Positions 1 to 64,000 of a stretch of DNA of 64,000 nucleotides are shown piece after piece. The notes under the pieces are model-generated. The model searched no databases and was not told where the DNA came from. It saw nothing but the letters and a program-made list of their open reading frames with translations. The stretch is from Lodderomyces elongisporus (Eukaryota; Ascomycota; Pichiomycetes; Serinales; Debaryomycetaceae): assembly GCF_030384665.1 (NCBI RefSeq), contig NC_083677.1, forward strand, positions 1,361,501 to 1,425,500, given 5' to 3'. Each line of letters starts with the position of its first letter. The first letter of the stretch is position 1. The position numbers were made by a program, and so were the translations under genes.

Positions 1-815
1 GATAAGGTCTTTCTAACGGTGATGGATTCTGCCTTCAATTTTGCAAGAGATCTAGCAGTCTTTCTTGGGTCAACTTTGTATTTCTTCTCAAACTCTTTAG
101 CGAAAAACTCAGACAATGCTGCATCCAAGTTGTCACCACCCAAACCATATTCGTGGGCAGTGGCCAAAATGGTCAAGACTCCTCCTCTCACTGAGATGAT
201 TGCACCATCGGATCTGACACCACCAAAATCTGCAACAGCGTAGATCTTGTCCTCAGCCAATTTGCCCTCTTCAGATGACAAGTGGTCTAACAATGCTGCA
301 GATGGTTCGTTGATCAATTGCAATACATTTAATCCAGCATTGCCAACAATCTTGGAGAGCTCTTCTCTTTGGTGCTCTGTGAAATCAGTGGGCACTGCCA
401 AAACGACGTTTTTGACTGGCTTTCCGATATAATCTTCAGCAGCCAGTTTGAGCTGCTTAAAGTGTCTTTCTACAACAGTGTTCAAAGATAACACTTCAGT
501 CTTGCCGTCGTTGACTATTTTGTAAGCAATTTCGCCGTTGGCATCTTGTGGCTTGGCCCCATATGAGAAATCGTGCTTGATATCGGCAAACTTCTTACCA
601 ACAAAGTCTCTAAAGTTGACAATGGTGTTTTCGGGGTTTCTGATCAATCTTGATTCTGCTTGAGAGCCGTGGTATTCGTCTGTTCCGACATATGACAAGG
701 CAGATGGAATGGAACGATCACCATCTGGGTTGGCAATAACGTCTACTTTTCCATCCTGTGTTGCAACAGCGATTGAGGATGATGTGTTTCCAAAAGTGAT
801 TCCAATAACAGACAT
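1..815 (-). CDS. SSZ1: SSZ1, Hsp70-like subunit of ribosome-associated complex (5' part)
   Basis: Reading the minus strand from the ATG at 815 gives an open frame of 271 codons that leaves the window at base 1, so about the first half of a protein of usually about 540 residues is present. The start reads MSVIGITFGNTSSSIAV, followed by VDVIANPDGDRSIPSALSYVG and later INEPSAALLDHL and VADFGG. These are the phosphate and adenosine segments of the Hsp70 ATPase domain in the form typical of Ssz1 rather than Ssa or Ssb. In yeast Ssz1 pairs with the J-protein zuotin on the ribosome and helps Ssb fold nascent chains. One codon in the segment KQLKLAAEDYIG is CTG, which would be serine in a CTG-clade yeast although S. 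cerevisiae Ssz1 has leucine there. Its 5' side faces the MGT1-like gene. Confidence 0.92.
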   Translation of the reverse strand, partial: MSVIGITFGNTSSSIAVATQDGKVDVIANPDGDRSIPSALSYVGTDEYHGSQAESRLIRNPENTIVNFRDFVGKKFADIKHDFSYGAKPQDANGEIAYKIVNDGKTEVLSLNTVVERHFKQLKLAAEDYIGKPVKNVVLAVPTDFTEHQREELSKIVGNAGLNVLQLINEPSAALLDHLSSEEGKLAEDKIYAVADFGGVRSDGAIISVRGGVLTILATAHEYGLGGDNLDAALSEFFAKEFEKKYKVDPRKTARSLAKLKAESITVRKTL

Positions 816-830
816 TCTTTTTTATTATTT

Positions 831-862
<32 letters not shown>

Positions 863-1707
863 TTTTGTTTTTTTCTTTAGTTTTGAATCAAGTATAAGGT
901 TGGAGGAAAGAGGTTGGAAACAACTATAGATTGTAACTGTGCTATAATTGTGGGTGATGGAAAGCTTTTCGATTTCACACGAGAAGATTACCGAAAATAT
1001 TTTTTTTTTTTCAAAGCTGCAGTAATCCTGTTGGTAGCGCTGATATCTAGATGAGGTTTATGATGGTGTAGCAAGAGCAAGTGCAAGAATTTTGAATCTT
1101 GACAAACAACTATATAAGGATGAAGAGAAGAAACCAAGTATATTGTGACTTACAAGCATGTATATAAATTGGCTTGTATAGAGGGCAAAAAGTTGGAATA
1201 TTTTGAAGGTGAGGATTTCTTTTTAGGTCACTTTTACTAAACACCTATATTCAAAAAATTTTGTTTTAGAATCGAACAAAAAAACAGAAAAAAAAAAAAA
1301 CATGGAGGTATCAAATTGATAAGTATGAGATAACAAGAACCAATAGACAAATGGAATAATCTTAATATTTGTTTTTTTTTTCTGTTTTTCTGTTTTTGTT
1401 TGCAGATAGGGTTATACTGTTTTGCATCTATATGGCCATCTGATATATATAGGAATATCTATTGCAAAAGTGTGTGTGTGTGTGTGTGTGCAGCGTAGTT
1501 GGAGAACAATTACTACCAATCTACAATTGTTAAGACATAGCACAGTGCGTGATTTCGATGTATGGCAATGTAAAACACCCACACTCGATTGTCGCATTAC
1601 ATCTTAAGCTGTCTCAAAATTTGTAATTCTGTCCTCTTTGCATCATCTACGTTTTTCTTTTTTACCTTTTCTTTCAATTTTTCTGCTTGAACCAAACCAG
1701 CTAATCG

Positions 1708-1742
<35 letters not shown>

Positions 1743-1760
1743 AGGATAATTATCATCAGA
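816..1760. other. divergent spacer SSZ1 / MGT1-like
   Basis: No gene is visible here. The spacer serves as promoter region for SSZ1 to the left and the MGT1-like gene to the right. It holds a TTTC tetranucleotide run (about 830-862), a TG dinucleotide run (about 1471-1490), several A or T homopolymers and a TA run just before the right-hand gene. Open frames here are short and made of low-complexity sequence. Confidence 0.7.
1712..1740. repeat. (TA)n dinucleotide microsatellite
   Basis: An uninterrupted run of alternating A and T ends 20 bases before the ATG of the methyltransferase gene. It may act as the TATA region or 5' leader, and its length is likely to vary between strains. Confidence 0.9.
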
Positions 1761-2366
1761 ATGTTAGTGAAAACTCTATATTACAGGTTAGTTGAAGGCA
1801 CTTTTGCAAAAGCAATGTTGGTTTTGGATGAAAAGGGAACATTATATTACGCGTCTTTGGGCGAGGATTCGAACGCGCTTCGTGAGACTCTTGTTACAGA
1901 TTTTGCATCCAAGCAGCGTCAGTTCCAACTTAAACCGATGGTCACATTGTCTAATCACGAGCGAGCAGATTATACAGCTCTATGTTTTCTTAAACTAATG
2001 GAGGAAGAGGAGGACTGGAAAAATGAAGGAGAAGAGAGTTTGCAACAGAAGGGTGCAAAAAGGATACCGATTGAGTTTATATTCGGTACAGAGTTGCAGC
2101 GCAAAGTATGGCAGCAATTGTTGGAGATACCAGTCGGTGAAGTAAGATACTATGGCAATATAGTCGAGGCCCTAGGCCTCCCGAAGAGTGCTAGTAGGGC
2201 TGTTGGTAATGCATGTGGTGCAAATAAGATAGCCTTAGTGGTGCCGTGTCACCGGGTGATTGCCCAGACAGGTAAACTAACAGGTTACAGATGGGGATTA
2301 GCGACTAAAAAACAGATTTTGAAAATGGAATTGGGGGATGCTTATACGACTCTAGTTTCTGAATAA
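1761..2366 (+). CDS. MGT1: methylated-DNA-protein cysteine methyltransferase
   Basis: This 201-residue protein transfers the alkyl group of O6-alkylguanine in DNA to its own cysteine in a single suicidal repair step. The Pro-Cys-His-Arg-Val active site is present with the acceptor cysteine at residue 163. Upstream of it lie the helix-turn-helix segment (VWQQLLEIPVGEVRYYGNIVEALGLPKSASRAVGNACGAN region, about residues 114-153) and downstream the GYRWGLATKKQIL segment that closes the fold. Length fits the yeast family. The frame is open further upstream to 1638, but that part translates a TA repeat into alternating Ile and Tyr, so the ATG at 1761 is the sensible start. It is transcribed away from SSZ1. 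Confidence 0.93.
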   Translation: MLVKTLYYRLVEGTFAKAMLVLDEKGTLYYASLGEDSNALRETLVTDFASKQRQFQLKPMVTLSNHERADYTALCFLKLMEEEEDWKNEGEESLQQKGAKRIPIEFIFGTELQRKVWQQLLEIPVGEVRYYGNIVEALGLPKSASRAVGNACGANKIALVVPCHRVIAQTGKLTGYRWGLATKKQILKMELGDAYTTLVSE

Positions 2367-2907
2367 AGTGAAGTGGGTGATACTCAATTAGTGTGTGTGT
2401 GTGGGGGGGGGGGGAGGGGAAAGGCAGGAAGGTGCGAGAAAGGGAGTTGATCAGATGAAGAGATATTGTGTGAATATAATTGTTGCTGAAGTTTTTGAAG
2501 TTTTTGAAGTTTTTGAAGTTTTTGAAGTTTTCTTATTTTTTTTTTTTTTATCTTGCTTTTTAAGTTTGTTTGACTACTATCGATATCTCTTTTAATAATT
2601 TCAATTAGTGTATTCGATACTGATCATGTACTCTTCTTATTCACATTCATTTTCACGTTTGAAAATAAGGAAGAAATAAACTGGAGGTGATGAGTTTGGG
2701 CATTGGTGATTGGACAAAAAAACTCATATTTCTACACTAGAAAGTAGTTGCAAATAAAGAAAGAACAAGCAGAAAGAGAGGGAGAGCGAGGGAGAGACAG
2801 ACAAAAGACAAAAGACAAAAGACAAGCAAAAAAAACAACAAAGGGGACAAAAGGATATTACAAAAGCAAGCGTTTATAAAACCCACAGTTTTTTTAAAAT
2901 AAGAAAA
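2367..2907. other. spacer upstream of tRNA-Ile
   Basis: No gene is seen. The stretch contains a TG run grading into a G homopolymer (about 2391-2413), the GAAGTTTTT minisatellite and a purine-rich stretch (2755-2850) of GA and GACAAAA units before the tRNA. Confidence 0.6.
2488..2532. repeat. GAAGTTTTT minisatellite, 5 copies
   Basis: Five adjacent 9-base units start at 2488, 2497, 2506, 2515 and 2524; the last ends in C rather than T. The array lies in the 3' region of the MGT1-like gene and has no visible coding role. Confidence 0.9.
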
Positions 2908-2981
2908 GGTCCCTTGGCCCAGTTGGTTAAGGCGTGGTGCTAATAACGCCAAGATCAGCAGTTCGATCCTGCTAGGGACCA
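2908..2981 (+). tRNA. tRNA-Ile (anticodon AAT)
   Basis: A 74-base cloverleaf can be drawn without an intron. The acceptor stem GGTCCCT pairs with AGGGACC and is followed by discriminator A at 2981. The D-arm contains the A-box-like TGGCCCAGTTGG, and the T-arm contains the B-box GGTTCGATCC-like segment (AGTTCGATCCTG). The anticodon AAT is at 2942-2944 in the loop CTAATAA. The sequence closely resembles fungal cytosolic tRNA-Ile(AAU). CCA is not encoded, as expected for a nuclear gene. Confidence 0.97.
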
Positions 2982-2997
2982 ATTCAAAGTTAATTTA

Positions 2998-3005
2998 TTT
3001 TTTTT
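2998..3005 (+). terminator. RNA polymerase III terminator of tRNA-Ile
   Basis: A run of eight T residues lies 17 bases after the tRNA discriminator base, the expected form of a Pol III stop signal. Confidence 0.8.
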
Positions 3006-4519
3006 GCTCAATCTTTTTCAATTTTGTGGGGTGGCAAGGGATGGGGAGCTCTCACTTTTCTCGAACAGTAACAACTATAAGAATAAAAATAAATTCAAAT
3101 GTTCATTACAATTTTTATTATCATTTTTATTATTATTTTTTTCTTTTTTGGTTTTGGTTTTAAGCTGGAGATAAGCACCGAGGTGCTTTCCCCCGCACCC
3201 ATTCTACAGCTCCACTCGCACGACTTTTTTTTTTTTTTGGAGTATGTGTATATAGAGTTTAGTTTTTGCTATTGGTTTGATGAGCCTATCGAGAACTAGC
3301 CGTGTCTTTCTCTTTCTTCTTTTTTTTTCAATAGACACAGACCAAAGATTGTATGTTTAAAAGTGTTGAAAGATGAAACAGTTTAGTGCTGCATTGTTGG
3401 TGATGCTTAAATAGCTTTACTCTATAATTTTCTATGTTGCAGAATAGGTTCGGCACAAACCTTAGTGAAAATACTTTCCGCCAACTCATGAGCTCGACAG
3501 GCCCAAACTACCGCCTACCGCTTCTCAATGCCCTCTTTGAAGGTGTTTATAATAATAGGGAGTTTAATTAAACACAAGCGCTTGTAACTGTGGGTATAAC
3601 CGTTATAACCGGCGGGGAAATGGGAAATAAAAAGAAAGAAAGAAAGCGAGAGAGAAAGAGTGAGAGAGAGAGACAAACAAACAGACAGATACAGTATGAG
3701 AGTAAGAATGAATGGGGAAGATTTGGCTGTGATGATAAAAAAAAAATACAACACATGGTAGCTCAAGTATTACAGTTATCGCTTATCGAATTAACCCCTA
3801 CCCATATTATTTTTTCCTTCTCTCACAGATTCTGTCGTACCTTTTTTCTTTATCACTGACTGTCTTTTGTTACACTATACTTTATAATATATACATTCAT
3901 CAATTCTCATCACTTGGTCCTTCATCAAAAATGTTGCTTATGCCTCATAGTGTGAGCACTTGGTTTTGGTCAGTGGGAGTTGTTCCCCACATCAGAAATA
4001 CAAAGCTCTAGAGTTACACAAAGCAGAGGAAGGAAGAGAACAAAAAAAAAAAGAGTAAATGCTGAGAATGTCTGTCATATGAAAAAAAATAAAATAAATA
4101 AAAAAATAAATAAAAAATAAAATTAAAGATTCTGAGAATTATAAACAACACACTATATGCAGTACAATACTTTGCTAGCGGGATTGGATACCCTATAAAT
4201 CCTCTGCAAGACAAAACCCACTTTGGAGAATCACAATATAATCGATATTGATATTCATATTGATAATTTTTACTATTACTATTATTATCATTATTATTAC
4301 TTGTTGTTTGTCTTTATTTTTCCTCCTTTTCTTAAAATTTTTAGTTTTGGGGAAAATCAGTCCAATTCCTATTTTTTTTTTTTTTTTCTATTTTCAACAA
4401 ACCATTCAATATATAAGTTGAAGTATTCCCAGCCTTCTTTGCGGTTGAATTCATTTGCTCTTATATTTCTTTTCTTTTCTTTATATTTTTTTTCACAGAA
4501 CGAGTACCACTCAACCAGA
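3006..4519. other. spacer upstream of ALD6-type gene
   Basis: No gene is supported. The sequence is A/T-rich with GA-rich and T-rich microsatellites (for example 3625-3680 and 4080-4125). The region from about 4225 to 4519 is open in the frame of the next gene only because it codes low-complexity Tyr/Phe/Asp runs; it is best read as promoter and 5' leader. Confidence 0.6.
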
Positions 4520-6160
4520 ATGTTGTCCAAAGTACTCAAGTCAAGAAGTATCAGATCTTCAACACAAAAACTCATGAGATACAAGACGACACTCAGCTTG
4601 TCGTCAACAACGACATCGTATCCAACACAACACACAACTGCGCAGGATGAGCCATACTTTACTCCAAGCTTTATCGATAACAAATTTGTCAAGTCGGATT
4701 CGACCGAATGGTTTGACATTCACGATCCAGCCACCAACAATGTAGTCTCAAAAGTGCCACAATCTACAGACGCAGAGTTGGAAGAGGCCATTGCAAGCGC
4801 ACACAAAGCTTTCCCAAGCTGGAGAGACACCTCGATAATCAAGAGACAGGGTGTTGCTTTCAAGTTTGCTGCATTATTGAGAGAAAACATGGATAGAATT
4901 GCCAGTGTGATTGTTCTCGAGCAAGGAAAGACATTTGTCGATGCCCAAGGCGATGTCACGAGAGGCTTACAAGTTGCCGAGGCAGCTTGCAACATCACCA
5001 ACGATTTAAAGGCGGAATCGTTGGAGGTTTCTACCGATATGGAGACAAAGATGGTACGTGAACCATTGGGTGTTGTTGCCTCCATCTGTCCATTCAATTT
5101 CCCAGCAATGGTTCCACTTTGGTCGTTGCCCTTGATCTTGGTCACTGGTAACACCGCCGTGATTAAACCTTCGGAAAGAGTTCCCGGTGCAGCAATGATT
5201 ATCTGTGAGTTGGCTGCACAAGCAGGTGTGCCACCAGGTGTCATCAATATTGTGCACGGTAAACACGCCACCGTTAACAAGCTTATCGAGGATCCAAGAA
5301 TCAAGGCATTGACATTTGTTGGTGGAGATAAGGCTGGTAAGTACATTTACGAAAAAGGTTCTGCTTTGGGCAAGAGGGTTCAAGCCAACCTCGGTGCCAA
5401 GAACCACTTGGTTGTGCTTCCAGATGCACCAAAACAACAATTTATCAATGCATTGAATGGTGCTGCTTTCGGCGCTGCTGGTCAAAGATGCATGGCCATT
5501 TCTGTTCTCGTTACTGTGGGCAAAACTAGAGAGTGGATTGAGGATGTGGCCAAGGACGCCTCCAAGTTGATTACTGGTTCAGGGTTTGACAAGTCAAGTG
5601 ATCTTGGCCCATTGATCAATCCAGAGAGTTTGACCAAGGCCGAGTCCATTATCGAAGACTCTGTAAAGGCTGGCGCCAATCTTGTTCTTGATGGTCGTGG
5701 ATTTAGACCAGATGATGCAAAATTTGCCAAGGGTAATTTCCTTGCACCCACTATTCTTACTGGGATCAAGCCAGGAATGAGGGCATACGATGAGGAAATC
5801 TTTGCTCCCGTGTTATCAGTCGTTAATGTCGATACTATTGATGAGGCAATTGAATTGATCAACAACAACCCATACGGTAATGGTGTTTCGTTGTTCACTC
5901 AATCTGGAGCATACGCACAATACTTTACCAAGCGTATTGATGTTGGACAAGTGGGTATCAATGTTCCTATCCCCGTGCCATTACCAATGTTTTCATTTAC
6001 TGGTTCAAGAGGCTCATTCCTTGGTGATTTGAACTTTTATGGTAAGGCAGGTATCACATTCTTGACTAAGCCAAAGACCATTACTGCTGCATGGAAAGTG
6101 CAATCGATAGCTGATGACGAGATCTTGAAGCCATCCACCTCGATGCCAATCCAGCAATAG
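4520..6160 (+). CDS. ALD6: methylmalonate-semialdehyde dehydrogenase, mitochondrial
   Basis: The 546-residue product belongs to the CoA-acylating aldehyde dehydrogenase family (ALDH6). It oxidises methylmalonate or malonate semialdehyde to propionyl- or acetyl-CoA with NAD. In Candida parapsilosis the gene of this type, ALD6, performs the last step of the modified beta-oxidation route for propionyl-CoA. The ATG at 4520 gives an N-terminus rich in Ser, Thr, Arg and Lys without acidic residues (about residues 1-40), a typical mitochondrial presequence. The NAD-site segment [13 protein letters not shown], the [12 protein letters not shown] turn, LGAKNH and the catalytic GQRCMA with Cys324 follow in order. 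The frame extends upstream to 4223 but without an ATG. I found no CTG codon in it. Confidence 0.9.
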
Positions 6161-9100
6161 ATGGTTGGAGAGTAATTTCTTTTTTAGAAACGCGGTGTAT
6201 AGAAGTTTAAATGAAGAAAACAAGCATTTTCCATTTTTCCATTTTTCCTTCGCCTCTTTGGCTTTTTGGCTTTTTGGCTCTTTGGCTCTTTAATTATTTT
6301 GAAACTAGATATTTAGAAAGAGCATTGAATAGGAACAGTTTAACTCAAATAGCATGGTGTGACCTTTTGTCTATCTGTCTGTCTGTCACACACACACACA
6401 CACTCTCTCTCTCACTCATACAATTCATTCTTTTCCAAATCTGGGGTCTAAGAATTACACAAAACTGCTTGTGTGCTAAGTATGGCACTCTGTTTGCCCA
6501 CGCACACGCACACACACATACACACACACAAACACAAACATAAACACCCCAAATCTCCATCTCCAAAGGAGAAAGAAAAAACGGCTTCTTGTAAACTAAA
6601 TTTTTTTTTTTTCCCCCCTGCAAACTTGTGTGTTATATGGATAGGCAATAATCTCCTACCATTCCCACTTGAACAAACTTACTTATCTGCTAGTACATGT
6701 ATATACAACAACCAAAAAAAGAAAAGAAAGGAGCATTGCTGATAGATAGGTGTCCTGCAAGTTCTCAAAGTTATTGCCATATAATGCAAAATCTTGGTTT
6801 ACACGGAGACAAATTCCTTTGTTAAAATATGTTGAATATAGAATAGTCGCAATGTTCAATTGTGTCCCTTTCTCCCTCCCCTCCATTTTGATTTCAATCA
6901 TGTTATGTTAATAACCTTGTCAGTACATATCAAATAGAGATTGTACCTAGAGCACTTTTGTTTCCTGCTTGTTCCCAAAGTATAAAGAATCTTGAACACT
7001 TTGTTTTTTCTTCTTCTTTTGTTGTCAATGGTTGCTTTTTCCCTCTTTTGTTTTCACAACAGCACTCATAACCAGAACAAAGTTCAGAGTTTGCTGGTAA
7101 CCGAGCAAGCGGTGGGACGGACGCAGACACCGCACTTTGTGTATAGTGTATAGGGTGAATTGTAGAATTGTGTGTTTGCTTCCATATTTTCGTCTTTCAC
7201 AACCTCCAGCTTAATCCAAATGTCCAACTGCTCAATCTATCTCTCAGATTTGAAAAAGTCCAGGCAATCGAGTCTCTCATTAAAGCGTTTCCCCAACCAC
7301 CACTTTCTATATCTATATATATATATGTATGCATATATGTATACATACTTAGATTGAAAAATAGAGGGAGCTGGAGATGAAAAATCGCGCAAGGCAAAAA
7401 CTATTTTCTACACAAAAAGGAGTTGCTTTCAGTTTGTAACAGGCAAAAGAAGAAGAGGAAGAAGAAGAAGAAGAATAAGCAAAAAAAAAAGTAAGCAATT
7501 GAGAGGTTGAGTTTGATCTATACTTGTTAATTGACTTATACTATCCACACTTCTTCTTTTGCTTACTTACTTGGAGCATGTTAAAGATACATTCCTAGCA
7601 TGGTAACTTTCAAAAAGATTGTGACTTTGAGTCAATCGAGGAAAAAGTAATCTCTACCCAAACCAACACAAAGATTAGAACAAAATAAAAAATAAAAATG
7701 TATAGATAATAAAAATTAAAAAAAAAAAAGTGAGGATTACGAATATTTCAATATCAGACACTAAACACTAAACACCAGACACCAGACACTTTTGCTTTAC
7801 TTTCTTTTACATCCGACTGTCCGCTTCTTAGATGAATCAGACACTAAACTTATACTATATCTTTTGTTGGCACAATAAGCAATCTCTCAGTCTCTTTTTT
7901 TCCTTTTTTTTTTTTTTTCGTTTTTTTTTCCGCTCCCTGGCCATCGGTACTAAACTTCCGGCGCCTTCATCACCAAAGCGTTCCAAGTTCATTTCCACAG
8001 AGTCAAGAACTATACACAATTGTTGAAAGAACAGGAAAAAAAAAACAACAACAACAGATTTGTATTGTGACCAAGACAGAGAGGGAGTGAAGGGGAGATA
8101 AAAGGAAAAAAAAAAGATAGTCAAAGCAAAGGTCTCAAGATGTGCCGAGTACTAGAAACCTGAACCATGCATCTAGCATCCCTATAACTAGTACCGACTT
8201 TATCCGTTTTTGGTTCTTACTAACCACTAACCGTATTAGCCAGTATTCCTATTTTGTATATCTCTCTCCTTTGTCTAAACACTTTCCGCGTCCTCCATGG
8301 AGACGAAGATTAGAATTAACAAGATGCTAACCAAACTGATTAGTTCTCGGACTTTTCGATAACATTACCCTGTACCACTATTATTGTTATTATTGTTATA
8401 GTTGTTATTATTGTTATAGTTGTTATAGTTGTTATTGTTGTTATTATAACTGATGTTAATGTTATTATTTCTCATCGTCTGATGGTATATTATTCATCAA
8501 ATCATAGACTCTTTATGATCTATTTAAAATAATAGAAATAATTATATACATAGAGAAAAGATGATGGAATGGATCCGTGAGTCTCGGCATGCTGGAAGCT
8601 TGGGAAGTGACGGCAAAGGGTGGAAATTTGGCGTTCAATTTCCTATTCTTGACTCTGTTTCTAAGCTTTGAAGAGTTTCATGTACAGACATGCACCTTCT
8701 ACGCTGTAACAACAAAGCACAGGGCAGACATACACGTTGTAAACTTTTTACTCTAAACCAAACCAGACCAAACCAAACCAAACCAAAAAAATAATAAAAA
8801 AAAAAGGAACACACTCACAAATAGCATAACTTGCAATTGAAAAGGTGCATATTTGAAAGTGGACTTATCGTTAGAGGCCAAATGAATTAAAGGACCATAT
8901 ACATACCCACATCCCTTTCCCCTTCCTTTCTCTCCCACCACAACCACCACAACCACAACCACCACCAAAAAGAAAAAAAAAAGGAGAAAATGGGTAGCAG
9001 CAGGGAAAATGCCAGGCGTTTGCGATATTCCTCAAAAATCACCTGATATTTTTTTTCTCCTAATTCTTCTTCTTCTACACAAAATGTGTGCAGATATGTA

Positions 9101-10044
9101 CTTTGCAGTGTGTAAAAATTAAAGGCCAAGGCTAACAAGACCACCACCAACAAAAGAAATAGAAGAAGCAAATTGAAAAAAAAGCAAGCAAGCAAGCAAG
9201 GGAGTAGACAATGCAAAGACCCTATCACCACCCTGTTGTTTGACTTTTCTAAACACTTAATTTTTTTTTCTGTTTCTCTCCCATTCCGCACCCCAGACCT
9301 CGACATCAAGGGTCCTCTTCAACGATTCCCTTCAACGGTTTCACATATTTTGGTCTTGCGTCAGCGTAAGAAAAAGAGAAGGAAAAAGATGAAGAGAAAT
9401 GGGAACCAAAAAAAAGCATCATAGACGTACTGGTGTTTTCTCAATACCTCTGTCTAGACTTGGTTATTCTCCCTATGAATCTCCTTGTTTGAGTTGATAT
9501 TGGTGAGTAAGTAAAGCAAAATAACGAACCATTTTGAAAACGCAAGAAAAGGACAATATATAAAATAAAATAAAATAAAAAATTGTTAAAAACAAGAAAT
9601 GAGAATATTTCATCCTCTTTTTGAAATGTGTCAACCAAAGAATCAGAAAATGAAAAAAAAAGAGGAAATTAATGACAAGTAACAACCAACAACCAATTGT
9701 CAAACGCAACATAGTGCTAGGATGTTTTGGAGAAAAGATCAGAAAAGAGACAAACAATAACTACAACAAATGCTGTTTTGATTTAATTTTCTTTCAATTT
9801 TCATTCAATTTTCATTCAATTTTCATTCAATTTTCATTCAATTTTTTTTTTCCATGAATAAATAAATAAATAAATAACCATTAATCATAAATACCATTTT
9901 CTTACTTTTCTTTCAAACCCAAAATTTATTTCCCCTTCCTTCTGCCTCTTTCTCTTTTAACTAAATTTGTTTTGTTTCATTTTTATTTTTTTTTACCTTT
10001 TTCTTTTCATTTATTTCTCGTGTCCATTGTTCGTATTCGTATTC
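6161..10044. other. 3.9-kb spacer without recognisable gene
   Basis: No coding region, tRNA or transposon is recognisable. The DNA is AT-rich with CA microsatellites (6388-6404, 6501-6542), (GTTATT)-like runs (8378-8460), repeated TTTTCATTCAA units (about 9790-9845) and many homopolymers. A nine-base motif TCAGACACT occurs at 7754 and 7837 and recurs on the other side of the HAP4-like gene. Long spacers around regulator genes are common in Candida-type yeasts, so long UTRs, unannotated non-coding RNAs or an origin could lie here, but nothing specific can be claimed. Confidence 0.6.
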
Positions 10045-11940
10045 TCATAAAGATAATGTTCCATCTGCATTTCCGCCAACACTTGTATTTGCATTCAAAT
10101 TGGCATCACCTGCCAAGTACTCATTACTGTCCATATCCAAATCATAATAACTCAAATGGTTATTCAACGACGTTTCTGCAAGATAATCTGTAATCTGATA
10201 ATAAGCATCATCTACATATTGTCCTCTAACACCACCACCACCACCACCGTCAGCACCAACCCTTTTCTTTTCCACACCACAATCACCCATCAATGAATCA
10301 AATTGGAACTTATAAGGTTTATTCATTGAATTCTCCTCATACTTTGGTAAATCGAAAAAAGTGCCCATCTTCTTGAGGGTCATTGGTGGCGGATGAATCA
10401 CATTGACACTGTTCATTAGTGGATTGGAATAGTTTAGCACATTGTGATGTGGCAATTGTTGGTGCAGTTGTTGGTGCAATTGTTGGTGCAGTTGCAGTGT
10501 CATCTGTAATTGAGAGTGCAACTGCAGCTTATCATGAACCACTGTGCCTACCGAACTTACAGTAGTTGACCTAGTCAATGTGCTCATAATCGAGTTGTTT
10601 TCGTAATCAGAAGAGTATGGCGACGTGGTACGAGACAATGATGAATGCTCGTCCTCTTCGTCAAAGTTGATGTCCAAATCAGATTCTTCCTCATCAACAT
10701 CATCATCATCTTCTTCTTCATCCTTGTCGTCAATTCCTCCACGCTTGTAGCTTTTATAGTTAAACTTGTTGCTGTTCGATCTTGATCTTGCAGTTGTAGT
10801 TCTGTTTTGCGCATCATCATTGGTTTTGCATCTCTTGAGCAGGTGCTCCCTCTCCACTTCGTCATCCATCTTGATAAATTCATCAAACTCAGAAATGACG
10901 CCATCTTCATTACCAAATGGCTGGGGTGTACCTGCTGCAGTATTGTCCAGTGTACTAAACTTTGTGCTAAAGCACGAGTTGTCTGATTCCATATTGTGTG
11001 GTGCAGCGGGGGAAAGTAATCTCGATAACTCATTTGTGTCATCAATACCAATATCCTTCTCGACAACTTCAGTATTGCCAATGGACGCTTGTTGATGGTT
11101 GTTGGCAACAATTTTGTCACCTTCAGAAAGCATCAAGTATTCATCATATGATCGCTTGTGAACCTGTGAATCAATCTTGGCACGATTGGTATCGTCTCCC
11201 TCTGGATTTGCAATAGTAATTGGTAATGATGCAGGTGCAGCAACAGCAGGTGCAGCAACAGCAGTAGCAGCAGCACCAGTACTAGTAGTAGTAGTACTAG
11301 CAGCAGTAGTAGTAGTACTAGCAGAAGCGCCAGGAGTTGTATATGATGGATCAAATATTGATTGTTTCAAGTGTTTGTATTCGTGGATAAGGCATAACAA
11401 ACTGGACTTGAGTTGGTTGTTTTCTGCATCAATAATAGAGATATTCTTCAAGAGTGCTGAGATGGTGGAAATATCAGATGACAAAGCTGGAGTTTTTGCG
11501 GTATTTGAAGTGGATGTGTTTGAATGTGATTTTGGTGTGCGTGGAGTACCAGTGACTGCATTGATGTTGTTATTGTTATTGGCAACAGCAACAGCACCAG
11601 TATTGACAGTGTTCGTGTTTGTGGATGTCGATGTCGATGTCGATGTTGATATTGATGGTGTCTTTTTACTCTTTGCTGGTGATTTCTTGCTCTTCTTTAG
11701 CAGCACTGCTCCCGACTCCTTCTCTTTCAATTTACGACCTGGTTTTGGCCTAGGTGGCAAAACCCAATCCTTTGAAGTTTTGATAACCTGTGGTGCTGGT
11801 TTTATAGCAAGGTGGTTATTACTGGTGGTCGTTTGTGGTGGTTGTAGTCGTGTTGTTGGGGCGATTGGTTTAGCAGTGGTAGGTTTCAGCACTGTTGCTG
11901 GCCCCTGTGAGCTTGGTGAAATTGATGCCACTTCTGTCAT
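10045..11940 (-). CDS. HAP4-like activator subunit of the CCAAT-binding HAP complex
   Basis: The 631-residue protein carries, at residues 54-70, KTSKDWVLPPRPKPGRK, the short Hap4-family motif that binds the Hap2/3/5 heterotrimer on CCAAT boxes. The rest is low-complexity: Ser/Thr/Asn runs (about 95-150), an Ala/Thr/Ser region (about 200-240), an acidic tract rich in Asp and Glu (about 400-435) that could act as an activation region, and a Gln/His/Leu-rich part near residues 475-500. Candida species have several such proteins (Hap41, Hap42, Hap43). Hap43-type members carry a bZIP-like basic region after the motif; here only scattered lysines follow, so a Hap41/Hap42-like type is more likely. 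Expected roles are control of respiration and iron use, but which paralog it is cannot be decided from one sequence. Confidence 0.82.
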   Translation of the reverse strand: MTEVASISPSSQGPATVLKPTTAKPIAPTTRLQPPQTTTSNNHLAIKPAPQVIKTSKDWVLPPRPKPGRKLKEKESGAVLLKKSKKSPAKSKKTPSISTSTSTSTSTNTNTVNTGAVAVANNNNNINAVTGTPRTPKSHSNTSTSNTAKTPALSSDISTISALLKNISIIDAENNQLKSSLLCLIHEYKHLKQSIFDPSYTTPGASASTTTTAASTTTTSTGAAATAVAAPAVAAPASLPITIANPEGDDTNRAKIDSQVHKRSYDEYLMLSEGDKIVANNHQQASIGNTEVVEKDIGIDDTNELSRLLSPAAPHNMESDNSCFSTKFSTLDNTAAGTPQPFGNEDGVISEFDEFIKMDDEVEREHLLKRCKTNDDAQNRTTTARSRSNSNKFNYKSYKRGGIDDKDEEEDDDDVDEEESDLDINFDEEDEHSSLSRTTSPYSSDYENNSIMSTLTRSTTVSSVGTVVHDKLQLHSQLQMTLQLHQQLHQQLHQQLPHHNVLNYSNPLMNSVNVIHPPPMTLKKMGTFFDLPKYEENSMNKPYKFQFDSLMGDCGVEKKRVGADGGGGGGVRGQYVDDAYYQITDYLAETSLNNHLSYYDLDMDSNEYLAGDANLNANTSVGGNADGTLSL

Positions 11941-12896
11941 AATAGAGTATAAATCAATCTTTGCACAGGACTAATTGGTAGTCAAAAGAAAACAAAAGAA
12001 TATAAATGGACAAAGTACAAGTATTAAACAGTGTTTGTAGTTTGTAATTTGCAGTTGTTGTTCTTATGTTTGAAACTTAAAGACAATGATGTGCTATTGT
12101 CTTGTGTTGTCTTTGCTTGTTTTGTATTATCTTGAGCTCTGGTTCTTTTCACTATCCCCTACTGTAACATTATACAAAGTTAATAGGTAGGAAAGTGGAA
12201 AAGTGGAAAAGTGGAAAAGTGGAAAAGTTGAGTAAAGCGATGGATGTGATTCTTGTATGTGAGAAAAGGAAACTTGTTTATTGTAGTGTGTATGTAAATA
12301 ATCTGGTAATTAGATGGAGTGAATAGATATACTTATATACAAAGTTGAAAAGAATTGTAAAAACAAAAATAAAAAAAAAATTAGATAAAAAAGGCAAGAT
12401 TGCAACAAATCTTTTGTTCAAAATAATGATTTGGGGGAGGGGGGGTGCTGGAGGGTGAGGGAAGTGTGAAAGATCAACAAAAGCTAAGCAAGATAGAGTC
12501 TCATCTGGGAAAGAGGGAATGGGCCTGTTTCATTTTGCAAGAGATATTCTGGTGATAATATACTGAAGCAGAAATTAGTGCTGTGTTAGTGCTGTGTTAG
12601 TGCTGCTCTCATTTTGTTTTCCTCTTCTTCCTCTTTCTCTTTCTGTCAATGCACATTGCACAAAAACCAAACAATAGCAAAAAAATTAAAAAATAAAAAA
12701 AATAAAAAAAATAAAAAAAAAAGAAAAAGAAAGAAAGGGCGGAAAACAGCGGACACAAAAAAACAAACAGCAAATGGAAATTACAGGAAACAAAATCCAC
12801 ATCAGATTCATATATATGCAGACAGAGAATATAAACTATGTATACTATTATCAATGACTGAAGAGAGAGAGAAAGAGAGAGAGAGAGAAAAAAAAA

Positions 12897-12956
12897 TCAG
12901 ACACTTTTAGCCACTATACTTGCTACTGAATGGAAGATACAAGAAAAAGTGTCTGA
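12897..12956. repeat. 12-bp inverted repeat with TCAGACACT motif
   Basis: TCAGACACTTTT at 12897-12908 is matched exactly by its reverse complement at 12945-12956, with 36 bases between the arms. Copies of the inner nine bases also occur at 7754, 7837 and, inverted, at 14676. Confidence 0.85.
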
Positions 12957-15361
12957 AAATTTATAGTTGGTAGTAGTGGTGGTGAAAAAGGGGGGGGGGG
13001 TCCTTTTTCGAGTTAAATTTTTTTTTTTTTTTTTTTCAATGCAGTTCTCTGTTTTGTCAGTCATTATAAAAATTTCTTGGTTTTTGGTTCCTTTTTGGTT
13101 TCCAGTTTTGGTTTCCATTTTTGGTTCCGCTCCGTTCTGGTTCCGGTTTCTTACGGAGCTCTACGGTTATTGCTCGGCTATTACCAAGTCCTACCCAGAA
13201 TGCACAGCTCGGGTAACTTATATCAGACCTACACAATATTTCGATTTTCGATTTTCGTTTTTTTTCATTTTGTTTTGTTTTTTTCGGTAGTTGATGATGT
13301 TTAGATACAACCTACACCAAAACTTACATCGAGTTTAAGGTCTTACTTTGGCTGACCGATAAAGCTTAAACTATGAACGTCTTTTCCGCGTATTTGGGGG
13401 TGAGGGAAGTGAGTGACACCTGCCAGCTGATAATAATTTTATCAACTAATAAAATTTTGTTCGTGCTATCTTATTCTTCTATCGCCGACAAGGTGAAGTA
13501 GAGAAAGAAGAGAAGCACAAGGCCAAACTTTTTCTTAAACAACCGGGTAAGAGACAAATTCCCTTTTTTTTTTTTTTTTATTTATTTTTGGTCTATCTTT
13601 TCGAGTTATATCTTGTGAAACCTTGGTTTGTGATGGTTATTAAATTGAGAATGAGAATGAGATTGTTGCACAGACACGAGAAACATTTTGAAAAAAAAAC
13701 AACAACACACATACAAATGACAGTTCAACATTCTAGGCATATCTCATCGGCCAAACATTGCTATTGTCTCACTTCTAATCACAAACCTTTAGGAAGCAGG
13801 TCACGCATTGCTATTGAGCTATAGAAAAGCGTATTTATCAAAATTCTTTTCTTTTCTTTTTTTTTTTCTTTTTTTTTTTTCTTTTTTTTGGTTCTTCTTT
13901 ATTGAATTTTAGCTACTTTTTTTTTTGGGTGGAGCTGTTATTTACATTCTTAATAGGCATCCATTCAACCGAGCAGTGAGTATAGTTCAACATTCCAGCA
14001 CCCCAGCACCCCAGCACTCACGACCTATACACAAGAACAAAATCGTAAAGAAACAAAGACAAAAAAAGTTACTCATCACAAAGATTCAACCACTATTCTC
14101 TAGAGTTCTACACCGTAATTCCCGCTAGCCTAACCTTTTCTTCAGTAAACTGTTCTACTTTTTTGTTTTACTATTCCTAATGTGAATGAAATATGAAGAA
14201 TGTGCTTTAACAGTCCACACACTCCCCCCCCTTTATCCACTTTATACAATTGCTACAGAACAGTTAAAATAAATAAATGACTTAAAAATAACTTAAAAGT
14301 AAAAAAAATAATGGTTAGCAAATTGACTCCCAGAATAACTCGATACTGGCACTTTTCGACCCCAATGCTCTTCTAGAGCTGGAAGACCTCGTAAAAAGTA
14401 CACAAATTTATTCTTACATTATTAATTACTCACAATTGTCCAATTTGTCTGTTAATTTTGTGTCCTCTTGTTGTTCTTCTTCTTCAAAAATAACAAAAAT
14501 AACATATTGTAGTGTCTGCATATTCAGTATTGGGCTTACCAAAAAGTATCCGACAATAGCTACATTTGGCTCCAGACATTTATTTCGATTTTTAGTTCCT
14601 AATTTTTGGTTTTAATATTTATAATATTTTGGAGCTGGAAATTCAGAATAAAAAAAAAAACAAAAAACAAAATTGAGTGTCTGATTTACTTCAAGTACCA
14701 CAGAGATAAAATTCCGTCTTTTCCATCAAGGGCGTAGAGGACAGAGAGAGGGAAGGTAGCAGCACCAACATCAACACCAACACCAACACCAACACCAACA
14801 CCAACATTAACATTAACATTAACACTAACACTAACACGCATCATTACGCTTACTTTGATGACAAGACATAATAATCAGATATGACACCCCCCCTTAGAAT
14901 AAATGGTTATCACTTATATCCACCCAGTCAGAATGTGCTGTCATTATCTTCATGATTGCTTGCTTGCTTCAACGTGCACCCAAAGACCAATCTATACCAT
15001 TGCTTCTCTTTGTCTTCTCTAATTCACATAATTCCGTTCCCAAAATAATTAAAACAAAAAAAAAAAAAACAAGGCCACTAATCTCAGTTTCATTAACCTT
15101 GGTTGAAACTGGACATTCTTTTCTACCACATTCCTTCCCCACCCTTCACCCACCTTTTCTACTACACACGCACATTATATTATATCCACATTTGCACCAC
15201 CACTACAGGTGAATTGACCTTATTTGATAACTTCTTTACACACTCTATGCTAAAAGATTGAAGAAAAAAATTAAACAAATTAAACAAACAAAAGCAAAAC
15301 AAAACAAATTAAACAAAAGAAAGGAAAAGAAAAACTATTAATCTATATCAGAGTAACCATA

Positions 15362-15369
15362 TCACGTGA
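15362..15369. promoter_or_regulatory. E-box TCACGTGA upstream of xylulokinase
   Basis: The palindrome TCACGTGA lies 208 bases before the xylulokinase ATG. It matches the binding site of yeast bHLH factors (Cbf1/Tye7 type). Use of the site is inferred, not shown. Confidence 0.45.
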
Positions 15370-15576
15370 CATAATATTTAACAGCAGCAGCAACAACAAC
15401 AACAACAACAATAACAATAAACTAACACAAAATATAATGTTGCCAAAAAATTGAGAAAAATGACCATAGCTACAGAAGCGGTAATCGACCAATTTAGATT
15501 TATATAGAAGCTTGCCATTTCTCAAACAATTTAAATCTTTGCATTATCCTCCTCTGCGCTTTCTTTATACACAAGT

Positions 15577-17493
15577 ATGCCGGACTACTCAACCTCTAAC
15601 AATCTCTACCTCGGATTCGACCTATCGACACAACAACTCAAAATCATTGTAACCAATGAACACCTCCACGCACTAAACACCTACAATGTCGAGTTTGACT
15701 CAGTTTACAAAGACAAATACGGGATACACAAGGGCGTCATTTCGGGCAAAGATGGGGAAATCGTGAGTCCCGTATTGATGTGGCTAGATGCAATTGACCA
15801 CTTGTTTGCCGAGATGAAGAATGAGAAATTCCCATTTGAAAAGGTTGTCGGTATCAGTGGAAGCGGCCAGCAACACGGGTCCATCTACTGGTCTCATGAT
15901 GCAGACAAGCTCCTTGGCGAATTGAACCCAGAACTTGACTTGAGTCAACAACTACCGGAAGCCTTGAGCTGGGAAATGTCACCCAACTGGCAGGACCACT
16001 CAACAATACCCGAGGCAAACGTGTTTCACGATGTAGTGGGCAAGGAAAACTTGGCACGCATTACAGGCTCCAGAGCCCACTTGAGATTTACCGGCTTACA
16101 AATTAGAAAATTTGTAACTAGATCACACGGGAAAGAATACCAGCACACTGCAAGAATATCGCTCGTAAGTTCATTTGTCACTAGTGTGCTATTGGGCCAT
16201 ATAGCTGAACTAGAACAAAGTGACGCATGTGGAATGAACTTGTATGATATCAACAAACAAGACTATGATGACGAGCTATTGGCGATTGCAGCCGGCGTCT
16301 CTACAAAAGCTGACGGCGTAGCCAAATCCGATCCCAAGTACCAAGAATCGATTGACGCATTGAAACAAAAATTAGGCCCTATCAAGCCCATTACTTACAA
16401 AGCAGCTGGTAATATATCACCTTACTTTGTGTCCAAGTATGGCTTTTCACAAGATTGCAAAGTCTATTCATTTACAGGCGACAACTTGGCAACAATTATC
16501 TCGCTCCCATTACAACCAAACGACTGTCTTGTTTCTTTGGGAACCTCAACAACGGTTTTGCTCATTACGGAAAACTACCAACCATCATCACAATACCATT
16601 TATTCAAACACCCCACGATGCCCAACCACTATATGGGTATGATTTGCTATTCCAATGGCGCGTTGGCGAGAGAAAAAGCCAGAGACGAAATCAATAAAGC
16701 GCACAAAGTTGCAAACCCCAAATCGTGGGACCAATTCAACGCCATTTTGGACAAGAGCCACTCGTTTAATGGGAAATTGGGCATTTACTTCCCAATAGGA
16801 GAAATTGTACCACAAGCACCAGCACAAACAATTAGAGCAGTGCTAGACAAAGGTGGCGATAACAATAACAATAACAATAACAATAACAATAACAACAAAA
16901 ACAACAACAACAACACTAACCATAATGGTGAATATAAAGTAACCTCGTGTGAGTTGGATACACACGATTTTGTTATTGACGATGATGCACTTGCTATTGT
17001 CGAGAGTCAAACATTGAGTTGTCGATTGAGAGCAGGGCCGATGCTAAGCAAATCGGGAAATAGTCAGACTACAAGTTCTGAAAACAAGGAGATTTACCAA
17101 TCGGTGGTTGACAAGTTTGGAGAATTGTATACCGATGGCAAGAAACAAACTGTTGAGTCATTGACTTCAAGACCCAACAAGTGCTACTATGTAGGCGGTG
17201 CTTCGAACAATATGAGCATTATCAAAAAGATGTCGCAGATATTGGGTGCGGTTAACGGCAATTTTAAAGTTGAGATTCCAAATGCATGTGCACTTGGCGG
17301 TGCATATAAGGCTAGCTGGAGCCACGAGTGCGAAGTTGAAGATAAGATGATCCCCTATGATCAATACATTGCCAAGTTGTTCAAGGTGAGTGAGGAATTG
17401 GAGAGTTTTTCAGATAAAGATTTATGGCACGAGTATTTCGAAGGTGTTGGAATGTTGGCTAGGATGGAGAATGACTTGTTGAAAGCCGATTAG
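15577..17493 (+). CDS. XKS1: D-xylulokinase
   Basis: The 638-residue enzyme is a FGGY-family sugar kinase that phosphorylates D-xylulose with ATP, feeding xylose and xylitol carbon into the pentose phosphate pathway. Visible landmarks are the phosphate loop GFDLSTQQLK (residues 13-22), the substrate region GISGSGQQHGSIYW (about 91-104), the likely catalytic base Asp216 in SDACGMNLYD, the second phosphate motif SLGTSTTVLL (320-329) and the adenosine motif VGGASNN (539-545). An odd feature is a run of 12 asparagines at 429-440, then Lys, five more Asn and a polar stretch, inserted between the conserved halves; it is encoded by an AAC/AAT microsatellite. This makes the protein slightly longer than the yeast enzymes of about 600 residues. 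Confidence 0.95.
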   Translation: MPDYSTSNNLYLGFDLSTQQLKIIVTNEHLHALNTYNVEFDSVYKDKYGIHKGVISGKDGEIVSPVLMWLDAIDHLFAEMKNEKFPFEKVVGISGSGQQHGSIYWSHDADKLLGELNPELDLSQQLPEALSWEMSPNWQDHSTIPEANVFHDVVGKENLARITGSRAHLRFTGLQIRKFVTRSHGKEYQHTARISLVSSFVTSVLLGHIAELEQSDACGMNLYDINKQDYDDELLAIAAGVSTKADGVAKSDPKYQESIDALKQKLGPIKPITYKAAGNISPYFVSKYGFSQDCKVYSFTGDNLATIISLPLQPNDCLVSLGTSTTVLLITENYQPSSQYHLFKHPTMPNHYMGMICYSNGALAREKARDEINKAHKVANPKSWDQFNAILDKSHSFNGKLGIYFPIGEIVPQAPAQTIRAVLDKGGDNNNNNNNNNNNNKNNNNNTNHNGEYKVTSCELDTHDFVIDDDALAIVESQTLSCRLRAGPMLSKSGNSQTTSSENKEIYQSVVDKFGELYTDGKKQTVESLTSRPNKCYYVGGASNNMSIIKKMSQILGAVNGNFKVEIPNACALGGAYKASWSHECEVEDKMIPYDQYIAKLFKVSEELESFSDKDLWHEYFEGVGMLARMENDLLKAD

Positions 17494-17916
17494 AGTAACA
17501 CATTCTGTCTTTTGGGCTCTTTTGGTTTGCTTTGAATTTCTCTCTTTTGCTCTCATTTAAAAAATATAAAGACAAGTTTTAGACCTAGAGGTTAAAAAGT
17601 GGTAATGACGATATAGAATTGAAATGTAATGATTTTAGATTAGTATTTTGTAGCAGTTATCGAGATAAACTTTGTATCTCTAGTTCCAAGAAGTCAAGGA
17701 GACAAAGAGTAACTTTTTTTTATTTTTCATTTTTCATTTTATTTCATTTTATTTCATTTTTTATTTTTTTTTTCTTCTTTTTGTGGAGGTTTGCATCATT
17801 ACAATTTTGAGAGACTCCATCAACTTTTCAATAAATCATAAAGTCATTAAATAAACAAAAAGTCAATAAGCAAACAAGCAAGTTAGCAAAGCAGAAATAA
17901 GAAAGAATATTATCAA
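17494..17916. other. spacer xylulokinase / unknown mitochondrial gene
   Basis: No gene is seen. It contains repeated TTTCATTTTA units (about 17720-17770), which probably belong to the 3' end of the xylulokinase transcript, followed by an A-rich leader before the next ATG. Confidence 0.6.
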
Positions 17917-19353
17917 ATGTCTAGAGTACGATATTTGAATTTACAAACAAGGCGGCTTTCCACTTTGCTCAAGAAGGATATCCACAGTCTCCAACCCAAG
18001 GATCTTACCCACGAGTCCATAAATCATGATGATTACGATGGCTTGCGTAAACTAATCGTTGAACTTTCCAACTCCTCGAATCCTGCTAAGCTGAAACTTT
18101 ATGAGCACCTTATACCAACTTTTGGCAGGTACTTTCAAATCCAGGACAGCTCCTTTGACAATGAAATGTTGAAACACCTTATTGACTTGAATCCAGGTAG
18201 GGTGTTCACTACTGCCGAGTTGTTTGAGAAACATGCAAATGAAAAAAGCAATGACTTGGTAAACCATGTCTTTGATAAATTAGTAAAGGAGTATATTGAA
18301 GATACAGAAAGTGAAATTGATAGTGTGTTTGCATTCTTTGAGCAATATGGAAGAGAAATGCGTCTTGGACAAGGCGATATTAGCGCAATGTTATTGACTG
18401 AAATGATTAAGCGTGAGGATGCAAAACTGATTCGCAGGTTTTTTGGAACAATTGATGTGAATAAGGAGGTTTGCTTGGAAGTTGCCAAACACAAATTGGA
18501 TTCATCATGGGGTAGATTTGCATTTATTGAGCTTGTTAAACAATGGTTCCGAATCGGGGCAGCGGACATTAGGCCATGGGTTTATGAAGTAACTTTAAGG
18601 ATTCTCAACTTTAACAATAACGATTTACAAAATCTTGTTGGTGCTAATGAGTCTGAAAGTGATGAATTTGCTACTTTAAGCAATGATATCATTAATTTTA
18701 TAAATGAGAGCAAGATGGACATGGAGGCTTCCAATGTTTACCTTCGCTCACTCATCCTTGAGGTATGCGGTATTGCAAGAGATGATTTGGATGCGACACT
18801 TCGGAAATATGCCCACTACGAAGGGTTTGCACCATTTGGCCTTGAAAGTCTTAAGCAATCGATGGTGAAAATCTTTGCATACCAAGCTATAAAACACAAC
18901 AAGTCCATATATGTATCCACTGCAGAGGCGATCCAGCCTCCCGAAACCACGATCTCGTCTTTACAGCTCTTGATTGTTTTAAAATCCTATTTCAATGCTG
19001 ATGATGGCTTAGAGTTGTTCAACAGCTATGTGAGTCAAGTTTCCGACACAGTTAAAGAGGGCAAGTCGCAAAAAGGTGCTTTGACAGAGGCCATTATTTT
19101 AGGATTTTTGGTGCATAACGATCGCGAGTTTGCTACGCTTATATTTGATAAGGCAGTGGAAGGCCAAATTATTCTGGACGAGCTAGAAATTACGAGGATC
19201 AAGAAATGGTTCAAGGCTTATAGTGACTCGTTTATCGAGAAGGAGGACTGGGAGGCACATGCAAAGCATATGATGAAAGAGCAGGCATTGCAGTTTATCC
19301 AAAATGTTGGAACCGCAAAATTACTGGCATTGATCCCCAAGGAGAGTATGTAG
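17917..19353 (+). CDS. probable mitochondrial protein of unknown function
   Basis: I do not recognise this 478-residue protein. Its first 20 residues (MSRVRYLNLQTRRLSTLLKK) contain Arg, Lys, Ser and Thr but no acidic residue, as in a mitochondrial import signal. The remainder is predicted by eye to be almost entirely amphipathic helix, with no transmembrane segment, no metal-binding cysteine pattern and no nucleotide-binding loop. That pattern fits an alpha-solenoid of the kind seen in fungal mitochondrial RNA-binding or translation factors, but no clear PPR motif can be traced. At least four CTG codons occur, which would be serines in a CTG-clade yeast. It is transcribed in the same direction as xylulokinase and LYS1. 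Confidence 0.75.
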   Translation: MSRVRYLNLQTRRLSTLLKKDIHSLQPKDLTHESINHDDYDGLRKLIVELSNSSNPAKLKLYEHLIPTFGRYFQIQDSSFDNEMLKHLIDLNPGRVFTTAELFEKHANEKSNDLVNHVFDKLVKEYIEDTESEIDSVFAFFEQYGREMRLGQGDISAMLLTEMIKREDAKLIRRFFGTIDVNKEVCLEVAKHKLDSSWGRFAFIELVKQWFRIGAADIRPWVYEVTLRILNFNNNDLQNLVGANESESDEFATLSNDIINFINESKMDMEASNVYLRSLILEVCGIARDDLDATLRKYAHYEGFAPFGLESLKQSMVKIFAYQAIKHNKSIYVSTAEAIQPPETTISSLQLLIVLKSYFNADDGLELFNSYVSQVSDTVKEGKSQKGALTEAIILGFLVHNDREFATLIFDKAVEGQIILDELEITRIKKWFKAYSDSFIEKEDWEAHAKHMMKEQALQFIQNVGTAKLLALIPKESM

Positions 19354-19395
19354 AACAACCATTAATAGACAAAGCGGACAACCTGCTCCTTTTTC

Positions 19396-19475
19396 TCTTC
19401 TCTTCTCTTCTCTTCTCTTCTCTTCTCTTCTCTTCTCTTCTCTTCTCTTCTCTTCTCTTCTCTTCTCTTCTCTTC
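19396..19475. repeat. (TCTTC)16 pentanucleotide microsatellite
   Basis: Sixteen perfect 5-base units start 43 bases after the stop codon of the preceding gene. The run is fully polypurine/polypyrimidine, so it could form triplex DNA, and it is expected to vary in length between strains. Confidence 0.95.
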
Positions 19476-19750
19476 TTTTCTTTTCCTTGCATTTCTTGTT
19501 CTTCAAGATTTGACAATGGTGCAAGTTTTTTTTAAAAAAATAAAAAAACTTGACGCATTCTTCTTGCTATATCTTGTTTTCTCTAATAATTATGTTCGGA
19601 GACAAAAGAAGCAAATGTCAATTTTGCATGGGCAGGAAAGGGATGGTGGGTGTTTTCAATGGTGGTGACACAATACAAAACAAGTGTTAGTCATATCTCT
19701 TAGCGGAATGCTGCAAATTTTTTTTTTGGTTGAGCTCAAAATTGCCGCGG

Positions 19751-19757
19751 TGACTCA
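19751..19757. promoter_or_regulatory. Gcn4-type site TGACTCA upstream of LYS1
   Basis: The canonical bZIP site TGACTCA is present 362 bases before the LYS1 ATG. LYS1 is controlled by Gcn4 in yeasts, so general amino-acid control of this gene is a reasonable inference. Confidence 0.6.
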
Positions 19758-19989
19758 CCACGATAACGACCAAAAAAAAGTTTTTTTTTTCTTTATTTTT
19801 TTTTTTTTCCATTCCCTCCTTCACCCCTCAAGGCTAGAGCCATACCACTATGGAATTACTCAAAGCGAGATTATCTTCCGACCCAAGACTCGTGGAGATT
19901 ATTAGCAGTATCGGCAAAGGCAAAAGTGAAAGCAAAAGCAAAAGCAAAAGAAAAAAAAAAGATACTTGGCCACAACTTGTAATTTTTCA

Positions 19990-19997
19990 TATAAATA
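19990..19997 (+). promoter_or_regulatory. TATA-like box of LYS1
   Basis: TATAAATA lies about 120 bases before the LYS1 start codon and downstream of the Gcn4-type site, a normal yeast promoter spacing. Confidence 0.5.
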
Positions 19998-19998
19998 A

Positions 19999-21231
<1,233 letters not shown>

Positions 21232-21255
21232 TTTATTTATCTATTTAATAATAAT

Positions 21256-21257
<2 letters not shown>

Positions 21258-21344
<87 letters not shown>
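21258..21344. repeat. (TAA)29 microsatellite between LYS1 and MAK11
   Basis: Twenty-nine uninterrupted TAA triplets fill most of the 123-base gap between two convergent stop codons. They must lie in the 3' untranslated or polyadenylation region of one or both transcripts. Confidence 0.95.
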
Positions 21345-21345
<1 letters not shown>

Positions 21346-21354
21346 CAAAATTAC

Positions 21355-22788
21355 TTATTCTAATGTTACTTTAACTTTTCTTTTCTTCTTGTTATTGTGG
21401 TTGTTCTTGCCATTTCTGCTCTTTCCCCTTTTGTTTTGCTTTCCACTCATAATGGTCTTGATCTCTTCACCATCAGTTTCGTATTCTGACCCATCGAGTT
21501 CGGCTTCTCCCTCTTCTTCGTCAGCAAAACGTTTCTTCATGGTCTCAACTTTTTCAATATGTTCTGGTGCACAAACAACACAATTGAGCCTCTCACCAGT
21601 ATCATAGATAGCCACCTGGTCTTTTATCGACAAGTTCCAAATAACAACTTTACCATCCGATGAAACTGAAATTAGGAATGGAATATCCTGCGTGTCTACA
21701 CTTTGGTAAAATTGCACATCCTTGATACGATTGGTATGTCCACGAAGCAAAAAGACCGCATCAATAGAAGTGTTCTCATTGCTGTCTGCCACTGCATCTT
21801 CATTATCTTTATCTTTTCCGTCTCCTTCTTCCAAGGACTCTATAATCTCTTCGAAATCGTAAAATCCAATCAGACCATCTCCAAACCCTATAATCATCCA
21901 CTCTTTATTGTCAAACTTGACAATCTCTATGCACATCAAGGTACTCTTGAACTTTAATTTCTTGGCAATTTTGGCAGTAGAAGTCTTGTAAAGCAATATC
22001 AGATTGTTCAATCCAACAACAAAAAACTGCCCATTACTGCTCCATCTGACAAATTGCCCCGAATGGCCCAAATGGTCACGACCCTTGATCTTCAATACAG
22101 CGGCTTTCTTTGCGGTCATAAGATTCCACAAACGGATGGTTTTGTCTTGAGAAACACTTATTGCAACTCGTCCCGAAGGATGAATGCTGAGATCATTAAT
22201 CTTGTCCAGGTGACCTTTAAGTGTTGCAAAAACTTCCCAATCTTTGGTTCTCCAAATAATAATCTTACCATCCTCTGAGCCGGAGAGAAGCCACTTGCCT
22301 GCATGCAAGCTTTCTGCAGTAGCATCTGCATCCTCCGACGTTGTATTGGTACCCTCTCTAGAGAATCTCAATGCAGTGATTGTACCCTGGTGTGATAACA
22401 AGGTCCCCAATTCCTTACGCTTCTGCAAATCGTATATCCTAATATGCTCATCGTTTGATCCAGTGACAAGATACCTTTTAGCCAAGTCGATCGACTTGAT
22501 GGAGAGTGAATGTGCTTGGAAATGGAAAATAGGCTGGAAAACTGGTTCTTTGACATTCTTGGGGTCAAGAATAACGGAAAGACAAAGAAGGTTATGTTCA
22601 TAAGATCCTACAAATATTCGAAACTGGATAGGATTAAGACTAGATTTGGTGCTAGATACATTCGACGTTACCGATGGTTGCGTCGTGATTGTAGCTGTAC
22701 TTCCCTTCAATGCTGACTTGATTTCTTTTTCAACTGCTTTGGGTGCTTCACTGGCATTGGTAGACTTGAATTTAGCTGACTTCCCCAT
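21355..22788 (-). CDS. MAK11: MAK11-type WD-repeat 60S ribosome assembly factor
   Basis: The 477-residue protein has a low-complexity Ser/Thr/Lys-rich start (1-50), then WD repeats running from about 55 to 400. Clear blades include SIDLAKRYLVTGSNDEHIRIYDL, KWLLSGSEDGKIIIWR, SIHPSGRVAISVSQDKTIRLWNL and a late FLISVSSDGKVVIWNL. The tail is acidic (EEEGEAELDGSEYETDGEE) and then strongly basic (KRGKSR...KKKRKVKV), which looks like a nucleolar localisation signal. This architecture matches Mak11/PAK1IP1, which acts with Rlp24 in late nuclear 60S subunit maturation in yeast. It is divergent from CDC16 across a 623-base spacer. Confidence 0.9.
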   Translation of the reverse strand: MGKSAKFKSTNASEAPKAVEKEIKSALKGSTATITTQPSVTSNVSSTKSSLNPIQFRIFVGSYEHNLLCLSVILDPKNVKEPVFQPIFHFQAHSLSIKSIDLAKRYLVTGSNDEHIRIYDLQKRKELGTLLSHQGTITALRFSREGTNTTSEDADATAESLHAGKWLLSGSEDGKIIIWRTKDWEVFATLKGHLDKINDLSIHPSGRVAISVSQDKTIRLWNLMTAKKAAVLKIKGRDHLGHSGQFVRWSSNGQFFVVGLNNLILLYKTSTAKIAKKLKFKSTLMCIEIVKFDNKEWMIIGFGDGLIGFYDFEEIIESLEEGDGKDKDNEDAVADSNENTSIDAVFLLRGHTNRIKDVQFYQSVDTQDIPFLISVSSDGKVVIWNLSIKDQVAIYDTGERLNCVVCAPEHIEKVETMKKRFADEEEGEAELDGSEYETDGEEIKTIMSGKQNKRGKSRNGKNNHNNKKKRKVKVTLE

Positions 22789-23411
22789 TGTGAACTAAGA
22801 TAAATAAAATATGAGGGTGATAAAAGTAGTTTTGATGGCAGCGCTGGTAGTCCCTGACCTATGGTTCTCTTGTGACTTGTTGTACAGGTGAAATGAAATG
22901 AAATGGAAAGAGATGGAATAAGATAAAATGCGAGATGAGAAGGTCTCGCATTTTCCTCCCAAGAGTGAGAATCAAGTACGCTGCAAAATAAGAGATTTGA
23001 GGTTCGCACACGGAGAACATAAAATAAAAAAAATAAAATAAAAAAAAAATAAAAATCAAATAAAAAAATGGAAAAAAGAAAACAAAGGAAGCCGCACCAT
23101 ACTTTTGGCTGTTGCAAATGCAGAACGACATAGTCTCCATCTTCCATCCCCACCCAAACACATACACATACACCTACAAGAATCATATCCAGTACCAAGA
23201 TTGGTATCCTTACCTTTAAAAACAGAAAACAACAAAAGAAACAGGAATTTCACAACAACAACAACAACAACATAAGGTAGTACTGTACACTTTGGCAGAC
23301 GAAACGAAATTATTTAACGATTACTTTGATATTCTTCCTTTTTGTTTTTGGGATTCCCAGTTAAATATATATAACAACACAACATAACACAACACAACAC
23401 ATTTGGCAATT
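22789..23411. other. divergent promoter MAK11 / CDC16
   Basis: No gene is present. The spacer contains the inverted repeat at 22925-22954, an AAAATAA-rich stretch (23020-23070), a CAACAA run (23253-23270) and CAACA/TAACA units just before the CDC16 start. Confidence 0.65.
22925..22954. repeat. 11-bp perfect inverted repeat in MAK11/CDC16 promoter
   Basis: AAAATGCGAGA (22925-22935) and TCTCGCATTTT (22944-22954) are exact reverse complements with an 8-base spacer. Bases 22934-22939 read GATGAG, the core of the PAC element found upstream of yeast ribosome-assembly genes. The centre is about 150 bases before the MAK11 ATG. Confidence 0.75.
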
Positions 23412-25229
23412 ATGGTGCATAATCAAAAGACTCCACAACAACACAATTCTACTCTTTTCATATCTCCCATGCTCAGTCGACGGAAAGAGATATTTCGAAC
23501 CCCGCCAAACCAAACATTAACAACGAAGCAAAATAGTAAACTATTTGAGACACCAGGCTCCTCTTCCAAGTCGCTGTTTTTCAATCTTGACCGTACATCC
23601 AACAATAACCTTTCTCATAATAGAAGCGACGAATCCTTACTGCAAGATCTGCTCACACCGATAGACAAGCTCCGGTTATGGCGTCATGATGTTATCGGAC
23701 AACACCAGTACAAAACTGCCGAGTTTTTGGGGGACAAAATATTGGACATCACCAACGATGCCAACGATGCCTTTTGGCTAGCCCAGGTATATTTCAACAG
23801 GGGTAATTATCTTCGTTGCAAGGAATTGATACTTTCGAACGAGGAATTCTCTCAAAGTATACTCTGTCGATACTTGGCTGGCTATAGTTTGATCAAGTTG
23901 GAGCAATGGGAAGATGCTCTAGATGTTATTGGAGAAGAGAACCCATACGAGAAAGATGATCGATTGAAAAACGAGGATGGTGGGGTTAAACTTGAGGCAT
24001 CCATGTGCTACTTACGCGGGTTGGTATATGCTGCCCAAAATAACTTTGCCAGAGCAACAGAATGCTATAAAGAGGCTCTACTAGTGGATGTAAAGTGTTA
24101 TGAAGCATTTGATGAGTTGATCAGCAACAATCTTTTGACTCCCAGCGAAGAATGGGAGTTTGTCACCACAAGACTAAACTACAACGAAGTTGATAGCAAT
24201 GACGATTTGATCAAGCTCTTGTATGCCACCAAGTTGAGCAAGTACCTCAATGCTGACAAGATCAAAGAAGCAGAACAAGTGTTGCGTGAGGAATATGGGC
24301 TCAATGACAATGGCGACTTGTTGTTGAGCCAGGCGGACTACTTGTACACTCAGTGTAATTTTGATGCTTGTTTAAATGTTTGCGAGAAAATCTTATTCAA
24401 AGATCAATACAATTTTGACGTGCTTCCCAACTATTTGAGCTGCTTATATGAGCTTGGTGGGAGAAACAAGTTGTTTTACAAGAGTCACCAGATGGCCGAG
24501 TTTCACCCGACAAACCCCATGACGTGGTTGGCTATTGGAACGTATTATCTTTCGATCAATAAAGTTGTTGAGGCAAGGAAGAGTTTTAGTAAGGCCACTA
24601 CTATTAATCCTAATTTTGGCCAAGCATGGATTGGGTTTGCCCACACATTTGCCATTGAAGGTGAACACGAGCAAGCTATAAGTGCATATGCTTATGCAGC
24701 GCGATTGTTTCCCGGTACTCACCTTCCAAACTTGTTCTTGGGTATGCAGCATATGGCCATGTCGAATCTACAGATGGCGCAAGAGTACCTTCTCGCGTCT
24801 CACTACATTTGCAATGCGGATCCGTTATTGTTGAATGAGTTGGGTGTGTTATATTTCCACAAAGCTCAGTTTGACAAGGCACATTCTTATCTCTGTACGG
24901 CATTGGAGAGGGCCAAAAACCATTTAAATCTCAATTCGAAAACTTATGTATCGATAAGAAGCAATCTTGGACACACATTCCGCAGGATGAACATGCCAGA
25001 GGAGGCGTTGGAGTGTTTTGGTGAAGTGTTGCAGTGCCGACAAGATGCCAATATCATGACAGCTGTTGCTTTGATTTATATGAAAGTAGGCGACTTTGTC
25101 AAAGCAGCCGATTACTTGCACAATGCATTGGCTATACTGCCGTTAGACCCAATTGCCAACGATTTGTTGCAAAGAGCATTGGAAAGCTGTAGCCTAGGTG
25201 CATTTGAAGCTGAGTTGGGCGACTTGTAG
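23412..25229 (+). CDS. CDC16: CDC16, TPR subunit of the anaphase-promoting complex
   Basis: The 605-residue protein is the Cdc16/APC6 scaffold subunit of the anaphase-promoting complex, the ubiquitin ligase that triggers chromosome separation. The family hallmark KLRLWRHDVIGQHQYKTAEFLGDKIL is near residues 94-120. Tetratricopeptide repeats then continue to the end, for example NPMTWLAIGTYYLSINKVVEARKSFSKATTINPNFGQAWIGFAHTFAIEGEHEQAISAYAYAARLFPG in the C-terminal half. The N-terminal 90 residues are polar with SP and TP pairs that could be CDK sites. The first ATG of the frame is at 23412; the frame is open only three codons further upstream. Three CTG codons were noticed (in SLLQDLLTP and AILPLD), all at positions where serine would be tolerated. 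Confidence 0.93.
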   Translation: MVHNQKTPQQHNSTLFISPMLSRRKEIFRTPPNQTLTTKQNSKLFETPGSSSKSLFFNLDRTSNNNLSHNRSDESLLQDLLTPIDKLRLWRHDVIGQHQYKTAEFLGDKILDITNDANDAFWLAQVYFNRGNYLRCKELILSNEEFSQSILCRYLAGYSLIKLEQWEDALDVIGEENPYEKDDRLKNEDGGVKLEASMCYLRGLVYAAQNNFARATECYKEALLVDVKCYEAFDELISNNLLTPSEEWEFVTTRLNYNEVDSNDDLIKLLYATKLSKYLNADKIKEAEQVLREEYGLNDNGDLLLSQADYLYTQCNFDACLNVCEKILFKDQYNFDVLPNYLSCLYELGGRNKLFYKSHQMAEFHPTNPMTWLAIGTYYLSINKVVEARKSFSKATTINPNFGQAWIGFAHTFAIEGEHEQAISAYAYAARLFPGTHLPNLFLGMQHMAMSNLQMAQEYLLASHYICNADPLLLNELGVLYFHKAQFDKAHSYLCTALERAKNHLNLNSKTYVSIRSNLGHTFRRMNMPEEALECFGEVLQCRQDANIMTAVALIYMKVGDFVKAADYLHNALAILPLDPIANDLLQRALESCSLGAFEAELGDL

Positions 25230-25488
25230 TGTTAAAGAAACAGCTGCCATCAAACTCGAGAAGAAAAGAAAGAGAAGAAAGAGAAGAAAGAAAAAAAGTA
25301 AGGAAATTTTCCTGTGGCGATACAATATACAAAATAAAGAGAAACGTACTAATAATTGAATTGAAGGAGAAGAGAAAAGAAGAAAAAATGGGAGGAAGGT
25401 GGGGAATGGTTGCTATGGAGGAGCAAGGGAGGATGTAGGAGTTGTTCATTGCATTTGAGTATAAATAGTCTTATCTACCAGAACTAGT

Positions 25489-25531
<43 letters not shown>

Positions 25532-25604
25532 CATGTGTATACGTTGAAATGCCGAATTTTATCATAATAGGGCACGAGGCTGAAATGAATAAAGATCCGA
25601 CTAC

Positions 25605-25644
<40 letters not shown>

Positions 25645-26416
25645 TTATACAATGTGTAAACGCATAGGGTACAATTCCTTATATTTCAATTTCCTTTCTA
25701 CCCATTAGTATTACTTACAACGTTGTCTGAAATCAACAGCATTCAGAATAAGGATTTGGACCCCACGTTGCCTGAATCAATTTCAATCCAATAGGCGTAT
25801 AATCAATAGCAATCTATGTTGCAGCAGCAGCAGCAGCAACAACAGGCGGTGTACTCTTTTTTAATTTTTTATTTTTTTTCTATTTTTTTTTTGTCACTTT
25901 AGGCGATTGTCATTTCTGCCAAGAAAAAAAAAAAAAGAAAAAGCAAGGGAAAACGCTATGAAATGAATATATGTATATAAAAAGTGCACCAAAACATACA
26001 TAGATACATAGATACATACATAGATACATAAATGATATAAAATATTCAGCCAAATATCACGTGACTCAATTTATAAAATAAAAAAATAAATAAATTCCAA
26101 ATATAAAATGCCTTTAAGATGAATTGCAGGGTTTAGAATTAATGTTTAGGCTGTGATGTTATTATGGTCTTTCTTTTCCATACAAAAAAAAAAACAGAGC
26201 TCCAAATAGCAGAAAAAATTAATATTCTAAAGGATATAGCCATGTGTATCTTTGAGTGATGCACCAACAAAGATACAACTATTTCCACACCTTCTTCTTT
26301 TCTCAATTTTAAATTTTATTCAAACTTCTGCTTCTATTTAGATCAAGAAAAATCTACCTGCACTTTACATATGCTATAACGACATTCAACAGACAATCTG
26401 TTTTGAGCTACATCTT
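25230..26416. other. spacer between CDC16 and the tandem array
   Basis: No gene is seen. The DNA is rich in simple repeats: (ACATAT)n at about 25491-25530, (TA)n at about 25606-25637, (CAG/CAA)n at 25823-25843 and ACATAGAT-type repeats at 25996-26034. A combined E-box/Gcn4 sequence is at 26057-26068. The last five bases, ATCTT (26412-26416), are the left copy of the target-site duplication of the first LTR element. Confidence 0.65.
26057..26068. promoter_or_regulatory. overlapping E-box and Gcn4-type site
   Basis: TCACGTGACTCA combines the bHLH palindrome TCACGTGA with the bZIP site TGACTCA, sharing three bases. No gene start is close: the site is 827 bases after the CDC16 stop and upstream of the first LTR element. 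Before the element inserted it would have been about 560 bases from the BOR1-like start, so it may be a remnant of that promoter. Confidence 0.4.
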
Positions 26417-27344
26417 TGTCGCATAGCACTGTCACAAGTAACAAGTGTACGACTGCTGAGCATCGGTTTGAGTTCGTGACTTGATAGGCTATATTCCAAC
26501 TAAGTGTAATTGTCAATGATCGCACCTATAAAGGTCTCAATGCTCATAAGTTAAGAGAGTAAATTGTCTCATACAAAGTCACTAGTAAGGAGAATCGTGA
26601 GAGTATACACTCTGCACGTTCACCTAGTGATTTGTGTTCAATGTAGTTGACCGTATAAAATCTATATTTTACCGATATTTCTATATAATAGTGATAAGTT
26701 AATTTTACCACTTCTCGTTCCTATTTATATAAACTCATCTCGTTTGAAGTTTCAAGTTTCCCATGTCGTGCAATATTCTCCAAATATTCACTTAGCGGAA
26801 ACGAGGGCACAGAGCGTCCAGTGTGTGTCGCACTGTGACATCTTCCCCCCTTCAAAGTCAGATGAAAGATACGGCCTAATTTCAGTTGTACTTTGGAAAA
26901 ATATTGATTTGAGGTAAGATAACTGTACAGTATGATGATAACCGTTGTGGCCTCCCCCCCTGCAAAGCAAAGGCTTACCTATTAAAAGTGAGCGAAGCGG
27001 CAACAAAAGGTTTCGACAATTTCCTGAAATTCTATTGAATAAAAAGGGAAATGTTCTCATCAACGTTTGTAGCAAATGAATACCTTCAAATCCAAAAACC
27101 AAATATTGCGGGTTTTGTTCAGTTATTGTTGGGATATAATTATCTTTCACGCCGTGCGGGTTACGAGTCGACGTCGACAATACATTGGGTAAAGTAAAAA
27201 GCATTTCACCATCAACTAGCCGCGCGCCTGGGTCTGTTTGTTCGGAATTCGTCGACAAAATATCAAGACTTCGGTTAAAAACTCCCCTACTACTAAAAAC
27301 GGAAAGTCAGCATCTCCAATATTCTAATAATTGAACGTCCTGTA

Positions 27345-27540
27345 GAAACACTGAGGTTTCATAAAATAAGTTGGTTGTTCCTTTGGGATTCTGTCCCACG
27401 GTAGTTACCTTCTCCGTCGAAACACTGAGGTTTCATAAAATTTGTTGGTTGTTCCTTTGGGCTTCTGTCCCACGGTAGTTACCTTCTCCGTCGTTTTTTG
27501 AAAGGTGTATCTTCTCACCCGAAACACTGAGGTTTCATAA
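27345..27540. repeat. internal repeats of the LTR element
   Basis: The 20-base block GAAACACTGAGGTTTCATAA occurs at 27345, 27419 and 27521. The first two belong to near-identical 74-bp units that also share a CCCACGGTAGTTACC segment; the third unit is diverged. Each block has complementary ends (GAAAC and GTTTC), so a small hairpin is possible. The same set recurs in all later element copies. Confidence 0.85.
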
Positions 27541-28794
27541 TAATAATTGGTTGCTTCTTTCGGGATGCAATTTTGTCTTTCTCTCAAGATGCTATAAAGT
27601 CTTTCTTGCGAGATGCAATTTAGTCTTTCCCTCGGTAGTTACCATCTCCGCCGTTTTTATCTGGTGTAATTCTACCTCACCGATAACCCGTGTAGTTTGT
27701 TTAGTCTGCTACCATCATACTCAGATGAGTCCGTAGACAGTAATGATGATTTCTTAAACGCTGCTTTAACGGTGCTTATTTACCTTCTAGAATGTAATAA
27801 GTCTTTTTTAAAAAAATGATATAAACCCAAATTAGGGATGTGGTCATTATCCTAAAAATACTTTCCTCGATCTTTGCACCAATTGAGGGTAGCCACTTAT
27901 ACCCGTGCAATCTTCGGTACTCGTTTCAACGCCATGCCTATCACACGTACAGCCTTCAAACTATAGCCAAGTCAGCAGACACGACTCTATTCGGTCTATA
28001 GTTGCACTCTGTCTAACGTCTACAACCTTCGCCCTTTGTCAACTGATGGGTGAATATTCCATCATAAAGTGTTGACAGTATACGCTATTTGATATTTTCT
28101 GGTGTAGTCTCGGATACGTCCCGATGACTACGATGCATTATGTTCCATTGGACTAAACTCGCATAGTTCTCCAATGAGGAGTAGCTCCTCCTTTAAACTG
28201 TAGTTCACAATAGTGAAGCTATTAATTCGTGGATAGGAGATTTACTCTTCCACAGGTCCTTCTCATAAATGATATTGACCAAATGTTGAAATGCCAAGGT
28301 ATTGAAATGTCATGATCATTCAATATCCTGGTCGACAATACTGCTTAACAGTAGCCTCAACCAATGTATCAATTACTTGAAATATTAGGTAACCATATCA
28401 AATCATTCAAATAACATGATTTGCAAGGATTTGAGGTCCTCACTCTGGTCGCCATTCTGTCGCATAGCACTGTCACAAGTAACAAGTGTACGACTGCTGA
28501 GCATCGGTTTGAGCTGGTAGCTCACCGATACCAGCGGTTTGAGTTCGTGACTTGATAGGCTATATTCCAACTAAGTGTAATTGTCAATGATCGCACCTAT
28601 AAAGGTCTCAATGCTCATAAGTTAAGAGAGTAAATTGTCTCATACAAAGTCACTAGTAAGGAGAATCGTGAGAGTATACACTCTGCACGTTCACCTAGTG
28701 ATTTGTGTTCAATGTAGTTGACCGTATAAAATCTATATTTTACCGATATTTCTATATAATAGTGATAAGTTAATTTTACCACTTCTCGTTCCTA

Positions 28795-28804
28795 TTTATA
28801 TAAA
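28795..28804. promoter_or_regulatory. palindromic TATA box in LTR
   Basis: TTTATATAAA is its own reverse complement, so it could place transcription in either direction. It lies in the right-hand LTR about 310 bases before the BOR1-like ATG. It is also present in the other LTRs. Confidence 0.4.
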
Positions 28805-28947
28805 CTCATCTCGTTTGAAGTTTCAAGTTTCCCATGTCGTGCAATATTCTCCAAATATTCACTTAGCGGAAACGAGGGCACAGAGCGTCCAGTGTGTGTC
28901 GCACTGTGACAATCTTCTTTCCTTCTTTCCTTTGTTTTTTTTTTCTG

Positions 28948-28957
28948 TATATATATT
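28948..28957 (+). promoter_or_regulatory. TATA-like run upstream of BOR1-like gene
   Basis: An alternating TATATATATT stretch lies about 157-166 bases before the BOR1-like ATG and inside the 202 bases left between the LTR and the gene. It is the likeliest core promoter and is repeated in every unit. Confidence 0.45.
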
Positions 28958-29113
28958 TAATTTTGCATTCCCGCTCCTCCCCTCCCACATATCTTATCTA
29001 CTTGAAAGAAAGTTGAAGTGGACAAGTAGTTTATTCTACACCAGCCCATAAGTAAGACATTAGCAAAAAAAAGAAAAAAAATCAAAAATCTGGAGCCACA
29101 CTGCTTTGTTTTC

Positions 29114-30817
29114 ATGATGAAGAGGCTATCGTTTAAGCATTTCAACTATTTTGGGTATGGTATCTATCATGATATCAAAACCAGACTCCCGTACTACAAG
29201 TCCGACTTTACTGATGCGTGGAACTATCGAGTCATCCCTTCGTCTACATTCATCTTTTTCGCCAACTTGCTTCCAGCAATCGCATTTGCCCAGGATATGT
29301 TCGATAAGACCAATAATGCCTATGGAGTGAATGAGGTTCTCATGTCCAGTGCATTTGGTGGAGTTGTATTTGGATTGTTCTCGGGCCAGCCTTTGTGCAT
29401 CGTGGGCGTTACTGGTCCCATCTCAATCTTTAGTTACACCGTGTACGAGCTAATGACCCCACGAGGGACTCCATATTTTCCATTTATGTGTTGGATATAT
29501 TTATGGAGTATGGTTTTCCATATTATAATTGCAGTAGGGAACTACATCTCCTGGATGAGAATCATTAGTCTTTACTCGTGTGATATATTTGGGTTCTTTA
29601 TCAACTTGGTCTATATCCAAAAGGGGATCCAGATCTTGCTGAACCAGTTTGACGATGTTAACTTGGCAAGTGGATACTGCTCGGTCATGATTGCTTTGTG
29701 TATGATCATTTGTGGTGTAGGATCAACCACATTTGGAAATTATCTCCACTACTTTCGTCCCTGGGTCAGAAAAGTATTTGTCGATTATGGAGTAGTTGCA
29801 TCGGTGATTTTCTTTACCGGGTTCATCCATTTTGGTGGGAAATTGAACGATACAGAGCTTGCTCGATTACCAATAACCAAATCGTTTCAGCCAACTGAAC
29901 ATGGCGATATACGACCACACGGATGGTTTATTCATTTCTGGCCGGGCGAAAACATTGAGGTTGGAGACGTGTTTCTTGCCATTCCATTTGCCATTCTCCT
30001 TACTTTTCTTTTTTACTTTGACCACAATGTATCATCATTGATGTGCCAGTCCAAGGAGTACCCACTCAAGAAACCAGCATCGTTCCATTGGGATTTCCTC
30101 TTACTTGGACTCACAACAGGGTTTGCTGGAATTATGGGTATCCCTCCACCAAATGGTCTTATCCCGCAAGCACCACTTCACACTGACTCTTTGGTTGTTT
30201 ATGACCATAGCGGAAAGAAGCTTTCGGTGGTGGAACAAAGAGTCACCAATACAGTGCAAGGAATAATGACCTTTGTGATGATGTCGCGGCCGTTTCTAGT
30301 AATCTTGGGGCTTGTCCCTCAAGCAGTTCTTTCGGGTCTTTTCTTCATCATGGCGATCTCGGGACTTCACGGCAATATCGTCACTAATAGAATTAGATAC
30401 ATTTTCTTGGATAAGCATTATATTGAAAACGATCCCAATTGTCCCCAGCTTTTCAGAGATATCCATGCTTTACCTACGAAGAAATGGTTTTACATATACG
30501 TTGTACTCGAAGTCATAGGTGGTGTTGCAGAGTTTGTAATTACCTTGACCATTGCGGCAGTCGGATTCCCTGGTGTTCTATTATTTCTTGCATTTTGCGC
30601 CAAATGGATCTGGCCGTTGTTTATACCACGCGAAGAGCTAGATCGATTGGATGGAGATGTGGCGGATGAGTTTATATTAAAAAACTTTACTGTGGCATCG
30701 GACGAGAAGAAAAGGAGGAAACAAAACGGGGTAGATGAAGAGAAAGCGCTGGAGAGTGAGATCGACGATGATGCAGAAGAGTATACAAGAGATGCAGCCA
30801 TCAGTAGCAGCGAGTGA
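29114..30817 (+). CDS. BOR1: BOR1-type boron/anion exporter, copy 1
   Basis: The 567-residue membrane protein belongs to the SLC4 (bicarbonate transporter-like) family; the yeast member Bor1 (576 residues) exports borate at the plasma membrane. Landmarks are NLLPAIAFAQDM (51-62), QPLCIVGVTGPISIFSYT (92-109) in the substrate-site region and GFAGIMGIPPPNGLIPQAPLHTDSL (about 336-360), and a hydrophilic charged tail from about residue 515. A dozen or so hydrophobic segments fit the family fold. The start is the first of two adjacent ATGs. CTG codons occur at residues 176 and 546 and would be serine in a CTG-clade yeast. The LTR element ends 202 bases upstream, so the native promoter has been split. 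Boron export is the known role in S. cerevisiae; other anions are possible. Confidence 0.92.
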   Translation: MMKRLSFKHFNYFGYGIYHDIKTRLPYYKSDFTDAWNYRVIPSSTFIFFANLLPAIAFAQDMFDKTNNAYGVNEVLMSSAFGGVVFGLFSGQPLCIVGVTGPISIFSYTVYELMTPRGTPYFPFMCWIYLWSMVFHIIIAVGNYISWMRIISLYSCDIFGFFINLVYIQKGIQILLNQFDDVNLASGYCSVMIALCMIICGVGSTTFGNYLHYFRPWVRKVFVDYGVVASVIFFTGFIHFGGKLNDTELARLPITKSFQPTEHGDIRPHGWFIHFWPGENIEVGDVFLAIPFAILLTFLFYFDHNVSSLMCQSKEYPLKKPASFHWDFLLLGLTTGFAGIMGIPPPNGLIPQAPLHTDSLVVYDHSGKKLSVVEQRVTNTVQGIMTFVMMSRPFLVILGLVPQAVLSGLFFIMAISGLHGNIVTNRIRYIFLDKHYIENDPNCPQLFRDIHALPTKKWFYIYVVLEVIGGVAEFVITLTIAAVGFPGVLLFLAFCAKWIWPLFIPREELDRLDGDVADEFILKNFTVASDEKKRRKQNGVDEEKALESEIDDDAEEYTRDAAISSSE

Positions 30818-31525
30818 GTCTCTATACTTTACGTTTACTAAATTTTTTTTTTGTTTTCAATTCTTGTGTGCTATTGAGCAATTTTTGCACTTGTGCAATT
30901 GTGCCATCACAAGTGGGTGGCTGTGCATGTGGATGTACATCATAGGACACACATCCATTTGAAAGTGTGATTTTATCTGTTTGCTTATATATATAATAAT
31001 AATAATGATAATAATAATAAAAATAGATGTTTCTTTGTTGTGGGGTTGCGAATAAGTTTCAAAGAGAATACGGTTCTCAATGATTAGAAGTATAGTTTTG
31101 AAATTGCTCAATAGTATATACCATCTTACCCTCACGTGATCTAACTTGATAAACTTTTGAAAACCATTTTGTGTAATTGCAACATCTCGGCAAATTAACC
31201 CAGCACCCCTCTTCTTTTGGACTGTAACTAGATTTTTTAAAATCCCTAGTGAGCTTATTTTTCAAGTTACTTTATACACTTCTCCTTGGTCAAACAAGAA
31301 ATAGATAAACAGCGAAATTTAGGATATGAAAAATATTTTATCAACAAAACATGGCATTAAGGTACTAAATCTATAAATTCACCTTGAATGATGGATATAA
31401 GAAAAGAAAAAAAGGAAAAAAAGGAAAAAAAGAAAAAAGGAAAAAAAGAAAAAACATAAAACAGAAAAAAAAGAAAAAACGCCCCCCTTGTAATAGCCCA
31501 CATCTCTTTAACAAACAAACCTACC
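30818..31525. other. convergent spacer in array unit
   Basis: Between the BOR1-like stop and the stop of the small secreted-protein gene there is no further gene. It holds a TAATAA run (about 30992-31020), an E-box palindrome TCACGTGA at 31132-31139 and an A-rich purine stretch (31397-31460). The same spacer recurs in each unit at +6983 (later units +7021). Confidence 0.6.
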
Positions 31526-31984
31526 CTAGAATGGTTTAGGCGCTGGATGGGTTTCCGCGTATTCTCTTTCGATAGCACGAATAATCGCCACTTCGCCGGC
31601 CCAGGCTATTGCCGTTTGGTTTGGGAATAAGTAAAGCTCAGAAGCCAAGGTTGCATTAATGTGCAATATTTCCAAAACCTTATCGAAACCAGCTTTCCCT
31701 CTTGGGATGGTGTGGTTGAGGTACGAGTTGACAACACCATCCAAGTATTCAAGCGGGATCCATGCTGGTAATGGGTACGTGTCTCTCTTGCCTGTTCCAT
31801 ATCTATACGAGGCAGTTCCTGTTTTGATTTCCCTCTTTGGAAGTGGCACTGGTTTTGCCTCTTCTCTTTTGTCATGCAAACCAAAAATTATACTTCCATC
31901 AGTTTTGTTGGGGTAACCAAAAAAGATTGCATTCAACGTAGCAAAAAGAGTCGCAATTGCAAAAAACAATTGTACAAACTTCAT
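31526..31984 (-). CDS. small secreted protein with Lys-Arg processing sites, copy 1
   Basis: I do not recognise this 152-residue protein. Residues 1-19 (MKFVQLFFAIATLFATLNA) form a clear signal peptide with a plausible Ala cleavage site. Three Lys-Arg or equivalent dibasic pairs at 39-40, 50-51 and 66-67 would allow Kex2 to release peptides of about 9 and 14 residues (starting EEAKPV and EIKTGT) and a C-terminal 85-residue part. Four Asn-X-Thr sequons at Asn26, Asn90, Asn110 and Asn122 suggest heavy N-glycosylation. There are no cysteines, no transmembrane segment after the signal and no GPI-type tail. It has twelve or so leucines and no CTG codon. It faces the BOR1-like gene tail to tail and is amplified with it. 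A secreted peptide or cell-surface precursor is the inference; function is unknown. Confidence 0.8.
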   Translation of the reverse strand: MKFVQLFFAIATLFATLNAIFFGYPNKTDGSIIFGLHDKREEAKPVPLPKREIKTGTASYRYGTGKRDTYPLPAWIPLEYLDGVVNSYLNHTIPRGKAGFDKVLEILHINATLASELYLFPNQTAIAWAGEVAIIRAIEREYAETHPAPKPF

Positions 31985-33369
31985 GATGAACTATTGATTA
32001 TTGATGCAAAGTAGATATTTGAGCAAAAAAGACAAAAAAGACAAAAAAGAAAACAAAAAGAAAACAAAAAGAAAAACCAATTGCCGTATGATTCTGGAAT
32101 TGGTAAAACTTGTAATCTTAAACCTTGGACTTTTGAAGAAAAAGACTTATAAAAAAAATATTTTGATTGGAAGCAAAACTGAATTGTTTATATAGTTTTT
32201 TTTTTTTTTGGTAATCTGTCAATTCGGACAGAAGCCAAAAAAAAGGCAGTGTTTTAAGCCATTGTAACATAGTAAAAGATGCCCATTGCCCAAAGATTAG
32301 CATTATAACAATAAAGAAAGGGCAAAAAAAAAGCAAGAAAGGGTGGAGGAATAGAAGAGGAGGGGAGGAAAGAAGAAAGGGAGGTGAGACGAAAGGCGGA
32401 TAATTTCTTAAGCAAGCAGAGTGCTGCAATGGTTTGTTCTTCACCTACGTTAATACCGCAAATTTCCACTTATTTTGATTCTTATTCTTATTCTCAATTT
32501 TCTTATACTTGGTTATATGGGCTTTTCATTTTTGCTTTTGAAACAATAAGCTCTGTGTTCATAACATGTGCAAACGAAAATGTACTTCTTTCGTTTAGCG
32601 ACAAAGTTGTTTATCAGGGGGTTGAAAACCTTGCAAAAACAGCTGTGTGTATATAAAATTTTGAGAAATTCAGACAACAGCTTTTAATTGACACTATCTC
32701 ATAATGGATCGAAAGAACGGTTAGAATTTTTTTTGTGTAAAAGGATTAAAACACATCCACAGTGTAATTAGTCTGGCACGTTATTGATCGACATTTTAAT
32801 TCTTTCTTTCTTTGTTCTTTTTTTTTTTTTCCTTCTTTTTAGTTTTCGGTTAATTAAAACAGTGATTTGTGATGGTCTTATGGGAAATCAATTAGGTTTA
32901 TCACTCGCTTTTCAATTCTGTCAACAATTTCAAGAGCTTCTGAATTCCAAAGTTTCAGAGACCAAGGATATATTTGTTCCCTTTGGTATTGCCGTGGCTT
33001 TAAGACAAAAACCAAAACGGGCTGAATTTCCAACGCTCAGAATTTAATGATTTAAAAAAATAACTTCCCTTTGATATTCATGCATTGTGCTGATAGGCTC
33101 AGCTGAAAATTTTGCTTTCCTAATGAATAATTTTCATAGTTTCCACATTTTTTTTCTCTTGGGTGTTGCTGCTAATGTTAATGATTATTGTTGATAGTTA
33201 TTGTTAGGAACTATTGTTGATAGTTATTGTTAATGATTATCAATGTTAAGAAGAATATTATACTAGAAACCAGTCGACTATAATATACTATTCATAATAA
33301 AACAAAGGCAACCTGGTAAAATAAAGAAAAGAAAATGCAAGCAACGAATGGAAAGGTTTCGAGCCATGA
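31985..33369. other. spacer downstream of array genes, with a possible gene remnant
   Basis: This 1.4-kb stretch is the promoter side of the secreted-protein gene and ends at the next element. Most is A/T-rich. A 55-codon ATG frame at 32880-33047 has normal-looking composition and is preceded by a long pyrimidine tract ending in AG at 32841-32842, like a 3' splice site, but I could not find a matching 5' site or family. Repeated TTGTTGATAGTTATTGTTA units lie at about 33187-33235. CATGA at 33365-33369 precedes the left LTR of the following element and is probably the target sequence of an older second insertion. Confidence 0.5.
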
Positions 33370-35894
33370 TGTCGCATAGCACTGTCACAAGTAACAAGTG
33401 TACGACTGCTGAGCATCGGTTTGAGCTGGTAGCTCACCGATACCAGCGGTTTGAGTTCGTGACTTGATAGGCTATATTCCAACTAAGTGTAATTGTCAAT
33501 GATCGCACCTATAAAGGTCTCAATGCTCATAAGTTAAGAGAGTAAATTGTCTCATACAAAGTCACTAGTAAGGAGAATCGTGAGAGTATACACTCCGCAC
33601 GTTCACCTAGTGATTTGTGTTCAATGTAGTTGACCGTCTAAATTATGTATTTAACCGATATTTCTATATAATAGTGATAAGTTAATTTTACCACTTCTCG
33701 TTCCTATTTATATAAACTCATCTCGTTTGAAGTTTCAAGTTTCCCATGTCGTGCAATATTCTCCAAATATTCACTTAGCGGAAACGAGGGCACAGAGCGT
33801 CCAGTGTGTGTCGCACTGTGACATCTTCCCCCCTTCAAAGTCAGATGAAAGATACGGCCTAATTTCAGTTGTACTTTGGAAAAATATTGATTTGAGGTAA
33901 GATAACTGTACAGTATGATGATAACCGTTGTGGCCTCCCCCCCTGCAAAGCAAAGGCTTACCTATTAAAAGTGAGCGAAGCGGCAACAAAAGGTTTCGAC
34001 AATTTCCTGAAATTCTATTGAATAAAAAGGGAAATGTTCTCATCAACGTTTGTAGCAAATGAATACCTTCAAATCCAAAAACCAAATATTGCGGGTTTTG
34101 TTCAGTTATTGTTGGGATATAATTATCTTTCACGCCGTGCGGGTTACGAGTCGACGTCGACAATACATTGGGTAAAGTAAAAAGCATTTCACCATCAACT
34201 AGCCGCGCGCCTGGGTCTGTTTGTTCGGAATTCGTCGACAAAATATCAAGACTTCGGTTAAAAACTCCCCTACTACTAAAAACGGAAAGTCAGCATCTCC
34301 AATATTCTAATAATTGAACGTCCTGTAGAAACACTGAGGTTTCATAAAATAAGTTGGTTGTTCCTTTGGGATTCTGTCCCACGGTAGTTACCTTCTCCGT
34401 CGAAACACTGAGGTTTCATAAAATTTGTTGGTTGTTCCTTTGGGCTTCTGTCCCACGGTAGTTACCTTCTCCGTCGTTTTTTGAAAGGTGTATCTTCTCA
34501 CCCGAAACACTGAGGTTTCATAATAATAATTGGTTGCTTCTTTCGGGATGCAATTTTGTCTTTCTCTCAAGATGCTATAAAGTCTTTCTTGCGAGATGCA
34601 ATTTAGTCTTTCCCTCGGTAGTTACCATCTCCGCCGTTTTTATCTGGTGTAATTCTACCTCACCGATAACCCGTGTAGTTTGTTTAGTCTGCTACCATCA
34701 TACTCAGATGAGTCCGTAGACAGTAATGATGATTTCTTAAACGCTGCTTTAACGGTGCTTATTTACCTTCTAGAATGTAATAAGTCTTTTTTAAAAAAAT
34801 GATATAAACCCAAATTAGGGATGTGGTCATTATCCTAAAAATACTTTCCTCGATCTTTGCACCAATTGAGGGTAGCCACTTATACCCGTGCAATCTTCGG
34901 TACTCGTTTCAACGCCATGCCTATCACACGTACAGCCTTCAAACTATAGCCAAGTCAGCAGACACGACTCTATTCGGTCTATAGTTGCACTCTGTCTAAC
35001 GTCTACAACCTTCGCCCTTTGTCAACTGATGGGTGAATATTCCATCATAAAGTGTTGACAGTATACGCTATTTGATATTTTCTGGTGTAGTCTCGGATAC
35101 GTCCCGATGACTACGATGCATTATGTTCCATTGGACTAAACTCGCATAGTTCTCCAATGAGGAGTAGCTCCTCCTTTAAACTGTAGTTCACAATAGTGAA
35201 GCTATTAATTCGTGGATAGGAGATTTACTCTTCCACAGGTCCTTCTCATAAATGATATTGACCAAATGTTGAAATGCCAAGGTATTGAAATGTCATGATC
35301 ATTCAATATCCTGGTCGACAATACTGCTTAACAGTAGCCTCAACCAATGTATCAATTACTTGAAATATTAGGTAACCATATCAAATCATTCAAATAACAT
35401 GATTTGTAAGGATTTGAGTTCCTCACTCTGGTCGCCATTCTGTCGCATAGCACTGTCACAAGTAACAAGTGTACGACTGCTGAGCATCGGTTTGAGCTGG
35501 TAGCTCACCGATACCAGCGGTTTGAGTTCGTGACTTGATAGGCTATATTCCAACTAAGTGTAATTGTCAATGATCGCACCTATAAAGGTCTCAATGCTCA
35601 TAAGTTAAGAGAGTAAATTGTCTCATACAAAGTCACTAGTAAGGAGAATCGTGAGAGTATACACTCTGCACGTTCACCTAGTGATTTGTGTTCAATGTAG
35701 TTGACCGTATAAAATCTATATTTTACCGATATTTCTATATAATAGTGATAAGTTAATTTTACCACTTCTCGTTCCTATTTATATAAACTCATCTCGTTTG
35801 AAGTTTCAAGTTTCCCATGTCGTGCAATATTCTCCAAATATTCACTTAGCGGAAACGAGGGCACAGAGCGTCCAGTGTGTGTCGCACTGTGACA
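33370..35894 (-). mobile_element. hybrid LTR element, second copy
   Basis: The left LTR is 33370-33823, the internal region 33824-35440 and the right LTR 35441-35894. The left LTR differs from the right one at six positions (C at 33596 and five changes in the GACCGTCTAAATTATGTATT segment near 33638-33653), so the two LTRs do not come from one insertion. The flanks are CATGA on the left and ATCTT on the right, which do not match. Two substitutions in the internal region, T at 35407 and T at 35419, are unique to this copy. Confidence 0.9.
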
Positions 35895-36096
35895 ATCTTC
35901 TTTCCTTCTTTCCTTTGTTTTTTTTTTCTGTATATATATTTAATTTTGCATTCCCGCTCCTCCCCTCCCACATATCTTATCTACTTGAAAGAAAGTTGAA
36001 GTGGACAAGTAGTTTATTCTACACCAGCCCATAAGTAAGACATTAGCAAAAAAAAGAAAAAAAATCAAAAATCTGGAGCCACACTGCTTTGTTTTC

Positions 36097-37800
36097 ATGA
36101 TGAAGAGGCTATCGTTTAAGCATTTCAACTATTTTGGGTATGGTATCTATCATGATATCAAAACCAGACTCCCGTACTACAAGTCCGACTTTACTGATGC
36201 GTGGAACTATCGAGTCATCCCTTCGTCTACATTCATCTTTTTCGCCAACTTGCTTCCAGCAATCGCATTTGCCCAGGATATGTTCGATAAGACCAATAAT
36301 GCCTATGGAGTGAATGAGGTTCTCATGTCCAGTGCATTTGGTGGAGTTGTATTTGGATTGTTCTCGGGCCAGCCTTTGTGCATCGTGGGCGTTACTGGTC
36401 CCATCTCAATCTTTAGTTACACCGTGTACGAGCTAATGACCCCACGAGGGACTCCATATTTTCCATTTATGTGTTGGATATATTTATGGAGTATGGTTTT
36501 CCATATTATAATTGCAGTAGGGAACTACATCTCCTGGATGAGAATCATTAGTCTTTACTCGTGTGATATATTTGGGTTCTTTATCAACTTGGTCTATATC
36601 CAAAAGGGGATCCAGATCTTGCTGAACCAGTTTGACGATGTTAACTTGGCAAGTGGATACTGCTCGGTCATGATTGCTTTGTGTATGATCATTTGTGGTG
36701 TAGGATCAACCACATTTGGAAATTATCTCCACTACTTTCGTCCCTGGGTCAGAAAAGTATTTGTCGATTATGGAGTAGTTGCATCGGTGATTTTCTTTAC
36801 CGGGTTCATCCATTTTGGTGGGAAATTGAACGATACAGAGCTTGCTCGATTACCAATAACCAAATCGTTTCAGCCAACTGAACATGGCGATATACGACCA
36901 CACGGATGGTTTATTCATTTCTGGCCGGGCGAAAACATTGAGGTTGGAGACGTGTTTCTTGCCATTCCATTTGCCATTCTCCTTACTTTTCTTTTTTACT
37001 TTGACCACAATGTATCATCATTGATGTGCCAGTCCAAGGAGTACCCACTCAAGAAACCAGCATCGTTCCATTGGGATTTCCTCTTACTTGGACTCACAAC
37101 AGGGTTTGCTGGAATTATGGGTATCCCTCCACCAAATGGTCTTATCCCGCAAGCACCACTTCACACTGACTCTTTGGTTGTTTATGACCATAGCGGAAAG
37201 AAGCTTTCGGTGGTGGAACAAAGAGTCACCAATACAGTGCAAGGAATAATGACCTTTGTGATGATGTCGCGGCCGTTTCTAGTAATCTTGGGGCTTGTCC
37301 CTCAAGCAGTTCTTTCGGGTCTTTTCTTCATCATGGCGATCTCGGGACTTCACGGCAATATCGTCACTAATAGAATTAGATACATTTTCTTGGATAAGCA
37401 TTATATTGAAAACGATCCCAATTGTCCCCAGCTTTTCAGAGATATCCATGCTTTACCTACGAAGAAATGGTTTTACATATACGTTGTACTCGAAGTCATA
37501 GGTGGTGTTGCAGAGTTTGTAATTACCTTGACCATTGCGGCAGTCGGATTCCCTGGTGTTCTATTATTTCTTGCATTTTGCGCCAAATGGATCTGGCCGT
37601 TGTTTATACCACGCGAAGAGCTAGATCGATTGGATGGAGATGTGGCGGATGAGTTTATATTAAAAAACTTTACTGTGGCATCGGACGAGAAGAAAAGGAG
37701 GAAACAAAACGGGGTAGATGAAGAGAAAGCGCTGGAGAGTGAGATCGACGATGATGCAGAAGAGTATACAAGAGATGCAGCCATCAGTAGCAGCGAGTGA
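36097..37800 (+). CDS. BOR1: BOR1-type boron/anion exporter, copy 2
   Basis: The predicted 567-residue protein is identical to copy 1 and the gene is intact. The upstream 202 bases to the LTR are also the same, so this copy should be expressed like the others. Confidence 0.92.
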   Translation: MMKRLSFKHFNYFGYGIYHDIKTRLPYYKSDFTDAWNYRVIPSSTFIFFANLLPAIAFAQDMFDKTNNAYGVNEVLMSSAFGGVVFGLFSGQPLCIVGVTGPISIFSYTVYELMTPRGTPYFPFMCWIYLWSMVFHIIIAVGNYISWMRIISLYSCDIFGFFINLVYIQKGIQILLNQFDDVNLASGYCSVMIALCMIICGVGSTTFGNYLHYFRPWVRKVFVDYGVVASVIFFTGFIHFGGKLNDTELARLPITKSFQPTEHGDIRPHGWFIHFWPGENIEVGDVFLAIPFAILLTFLFYFDHNVSSLMCQSKEYPLKKPASFHWDFLLLGLTTGFAGIMGIPPPNGLIPQAPLHTDSLVVYDHSGKKLSVVEQRVTNTVQGIMTFVMMSRPFLVILGLVPQAVLSGLFFIMAISGLHGNIVTNRIRYIFLDKHYIENDPNCPQLFRDIHALPTKKWFYIYVVLEVIGGVAEFVITLTIAAVGFPGVLLFLAFCAKWIWPLFIPREELDRLDGDVADEFILKNFTVASDEKKRRKQNGVDEEKALESEIDDDAEEYTRDAAISSSE

Positions 37801-38508
37801 GTCTCTATACTTTACGTTTACTAAATTTTTTTTTTGTTTTCAATTCTTGTGTGCTATTGAGCAATTTTTGCACTTGTGCAATTGTGCCATCACAAGTGGG
37901 TGGCTGTGCATGTGGATGTACATCATAGGACACACATCCATTTGAAAGTGTGATTTTATCTGTTTGCTTATATATATAATAATAATAATGATAATAATAA
38001 TAAAAATAGATGTTTCTTTGTTGTGGGGTTGCGAATAAGTTTCAAAGAGAATACGGTTCTCAATGATTAGAAGTATAGTTTTGAAATTGCTCAATAGTAT
38101 ATACCATCTTACCCTCACGTGATCTAACTTGATAAACTTTTGAAAACCATTTTGTGTAATTGCAACATCTCGGCAAATTAACCCAGCACCCCTCTTCTTT
38201 TGGACTGTAACTAGATTTTTTAAAATCCCTAGTGAGCTTATTTTTCAAGTTACTTTATACACTTCTCCTTGGTCAAACAAGAAATAGATAAACAGCGAAA
38301 TTTAGGATATGAAAAATATTTTATCAACAAAACATGGCATTAAGGTACTAAATCTATAAATTCACCTTGAATGATGGATATAAGAAAAGAAAAAAAGGAA
38401 AAAAAGGAAAAAAAGAAAAAAGGAAAAAAAGAAAAAACATAAAACAGAAAAAAAAGAAAAAACGCCCCCCTTGTAATAGCCCACATCTCTTTAACAAACA
38501 AACCTACC

Positions 38509-38967
38509 CTAGAATGGTTTAGGCGCTGGATGGGTTTCCGCGTATTCTCTTTCGATAGCACGAATAATCGCCACTTCGCCGGCCCAGGCTATTGCCGTTT
38601 GGTTTGGGAATAAGTAAAGCTCAGAAGCCAAGGTTGCATTAATGTGCAATATTTCCAAAACCTTATCGAAACCAGCTTTCCCTCTTGGGATGGTGTGGTT
38701 GAGGTACGAGTTGACAACACCATCCAAGTATTCAAGCGGGATCCATGCTGGTAATGGGTACGTGTCTCTCTTGCCTGTTCCATATCTATACGAGGCAGTT
38801 CCTGTTTTGATTTCCCTCTTTGGAAGTGGCACTGGTTTTGCCTCTTCTCTTTTGTCATGCAAACCAAAAATTATACTTCCATCAGTTTTGTTGGGGTAAC
38901 CAAAAAAGATTGCATTCAACGTAGCAAAAAGAGTCGCAATTGCAAAAAACAATTGTACAAACTTCAT
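38509..38967 (-). CDS. small secreted protein with Lys-Arg processing sites, copy 2
   Basis: The predicted 152-residue protein is identical to the copy at 31526-31984, with intact signal peptide, dibasic sites and sequons. Confidence 0.8.
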   Translation of the reverse strand: MKFVQLFFAIATLFATLNAIFFGYPNKTDGSIIFGLHDKREEAKPVPLPKREIKTGTASYRYGTGKRDTYPLPAWIPLEYLDGVVNSYLNHTIPRGKAGFDKVLEILHINATLASELYLFPNQTAIAWAGEVAIIRAIEREYAETHPAPKPF

Positions 38968-40352
38968 GATGAACTATTGATTATTGATGCAAAGTAGATA
39001 TTTGAGCAAAAAAGACAAAAAAGACAAAAAAGAAAACAAAAAGAAAACAAAAAGAAAAACCAATTGCCGTATGATTCTGGAATTGGTAAAACTTGTAATC
39101 TTAAACCTTGGACTTTTGAAGAAAAAGACTTATAAAAAAAATATTTTGATTGGAAGCAAAACTGAATTGTTTATATAGTTTTTTTTTTTTTTGGTAATCT
39201 GTCAATTCGGACAGAAGCCAAAAAAAAGGCAGTGTTTTAAGCCATTGTAACATAGTAAAAGATGCCCATTGCCCAAAGATTAGCATTATAACAATAAAGA
39301 AAGGGCAAAAAAAAAGCAAGAAAGGGTGGAGGAATAGAAGAGGAGGGGAGGAAAGAAGAAAGGGAGGTGAGACGAAAGGCGGATAATTTCTTAAGCAAGC
39401 AGAGTGCTGCAATGGTTTGTTCTTCACCTACGTTAATACCGCAAATTTCCACTTATTTTGATTCTTATTCTTATTCTCAATTTTCTTATACTTGGTTATA
39501 TGGGCTTTTCATTTTTGCTTTTGAAACAATAAGCTCTGTGTTCATAACATGTGCAAACGAAAATGTACTTCTTTCGTTTAGCGACAAAGTTGTTTATCAG
39601 GGGGTTGAAAACCTTGCAAAAACAGCTGTGTGTATATAAAATTTTGAGAAATTCAGACAACAGCTTTTAATTGACACTATCTCATAATGGATCGAAAGAA
39701 CGGTTAGAATTTTTTTTGTGTAAAAGGATTAAAACACATCCACAGTGTAATTAGTCTGGCACGTTATTGATCGACATTTTAATTCTTTCTTTCTTTGTTC
39801 TTTTTTTTTTTTTCCTTCTTTTTAGTTTTCGGTTAATTAAAACAGTGATTTGTGATGGTCTTATGGGAAATCAATTAGGTTTATCACTCGCTTTTCAATT
39901 CTGTCAACAATTTCAAGAGCTTCTGAATTCCAAAGTTTCAGAGACCAAGGATATATTTGTTCCCTTTGGTATTGCCGTGGCTTTAAGACAAAAACCAAAA
40001 CGGGCTGAATTTCCAACGCTCAGAATTTAATGATTTAAAAAAATAACTTCCCTTTGATATTCATGCATTGTGCTGATAGGCTCAGCTGAAAATTTTGCTT
40101 TCCTAATGAATAATTTTCATAGTTTCCACATTTTTTTTCTCTTGGGTGTTGCTGCTAATGTTAATGATTATTGTTGATAGTTATTGTTAGGAACTATTGT
40201 TGATAGTTATTGTTAATGATTATCAATGTTAAGAAGAATATTATACTAGAAACCAGTCGACTATAATATACTATTCATAATAAAACAAAGGCAACCTGGT
40301 AAAATAAAGAAAAGAAAATGCAAGCAACGAATGGAAAGGTTTCGAGCCATGA

Positions 40353-42877
40353 TGTCGCATAGCACTGTCACAAGTAACAAGTGTACGACTGCTGAGCATC
40401 GGTTTGAGCTGGTAGCTCACCGATACCAGCGGTTTGAGTTCGTGACTTGATAGGCTATATTCCAACTAAGTGTAATTGTCAATGATCGCACCTATAAAGG
40501 TCTCAATGCTCATAAGTTAAGAGAGTAAATTGTCTCATACAAAGTCACTAGTAAGGAGAATCGTGAGAGTATACACTCCGCACGTTCACCTAGTGATTTG
40601 TGTTCAATGTAGTTGACCGTCTAAATTATGTATTTAACCGATATTTCTATATAATAGTGATAAGTTAATTTTACCACTTCTCGTTCCTATTTATATAAAC
40701 TCATCTCGTTTGAAGTTTCAAGTTTCCCATGTCGTGCAATATTCTCCAAATATTCACTTAGCGGAAACGAGGGCACAGAGCGTCCAGTGTGTGTCGCACT
40801 GTGACATCTTCCCCCCTTCAAAGTCAGATGAAAGATACGGCCTAATTTCAGTTGTACTTTGGAAAAATATTGATTTGAGGTAAGATAACTGTACAGTATG
40901 ATGATAACCGTTGTGGCCTCCCCCCCTGCAAAGCAAAGGCTTACCTATTAAAAGTGAGCGAAGCGGCAACAAAAGGTTTCGACAATTTCCTGAAATTCTA
41001 TTGAATAAAAAGGGAAATGTTCTCATCAACGTTTGTAGCAAATGAATACCTTCAAATCCAAAAACCAAATATTGCGGGTTTTGTTCAGTTATTGTTGGGA
41101 TATAATTATCTTTCACGCCGTGCGGGTTACGAGTCGACGTCGACAATACATTGGGTAAAGTAAAAAGCATTTCACCATCAACTAGCCGCGCGCCTGGGTC
41201 TGTTTGTTCGGAATTCGTCGACAAAATATCAAGACTTCGGTTAAAAACTCCCCTACTACTAAAAACGGAAAGTCAGCATCTCCAATATTCTAATAATTGA
41301 ACGTCCTGTAGAAACACTGAGGTTTCATAAAATAAGTTGGTTGTTCCTTTGGGATTCTGTCCCACGGTAGTTACCTTCTCCGTCGAAACACTGAGGTTTC
41401 ATAAAATTTGTTGGTTGTTCCTTTGGGCTTCTGTCCCACGGTAGTTACCTTCTCCGTCGTTTTTTGAAAGGTGTATCTTCTCACCCGAAACACTGAGGTT
41501 TCATAATAATAATTGGTTGCTTCTTTCGGGATGCAATTTTGTCTTTCTCTCAAGATGCTATAAAGTCTTTCTTGCGAGATGCAATTTAGTCTTTCCCTCG
41601 GTAGTTACCATCTCCGCCGTTTTTATCTGGTGTAATTCTACCTCACCGATAACCCGTGTAGTTTGTTTAGTCTGCTACCATCATACTCAGATGAGTCCGT
41701 AGACAGTAATGATGATTTCTTAAACGCTGCTTTAACGGTGCTTATTTACCTTCTAGAATGTAATAAGTCTTTTTTAAAAAAATGATATAAACCCAAATTA
41801 GGGATGTGGTCATTATCCTAAAAATACTTTCCTCGATCTTTGCACCAATTGAGGGTAGCCACTTATACCCGTGCAATCTTCGGTACTCGTTTCAACGCCA
41901 TGCCTATCACACGTACAGCCTTCAAACTATAGCCAAGTCAGCAGACACGACTCTATTCGGTCTATAGTTGCACTCTGTCTAACGTCTACAACCTTCGCCC
42001 TTTGTCAACTGATGGGTGAATATTCCATCATAAAGTGTTGACAGTATACGCTATTTGATATTTTCTGGTGTAGTCTCGGATACGTCCCGATGACTACGAT
42101 GCATTATGTTCCATTGGACTAAACTCGCATAGTTCTCCAATGAGGAGTAGCTCCTCCTTTAAACTGTAGTTCACAATAGTGAAGCTATTAATTCGTGGAT
42201 AGGAGATTTACTCTTCCACAGGTCCTTCTCATAAATGATATTGACCAAATGTTGAAATGCCAAGGTATTGAAATGTCATGATCATTCAATATCCTGGTCG
42301 ACAATACTGCTTAACAGTAGCCTCAACCAATGTATCAATTACTTGAAATATTAGGTAACCATATCAAATCATTCAAATAACATGATTTGCAAGGATTTGA
42401 GGTCCTCACTCTGGTCGCCATTCTGTCGCATAGCACTGTCACAAGTAACAAGTGTACGACTGCTGAGCATCGGTTTGAGCTGGTAGCTCACCGATACCAG
42501 CGGTTTGAGTTCGTGACTTGATAGGCTATATTCCAACTAAGTGTAATTGTCAATGATCGCACCTATAAAGGTCTCAATGCTCATAAGTTAAGAGAGTAAA
42601 TTGTCTCATACAAAGTCACTAGTAAGGAGAATCGTGAGAGTATACACTCTGCACGTTCACCTAGTGATTTGTGTTCAATGTAGTTGACCGTATAAAATCT
42701 ATATTTTACCGATATTTCTATATAATAGTGATAAGTTAATTTTACCACTTCTCGTTCCTATTTATATAAACTCATCTCGTTTGAAGTTTCAAGTTTCCCA
42801 TGTCGTGCAATATTCTCCAAATATTCACTTAGCGGAAACGAGGGCACAGAGCGTCCAGTGTGTGTCGCACTGTGACA
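40353..42877 (-). mobile_element. hybrid LTR element, third copy
   Basis: The left LTR (40353-40806) is of the second type, the internal region is 40807-42423 and the right LTR (42424-42877) is of the first type. Flanks are CATGA and ATCTT as in the second copy. The internal region has the majority bases where the second copy has T. Confidence 0.9.
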
Positions 42878-43079
42878 ATCTTCTTTCCTTCTTTCCTTTG
42901 TTTTTTTTTTCTGTATATATATTTAATTTTGCATTCCCGCTCCTCCCCTCCCACATATCTTATCTACTTGAAAGAAAGTTGAAGTGGACAAGTAGTTTAT
43001 TCTACACCAGCCCATAAGTAAGACATTAGCAAAAAAAAGAAAAAAAATCAAAAATCTGGAGCCACACTGCTTTGTTTTC

Positions 43080-44783
43080 ATGATGAAGAGGCTATCGTTT
43101 AAGCATTTCAACTATTTTGGGTATGGTATCTATCATGATATCAAAACCAGACTCCCGTACTACAAGTCCGACTTTACTGATGCGTGGAACTATCGAGTCA
43201 TCCCTTCGTCTACATTCATCTTTTTCGCCAACTTGCTTCCAGCAATCGCATTTGCCCAGGATATGTTCGATAAGACCAATAATGCCTATGGAGTGAATGA
43301 GGTTCTCATGTCCAGTGCATTTGGTGGAGTTGTATTTGGATTGTTCTCGGGCCAGCCTTTGTGCATCGTGGGCGTTACTGGTCCCATCTCAATCTTTAGT
43401 TACACCGTGTACGAGCTAATGACCCCACGAGGGACTCCATATTTTCCATTTATGTGTTGGATATATTTATGGAGTATGGTTTTCCATATTATAATTGCAG
43501 TAGGGAACTACATCTCCTGGATGAGAATCATTAGTCTTTACTCGTGTGATATATTTGGGTTCTTTATCAACTTGGTCTATATCCAAAAGGGGATCCAGAT
43601 CTTGCTGAACCAGTTTGACGATGTTAACTTGGCAAGTGGATACTGCTCGGTCATGATTGCTTTGTGTATGATCATTTGTGGTGTAGGATCAACCACATTT
43701 GGAAATTATCTCCACTACTTTCGTCCCTGGGTCAGAAAAGTATTTGTCGATTATGGAGTAGTTGCATCGGTGATTTTCTTTACCGGGTTCATCCATTTTG
43801 GTGGGAAATTGAACGATACAGAGCTTGCTCGATTACCAATAACCAAATCGTTTCAGCCAACTGAACATGGCGATATACGACCACACGGATGGTTTATTCA
43901 TTTCTGGCCGGGCGAAAACATTGAGGTTGGAGACGTGTTTCTTGCCATTCCATTTGCCATTCTCCTTACTTTTCTTTTTTACTTTGACCACAATGTATCA
44001 TCATTGATGTGCCAGTCCAAGGAGTACCCACTCAAGAAACCAGCATCGTTCCATTGGGATTTCCTCTTACTTGGACTCACAACAGGGTTTGCTGGAATTA
44101 TGGGTATCCCTCCACCAAATGGTCTTATCCCGCAAGCACCACTTCACACTGACTCTTTGGTTGTTTATGACCATAGCGGAAAGAAGCTTTCGGTGGTGGA
44201 ACAAAGAGTCACCAATACAGTGCAAGGAATAATGACCTTTGTGATGATGTCGCGGCCGTTTCTAGTAATCTTGGGGCTTGTCCCTCAAGCAGTTCTTTCG
44301 GGTCTTTTCTTCATCATGGCGATCTCGGGACTTCACGGCAATATCGTCACTAATAGAATTAGATACATTTTCTTGGATAAGCATTATATTGAAAACGATC
44401 CCAATTGTCCCCAGCTTTTCAGAGATATCCATGCTTTACCTACGAAGAAATGGTTTTACATATACGTTGTACTCGAAGTCATAGGTGGTGTTGCAGAGTT
44501 TGTAATTACCTTGACCATTGCGGCAGTCGGATTCCCTGGTGTTCTATTATTTCTTGCATTTTGCGCCAAATGGATCTGGCCGTTGTTTATACCACGCGAA
44601 GAGCTAGATCGATTGGATGGAGATGTGGCGGATGAGTTTATATTAAAAAACTTTACTGTGGCATCGGACGAGAAGAAAAGGAGGAAACAAAACGGGGTAG
44701 ATGAAGAGAAAGCGCTGGAGAGTGAGATCGACGATGATGCAGAAGAGTATACAAGAGATGCAGCCATCAGTAGCAGCGAGTGA
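43080..44783 (+). CDS. BOR1: BOR1-type boron/anion exporter, copy 3
   Basis: The predicted protein is identical to copy 1, full length and intact, with the same upstream sequence to the LTR. Confidence 0.92.
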   Translation: MMKRLSFKHFNYFGYGIYHDIKTRLPYYKSDFTDAWNYRVIPSSTFIFFANLLPAIAFAQDMFDKTNNAYGVNEVLMSSAFGGVVFGLFSGQPLCIVGVTGPISIFSYTVYELMTPRGTPYFPFMCWIYLWSMVFHIIIAVGNYISWMRIISLYSCDIFGFFINLVYIQKGIQILLNQFDDVNLASGYCSVMIALCMIICGVGSTTFGNYLHYFRPWVRKVFVDYGVVASVIFFTGFIHFGGKLNDTELARLPITKSFQPTEHGDIRPHGWFIHFWPGENIEVGDVFLAIPFAILLTFLFYFDHNVSSLMCQSKEYPLKKPASFHWDFLLLGLTTGFAGIMGIPPPNGLIPQAPLHTDSLVVYDHSGKKLSVVEQRVTNTVQGIMTFVMMSRPFLVILGLVPQAVLSGLFFIMAISGLHGNIVTNRIRYIFLDKHYIENDPNCPQLFRDIHALPTKKWFYIYVVLEVIGGVAEFVITLTIAAVGFPGVLLFLAFCAKWIWPLFIPREELDRLDGDVADEFILKNFTVASDEKKRRKQNGVDEEKALESEIDDDAEEYTRDAAISSSE

Positions 44784-45491
44784 GTCTCTATACTTTACGT
44801 TTACTAAATTTTTTTTTTGTTTTCAATTCTTGTGTGCTATTGAGCAATTTTTGCACTTGTGCAATTGTGCCATCACAAGTGGGTGGCTGTGCATGTGGAT
44901 GTACATCATAGGACACACATCCATTTGAAAGTGTGATTTTATCTGTTTGCTTATATATATAATAATAATAATGATAATAATAATAAAAATAGATGTTTCT
45001 TTGTTGTGGGGTTGCGAATAAGTTTCAAAGAGAATACGGTTCTCAATGATTAGAAGTATAGTTTTGAAATTGCTCAATAGTATATACCATCTTACCCTCA
45101 CGTGATCTAACTTGATAAACTTTTGAAAACCATTTTGTGTAATTGCAACATCTCGGCAAATTAACCCAGCACCCCTCTTCTTTTGGACTGTAACTAGATT
45201 TTTTAAAATCCCTAGTGAGCTTATTTTTCAAGTTACTTTATACACTTCTCCTTGGTCAAACAAGAAATAGATAAACAGCGAAATTTAGGATATGAAAAAT
45301 ATTTTATCAACAAAACATGGCATTAAGGTACTAAATCTATAAATTCACCTTGAATGATGGATATAAGAAAAGAAAAAAAGGAAAAAAAGGAAAAAAAGAA
45401 AAAAGGAAAAAAAGAAAAAACATAAAACAGAAAAAAAAGAAAAAACGCCCCCCTTGTAATAGCCCACATCTCTTTAACAAACAAACCTACC

Positions 45492-45950
45492 CTAGAATGG
45501 TTTAGGCGCTGGATGGGTTTCCGCGTATTCTCTTTCGATAGCACGAATAATCGCCACTTCGCCGGCCCAGGCTATTGCCGTTTGGTTTGGGAATAAGTAA
45601 AGCTCAGAAGCCAAGGTTGCATTAATGTGCAATATTTCCAAAACCTTATCGAAACCAGCTTTCCCTCTTGGGATGGTGTGGTTGAGGTACGAGTTGACAA
45701 CACCATCCAAGTATTCAAGCGGGATCCATGCTGGTAATGGGTACGTGTCTCTCTTGCCTGTTCCATATCTATACGAGGCAGTTCCTGTTTTGATTTCCCT
45801 CTTTGGAAGTGGCACTGGTTTTGCCTCTTCTCTTTTGTCATGCAAACCAAAAATTATACTTCCATCAGTTTTGTTGGGGTAACCAAAAAAGATTGCATTC
45901 AACGTAGCAAAAAGAGTCGCAATTGCAAAAAACAATTGTACAAACTTCAT
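45492..45950 (-). CDS. small secreted protein with Lys-Arg processing sites, copy 3
   Basis: The predicted 152-residue protein is identical to the first copy and lies tail to tail with BOR1-like copy 3. Confidence 0.8.
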   Translation of the reverse strand: MKFVQLFFAIATLFATLNAIFFGYPNKTDGSIIFGLHDKREEAKPVPLPKREIKTGTASYRYGTGKRDTYPLPAWIPLEYLDGVVNSYLNHTIPRGKAGFDKVLEILHINATLASELYLFPNQTAIAWAGEVAIIRAIEREYAETHPAPKPF

Positions 45951-47335
45951 GATGAACTATTGATTATTGATGCAAAGTAGATATTTGAGCAAAAAAGACA
46001 AAAAAGACAAAAAAGAAAACAAAAAGAAAACAAAAAGAAAAACCAATTGCCGTATGATTCTGGAATTGGTAAAACTTGTAATCTTAAACCTTGGACTTTT
46101 GAAGAAAAAGACTTATAAAAAAAATATTTTGATTGGAAGCAAAACTGAATTGTTTATATAGTTTTTTTTTTTTTTGGTAATCTGTCAATTCGGACAGAAG
46201 CCAAAAAAAAGGCAGTGTTTTAAGCCATTGTAACATAGTAAAAGATGCCCATTGCCCAAAGATTAGCATTATAACAATAAAGAAAGGGCAAAAAAAAAGC
46301 AAGAAAGGGTGGAGGAATAGAAGAGGAGGGGAGGAAAGAAGAAAGGGAGGTGAGACGAAAGGCGGATAATTTCTTAAGCAAGCAGAGTGCTGCAATGGTT
46401 TGTTCTTCACCTACGTTAATACCGCAAATTTCCACTTATTTTGATTCTTATTCTTATTCTCAATTTTCTTATACTTGGTTATATGGGCTTTTCATTTTTG
46501 CTTTTGAAACAATAAGCTCTGTGTTCATAACATGTGCAAACGAAAATGTACTTCTTTCGTTTAGCGACAAAGTTGTTTATCAGGGGGTTGAAAACCTTGC
46601 AAAAACAGCTGTGTGTATATAAAATTTTGAGAAATTCAGACAACAGCTTTTAATTGACACTATCTCATAATGGATCGAAAGAACGGTTAGAATTTTTTTT
46701 GTGTAAAAGGATTAAAACACATCCACAGTGTAATTAGTCTGGCACGTTATTGATCGACATTTTAATTCTTTCTTTCTTTGTTCTTTTTTTTTTTTTCCTT
46801 CTTTTTAGTTTTCGGTTAATTAAAACAGTGATTTGTGATGGTCTTATGGGAAATCAATTAGGTTTATCACTCGCTTTTCAATTCTGTCAACAATTTCAAG
46901 AGCTTCTGAATTCCAAAGTTTCAGAGACCAAGGATATATTTGTTCCCTTTGGTATTGCCGTGGCTTTAAGACAAAAACCAAAACGGGCTGAATTTCCAAC
47001 GCTCAGAATTTAATGATTTAAAAAAATAACTTCCCTTTGATATTCATGCATTGTGCTGATAGGCTCAGCTGAAAATTTTGCTTTCCTAATGAATAATTTT
47101 CATAGTTTCCACATTTTTTTTCTCTTGGGTGTTGCTGCTAATGTTAATGATTATTGTTGATAGTTATTGTTAGGAACTATTGTTGATAGTTATTGTTAAT
47201 GATTATCAATGTTAAGAAGAATATTATACTAGAAACCAGTCGACTATAATATACTATTCATAATAAAACAAAGGCAACCTGGTAAAATAAAGAAAAGAAA
47301 ATGCAAGCAACGAATGGAAAGGTTTCGAGCCATGA

Positions 47336-49860
47336 TGTCGCATAGCACTGTCACAAGTAACAAGTGTACGACTGCTGAGCATCGGTTTGAGCTGGTAGCT
47401 CACCGATACCAGCGGTTTGAGTTCGTGACTTGATAGGCTATATTCCAACTAAGTGTAATTGTCAATGATCGCACCTATAAAGGTCTCAATGCTCATAAGT
47501 TAAGAGAGTAAATTGTCTCATACAAAGTCACTAGTAAGGAGAATCGTGAGAGTATACACTCCGCACGTTCACCTAGTGATTTGTGTTCAATGTAGTTGAC
47601 CGTCTAAATTATGTATTTAACCGATATTTCTATATAATAGTGATAAGTTAATTTTACCACTTCTCGTTCCTATTTATATAAACTCATCTCGTTTGAAGTT
47701 TCAAGTTTCCCATGTCGTGCAATATTCTCCAAATATTCACTTAGCGGAAACGAGGGCACAGAGCGTCCAGTGTGTGTCGCACTGTGACATCTTCCCCCCT
47801 TCAAAGTCAGATGAAAGATACGGCCTAATTTCAGTTGTACTTTGGAAAAATATTGATTTGAGGTAAGATAACTGTACAGTATGATGATAACCGTTGTGGC
47901 CTCCCCCCCTGCAAAGCAAAGGCTTACCTATTAAAAGTGAGCGAAGCGGCAACAAAAGGTTTCGACAATTTCCTGAAATTCTATTGAATAAAAAGGGAAA
48001 TGTTCTCATCAACGTTTGTAGCAAATGAATACCTTCAAATCCAAAAACCAAATATTGCGGGTTTTGTTCAGTTATTGTTGGGATATAATTATCTTTCACG
48101 CCGTGCGGGTTACGAGTCGACGTCGACAATACATTGGGTAAAGTAAAAAGCATTTCACCATCAACTAGCCGCGCGCCTGGGTCTGTTTGTTCGGAATTCG
48201 TCGACAAAATATCAAGACTTCGGTTAAAAACTCCCCTACTACTAAAAACGGAAAGTCAGCATCTCCAATATTCTAATAATTGAACGTCCTGTAGAAACAC
48301 TGAGGTTTCATAAAATAAGTTGGTTGTTCCTTTGGGATTCTGTCCCACGGTAGTTACCTTCTCCGTCGAAACACTGAGGTTTCATAAAATTTGTTGGTTG
48401 TTCCTTTGGGCTTCTGTCCCACGGTAGTTACCTTCTCCGTCGTTTTTTGAAAGGTGTATCTTCTCACCCGAAACACTGAGGTTTCATAATAATAATTGGT
48501 TGCTTCTTTCGGGATGCAATTTTGTCTTTCTCTCAAGATGCTATAAAGTCTTTCTTGCGAGATGCAATTTAGTCTTTCCCTCGGTAGTTACCATCTCCGC
48601 CGTTTTTATCTGGTGTAATTCTACCTCACCGATAACCCGTGTAGTTTGTTTAGTCTGCTACCATCATACTCAGATGAGTCCGTAGACAGTAATGATGATT
48701 TCTTAAACGCTGCTTTAACGGTGCTTATTTACCTTCTAGAATGTAATAAGTCTTTTTTAAAAAAATGATATAAACCCAAATTAGGGATGTGGTCATTATC
48801 CTAAAAATACTTTCCTCGATCTTTGCACCAATTGAGGGTAGCCACTTATACCCGTGCAATCTTCGGTACTCGTTTCAACGCCATGCCTATCACACGTACA
48901 GCCTTCAAACTATAGCCAAGTCAGCAGACACGACTCTATTCGGTCTATAGTTGCACTCTGTCTAACGTCTACAACCTTCGCCCTTTGTCAACTGATGGGT
49001 GAATATTCCATCATAAAGTGTTGACAGTATACGCTATTTGATATTTTCTGGTGTAGTCTCGGATACGTCCCGATGACTACGATGCATTATGTTCCATTGG
49101 ACTAAACTCGCATAGTTCTCCAATGAGGAGTAGCTCCTCCTTTAAACTGTAGTTCACAATAGTGAAGCTATTAATTCGTGGATAGGAGATTTACTCTTCC
49201 ACAGGTCCTTCTCATAAATGATATTGACCAAATGTTGAAATGCCAAGGTATTGAAATGTCATGATCATTCAATATCCTGGTCGACAATACTGCTTAACAG
49301 TAGCCTCAACCAATGTATCAATTACTTGAAATATTAGGTAACCATATCAAATCATTCAAATAACATGATTTGCAAGGATTTGAGGTCCTCACTCTGGTCG
49401 CCATTCTGTCGCATAGCACTGTCACAAGTAACAAGTGTACGACTGCTGAGCATCGGTTTGAGCTGGTAGCTCACCGATACCAGCGGTTTGAGTTCGTGAC
49501 TTGATAGGCTATATTCCAACTAAGTGTAATTGTCAATGATCGCACCTATAAAGGTCTCAATGCTCATAAGTTAAGAGAGTAAATTGTCTCATACAAAGTC
49601 ACTAGTAAGGAGAATCGTGAGAGTATACACTCTGCACGTTCACCTAGTGATTTGTGTTCAATGTAGTTGACCGTATAAAATCTATATTTTACCGATATTT
49701 CTATATAATAGTGATAAGTTAATTTTACCACTTCTCGTTCCTATTTATATAAACTCATCTCGTTTGAAGTTTCAAGTTTCCCATGTCGTGCAATATTCTC
49801 CAAATATTCACTTAGCGGAAACGAGGGCACAGAGCGTCCAGTGTGTGTCGCACTGTGACA
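47336..49860 (-). mobile_element. hybrid LTR element, fourth copy
   Basis: Left LTR 47336-47789 (second type), internal region 47790-49406, right LTR 49407-49860 (first type). Flanks are again CATGA and ATCTT. I noticed no private difference in this copy. Confidence 0.9.
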
Positions 49861-50062
49861 ATCTTCTTTCCTTCTTTCCTTTGTTTTTTTTTTCTGTATA
49901 TATATTTAATTTTGCATTCCCGCTCCTCCCCTCCCACATATCTTATCTACTTGAAAGAAAGTTGAAGTGGACAAGTAGTTTATTCTACACCAGCCCATAA
50001 GTAAGACATTAGCAAAAAAAAGAAAAAAAATCAAAAATCTGGAGCCACACTGCTTTGTTTTC

Positions 50063-51766
50063 ATGATGAAGAGGCTATCGTTTAAGCATTTCAACTATTT
50101 TGGGTATGGTATCTATCATGATATCAAAACCAGACTCCCGTACTACAAGTCCGACTTTACTGATGCGTGGAACTATCGAGTCATCCCTTCGTCTACATTC
50201 ATCTTTTTCGCCAACTTGCTTCCAGCAATCGCATTTGCCCAGGATATGTTCGATAAGACCAATAATGCCTATGGAGTGAATGAGGTTCTCATGTCCAGTG
50301 CATTTGGTGGAGTTGTATTTGGATTGTTCTCGGGCCAGCCTTTGTGCATCGTGGGCGTTACTGGTCCCATCTCAATCTTTAGTTACACCGTGTACGAGCT
50401 AATGACCCCACGAGGGACTCCATATTTTCCATTTATGTGTTGGATATATTTATGGAGTATGGTTTTCCATATTATAATTGCAGTAGGGAACTACATCTCC
50501 TGGATGAGAATCATTAGTCTTTACTCGTGTGATATATTTGGGTTCTTTATCAACTTGGTCTATATCCAAAAGGGGATCCAGATCTTGCTGAACCAGTTTG
50601 ACGATGTTAACTTGGCAAGTGGATACTGCTCGGTCATGATTGCTTTGTGTATGATCATTTGTGGTGTAGGATCAACCACATTTGGAAATTATCTCCACTA
50701 CTTTCGTCCCTGGGTCAGAAAAGTATTTGTCGATTATGGAGTAGTTGCATCGGTGATTTTCTTTACCGGGTTCATCCATTTTGGTGGGAAATTGAACGAT
50801 ACAGAGCTTGCTCGATTACCAATAACCAAATCGTTTCAGCCAACTGAACATGGCGATATACGACCACACGGATGGTTTATTCATTTCTGGCCGGGCGAAA
50901 ACATTGAGGTTGGAGACGTGTTTCTTGCCATTCCATTTGCCATTCTCCTTACTTTTCTTTTTTACTTTGACCACAATGTATCATCATTGATGTGCCAGTC
51001 CAAGGAGTACCCACTCAAGAAACCAGCATCGTTCCATTGGGATTTCCTCTTACTTGGACTCACAACAGGGTTTGCTGGAATTATGGGTATCCCTCCACCA
51101 AATGGTCTTATCCCGCAAGCACCACTTCACACTGACTCTTTGGTTGTTTATGACCATAGCGGAAAGAAGCTTTCGGTGGTGGAACAAAGAGTCACCAATA
51201 CAGTGCAAGGAATAATGACCTTTGTGATGATGTCGCGGCCGTTTCTAGTAATCTTGGGGCTTGTCCCTCAAGCAGTTCTTTCGGGTCTTTTCTTCATCAT
51301 GGCGATCTCGGGACTTCACGGCAATATCGTCACTAATAGAATTAGATACATTTTCTTGGATAAGCATTATATTGAAAACGATCCCAATTGTCCCCAGCTT
51401 TTCAGAGATATCCATGCTTTACCTACGAAGAAATGGTTTTACATATACGTTGTACTCGAAGTCATAGGTGGTGTTGCAGAGTTTGTAATTACCTTGACCA
51501 TTGCGGCAGTCGGATTCCCTGGTGTTCTATTATTTCTTGCATTTTGCGCCAAATGGATCTGGCCGTTGTTTATACCACGCGAAGAGCTAGATCGATTGGA
51601 TGGAGATGTGGCGGATGAGTTTATATTAAAAAACTTTACTGTGGCATCGGACGAGAAGAAAAGGAGGAAACAAAACGGGGTAGATGAAGAGAAAGCGCTG
51701 GAGAGTGAGATCGACGATGATGCAGAAGAGTATACAAGAGATGCAGCCATCAGTAGCAGCGAGTGA
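50063..51766 (+). CDS. BOR1: BOR1-type boron/anion exporter, copy 4
   Basis: The predicted protein is identical to copy 1, full length and intact. Confidence 0.92.
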   Translation: MMKRLSFKHFNYFGYGIYHDIKTRLPYYKSDFTDAWNYRVIPSSTFIFFANLLPAIAFAQDMFDKTNNAYGVNEVLMSSAFGGVVFGLFSGQPLCIVGVTGPISIFSYTVYELMTPRGTPYFPFMCWIYLWSMVFHIIIAVGNYISWMRIISLYSCDIFGFFINLVYIQKGIQILLNQFDDVNLASGYCSVMIALCMIICGVGSTTFGNYLHYFRPWVRKVFVDYGVVASVIFFTGFIHFGGKLNDTELARLPITKSFQPTEHGDIRPHGWFIHFWPGENIEVGDVFLAIPFAILLTFLFYFDHNVSSLMCQSKEYPLKKPASFHWDFLLLGLTTGFAGIMGIPPPNGLIPQAPLHTDSLVVYDHSGKKLSVVEQRVTNTVQGIMTFVMMSRPFLVILGLVPQAVLSGLFFIMAISGLHGNIVTNRIRYIFLDKHYIENDPNCPQLFRDIHALPTKKWFYIYVVLEVIGGVAEFVITLTIAAVGFPGVLLFLAFCAKWIWPLFIPREELDRLDGDVADEFILKNFTVASDEKKRRKQNGVDEEKALESEIDDDAEEYTRDAAISSSE

Positions 51767-52474
51767 GTCTCTATACTTTACGTTTACTAAATTTTTTTTT
51801 TGTTTTCAATTCTTGTGTGCTATTGAGCAATTTTTGCACTTGTGCAATTGTGCCATCACAAGTGGGTGGCTGTGCATGTGGATGTACATCATAGGACACA
51901 CATCCATTTGAAAGTGTGATTTTATCTGTTTGCTTATATATATAATAATAATAATGATAATAATAATAAAAATAGATGTTTCTTTGTTGTGGGGTTGCGA
52001 ATAAGTTTCAAAGAGAATACGGTTCTCAATGATTAGAAGTATAGTTTTGAAATTGCTCAATAGTATATACCATCTTACCCTCACGTGATCTAACTTGATA
52101 AACTTTTGAAAACCATTTTGTGTAATTGCAACATCTCGGCAAATTAACCCAGCACCCCTCTTCTTTTGGACTGTAACTAGATTTTTTAAAATCCCTAGTG
52201 AGCTTATTTTTCAAGTTACTTTATACACTTCTCCTTGGTCAAACAAGAAATAGATAAACAGCGAAATTTAGGATATGAAAAATATTTTATCAACAAAACA
52301 TGGCATTAAGGTACTAAATCTATAAATTCACCTTGAATGATGGATATAAGAAAAGAAAAAAAGGAAAAAAAGGAAAAAAAGAAAAAAGGAAAAAAAGAAA
52401 AAACATAAAACAGAAAAAAAAGAAAAAACGCCCCCCTTGTAATAGCCCACATCTCTTTAACAAACAAACCTACC

Positions 52475-52933
52475 CTAGAATGGTTTAGGCGCTGGATGGG
52501 TTTCCGCGTATTCTCTTTCGATAGCACGAATAATCGCCACTTCGCCGGCCCAGGCTATTGCCGTTTGGTTTGGGAATAAGTAAAGCTCAGAAGCCAAGGT
52601 TGCATTAATGTGCAATATTTCCAAAACCTTATCGAAACCAGCTTTCCCTCTTGGGATGGTGTGGTTGAGGTACGAGTTGACAACACCATCCAAGTATTCA
52701 AGCGGGATCCATGCTGGTAATGGGTACGTGTCTCTCTTGCCTGTTCCATATCTATACGAGGCAGTTCCTGTTTTGATTTCCCTCTTTGGAAGTGGCACTG
52801 GTTTTGCCTCTTCTCTTTTGTCATGCAAACCAAAAATTATACTTCCATCAGTTTTGTTGGGGTAACCAAAAAAGATTGCATTCAACGTAGCAAAAAGAGT
52901 CGCAATTGCAAAAAACAATTGTACAAACTTCAT
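52475..52933 (-). CDS. small secreted protein with Lys-Arg processing sites, copy 4
   Basis: The predicted 152-residue protein is identical to the first copy and lies tail to tail with BOR1-like copy 4. Confidence 0.8.
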   Translation of the reverse strand: MKFVQLFFAIATLFATLNAIFFGYPNKTDGSIIFGLHDKREEAKPVPLPKREIKTGTASYRYGTGKRDTYPLPAWIPLEYLDGVVNSYLNHTIPRGKAGFDKVLEILHINATLASELYLFPNQTAIAWAGEVAIIRAIEREYAETHPAPKPF

Positions 52934-54318
52934 GATGAACTATTGATTATTGATGCAAAGTAGATATTTGAGCAAAAAAGACAAAAAAGACAAAAAAGAA
53001 AACAAAAAGAAAACAAAAAGAAAAACCAATTGCCGTATGATTCTGGAATTGGTAAAACTTGTAATCTTAAACCTTGGACTTTTGAAGAAAAAGACTTATA
53101 AAAAAAATATTTTGATTGGAAGCAAAACTGAATTGTTTATATAGTTTTTTTTTTTTTTGGTAATCTGTCAATTCGGACAGAAGCCAAAAAAAAGGCAGTG
53201 TTTTAAGCCATTGTAACATAGTAAAAGATGCCCATTGCCCAAAGATTAGCATTATAACAATAAAGAAAGGGCAAAAAAAAAGCAAGAAAGGGTGGAGGAA
53301 TAGAAGAGGAGGGGAGGAAAGAAGAAAGGGAGGTGAGACGAAAGGCGGATAATTTCTTAAGCAAGCAGAGTGCTGCAATGGTTTGTTCTTCACCTACGTT
53401 AATACCGCAAATTTCCACTTATTTTGATTCTTATTCTTATTCTCAATTTTCTTATACTTGGTTATATGGGCTTTTCATTTTTGCTTTTGAAACAATAAGC
53501 TCTGTGTTCATAACATGTGCAAACGAAAATGTACTTCTTTCGTTTAGCGACAAAGTTGTTTATCAGGGGGTTGAAAACCTTGCAAAAACAGCTGTGTGTA
53601 TATAAAATTTTGAGAAATTCAGACAACAGCTTTTAATTGACACTATCTCATAATGGATCGAAAGAACGGTTAGAATTTTTTTTGTGTAAAAGGATTAAAA
53701 CACATCCACAGTGTAATTAGTCTGGCACGTTATTGATCGACATTTTAATTCTTTCTTTCTTTGTTCTTTTTTTTTTTTTCCTTCTTTTTAGTTTTCGGTT
53801 AATTAAAACAGTGATTTGTGATGGTCTTATGGGAAATCAATTAGGTTTATCACTCGCTTTTCAATTCTGTCAACAATTTCAAGAGCTTCTGAATTCCAAA
53901 GTTTCAGAGACCAAGGATATATTTGTTCCCTTTGGTATTGCCGTGGCTTTAAGACAAAAACCAAAACGGGCTGAATTTCCAACGCTCAGAATTTAATGAT
54001 TTAAAAAAATAACTTCCCTTTGATATTCATGCATTGTGCTGATAGGCTCAGCTGAAAATTTTGCTTTCCTAATGAATAATTTTCATAGTTTCCACATTTT
54101 TTTTCTCTTGGGTGTTGCTGCTAATGTTAATGATTATTGTTGATAGTTATTGTTAGGAACTATTGTTGATAGTTATTGTTAATGATTATCAATGTTAAGA
54201 AGAATATTATACTAGAAACCAGTCGACTATAATATACTATTCATAATAAAACAAAGGCAACCTGGTAAAATAAAGAAAAGAAAATGCAAGCAACGAATGG
54301 AAAGGTTTCGAGCCATGA

Positions 54319-56881
54319 TGTCGCATAGCACTGTCACAAGTAACAAGTGTACGACTGCTGAGCATCGGTTTGAGCTGGTAGCTCACCGATACCAGCGGTT
54401 TGAGTTCGTGACTTGATAGGCTATATTCCAACTAAGTGTAATTGTCAATGATCGCACCTATAAAGGTCTCAATGCTCATAAGTTAAGAGAGTAAATTGTC
54501 TCATACAAAGTCACTAGTAAGGAGAATCGTGAGAGTATACACTCTGCACGTTCACCTAGTGATTTGTGTTCAATGTAGTTGACCGTCTAAATTATGTATT
54601 TAACCGATATTTCTATATAATAGTGATAAGTTAATTTTACCACTTCTCGTTCCTATTTATATAAACTCATCTCGTTTGAAGTTTCAAGTTTCCCATGTCG
54701 TGCAATATTCTCCAAATATTCACTTAGCGGAAACGAGGGCACAGAGCGTCCAGTGTGTGTCGCACTGTGACATCTTCCCCCCTTCAAAGTCAGATGAAAG
54801 ATACGGCCTAATTTCAGTTGTACTTTGGAAAAATATTGATTTGAGGTAAGATAACTGTACAGTATGATGATAACCGTTGTGGCCTCCCCCCCTGCAAAGC
54901 AAAGGCTTACCTATTAAAAGTGAGCGAAGCGGCAACAAAAGGTTTCGACAATTTCCTGAAATTCTATTGAATAAAAAGGGAAATGTTCTCATCAACGTTT
55001 GTAGCAAATGAATACCTTCAAATCCAAAAACCAAATATTGCGGGTTTTGTTCAGTTATTGTTGGGATATAATTATCTTTCACGCCGTGCGGGTTACGAGT
55101 CGACGTCGACAATACATTGGGTAAAGTAAAAAGCATTTCACCATCAACTAGCCGCGCGCCTGGGTCTGTTTGTTCGGAATTCGTCGACAAAATATCAAGA
55201 CTTCGGTTAAAAACTCCCCTACTACTAAAAACGGAAAGTCAGCATCTCCAATATTCTAATAATTGAACGTCCTGTAGAAACACTGAGGTTTCATAAAATA
55301 AGTTGGTTGTTCCTTTGGGATTCTGTCCCACGGTAGTTACCTTCTCCGTCGAAACACTGAGGTTTCATAAAATTTGTTGGTTGTTCCTTTGGGCTTCTGT
55401 CCCACGGTAGTTACCTTCTCCGTCGTTTTTTGAAAGGTGTATCTTCTCACCCGAAACACTGAGGTTTCATAATAATAATTGGTTGCTTCTTTCGGGATGC
55501 AATTTTGTCTTTCTCTCAAGATGCTATAAAGTCTTTCTTGCGAGATGCAATTTAGTCTTTCCCTCGGTAGTTACCATCTCCGCCGTTTTTATCTGGTGTA
55601 ATTCTACCTCACCGATAACCCGTGTAGTTTGTTTAGTCTGCTACCATCATACTCAGATGAGTCCGTAGACAGTAATGATGATTTCTTAAACGCTGCTTTA
55701 ACGGTGCTTATTTACCTTCTAGAATGTAATAAGTCTTTTTTAAAAAAATGATATAAACCCAAATTAGGGATGTGGTCATTATCCTAAAAATACTTTCCTC
55801 GATCTTTGCACCAATTGAGGGTAGCCACTTATACCCGTGCAATCTTCGGTACTCGTTTCAACGCCATGCCTATCACACGTACAGCCTTCAAACTATAGCC
55901 AAGTCAGCAGACACGACTCTATTCGGTCTATAGTTGCACTCTGTCTAACGTCTACAACCTTCGCCCTTTGTCAACTGATGGGTGAATATTCCATCATAAA
56001 GTGTTGACAGTATACGCTATTTGATATTTTCTGGTGTAGTCTCGGATACGTCCCGATGACTACGATGCATTATGTTCCATTGGACTAAACTCGCATAGTT
56101 CTCCAATGAGGAGTAGCTCCTCCTTTAAACTGTAGTTCACAATAGTGAAGCTATTAATTCGTGGATAGGAGATTTACTCTTCCACAGGTCCTTCTCATAA
56201 ATGATATTGACCAAATGTTGAAATGCCAAGGTATTGAAATGTCATGATCATTCAATATCCTGGTCGACAATACTGCTTAACAGTAGCCTCAACCAATGTA
56301 TCAATTACTTGAAATATTAGGTAACCATATCAAATCATTCAAATAACATGATTTGCAAGGATTTGAGGTCCTCACTCTGGTCGCCATTCTGTCGCATAGC
56401 ACTGTCACAAGTAACAAGTGTACGACTGCTGAGCATCGGTTTGAGCTGGTAGCTCACCGATACCAGCGGTTTGAGTTCGTGACTTGATAGGCTATATTCC
56501 AACTAAGTGTAATTGTCAATGATCGCACCTATAAAGGTCTCAATGCTCATAAGTTAAGAGAGTAAATTGTCTCATACAAAGTCACTAGTAAGGAGAATCG
56601 TGAGAGTATACACTCTGCACGTTCACCTAGTGATTTGTGTTCAATGTAGTTGACCGTATAAAATCTATATTTTACCGATATTTCTATATAATAGTGATAA
56701 GTTAATTTTACCACTTCTCGTTCCTATTTATATAAACTCATCTCGTTTGAAGTTTCAAGTTTCCCATGTCGTGCAATATTCTCCAAATATTCACTTAGCG
56801 GAAACGAGGGCACAGAGCGTCCAGTGTGTCACTTAGCGGAAACGAGGGCACAGAGCGTCCAGTGTGTGTCGCACTGTGACA
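54319..56881 (-). mobile_element. hybrid LTR element, fifth copy, with 38-bp duplication
   Basis: Left LTR 54319-54772, internal region 54773-56389, right LTR 56390-56881. The right LTR is 492 bp because 38 bp are duplicated in tandem. The left LTR is of the second type but has T at 54545 where the other second-type LTRs have C; this matches the first type and could be a point mutation or short gene conversion. Confidence 0.9.
56792..56867. repeat. 38-bp tandem duplication inside one LTR
   Basis: The block starting CACTTAGCGG and ending CCAGTGTGT is present at 56792-56829 and again at 56830-56867. Other LTRs have one copy. It sits between the TATA-like palindrome and the LTR edge facing BOR1-like copy 5, making this copy's upstream region 38 bp longer. 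Confidence 0.97.
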
Positions 56882-57083
56882 ATCTTCTTTCCTTCTTTCC
56901 TTTGTTTTTTTTTTCTGTATATATATTTAATTTTGCATTCCCGCTCCTCCCCTCCCACATATCTTATCTACTTGAAAGAAAGTTGAAGTGGACAAGTAGT
57001 TTATTCTACACCAGCCCATAAGTAAGACATTAGCAAAAAAAAGAAAAAAAATCAAAAATCTGGAGCCACACTGCTTTGTTTTC

Positions 57084-58787
57084 ATGATGAAGAGGCTATC
57101 GTTTAAGCATTTCAACTATTTTGGGTATGGTATCTATCATGATATCAAAACCAGACTCCCGTACTACAAGTCCGACTTTACTGATGCGTGGAACTATCGA
57201 GTCATCCCTTCGTCTACATTCATCTTTTTCGCCAACTTGCTTCCAGCAATCGCATTTGCCCAGGATATGTTCGATAAGACCAATAATGCCTATGGAGTGA
57301 ATGAGGTTCTCATGTCCAGTGCATTTGGTGGAGTTGTATTTGGATTGTTCTCGGGCCAGCCTTTGTGCATCGTGGGCGTTACTGGTCCCATCTCAATCTT
57401 TAGTTACACCGTGTACGAGCTAATGACCCCACGAGGGACTCCATATTTTCCATTTATGTGTTGGATATATTTATGGAGTATGGTTTTCCATATTATAATT
57501 GCAGTAGGGAACTACATCTCCTGGATGAGAATCATTAGTCTTTACTCGTGTGATATATTTGGGTTCTTTATCAACTTGGTCTATATCCAAAAGGGGATCC
57601 AGATCTTGCTGAACCAGTTTGACGATGTTAACTTGGCAAGTGGATACTGCTCGGTCATGATTGCTTTGTGTATGATCATTTGTGGTGTAGGATCAACCAC
57701 ATTTGGAAATTATCTCCACTACTTTCGTCCCTGGGTCAGAAAAGTATTTGTCGATTATGGAGTAGTTGCATCGGTGATTTTCTTTACCGGGTTCATCCAT
57801 TTTGGTGGGAAATTGAACGATACAGAGCTTGCTCGATTACCAATAACCAAATCGTTTCAGCCAACTGAACATGGCGATATACGACCACACGGATGGTTTA
57901 TTCATTTCTGGCCGGGCGAAAACATTGAGGTTGGAGACGTGTTTCTTGCCATTCCATTTGCCATTCTCCTTACTTTTCTTTTTTACTTTGACCACAATGT
58001 ATCATCATTGATGTGCCAGTCCAAGGAGTACCCACTCAAGAAACCAGCATCGTTCCATTGGGATTTCCTCTTACTTGGACTCACAACAGGGTTTGCTGGA
58101 ATTATGGGTATCCCTCCACCAAATGGTCTTATCCCGCAAGCACCACTTCACACTGACTCTTTGGTTGTTTATGACCATAGCGGAAAGAAGCTTTCGGTGG
58201 TGGAACAAAGAGTCACCAATACAGTGCAAGGAATAATGACCTTTGTGATGATGTCGCGGCCGTTTCTAGTAATCTTGGGGCTTGTCCCTCAAGCAGTTCT
58301 TTCGGGTCTTTTCTTCATCATGGCGATCTCGGGACTTCACGGCAATATCGTCACTAATAGAATTAGATACATTTTCTTGGATAAGCATTATATTGAAAAC
58401 GATCCCAATTGTCCCCAGCTTTTCAGAGATATCCATGCTTTACCTACGAAGAAATGGTTTTACATATACGTTGTACTCGAAGTCATAGGTGGTGTTGCAG
58501 AGTTTGTAATTACCTTGACCATTGCGGCAGTCGGATTCCCTGGTGTTCTATTATTTCTTGCATTTTGCGCCAAATGGATCTGGCCGTTGTTTATACCACG
58601 CGAAGAGCTAGATCGATTGGATGGAGATGTGGCGGATGAGTTTATATTAAAAAACTTTACTGTGGCATCGGACGAGAAGAAAAGGAGGAAACAAAACGGG
58701 GTAGATGAAGAGAAAGCGCTGGAGAGTGAGATCGACGATGATGCAGAAGAGTATACAAGAGATGCAGCCATCAGTAGCAGCGAGTGA
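57084..58787 (+). CDS. BOR1: BOR1-type boron/anion exporter, copy 5
   Basis: The predicted protein is identical to copy 1 and intact. The gene-proximal 202 bases are unchanged; the 38-bp duplication lies beyond them in the LTR. Confidence 0.92.
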   Translation: MMKRLSFKHFNYFGYGIYHDIKTRLPYYKSDFTDAWNYRVIPSSTFIFFANLLPAIAFAQDMFDKTNNAYGVNEVLMSSAFGGVVFGLFSGQPLCIVGVTGPISIFSYTVYELMTPRGTPYFPFMCWIYLWSMVFHIIIAVGNYISWMRIISLYSCDIFGFFINLVYIQKGIQILLNQFDDVNLASGYCSVMIALCMIICGVGSTTFGNYLHYFRPWVRKVFVDYGVVASVIFFTGFIHFGGKLNDTELARLPITKSFQPTEHGDIRPHGWFIHFWPGENIEVGDVFLAIPFAILLTFLFYFDHNVSSLMCQSKEYPLKKPASFHWDFLLLGLTTGFAGIMGIPPPNGLIPQAPLHTDSLVVYDHSGKKLSVVEQRVTNTVQGIMTFVMMSRPFLVILGLVPQAVLSGLFFIMAISGLHGNIVTNRIRYIFLDKHYIENDPNCPQLFRDIHALPTKKWFYIYVVLEVIGGVAEFVITLTIAAVGFPGVLLFLAFCAKWIWPLFIPREELDRLDGDVADEFILKNFTVASDEKKRRKQNGVDEEKALESEIDDDAEEYTRDAAISSSE

Positions 58788-59495
58788 GTCTCTATACTTT
58801 ACGTTTACTAAATTTTTTTTTTGTTTTCAATTCTTGTGTGCTATTGAGCAATTTTTGCACTTGTGCAATTGTGCCATCACAAGTGGGTGGCTGTGCATGT
58901 GGATGTACATCATAGGACACACATCCATTTGAAAGTGTGATTTTATCTGTTTGCTTATATATATAATAATAATAATGATAATAATAATAAAAATAGATGT
59001 TTCTTTGTTGTGGGGTTGCGAATAAGTTTCAAAGAGAATACGGTTCTCAATGATTAGAAGTATAGTTTTGAAATTGCTCAATAGTATATACCATCTTACC
59101 CTCACGTGATCTAACTTGATAAACTTTTGAAAACCATTTTGTGTAATTGCAACATCTCGGCAAATTAACCCAGCACCCCTCTTCTTTTGGACTGTAACTA
59201 GATTTTTTAAAATCCCTAGTGAGCTTATTTTTCAAGTTACTTTATACACTTCTCCTTGGTCAAACAAGAAATAGATAAACAGCGAAATTTAGGATATGAA
59301 AAATATTTTATCAACAAAACATGGCATTAAGGTACTAAATCTATAAATTCACCTTGAATGATGGATATAAGAAAAGAAAAAAAGGAAAAAAAGGAAAAAA
59401 AGAAAAAAGGAAAAAAAGAAAAAACATAAAACAGAAAAAAAAGAAAAAACGCCCCCCTTGTAATAGCCCACATCTCTTTAACAAACAAACCTACC

Positions 59496-59954
59496 CTAGA
59501 ATGGTTTAGGCGCTGGATGGGTTTCCGCGTATTCTCTTTCGATAGCACGAATAATCGCCACTTCGCCGGCCCAGGCTATTGCCGTTTGGTTTGGGAATAA
59601 GTAAAGCTCAGAAGCCAAGGTTGCATTAATGTGCAATATTTCCAAAACCTTATCGAAACCAGCTTTCCCTCTTGGGATGGTGTGGTTGAGGTACGAGTTG
59701 ACAACACCATCCAAGTATTCAAGCGGGATCCATGCTGGTAATGGGTACGTGTCTCTCTTGCCTGTTCCATATCTATACGAGGCAGTTCCTGTTTTGATTT
59801 CCCTCTTTGGAAGTGGCACTGGTTTTGCCTCTTCTCTTTTGTCATGCAAACCAAAAATTATACTTCCATCAGTTTTGTTGGGGTAACCAAAAAAGATTGC
59901 ATTCAACGTAGCAAAAAGAGTCGCAATTGCAAAAAACAATTGTACAAACTTCAT
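59496..59954 (-). CDS. small secreted protein with Lys-Arg processing sites, copy 5
   Basis: The predicted 152-residue protein is identical to the first copy and lies tail to tail with BOR1-like copy 5. Confidence 0.8.
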   Translation of the reverse strand: MKFVQLFFAIATLFATLNAIFFGYPNKTDGSIIFGLHDKREEAKPVPLPKREIKTGTASYRYGTGKRDTYPLPAWIPLEYLDGVVNSYLNHTIPRGKAGFDKVLEILHINATLASELYLFPNQTAIAWAGEVAIIRAIEREYAETHPAPKPF

Positions 59955-61339
59955 GATGAACTATTGATTATTGATGCAAAGTAGATATTTGAGCAAAAAA
60001 GACAAAAAAGACAAAAAAGAAAACAAAAAGAAAACAAAAAGAAAAACCAATTGCCGTATGATTCTGGAATTGGTAAAACTTGTAATCTTAAACCTTGGAC
60101 TTTTGAAGAAAAAGACTTATAAAAAAAATATTTTGATTGGAAGCAAAACTGAATTGTTTATATAGTTTTTTTTTTTTTTGGTAATCTGTCAATTCGGACA
60201 GAAGCCAAAAAAAAGGCAGTGTTTTAAGCCATTGTAACATAGTAAAAGATGCCCATTGCCCAAAGATTAGCATTATAACAATAAAGAAAGGGCAAAAAAA
60301 AAGCAAGAAAGGGTGGAGGAATAGAAGAGGAGGGGAGGAAAGAAGAAAGGGAGGTGAGACGAAAGGCGGATAATTTCTTAAGCAAGCAGAGTGCTGCAAT
60401 GGTTTGTTCTTCACCTACGTTAATACCGCAAATTTCCACTTATTTTGATTCTTATTCTTATTCTCAATTTTCTTATACTTGGTTATATGGGCTTTTCATT
60501 TTTGCTTTTGAAACAATAAGCTCTGTGTTCATAACATGTGCAAACGAAAATGTACTTCTTTCGTTTAGCGACAAAGTTGTTTATCAGGGGGTTGAAAACC
60601 TTGCAAAAACAGCTGTGTGTATATAAAATTTTGAGAAATTCAGACAACAGCTTTTAATTGACACTATCTCATAATGGATCGAAAGAACGGTTAGAATTTT
60701 TTTTGTGTAAAAGGATTAAAACACATCCACAGTGTAATTAGTCTGGCACGTTATTGATCGACATTTTAATTCTTTCTTTCTTTGTTCTTTTTTTTTTTTT
60801 CCTTCTTTTTAGTTTTCGGTTAATTAAAACAGTGATTTGTGATGGTCTTATGGGAAATCAATTAGGTTTATCACTCGCTTTTCAATTCTGTCAACAATTT
60901 CAAGAGCTTCTGAATTCCAAAGTTTCAGAGACCAAGGATATATTTGTTCCCTTTGGTATTGCCGTGGCTTTAAGACAAAAACCAAAACGGGCTGAATTTC
61001 CAACGCTCAGAATTTAATGATTTAAAAAAATAACTTCCCTTTGATATTCATGCATTGTGCTGATAGGCTCAGCTGAAAATTTTGCTTTCCTAATGAATAA
61101 TTTTCATAGTTTCCACATTTTTTTTCTCTTGGGTGTTGCTGCTAATGTTAATGATTATTGTTGATAGTTATTGTTAGGAACTATTGTTGATAGTTATTGT
61201 TAATGATTATCAATGTTAAGAAGAATATTATACTAGAAACCAGTCGACTATAATATACTATTCATAATAAAACAAAGGCAACCTGGTAAAATAAAGAAAA
61301 GAAAATGCAAGCAACGAATGGAAAGGTTTCGAGCCATGA

Positions 61340-63864
61340 TGTCGCATAGCACTGTCACAAGTAACAAGTGTACGACTGCTGAGCATCGGTTTGAGCTGGT
61401 AGCTCACCGATACCAGCGGTTTGAGTTCGTGACTTGATAGGCTATATTCCAACTAAGTGTAATTGTCAATGATCGCACCTATAAAGGTCTCAATGCTCAT
61501 AAGTTAAGAGAGTAAATTGTCTCATACAAAGTCACTAGTAAGGAGAATCGTGAGAGTATACACTCCGCACGTTCACCTAGTGATTTGTGTTCAATGTAGT
61601 TGACCGTCTAAATTATGTATTTAACCGATATTTCTATATAATAGTGATAAGTTAATTTTACCACTTCTCGTTCCTATTTATATAAACTCATCTCGTTTGA
61701 AGTTTCAAGTTTCCCATGTCGTGCAATATTCTCCAAATATTCACTTAGCGGAAACGAGGGCACAGAGCGTCCAGTGTGTGTCGCACTGTGACATCTTCCC
61801 CCCTTCAAAGTCAGATGAAAGATACGGCCTAATTTCAGTTGTACTTTGGAAAAATATTGATTTGAGGTAAGATAACTGTACAGTATGATGATAACCGTTG
61901 TGGCCTCCCCCCCTGCAAAGCAAAGGCTTACCTATTAAAAGTGAGCGAAGCGGCAACAAAAGGTTTCGACAATTTCCTGAAATTCTATTGAATAAAAAGG
62001 GAAATGTTCTCATCAACGTTTGTAGCAAATGAATACCTTCAAATCCAAAAACCAAATATTGCGGGTTTTGTTCAGTTATTGTTGGGATATAATTATCTTT
62101 CACGCCGTGCGGGTTACGAGTCGACGTCGACAATACATTGGGTAAAGTAAAAAGCATTTCACCATCAACTAGCCGCGCGCCTGGGTCTGTTTGTTCGGAA
62201 TTCGTCGACAAAATATCAAGACTTCGGTTAAAAACTCCCCTACTACTAAAAACGGAAAGTCAGCATCTCCAATATTCTAATAATTGAACGTCCTGTAGAA
62301 ACACTGAGGTTTCATAAAATAAGTTGGTTGTTCCTTTGGGATTCTGTCCCACGGTAGTTACCTTCTCCGTCGAAACACTGAGGTTTCATAAAATTTGTTG
62401 GTTGTTCCTTTGGGCTTCTGTCCCACGGTAGTTACCTTCTCCGTCGTTTTTTGAAAGGTGTATCTTCTCACCCGAAACACTGAGGTTTCATAATAATAAT
62501 TGGTTGCTTCTTTCGGGATGCAATTTTGTCTTTCTCTCAAGATGCTATAAAGTCTTTCTTGCGAGATGCAATTTAGTCTTTCCCTCGGTAGTTACCATCT
62601 CCGCCGTTTTTATCTGGTGTAATTCTACCTCACCGATAACCCGTGTAGTTTGTTTAGTCTGCTACCATCATACTCAGATGAGTCCGTAGACAGTAATGAT
62701 GATTTCTTAAACGCTGCTTTAACGGTGCTTATTTACCTTCTAGAATGTAATAAGTCTTTTTTAAAAAAATGATATAAACCCAAATTAGGGATGTGGTCAT
62801 TATCCTAAAAATACTTTCCTCGATCTTTGCACCAATTGAGGGTAGCCACTTATACCCGTGCAATCTTCGGTACTCGTTTCAACGCCATGCCTATCACACG
62901 TACAGCCTTCAAACTATAGCCAAGTCAGCAGACACGACTCTATTCGGTCTATAGTTGCACTCTGTCTAACGTCTACAACCTTCGCCCTTTGTCAACTGAT
63001 GGGTGAATATTCCATCATAAAGTGTTGACAGTATACGCTATTTGATATTTTCTGGTGTAGTCTCGGATACGTCCCGATGACTACGATGCATTATGTTCCA
63101 TTGGACTAAACTCGCATAGTTCTCCAATGAGGAGTAGCTCCTCCTTTAAACTGTAGTTCACAATAGTGAAGCTATTAATTCGTGGATAGGAGATTTACTC
63201 TTCCACAGGTCCTTCTCATAAATGATATTGACCAAATGTTGAAATGCCAAGGTATTGAAATGTCATGATCATTCAATATCCTGGTCGACAATACTGCTTA
63301 ACAGTAGCCTCAACCAATGTATCAATTACTTGAAATATTAGGTAACCATATCAAATCATTCAAATAACATGATTTGCAAGGATTTGAGGTCCTCACTCTG
63401 GTCGCCATTCTGTCGCATAGCACTGTCACAAGTAACAAGTGTACGACTGCTGAGCATCGGTTTGAGCTGGTAGCTCACCGATACCAGCGGTTTGAGTTCG
63501 TGACTTGATAGGCTATATTCCAACTAAGTGTAATTGTCAATGATCGCACCTATAAAGGTCTCAATGCTCATAAGTTAAGAGAGTAAATTGTCTCATACAA
63601 AGTCACTAGTAAGGAGAATCGTGAGAGTATACACTCTGCACGTTCACCTAGTGATTTGTGTTCAATGTAGTTGACCGTATAAAATCTATATTTTACCGAT
63701 ATTTCTATATAATAGTGATAAGTTAATTTTACCACTTCTCGTTCCTATTTATATAAACTCATCTCGTTTGAAGTTTCAAGTTTCCCATGTCGTGCAATAT
63801 TCTCCAAATATTCACTTAGCGGAAACGAGGGCACAGAGCGTCCAGTGTGTGTCGCACTGTGACA
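61340..63864 (-). mobile_element. hybrid LTR element, sixth copy
   Basis: Left LTR 61340-61793 (second type, C at the variable site), internal region 61794-63410, right LTR 63411-63864 (first type, without the 38-bp duplication). It is followed by ATCTT and the start of another BOR1-like upstream region, so the array continues past the window. Confidence 0.9.
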
Positions 63865-64000
63865 ATCTTCTTTCCTTCTTTCCTTTGTTTTTTTTTTCTG
63901 TATATATATTTAATTTTGCATTCCCGCTCCTCCCCTCCCACATATCTTATCTACTTGAAAGAAAGTTGAAGTGGACAAGTAGTTTATTCTACACCAGCCC
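63865..64000 (+). other. start of sixth array unit (BOR1-like promoter region)
   Basis: These 136 bases equal the upstream region of the other BOR1-like copies, including the TATA-like run. By register the ATG of a sixth copy would lie at 64067, just outside the window. Confidence 0.95.

What the first reader, a model, noticed from the sequence alone, without database searches (positions are those of the whole stretch)
28912..64000. Tandem amplification of a boron-exporter gene, at least five intact copies and a sixth begun
Five BOR1-type genes with identical predicted proteins stand head to tail at 6983-7021 bp spacing. Established knowledge: Bor1 exports borate in yeast, and tandem amplification of the related Bot1 gene underlies boron tolerance in a barley landrace. 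Inference: this is a dosage adaptation to boron or another anion, built with an LTR element. I know of no description of such an array in yeast, but I could not search.
Basis: partly seen in the sequence, partly recalled or inferred. Interest (0 to 1): 0.88.

Follow-up and report, generated by a model that had tools for sequence, protein, structure and literature searches.

The report
Six-copy boron-exporter array from LTR recombination
The type strain of the yeast Lodderomyces elongisporus carries six identical head-to-tail copies of a gene for a borate-exporter-like membrane protein, apparently made when two copies of a mobile element on either side of the gene recombined, and this may have helped the yeast survive boron.

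Summary
The assembly has six, not five, intact BOR1-type genes in tandem. The array spans window 26417 to 68322, ending 4.3 kb past the window. [quoted passage not shown] The six 4,458-bp BOR1 segments are identical.

Its origin is readable from the element. Unit 1 begins with a 2.5-kb non-autonomous LTR retroelement ("A") flanked by a 5-bp duplication. The five internal junctions carry chimeric elements: left LTR of type B, right LTR of type A, no target duplication. Nine of nine elements elsewhere with both LTRs in hand have matched types. The right end is an empty site. This suggests recombination between A and an allelic insertion B downstream, on a chromosome pair where one homologue lacked B, then unequal exchange.

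Dosage adaptation to boron is plausible (essential aspartate conserved; Bor1p gives borate resistance in S. cerevisiae) but untested. Copy number six rests on few expected bridging reads. I found no report of a yeast BOR1 array, but LTR-mediated amplification and duplicated barley Bot1 are known kinds.

The parts
23412..25229 (+). left neighbour outside the array, TPR / anaphase-promoting-complex-like gene
   Evidence: Pfam TPR and ANAPC3
26417..28911 (-). element A: non-autonomous LTR retroelement, left LTR 26417-26840 (424 bp, 30 bp shorter than the others), internal 26841-28457 (1617 bp), right LTR 28458-28911 (454 bp, type A); target duplication ATCTT on both sides
   Evidence: PPT-like GAAGGGGGGAAGA beside the left LTR and PBS-like TGGCGACC beside the right LTR give minus-strand orientation (names of the tracts recalled)
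28912..33369 (+). amplified BOR1 segment of unit 1 (4,458 bp, identical in all six units)
29114..30817 (+). BOR1-type gene, copy 1 (567 aa); 202 bp lie between the end of element A and its ATG; divergent from element A
31526..31984 (-). 152-codon ORF in every unit: signal-like N-terminus (by eye), three KR sites, four N-glycosylation sequons; the only match found is its own cluster
   Evidence: no Pfam family
33370..35894 (-). junction element of unit 2: left LTR type B (33370-33823), B-type internal SNPs at 35407 and 35419, right LTR type A (35441-35894); flanks CATGA / ATCTT, no target duplication
36097..37800 (+). BOR1 copy 2
40353..42877 (-). junction element of unit 3 (B left LTR, A right LTR)
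43080..44783 (+). BOR1 copy 3
47336..49860 (-). junction element of unit 4 (B left LTR, A right LTR)
50063..51766 (+). BOR1 copy 4
54319..56881 (-). junction element of unit 5; left LTR type B with one A-type site (54545), right LTR with a 38-bp insertion
57084..58787 (+). BOR1 copy 5
61340..63864 (-). junction element of unit 6 (B left LTR, A right LTR)
63865..64000 (+). start of the sixth BOR1 segment; it runs on to 68322 (L007), with BOR1 copy 6 at 64067-65770, and ends at an empty site without any element

Best explanation
Shown by sequence: a tandem array of six 7-kb units, each one retroelement plus one BOR1 segment, with chimeric elements at all five internal junctions and an empty right end. 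Inferred mechanism: element A sat in the BOR1 promoter region, and a second, closely similar element B inserted 4.46 kb from it, 2.55 kb beyond the BOR1 stop codon, on one homologue of this diploid. Non-allelic homologous recombination between B on that homologue and A on the other, which lacked B, made a tandem duplication with a B/A junction. Unequal crossing-over and gene conversion between the 7-kb repeats then raised and homogenised it to at least six. Inferred function: more Bor1 borate exporter per cell and so higher boron tolerance, possibly aided by the divergent LTR that ends 202 bp upstream of each ATG. I put an origin by recombination between the two elements at about 0.8 and dosage selection for Bor1 by boron at about 0.45.
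For: Six BOR1 copies, none found elsewhere. Left LTR type B and right LTR type A in 5 of 5 junction elements (unit 5 with one A-type site on the left and an insertion on the right), with unequal flanks CATGA/ATCTT in 5 of 5; unit 1 has matching ATCTT flanks and a type-A right LTR. LTR types match within 9 of 9 elements outside the array for which I held both LTRs; exact 5-bp duplications in 6 of 9, one mismatch in 2, none in 1. Unit 2 keeps two B-type internal SNPs that the B/B elements at C6:90k, C7:1149k and C1:1893k share and the A/A element at C7:931k lacks, which places its switch between 35420 and 35666; units 3-6 switch further left. Existing A/A and B/B copies (L045, L046) differ at 15 positions of 2,525, a good recombination substrate. 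Empty right end. Bor1 identity: Pfam HCO3_cotransp 285 bits, solved Bor1p 5sv9 531 bits. D303 aligns with D311 of the plant BOR1 chain 5l25, the residue whose change to alanine abolishes function (PMC9959716). Bor1p mediates borate resistance in S. cerevisiae (PMC9959716). The same two-step route (new LTR insertion, then LTR recombination) is described for GAP1 (PMC11790251).
Against: An allele with element B and its right-hand junction is not in the assembly (0 matches), so B on a homologue is inferred; later conversion of the right end by a B-less homologue would look the same. A more divergent A/A element (C1:2570k) also carries the two 'B-type' interior SNPs. One of nine outside elements lacks a target duplication. 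No expression, depth or growth data. The unit also carries a 152-codon ORF. Zero divergence fits recent origin or homogenisation and says nothing about selection. Boron exposure of the strain is circumstantial.
Confidence: 0.6

Rival explanations
1. Assembly artefact or miscount: the copy number is wrong (too high or, more likely, collapsed too low), because units 3, 4 and 6 are identical.
For: Unit 2 SNPs and the unit 5 SNP lie 19,126 bp apart with identical repeats between. At 25x of reads over 20 kb only about 2-6 reads are expected to bridge this, if their mean length is 21-25 kb, which is my assumption.
Against: Units 1, 2 and 5 are each distinguishable and the right end is distinct. Reads over 20 kb should pass a 2.5-kb element easily, so a false A/B loop is unlikely. 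The contigs are gapless and fit the karyotype in size (PMC10586162).
Confidence: 0.12
2. Same recombination, different route: an excised circle (A x B on one chromosome) re-entered at A of a chromosome lacking B, perhaps after rolling-circle multiplication; or a one-ended cDNA insertion at the downstream site was completed by invasion of A; or a sister exchange followed by conversion of the right end by a homologue without B.
For: All give B/A junctions and an empty right end. LTR-made circles are described for GAP1 (PMC11790251).
Against: No extra feature favours them; two junction types in the array show more than one exchange or conversion event anyway.
Confidence: 0.25
3. Amplification selected for another reason: bicarbonate or pH handling by Bor1, or the 152-codon secreted-type ORF.
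For: Bor1 is SLC4-type and said to bind bicarbonate (PMC10881976, passages). The ORF's sequence is in 6 of 6 units.
Against: In S. cerevisiae the reported role of Bor1p is resistance to toxic borate (PMC9959716, passages). The ORF has no detectable relative outside its own cluster (1 protein found among 21 candidates).
Confidence: 0.2
4. Neutral or culture-collection event without adaptive value.
For: One strain, no population data; two direct 2.5-kb repeats 4.5 kb apart would be expected to recombine readily.
Against: Six copies of an exporter gene resemble the ARR3 arrays in C. parapsilosis, which the authors ascribe to selection (3-23 copies, PMC9600344).
Confidence: 0.3

Closest known systems
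Barley HvBot1 tandem duplication (landrace Sahara)
   Same: Tandem copies of a boron transporter gene with no sequence differences found between copies; an estimated four copies; expression follows copy number (PMC4584011, passages).
   Different: Plant. No LTR chimeras mentioned in the passages I read. Tolerance and expression were shown there, not here.
ARR3 and RTA3 tandem arrays in Candida parapsilosis
   Same: Close relative; tandem arrays away from telomeres of a transporter gene (ARR3: units 2.3-10.5 kb, 3-23 copies) in natural isolates (PMC9600344, abstract and passages).
   Different: Of 14 RTA3 tandem arrays, 12 have no repeats or repeats under 5 bp at their ends, and the words LTR and retrotransposon do not occur in the main text; here the ends are a 2.5-kb retroelement.
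GAP1 amplification by LTR recombination in S. cerevisiae
   Same: Hybrid LTR at the junction in some clones; a transposon-mediated class with a new downstream insertion recombining with an upstream LTR (PMC11790251, passages).
   Different: Laboratory evolution in haploids; here a diploid type strain, whole elements with an interior, and an empty right end.

Membership tests
Bor1 / SLC4-like borate exporters | HCO3_cotransp family match over the membrane domain | tested here: met
   PF00955, 284.9 bits against cut-off 27, in two stretches
Bor1 / SLC4-like borate exporters | Close to a yeast Bor1p of solved structure | tested here: met
   5sv9 (named Bor1p boron transporter), query residues 17-492, E 4.5e-158
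Bor1 / SLC4-like borate exporters | Essential aspartate of the solute site | tested here: met
   D303 aligned with D311 of 5l25, Boron transporter 1; role of AtBOR1 D311 and ScBor1p D347 from PMC9959716
Bor1 / SLC4-like borate exporters | Borate export and tolerance | not testable with these tools
   needs growth and boron assay
LTR-NAHR tandem amplification | Direct repeats of an LTR element bounding the unit, hybrid at junctions | tested here: met
   5 of 5 junctions B/A against 9 of 9 matched elements elsewhere with both LTRs in hand
LTR-NAHR tandem amplification | Parental elements on both sides of the ancestral single-copy gene | tested here: inconclusive
   A present with target duplication; B's own right junction absent from the assembly and right end empty
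LTR retrotransposon | Paired LTRs TG...CA, 5-bp target duplication, primer-binding and polypurine tracts | tested here: met
   names of the tracts are recalled, and the primer tRNA was not identified
LTR retrotransposon | Own coding capacity (gag-pol) | tested here: not met
   1,617-bp interior, longest stop-to-stop frame on the element strand 172 codons, partly in the LTR; non-autonomous. 21 match rows share only interior 681-1617; in 3 of 3 such loci looked at, a frame of at least 402 codons lies beside it, and the one scanned has no Pfam match, so gypsy or copia type is undecided

The most novel reading that the evidence does not exclude
[quoted passage not shown] Element A placed divergently in the promoter and then B-A recombination would give a two-step promoter-plus-dosage boron resistance allele, a fungal counterpart of barley Bot1.
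Probability: 0.2. Interest if true: 0.8.

Novelty: new member of a known kind. Interest (0 to 1): 0.55.

Why it matters
It is a natural, sequence-resolved case of gene amplification by recombination between whole retroelements. SNPs and flanks let one read the parents and the crossover interval, and the empty right end argues against a plain sister exchange. It sits in the type strain, the reference for an emerging opportunistic yeast, so BOR1 dosage there may not represent the species. If tied to boron it would parallel barley Bot1 across kingdoms.

Tried and rejected
Considered and set aside: a dispersed second BOR1 locus (none found; 6 of 6 matches in the array); a subtelomeric explanation (array lies at 1.388-1.430 Mb of a 1.763-Mb contig); a known structured RNA in 25000-36000 (no match at gathering score among 4227 families); the downstream 366-aa repeat protein as part of the unit (it lies outside). 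The borax-on-citrus link found no supporting passage: two searches (eight and three papers listed) of which I opened one review, which mentions boric acid only among salts tested on citrus mould (PMC8904086, passages); the history is recalled. That the type strain is the 1952 citrus isolate is my inference from the species description. Literature for a yeast BOR1 array: listings and, for BOR1 and boron tolerance, (20 of 36 papers shown); passages of PMC12682263 (BOR1 0, boron 0) and PMC10294660 (boron 0, copy number 0). None found, in an open-licence library only.

Left out of the count of matched LTR pairs: LTRs for which I held one side only, among them the 19 loci L051-L069, four solo LTRs, and the 10 rows given without a locus; itself scored 40 of 108 candidates.

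Papers seen: PMC10586162 main text, part 1 of 2 (it broke off within the reference list); passages only of PMC12682263, PMC10294660, PMC10484426, PMC9959716, PMC10881976, PMC4584011, PMC9600344, PMC11790251, PMC8904086; all other papers as search listings only.

Full report
Identity of the sequence. The window is C5:1361501-1425500 of a genome of 16,086,460 bases in 8 contigs. That total and contig number equal those of the NRRL YB-4239 assembly GCA_030384665.1 of Lodderomyces elongisporus (Hoyer et al., PMC10586162), and the protein next to the array, on a contig of the same length, carries its locus prefix, PVL30_004395. The species is diploid; the primary contigs come from PacBio HiFi reads over 20 kb at 25x.

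The array. Repeats and ORFs give five 567-codon genes in the window at 6983, 6983, 6983 and 7021 bp. The genome search adds a sixth and no other locus. With the next 20 kb of the contig the array runs from 26417 to 68322, 41.9 kb. All six BOR1 segments (4,458 bp each) are identical; every difference between units lies in the retroelement.

The element. Paired LTRs run TG...CA; the interior is 1,617 bp. On the minus strand a PBS-like TGGCGACC follows the first LTR and GAAGGGGGGAAGA precedes the second (names recalled), so the element points away from BOR1. It is non-autonomous. Other copies occur in the genome: one search gave 46 match rows to the interior, six of them the array's own and several being pieces of one element; 21 rows share only its 681-1617 part.

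Genealogy of the junctions. Two LTR types differ at six sites. Element A (unit 1) has ATCTT on both sides. The five junction elements have type B on the left (four exact, unit 5 with one A-type site) and type A on the right (four exact, unit 5 with a 38-bp insertion), with CATGA on the left and ATCTT on the right. Outside the array the two LTRs match in type in 9 of 9 elements for which I held both, five within single loci and four pieced from separately delivered LTR loci. One of these pairs (C3:1071k) is of a third type, B with one A-type site, the same as the left LTR of unit 5. Against a perfectly tidy picture, three of the nine lack an exact 5-bp duplication, two by one mismatch. Unit 2 has B-type interior SNPs at 35407 and 35419, shared with three of three B/B elements aligned and not with the nearest A/A element C7:931k; a more divergent A/A element (C1:2570k) has them too. 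So at least two exchange or conversion events shaped the array.

The right end. After unit 6 the sequence passes CATGA straight into DNA without the element. Neither a right junction of B nor an allele without A was found in the assembly, each searched as one 25-base pattern with up to 2 mismatches. A sister-chromatid exchange between A and B would leave B at the right end. The empty end therefore suggests a partner chromosome without B, which a diploid can supply; a circle, a one-ended insertion, or later conversion of the right end remain possible.

Age. Zero differences over 6 x 4,458 bp bounds mutation rate times time below about 1.1e-4 at 95% for a star-like history: recent, unless conversion homogenised the copies.

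Function. The protein is Bor1-like by Pfam and by sequence search of solved structures, 87% identical to a Lodderomyces beijingensis protein and 99% to an unnamed one. The aspartate required for transport is present. In S. cerevisiae Bor1p mediates borate resistance (PMC9959716). Each copy keeps 202 bp between the element's end and the ATG. Divergent Ty insertions can activate yeast genes (recalled), so promoter capture is possible but untested. Dosage by six copies is inference; barley Bot1 shows expression following copy number (PMC4584011).

Confidence in the count. Marker spacing leaves one 19.1-kb identical stretch, bridged by perhaps 2-6 reads under assumed read lengths. Six is best read as the assembler's answer, with more copies possible.

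Verdict. A probably real and recent BOR1 array made by recombination between LTR elements, not reported for yeast as far as the searches reach, but of a known kind.

Noticed in passing
L007:4885-5985 (window-equivalent 68885-69985), minus strand: Right neighbour outside the array: 366-codon protein with a signal-like start (by eye) and near-identical internal repeats ending in LLSKR; annotated hypothetical protein PVL30_004395, no Pfam family above its cut-off, and of 8000 scored candidates only itself and one unnamed ENA protein matched.
   Followed up: partly
window 31526-31984, minus strand: 152-codon ORF with signal-like N-terminus (by eye) and three KR sites, amplified with BOR1, apparently an orphan.
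   Followed up: partly
C3:532988-535755 (L018, L019): A related element whose two LTRs match in type but whose flanks (TCGTC / GTCGT) do not form an exact 5-bp duplication; it may be another recombinant.
   Followed up: no
L025, L026, L027, L039: Four apparent solo LTRs of the same family with exact 5-bp duplications, traces of LTR-LTR recombination elsewhere in this genome.
   Followed up: no
L007:7489-7857: Trinucleotide-type repeat giving a long threonine run on one strand and a valine run on the other.
   Followed up: no
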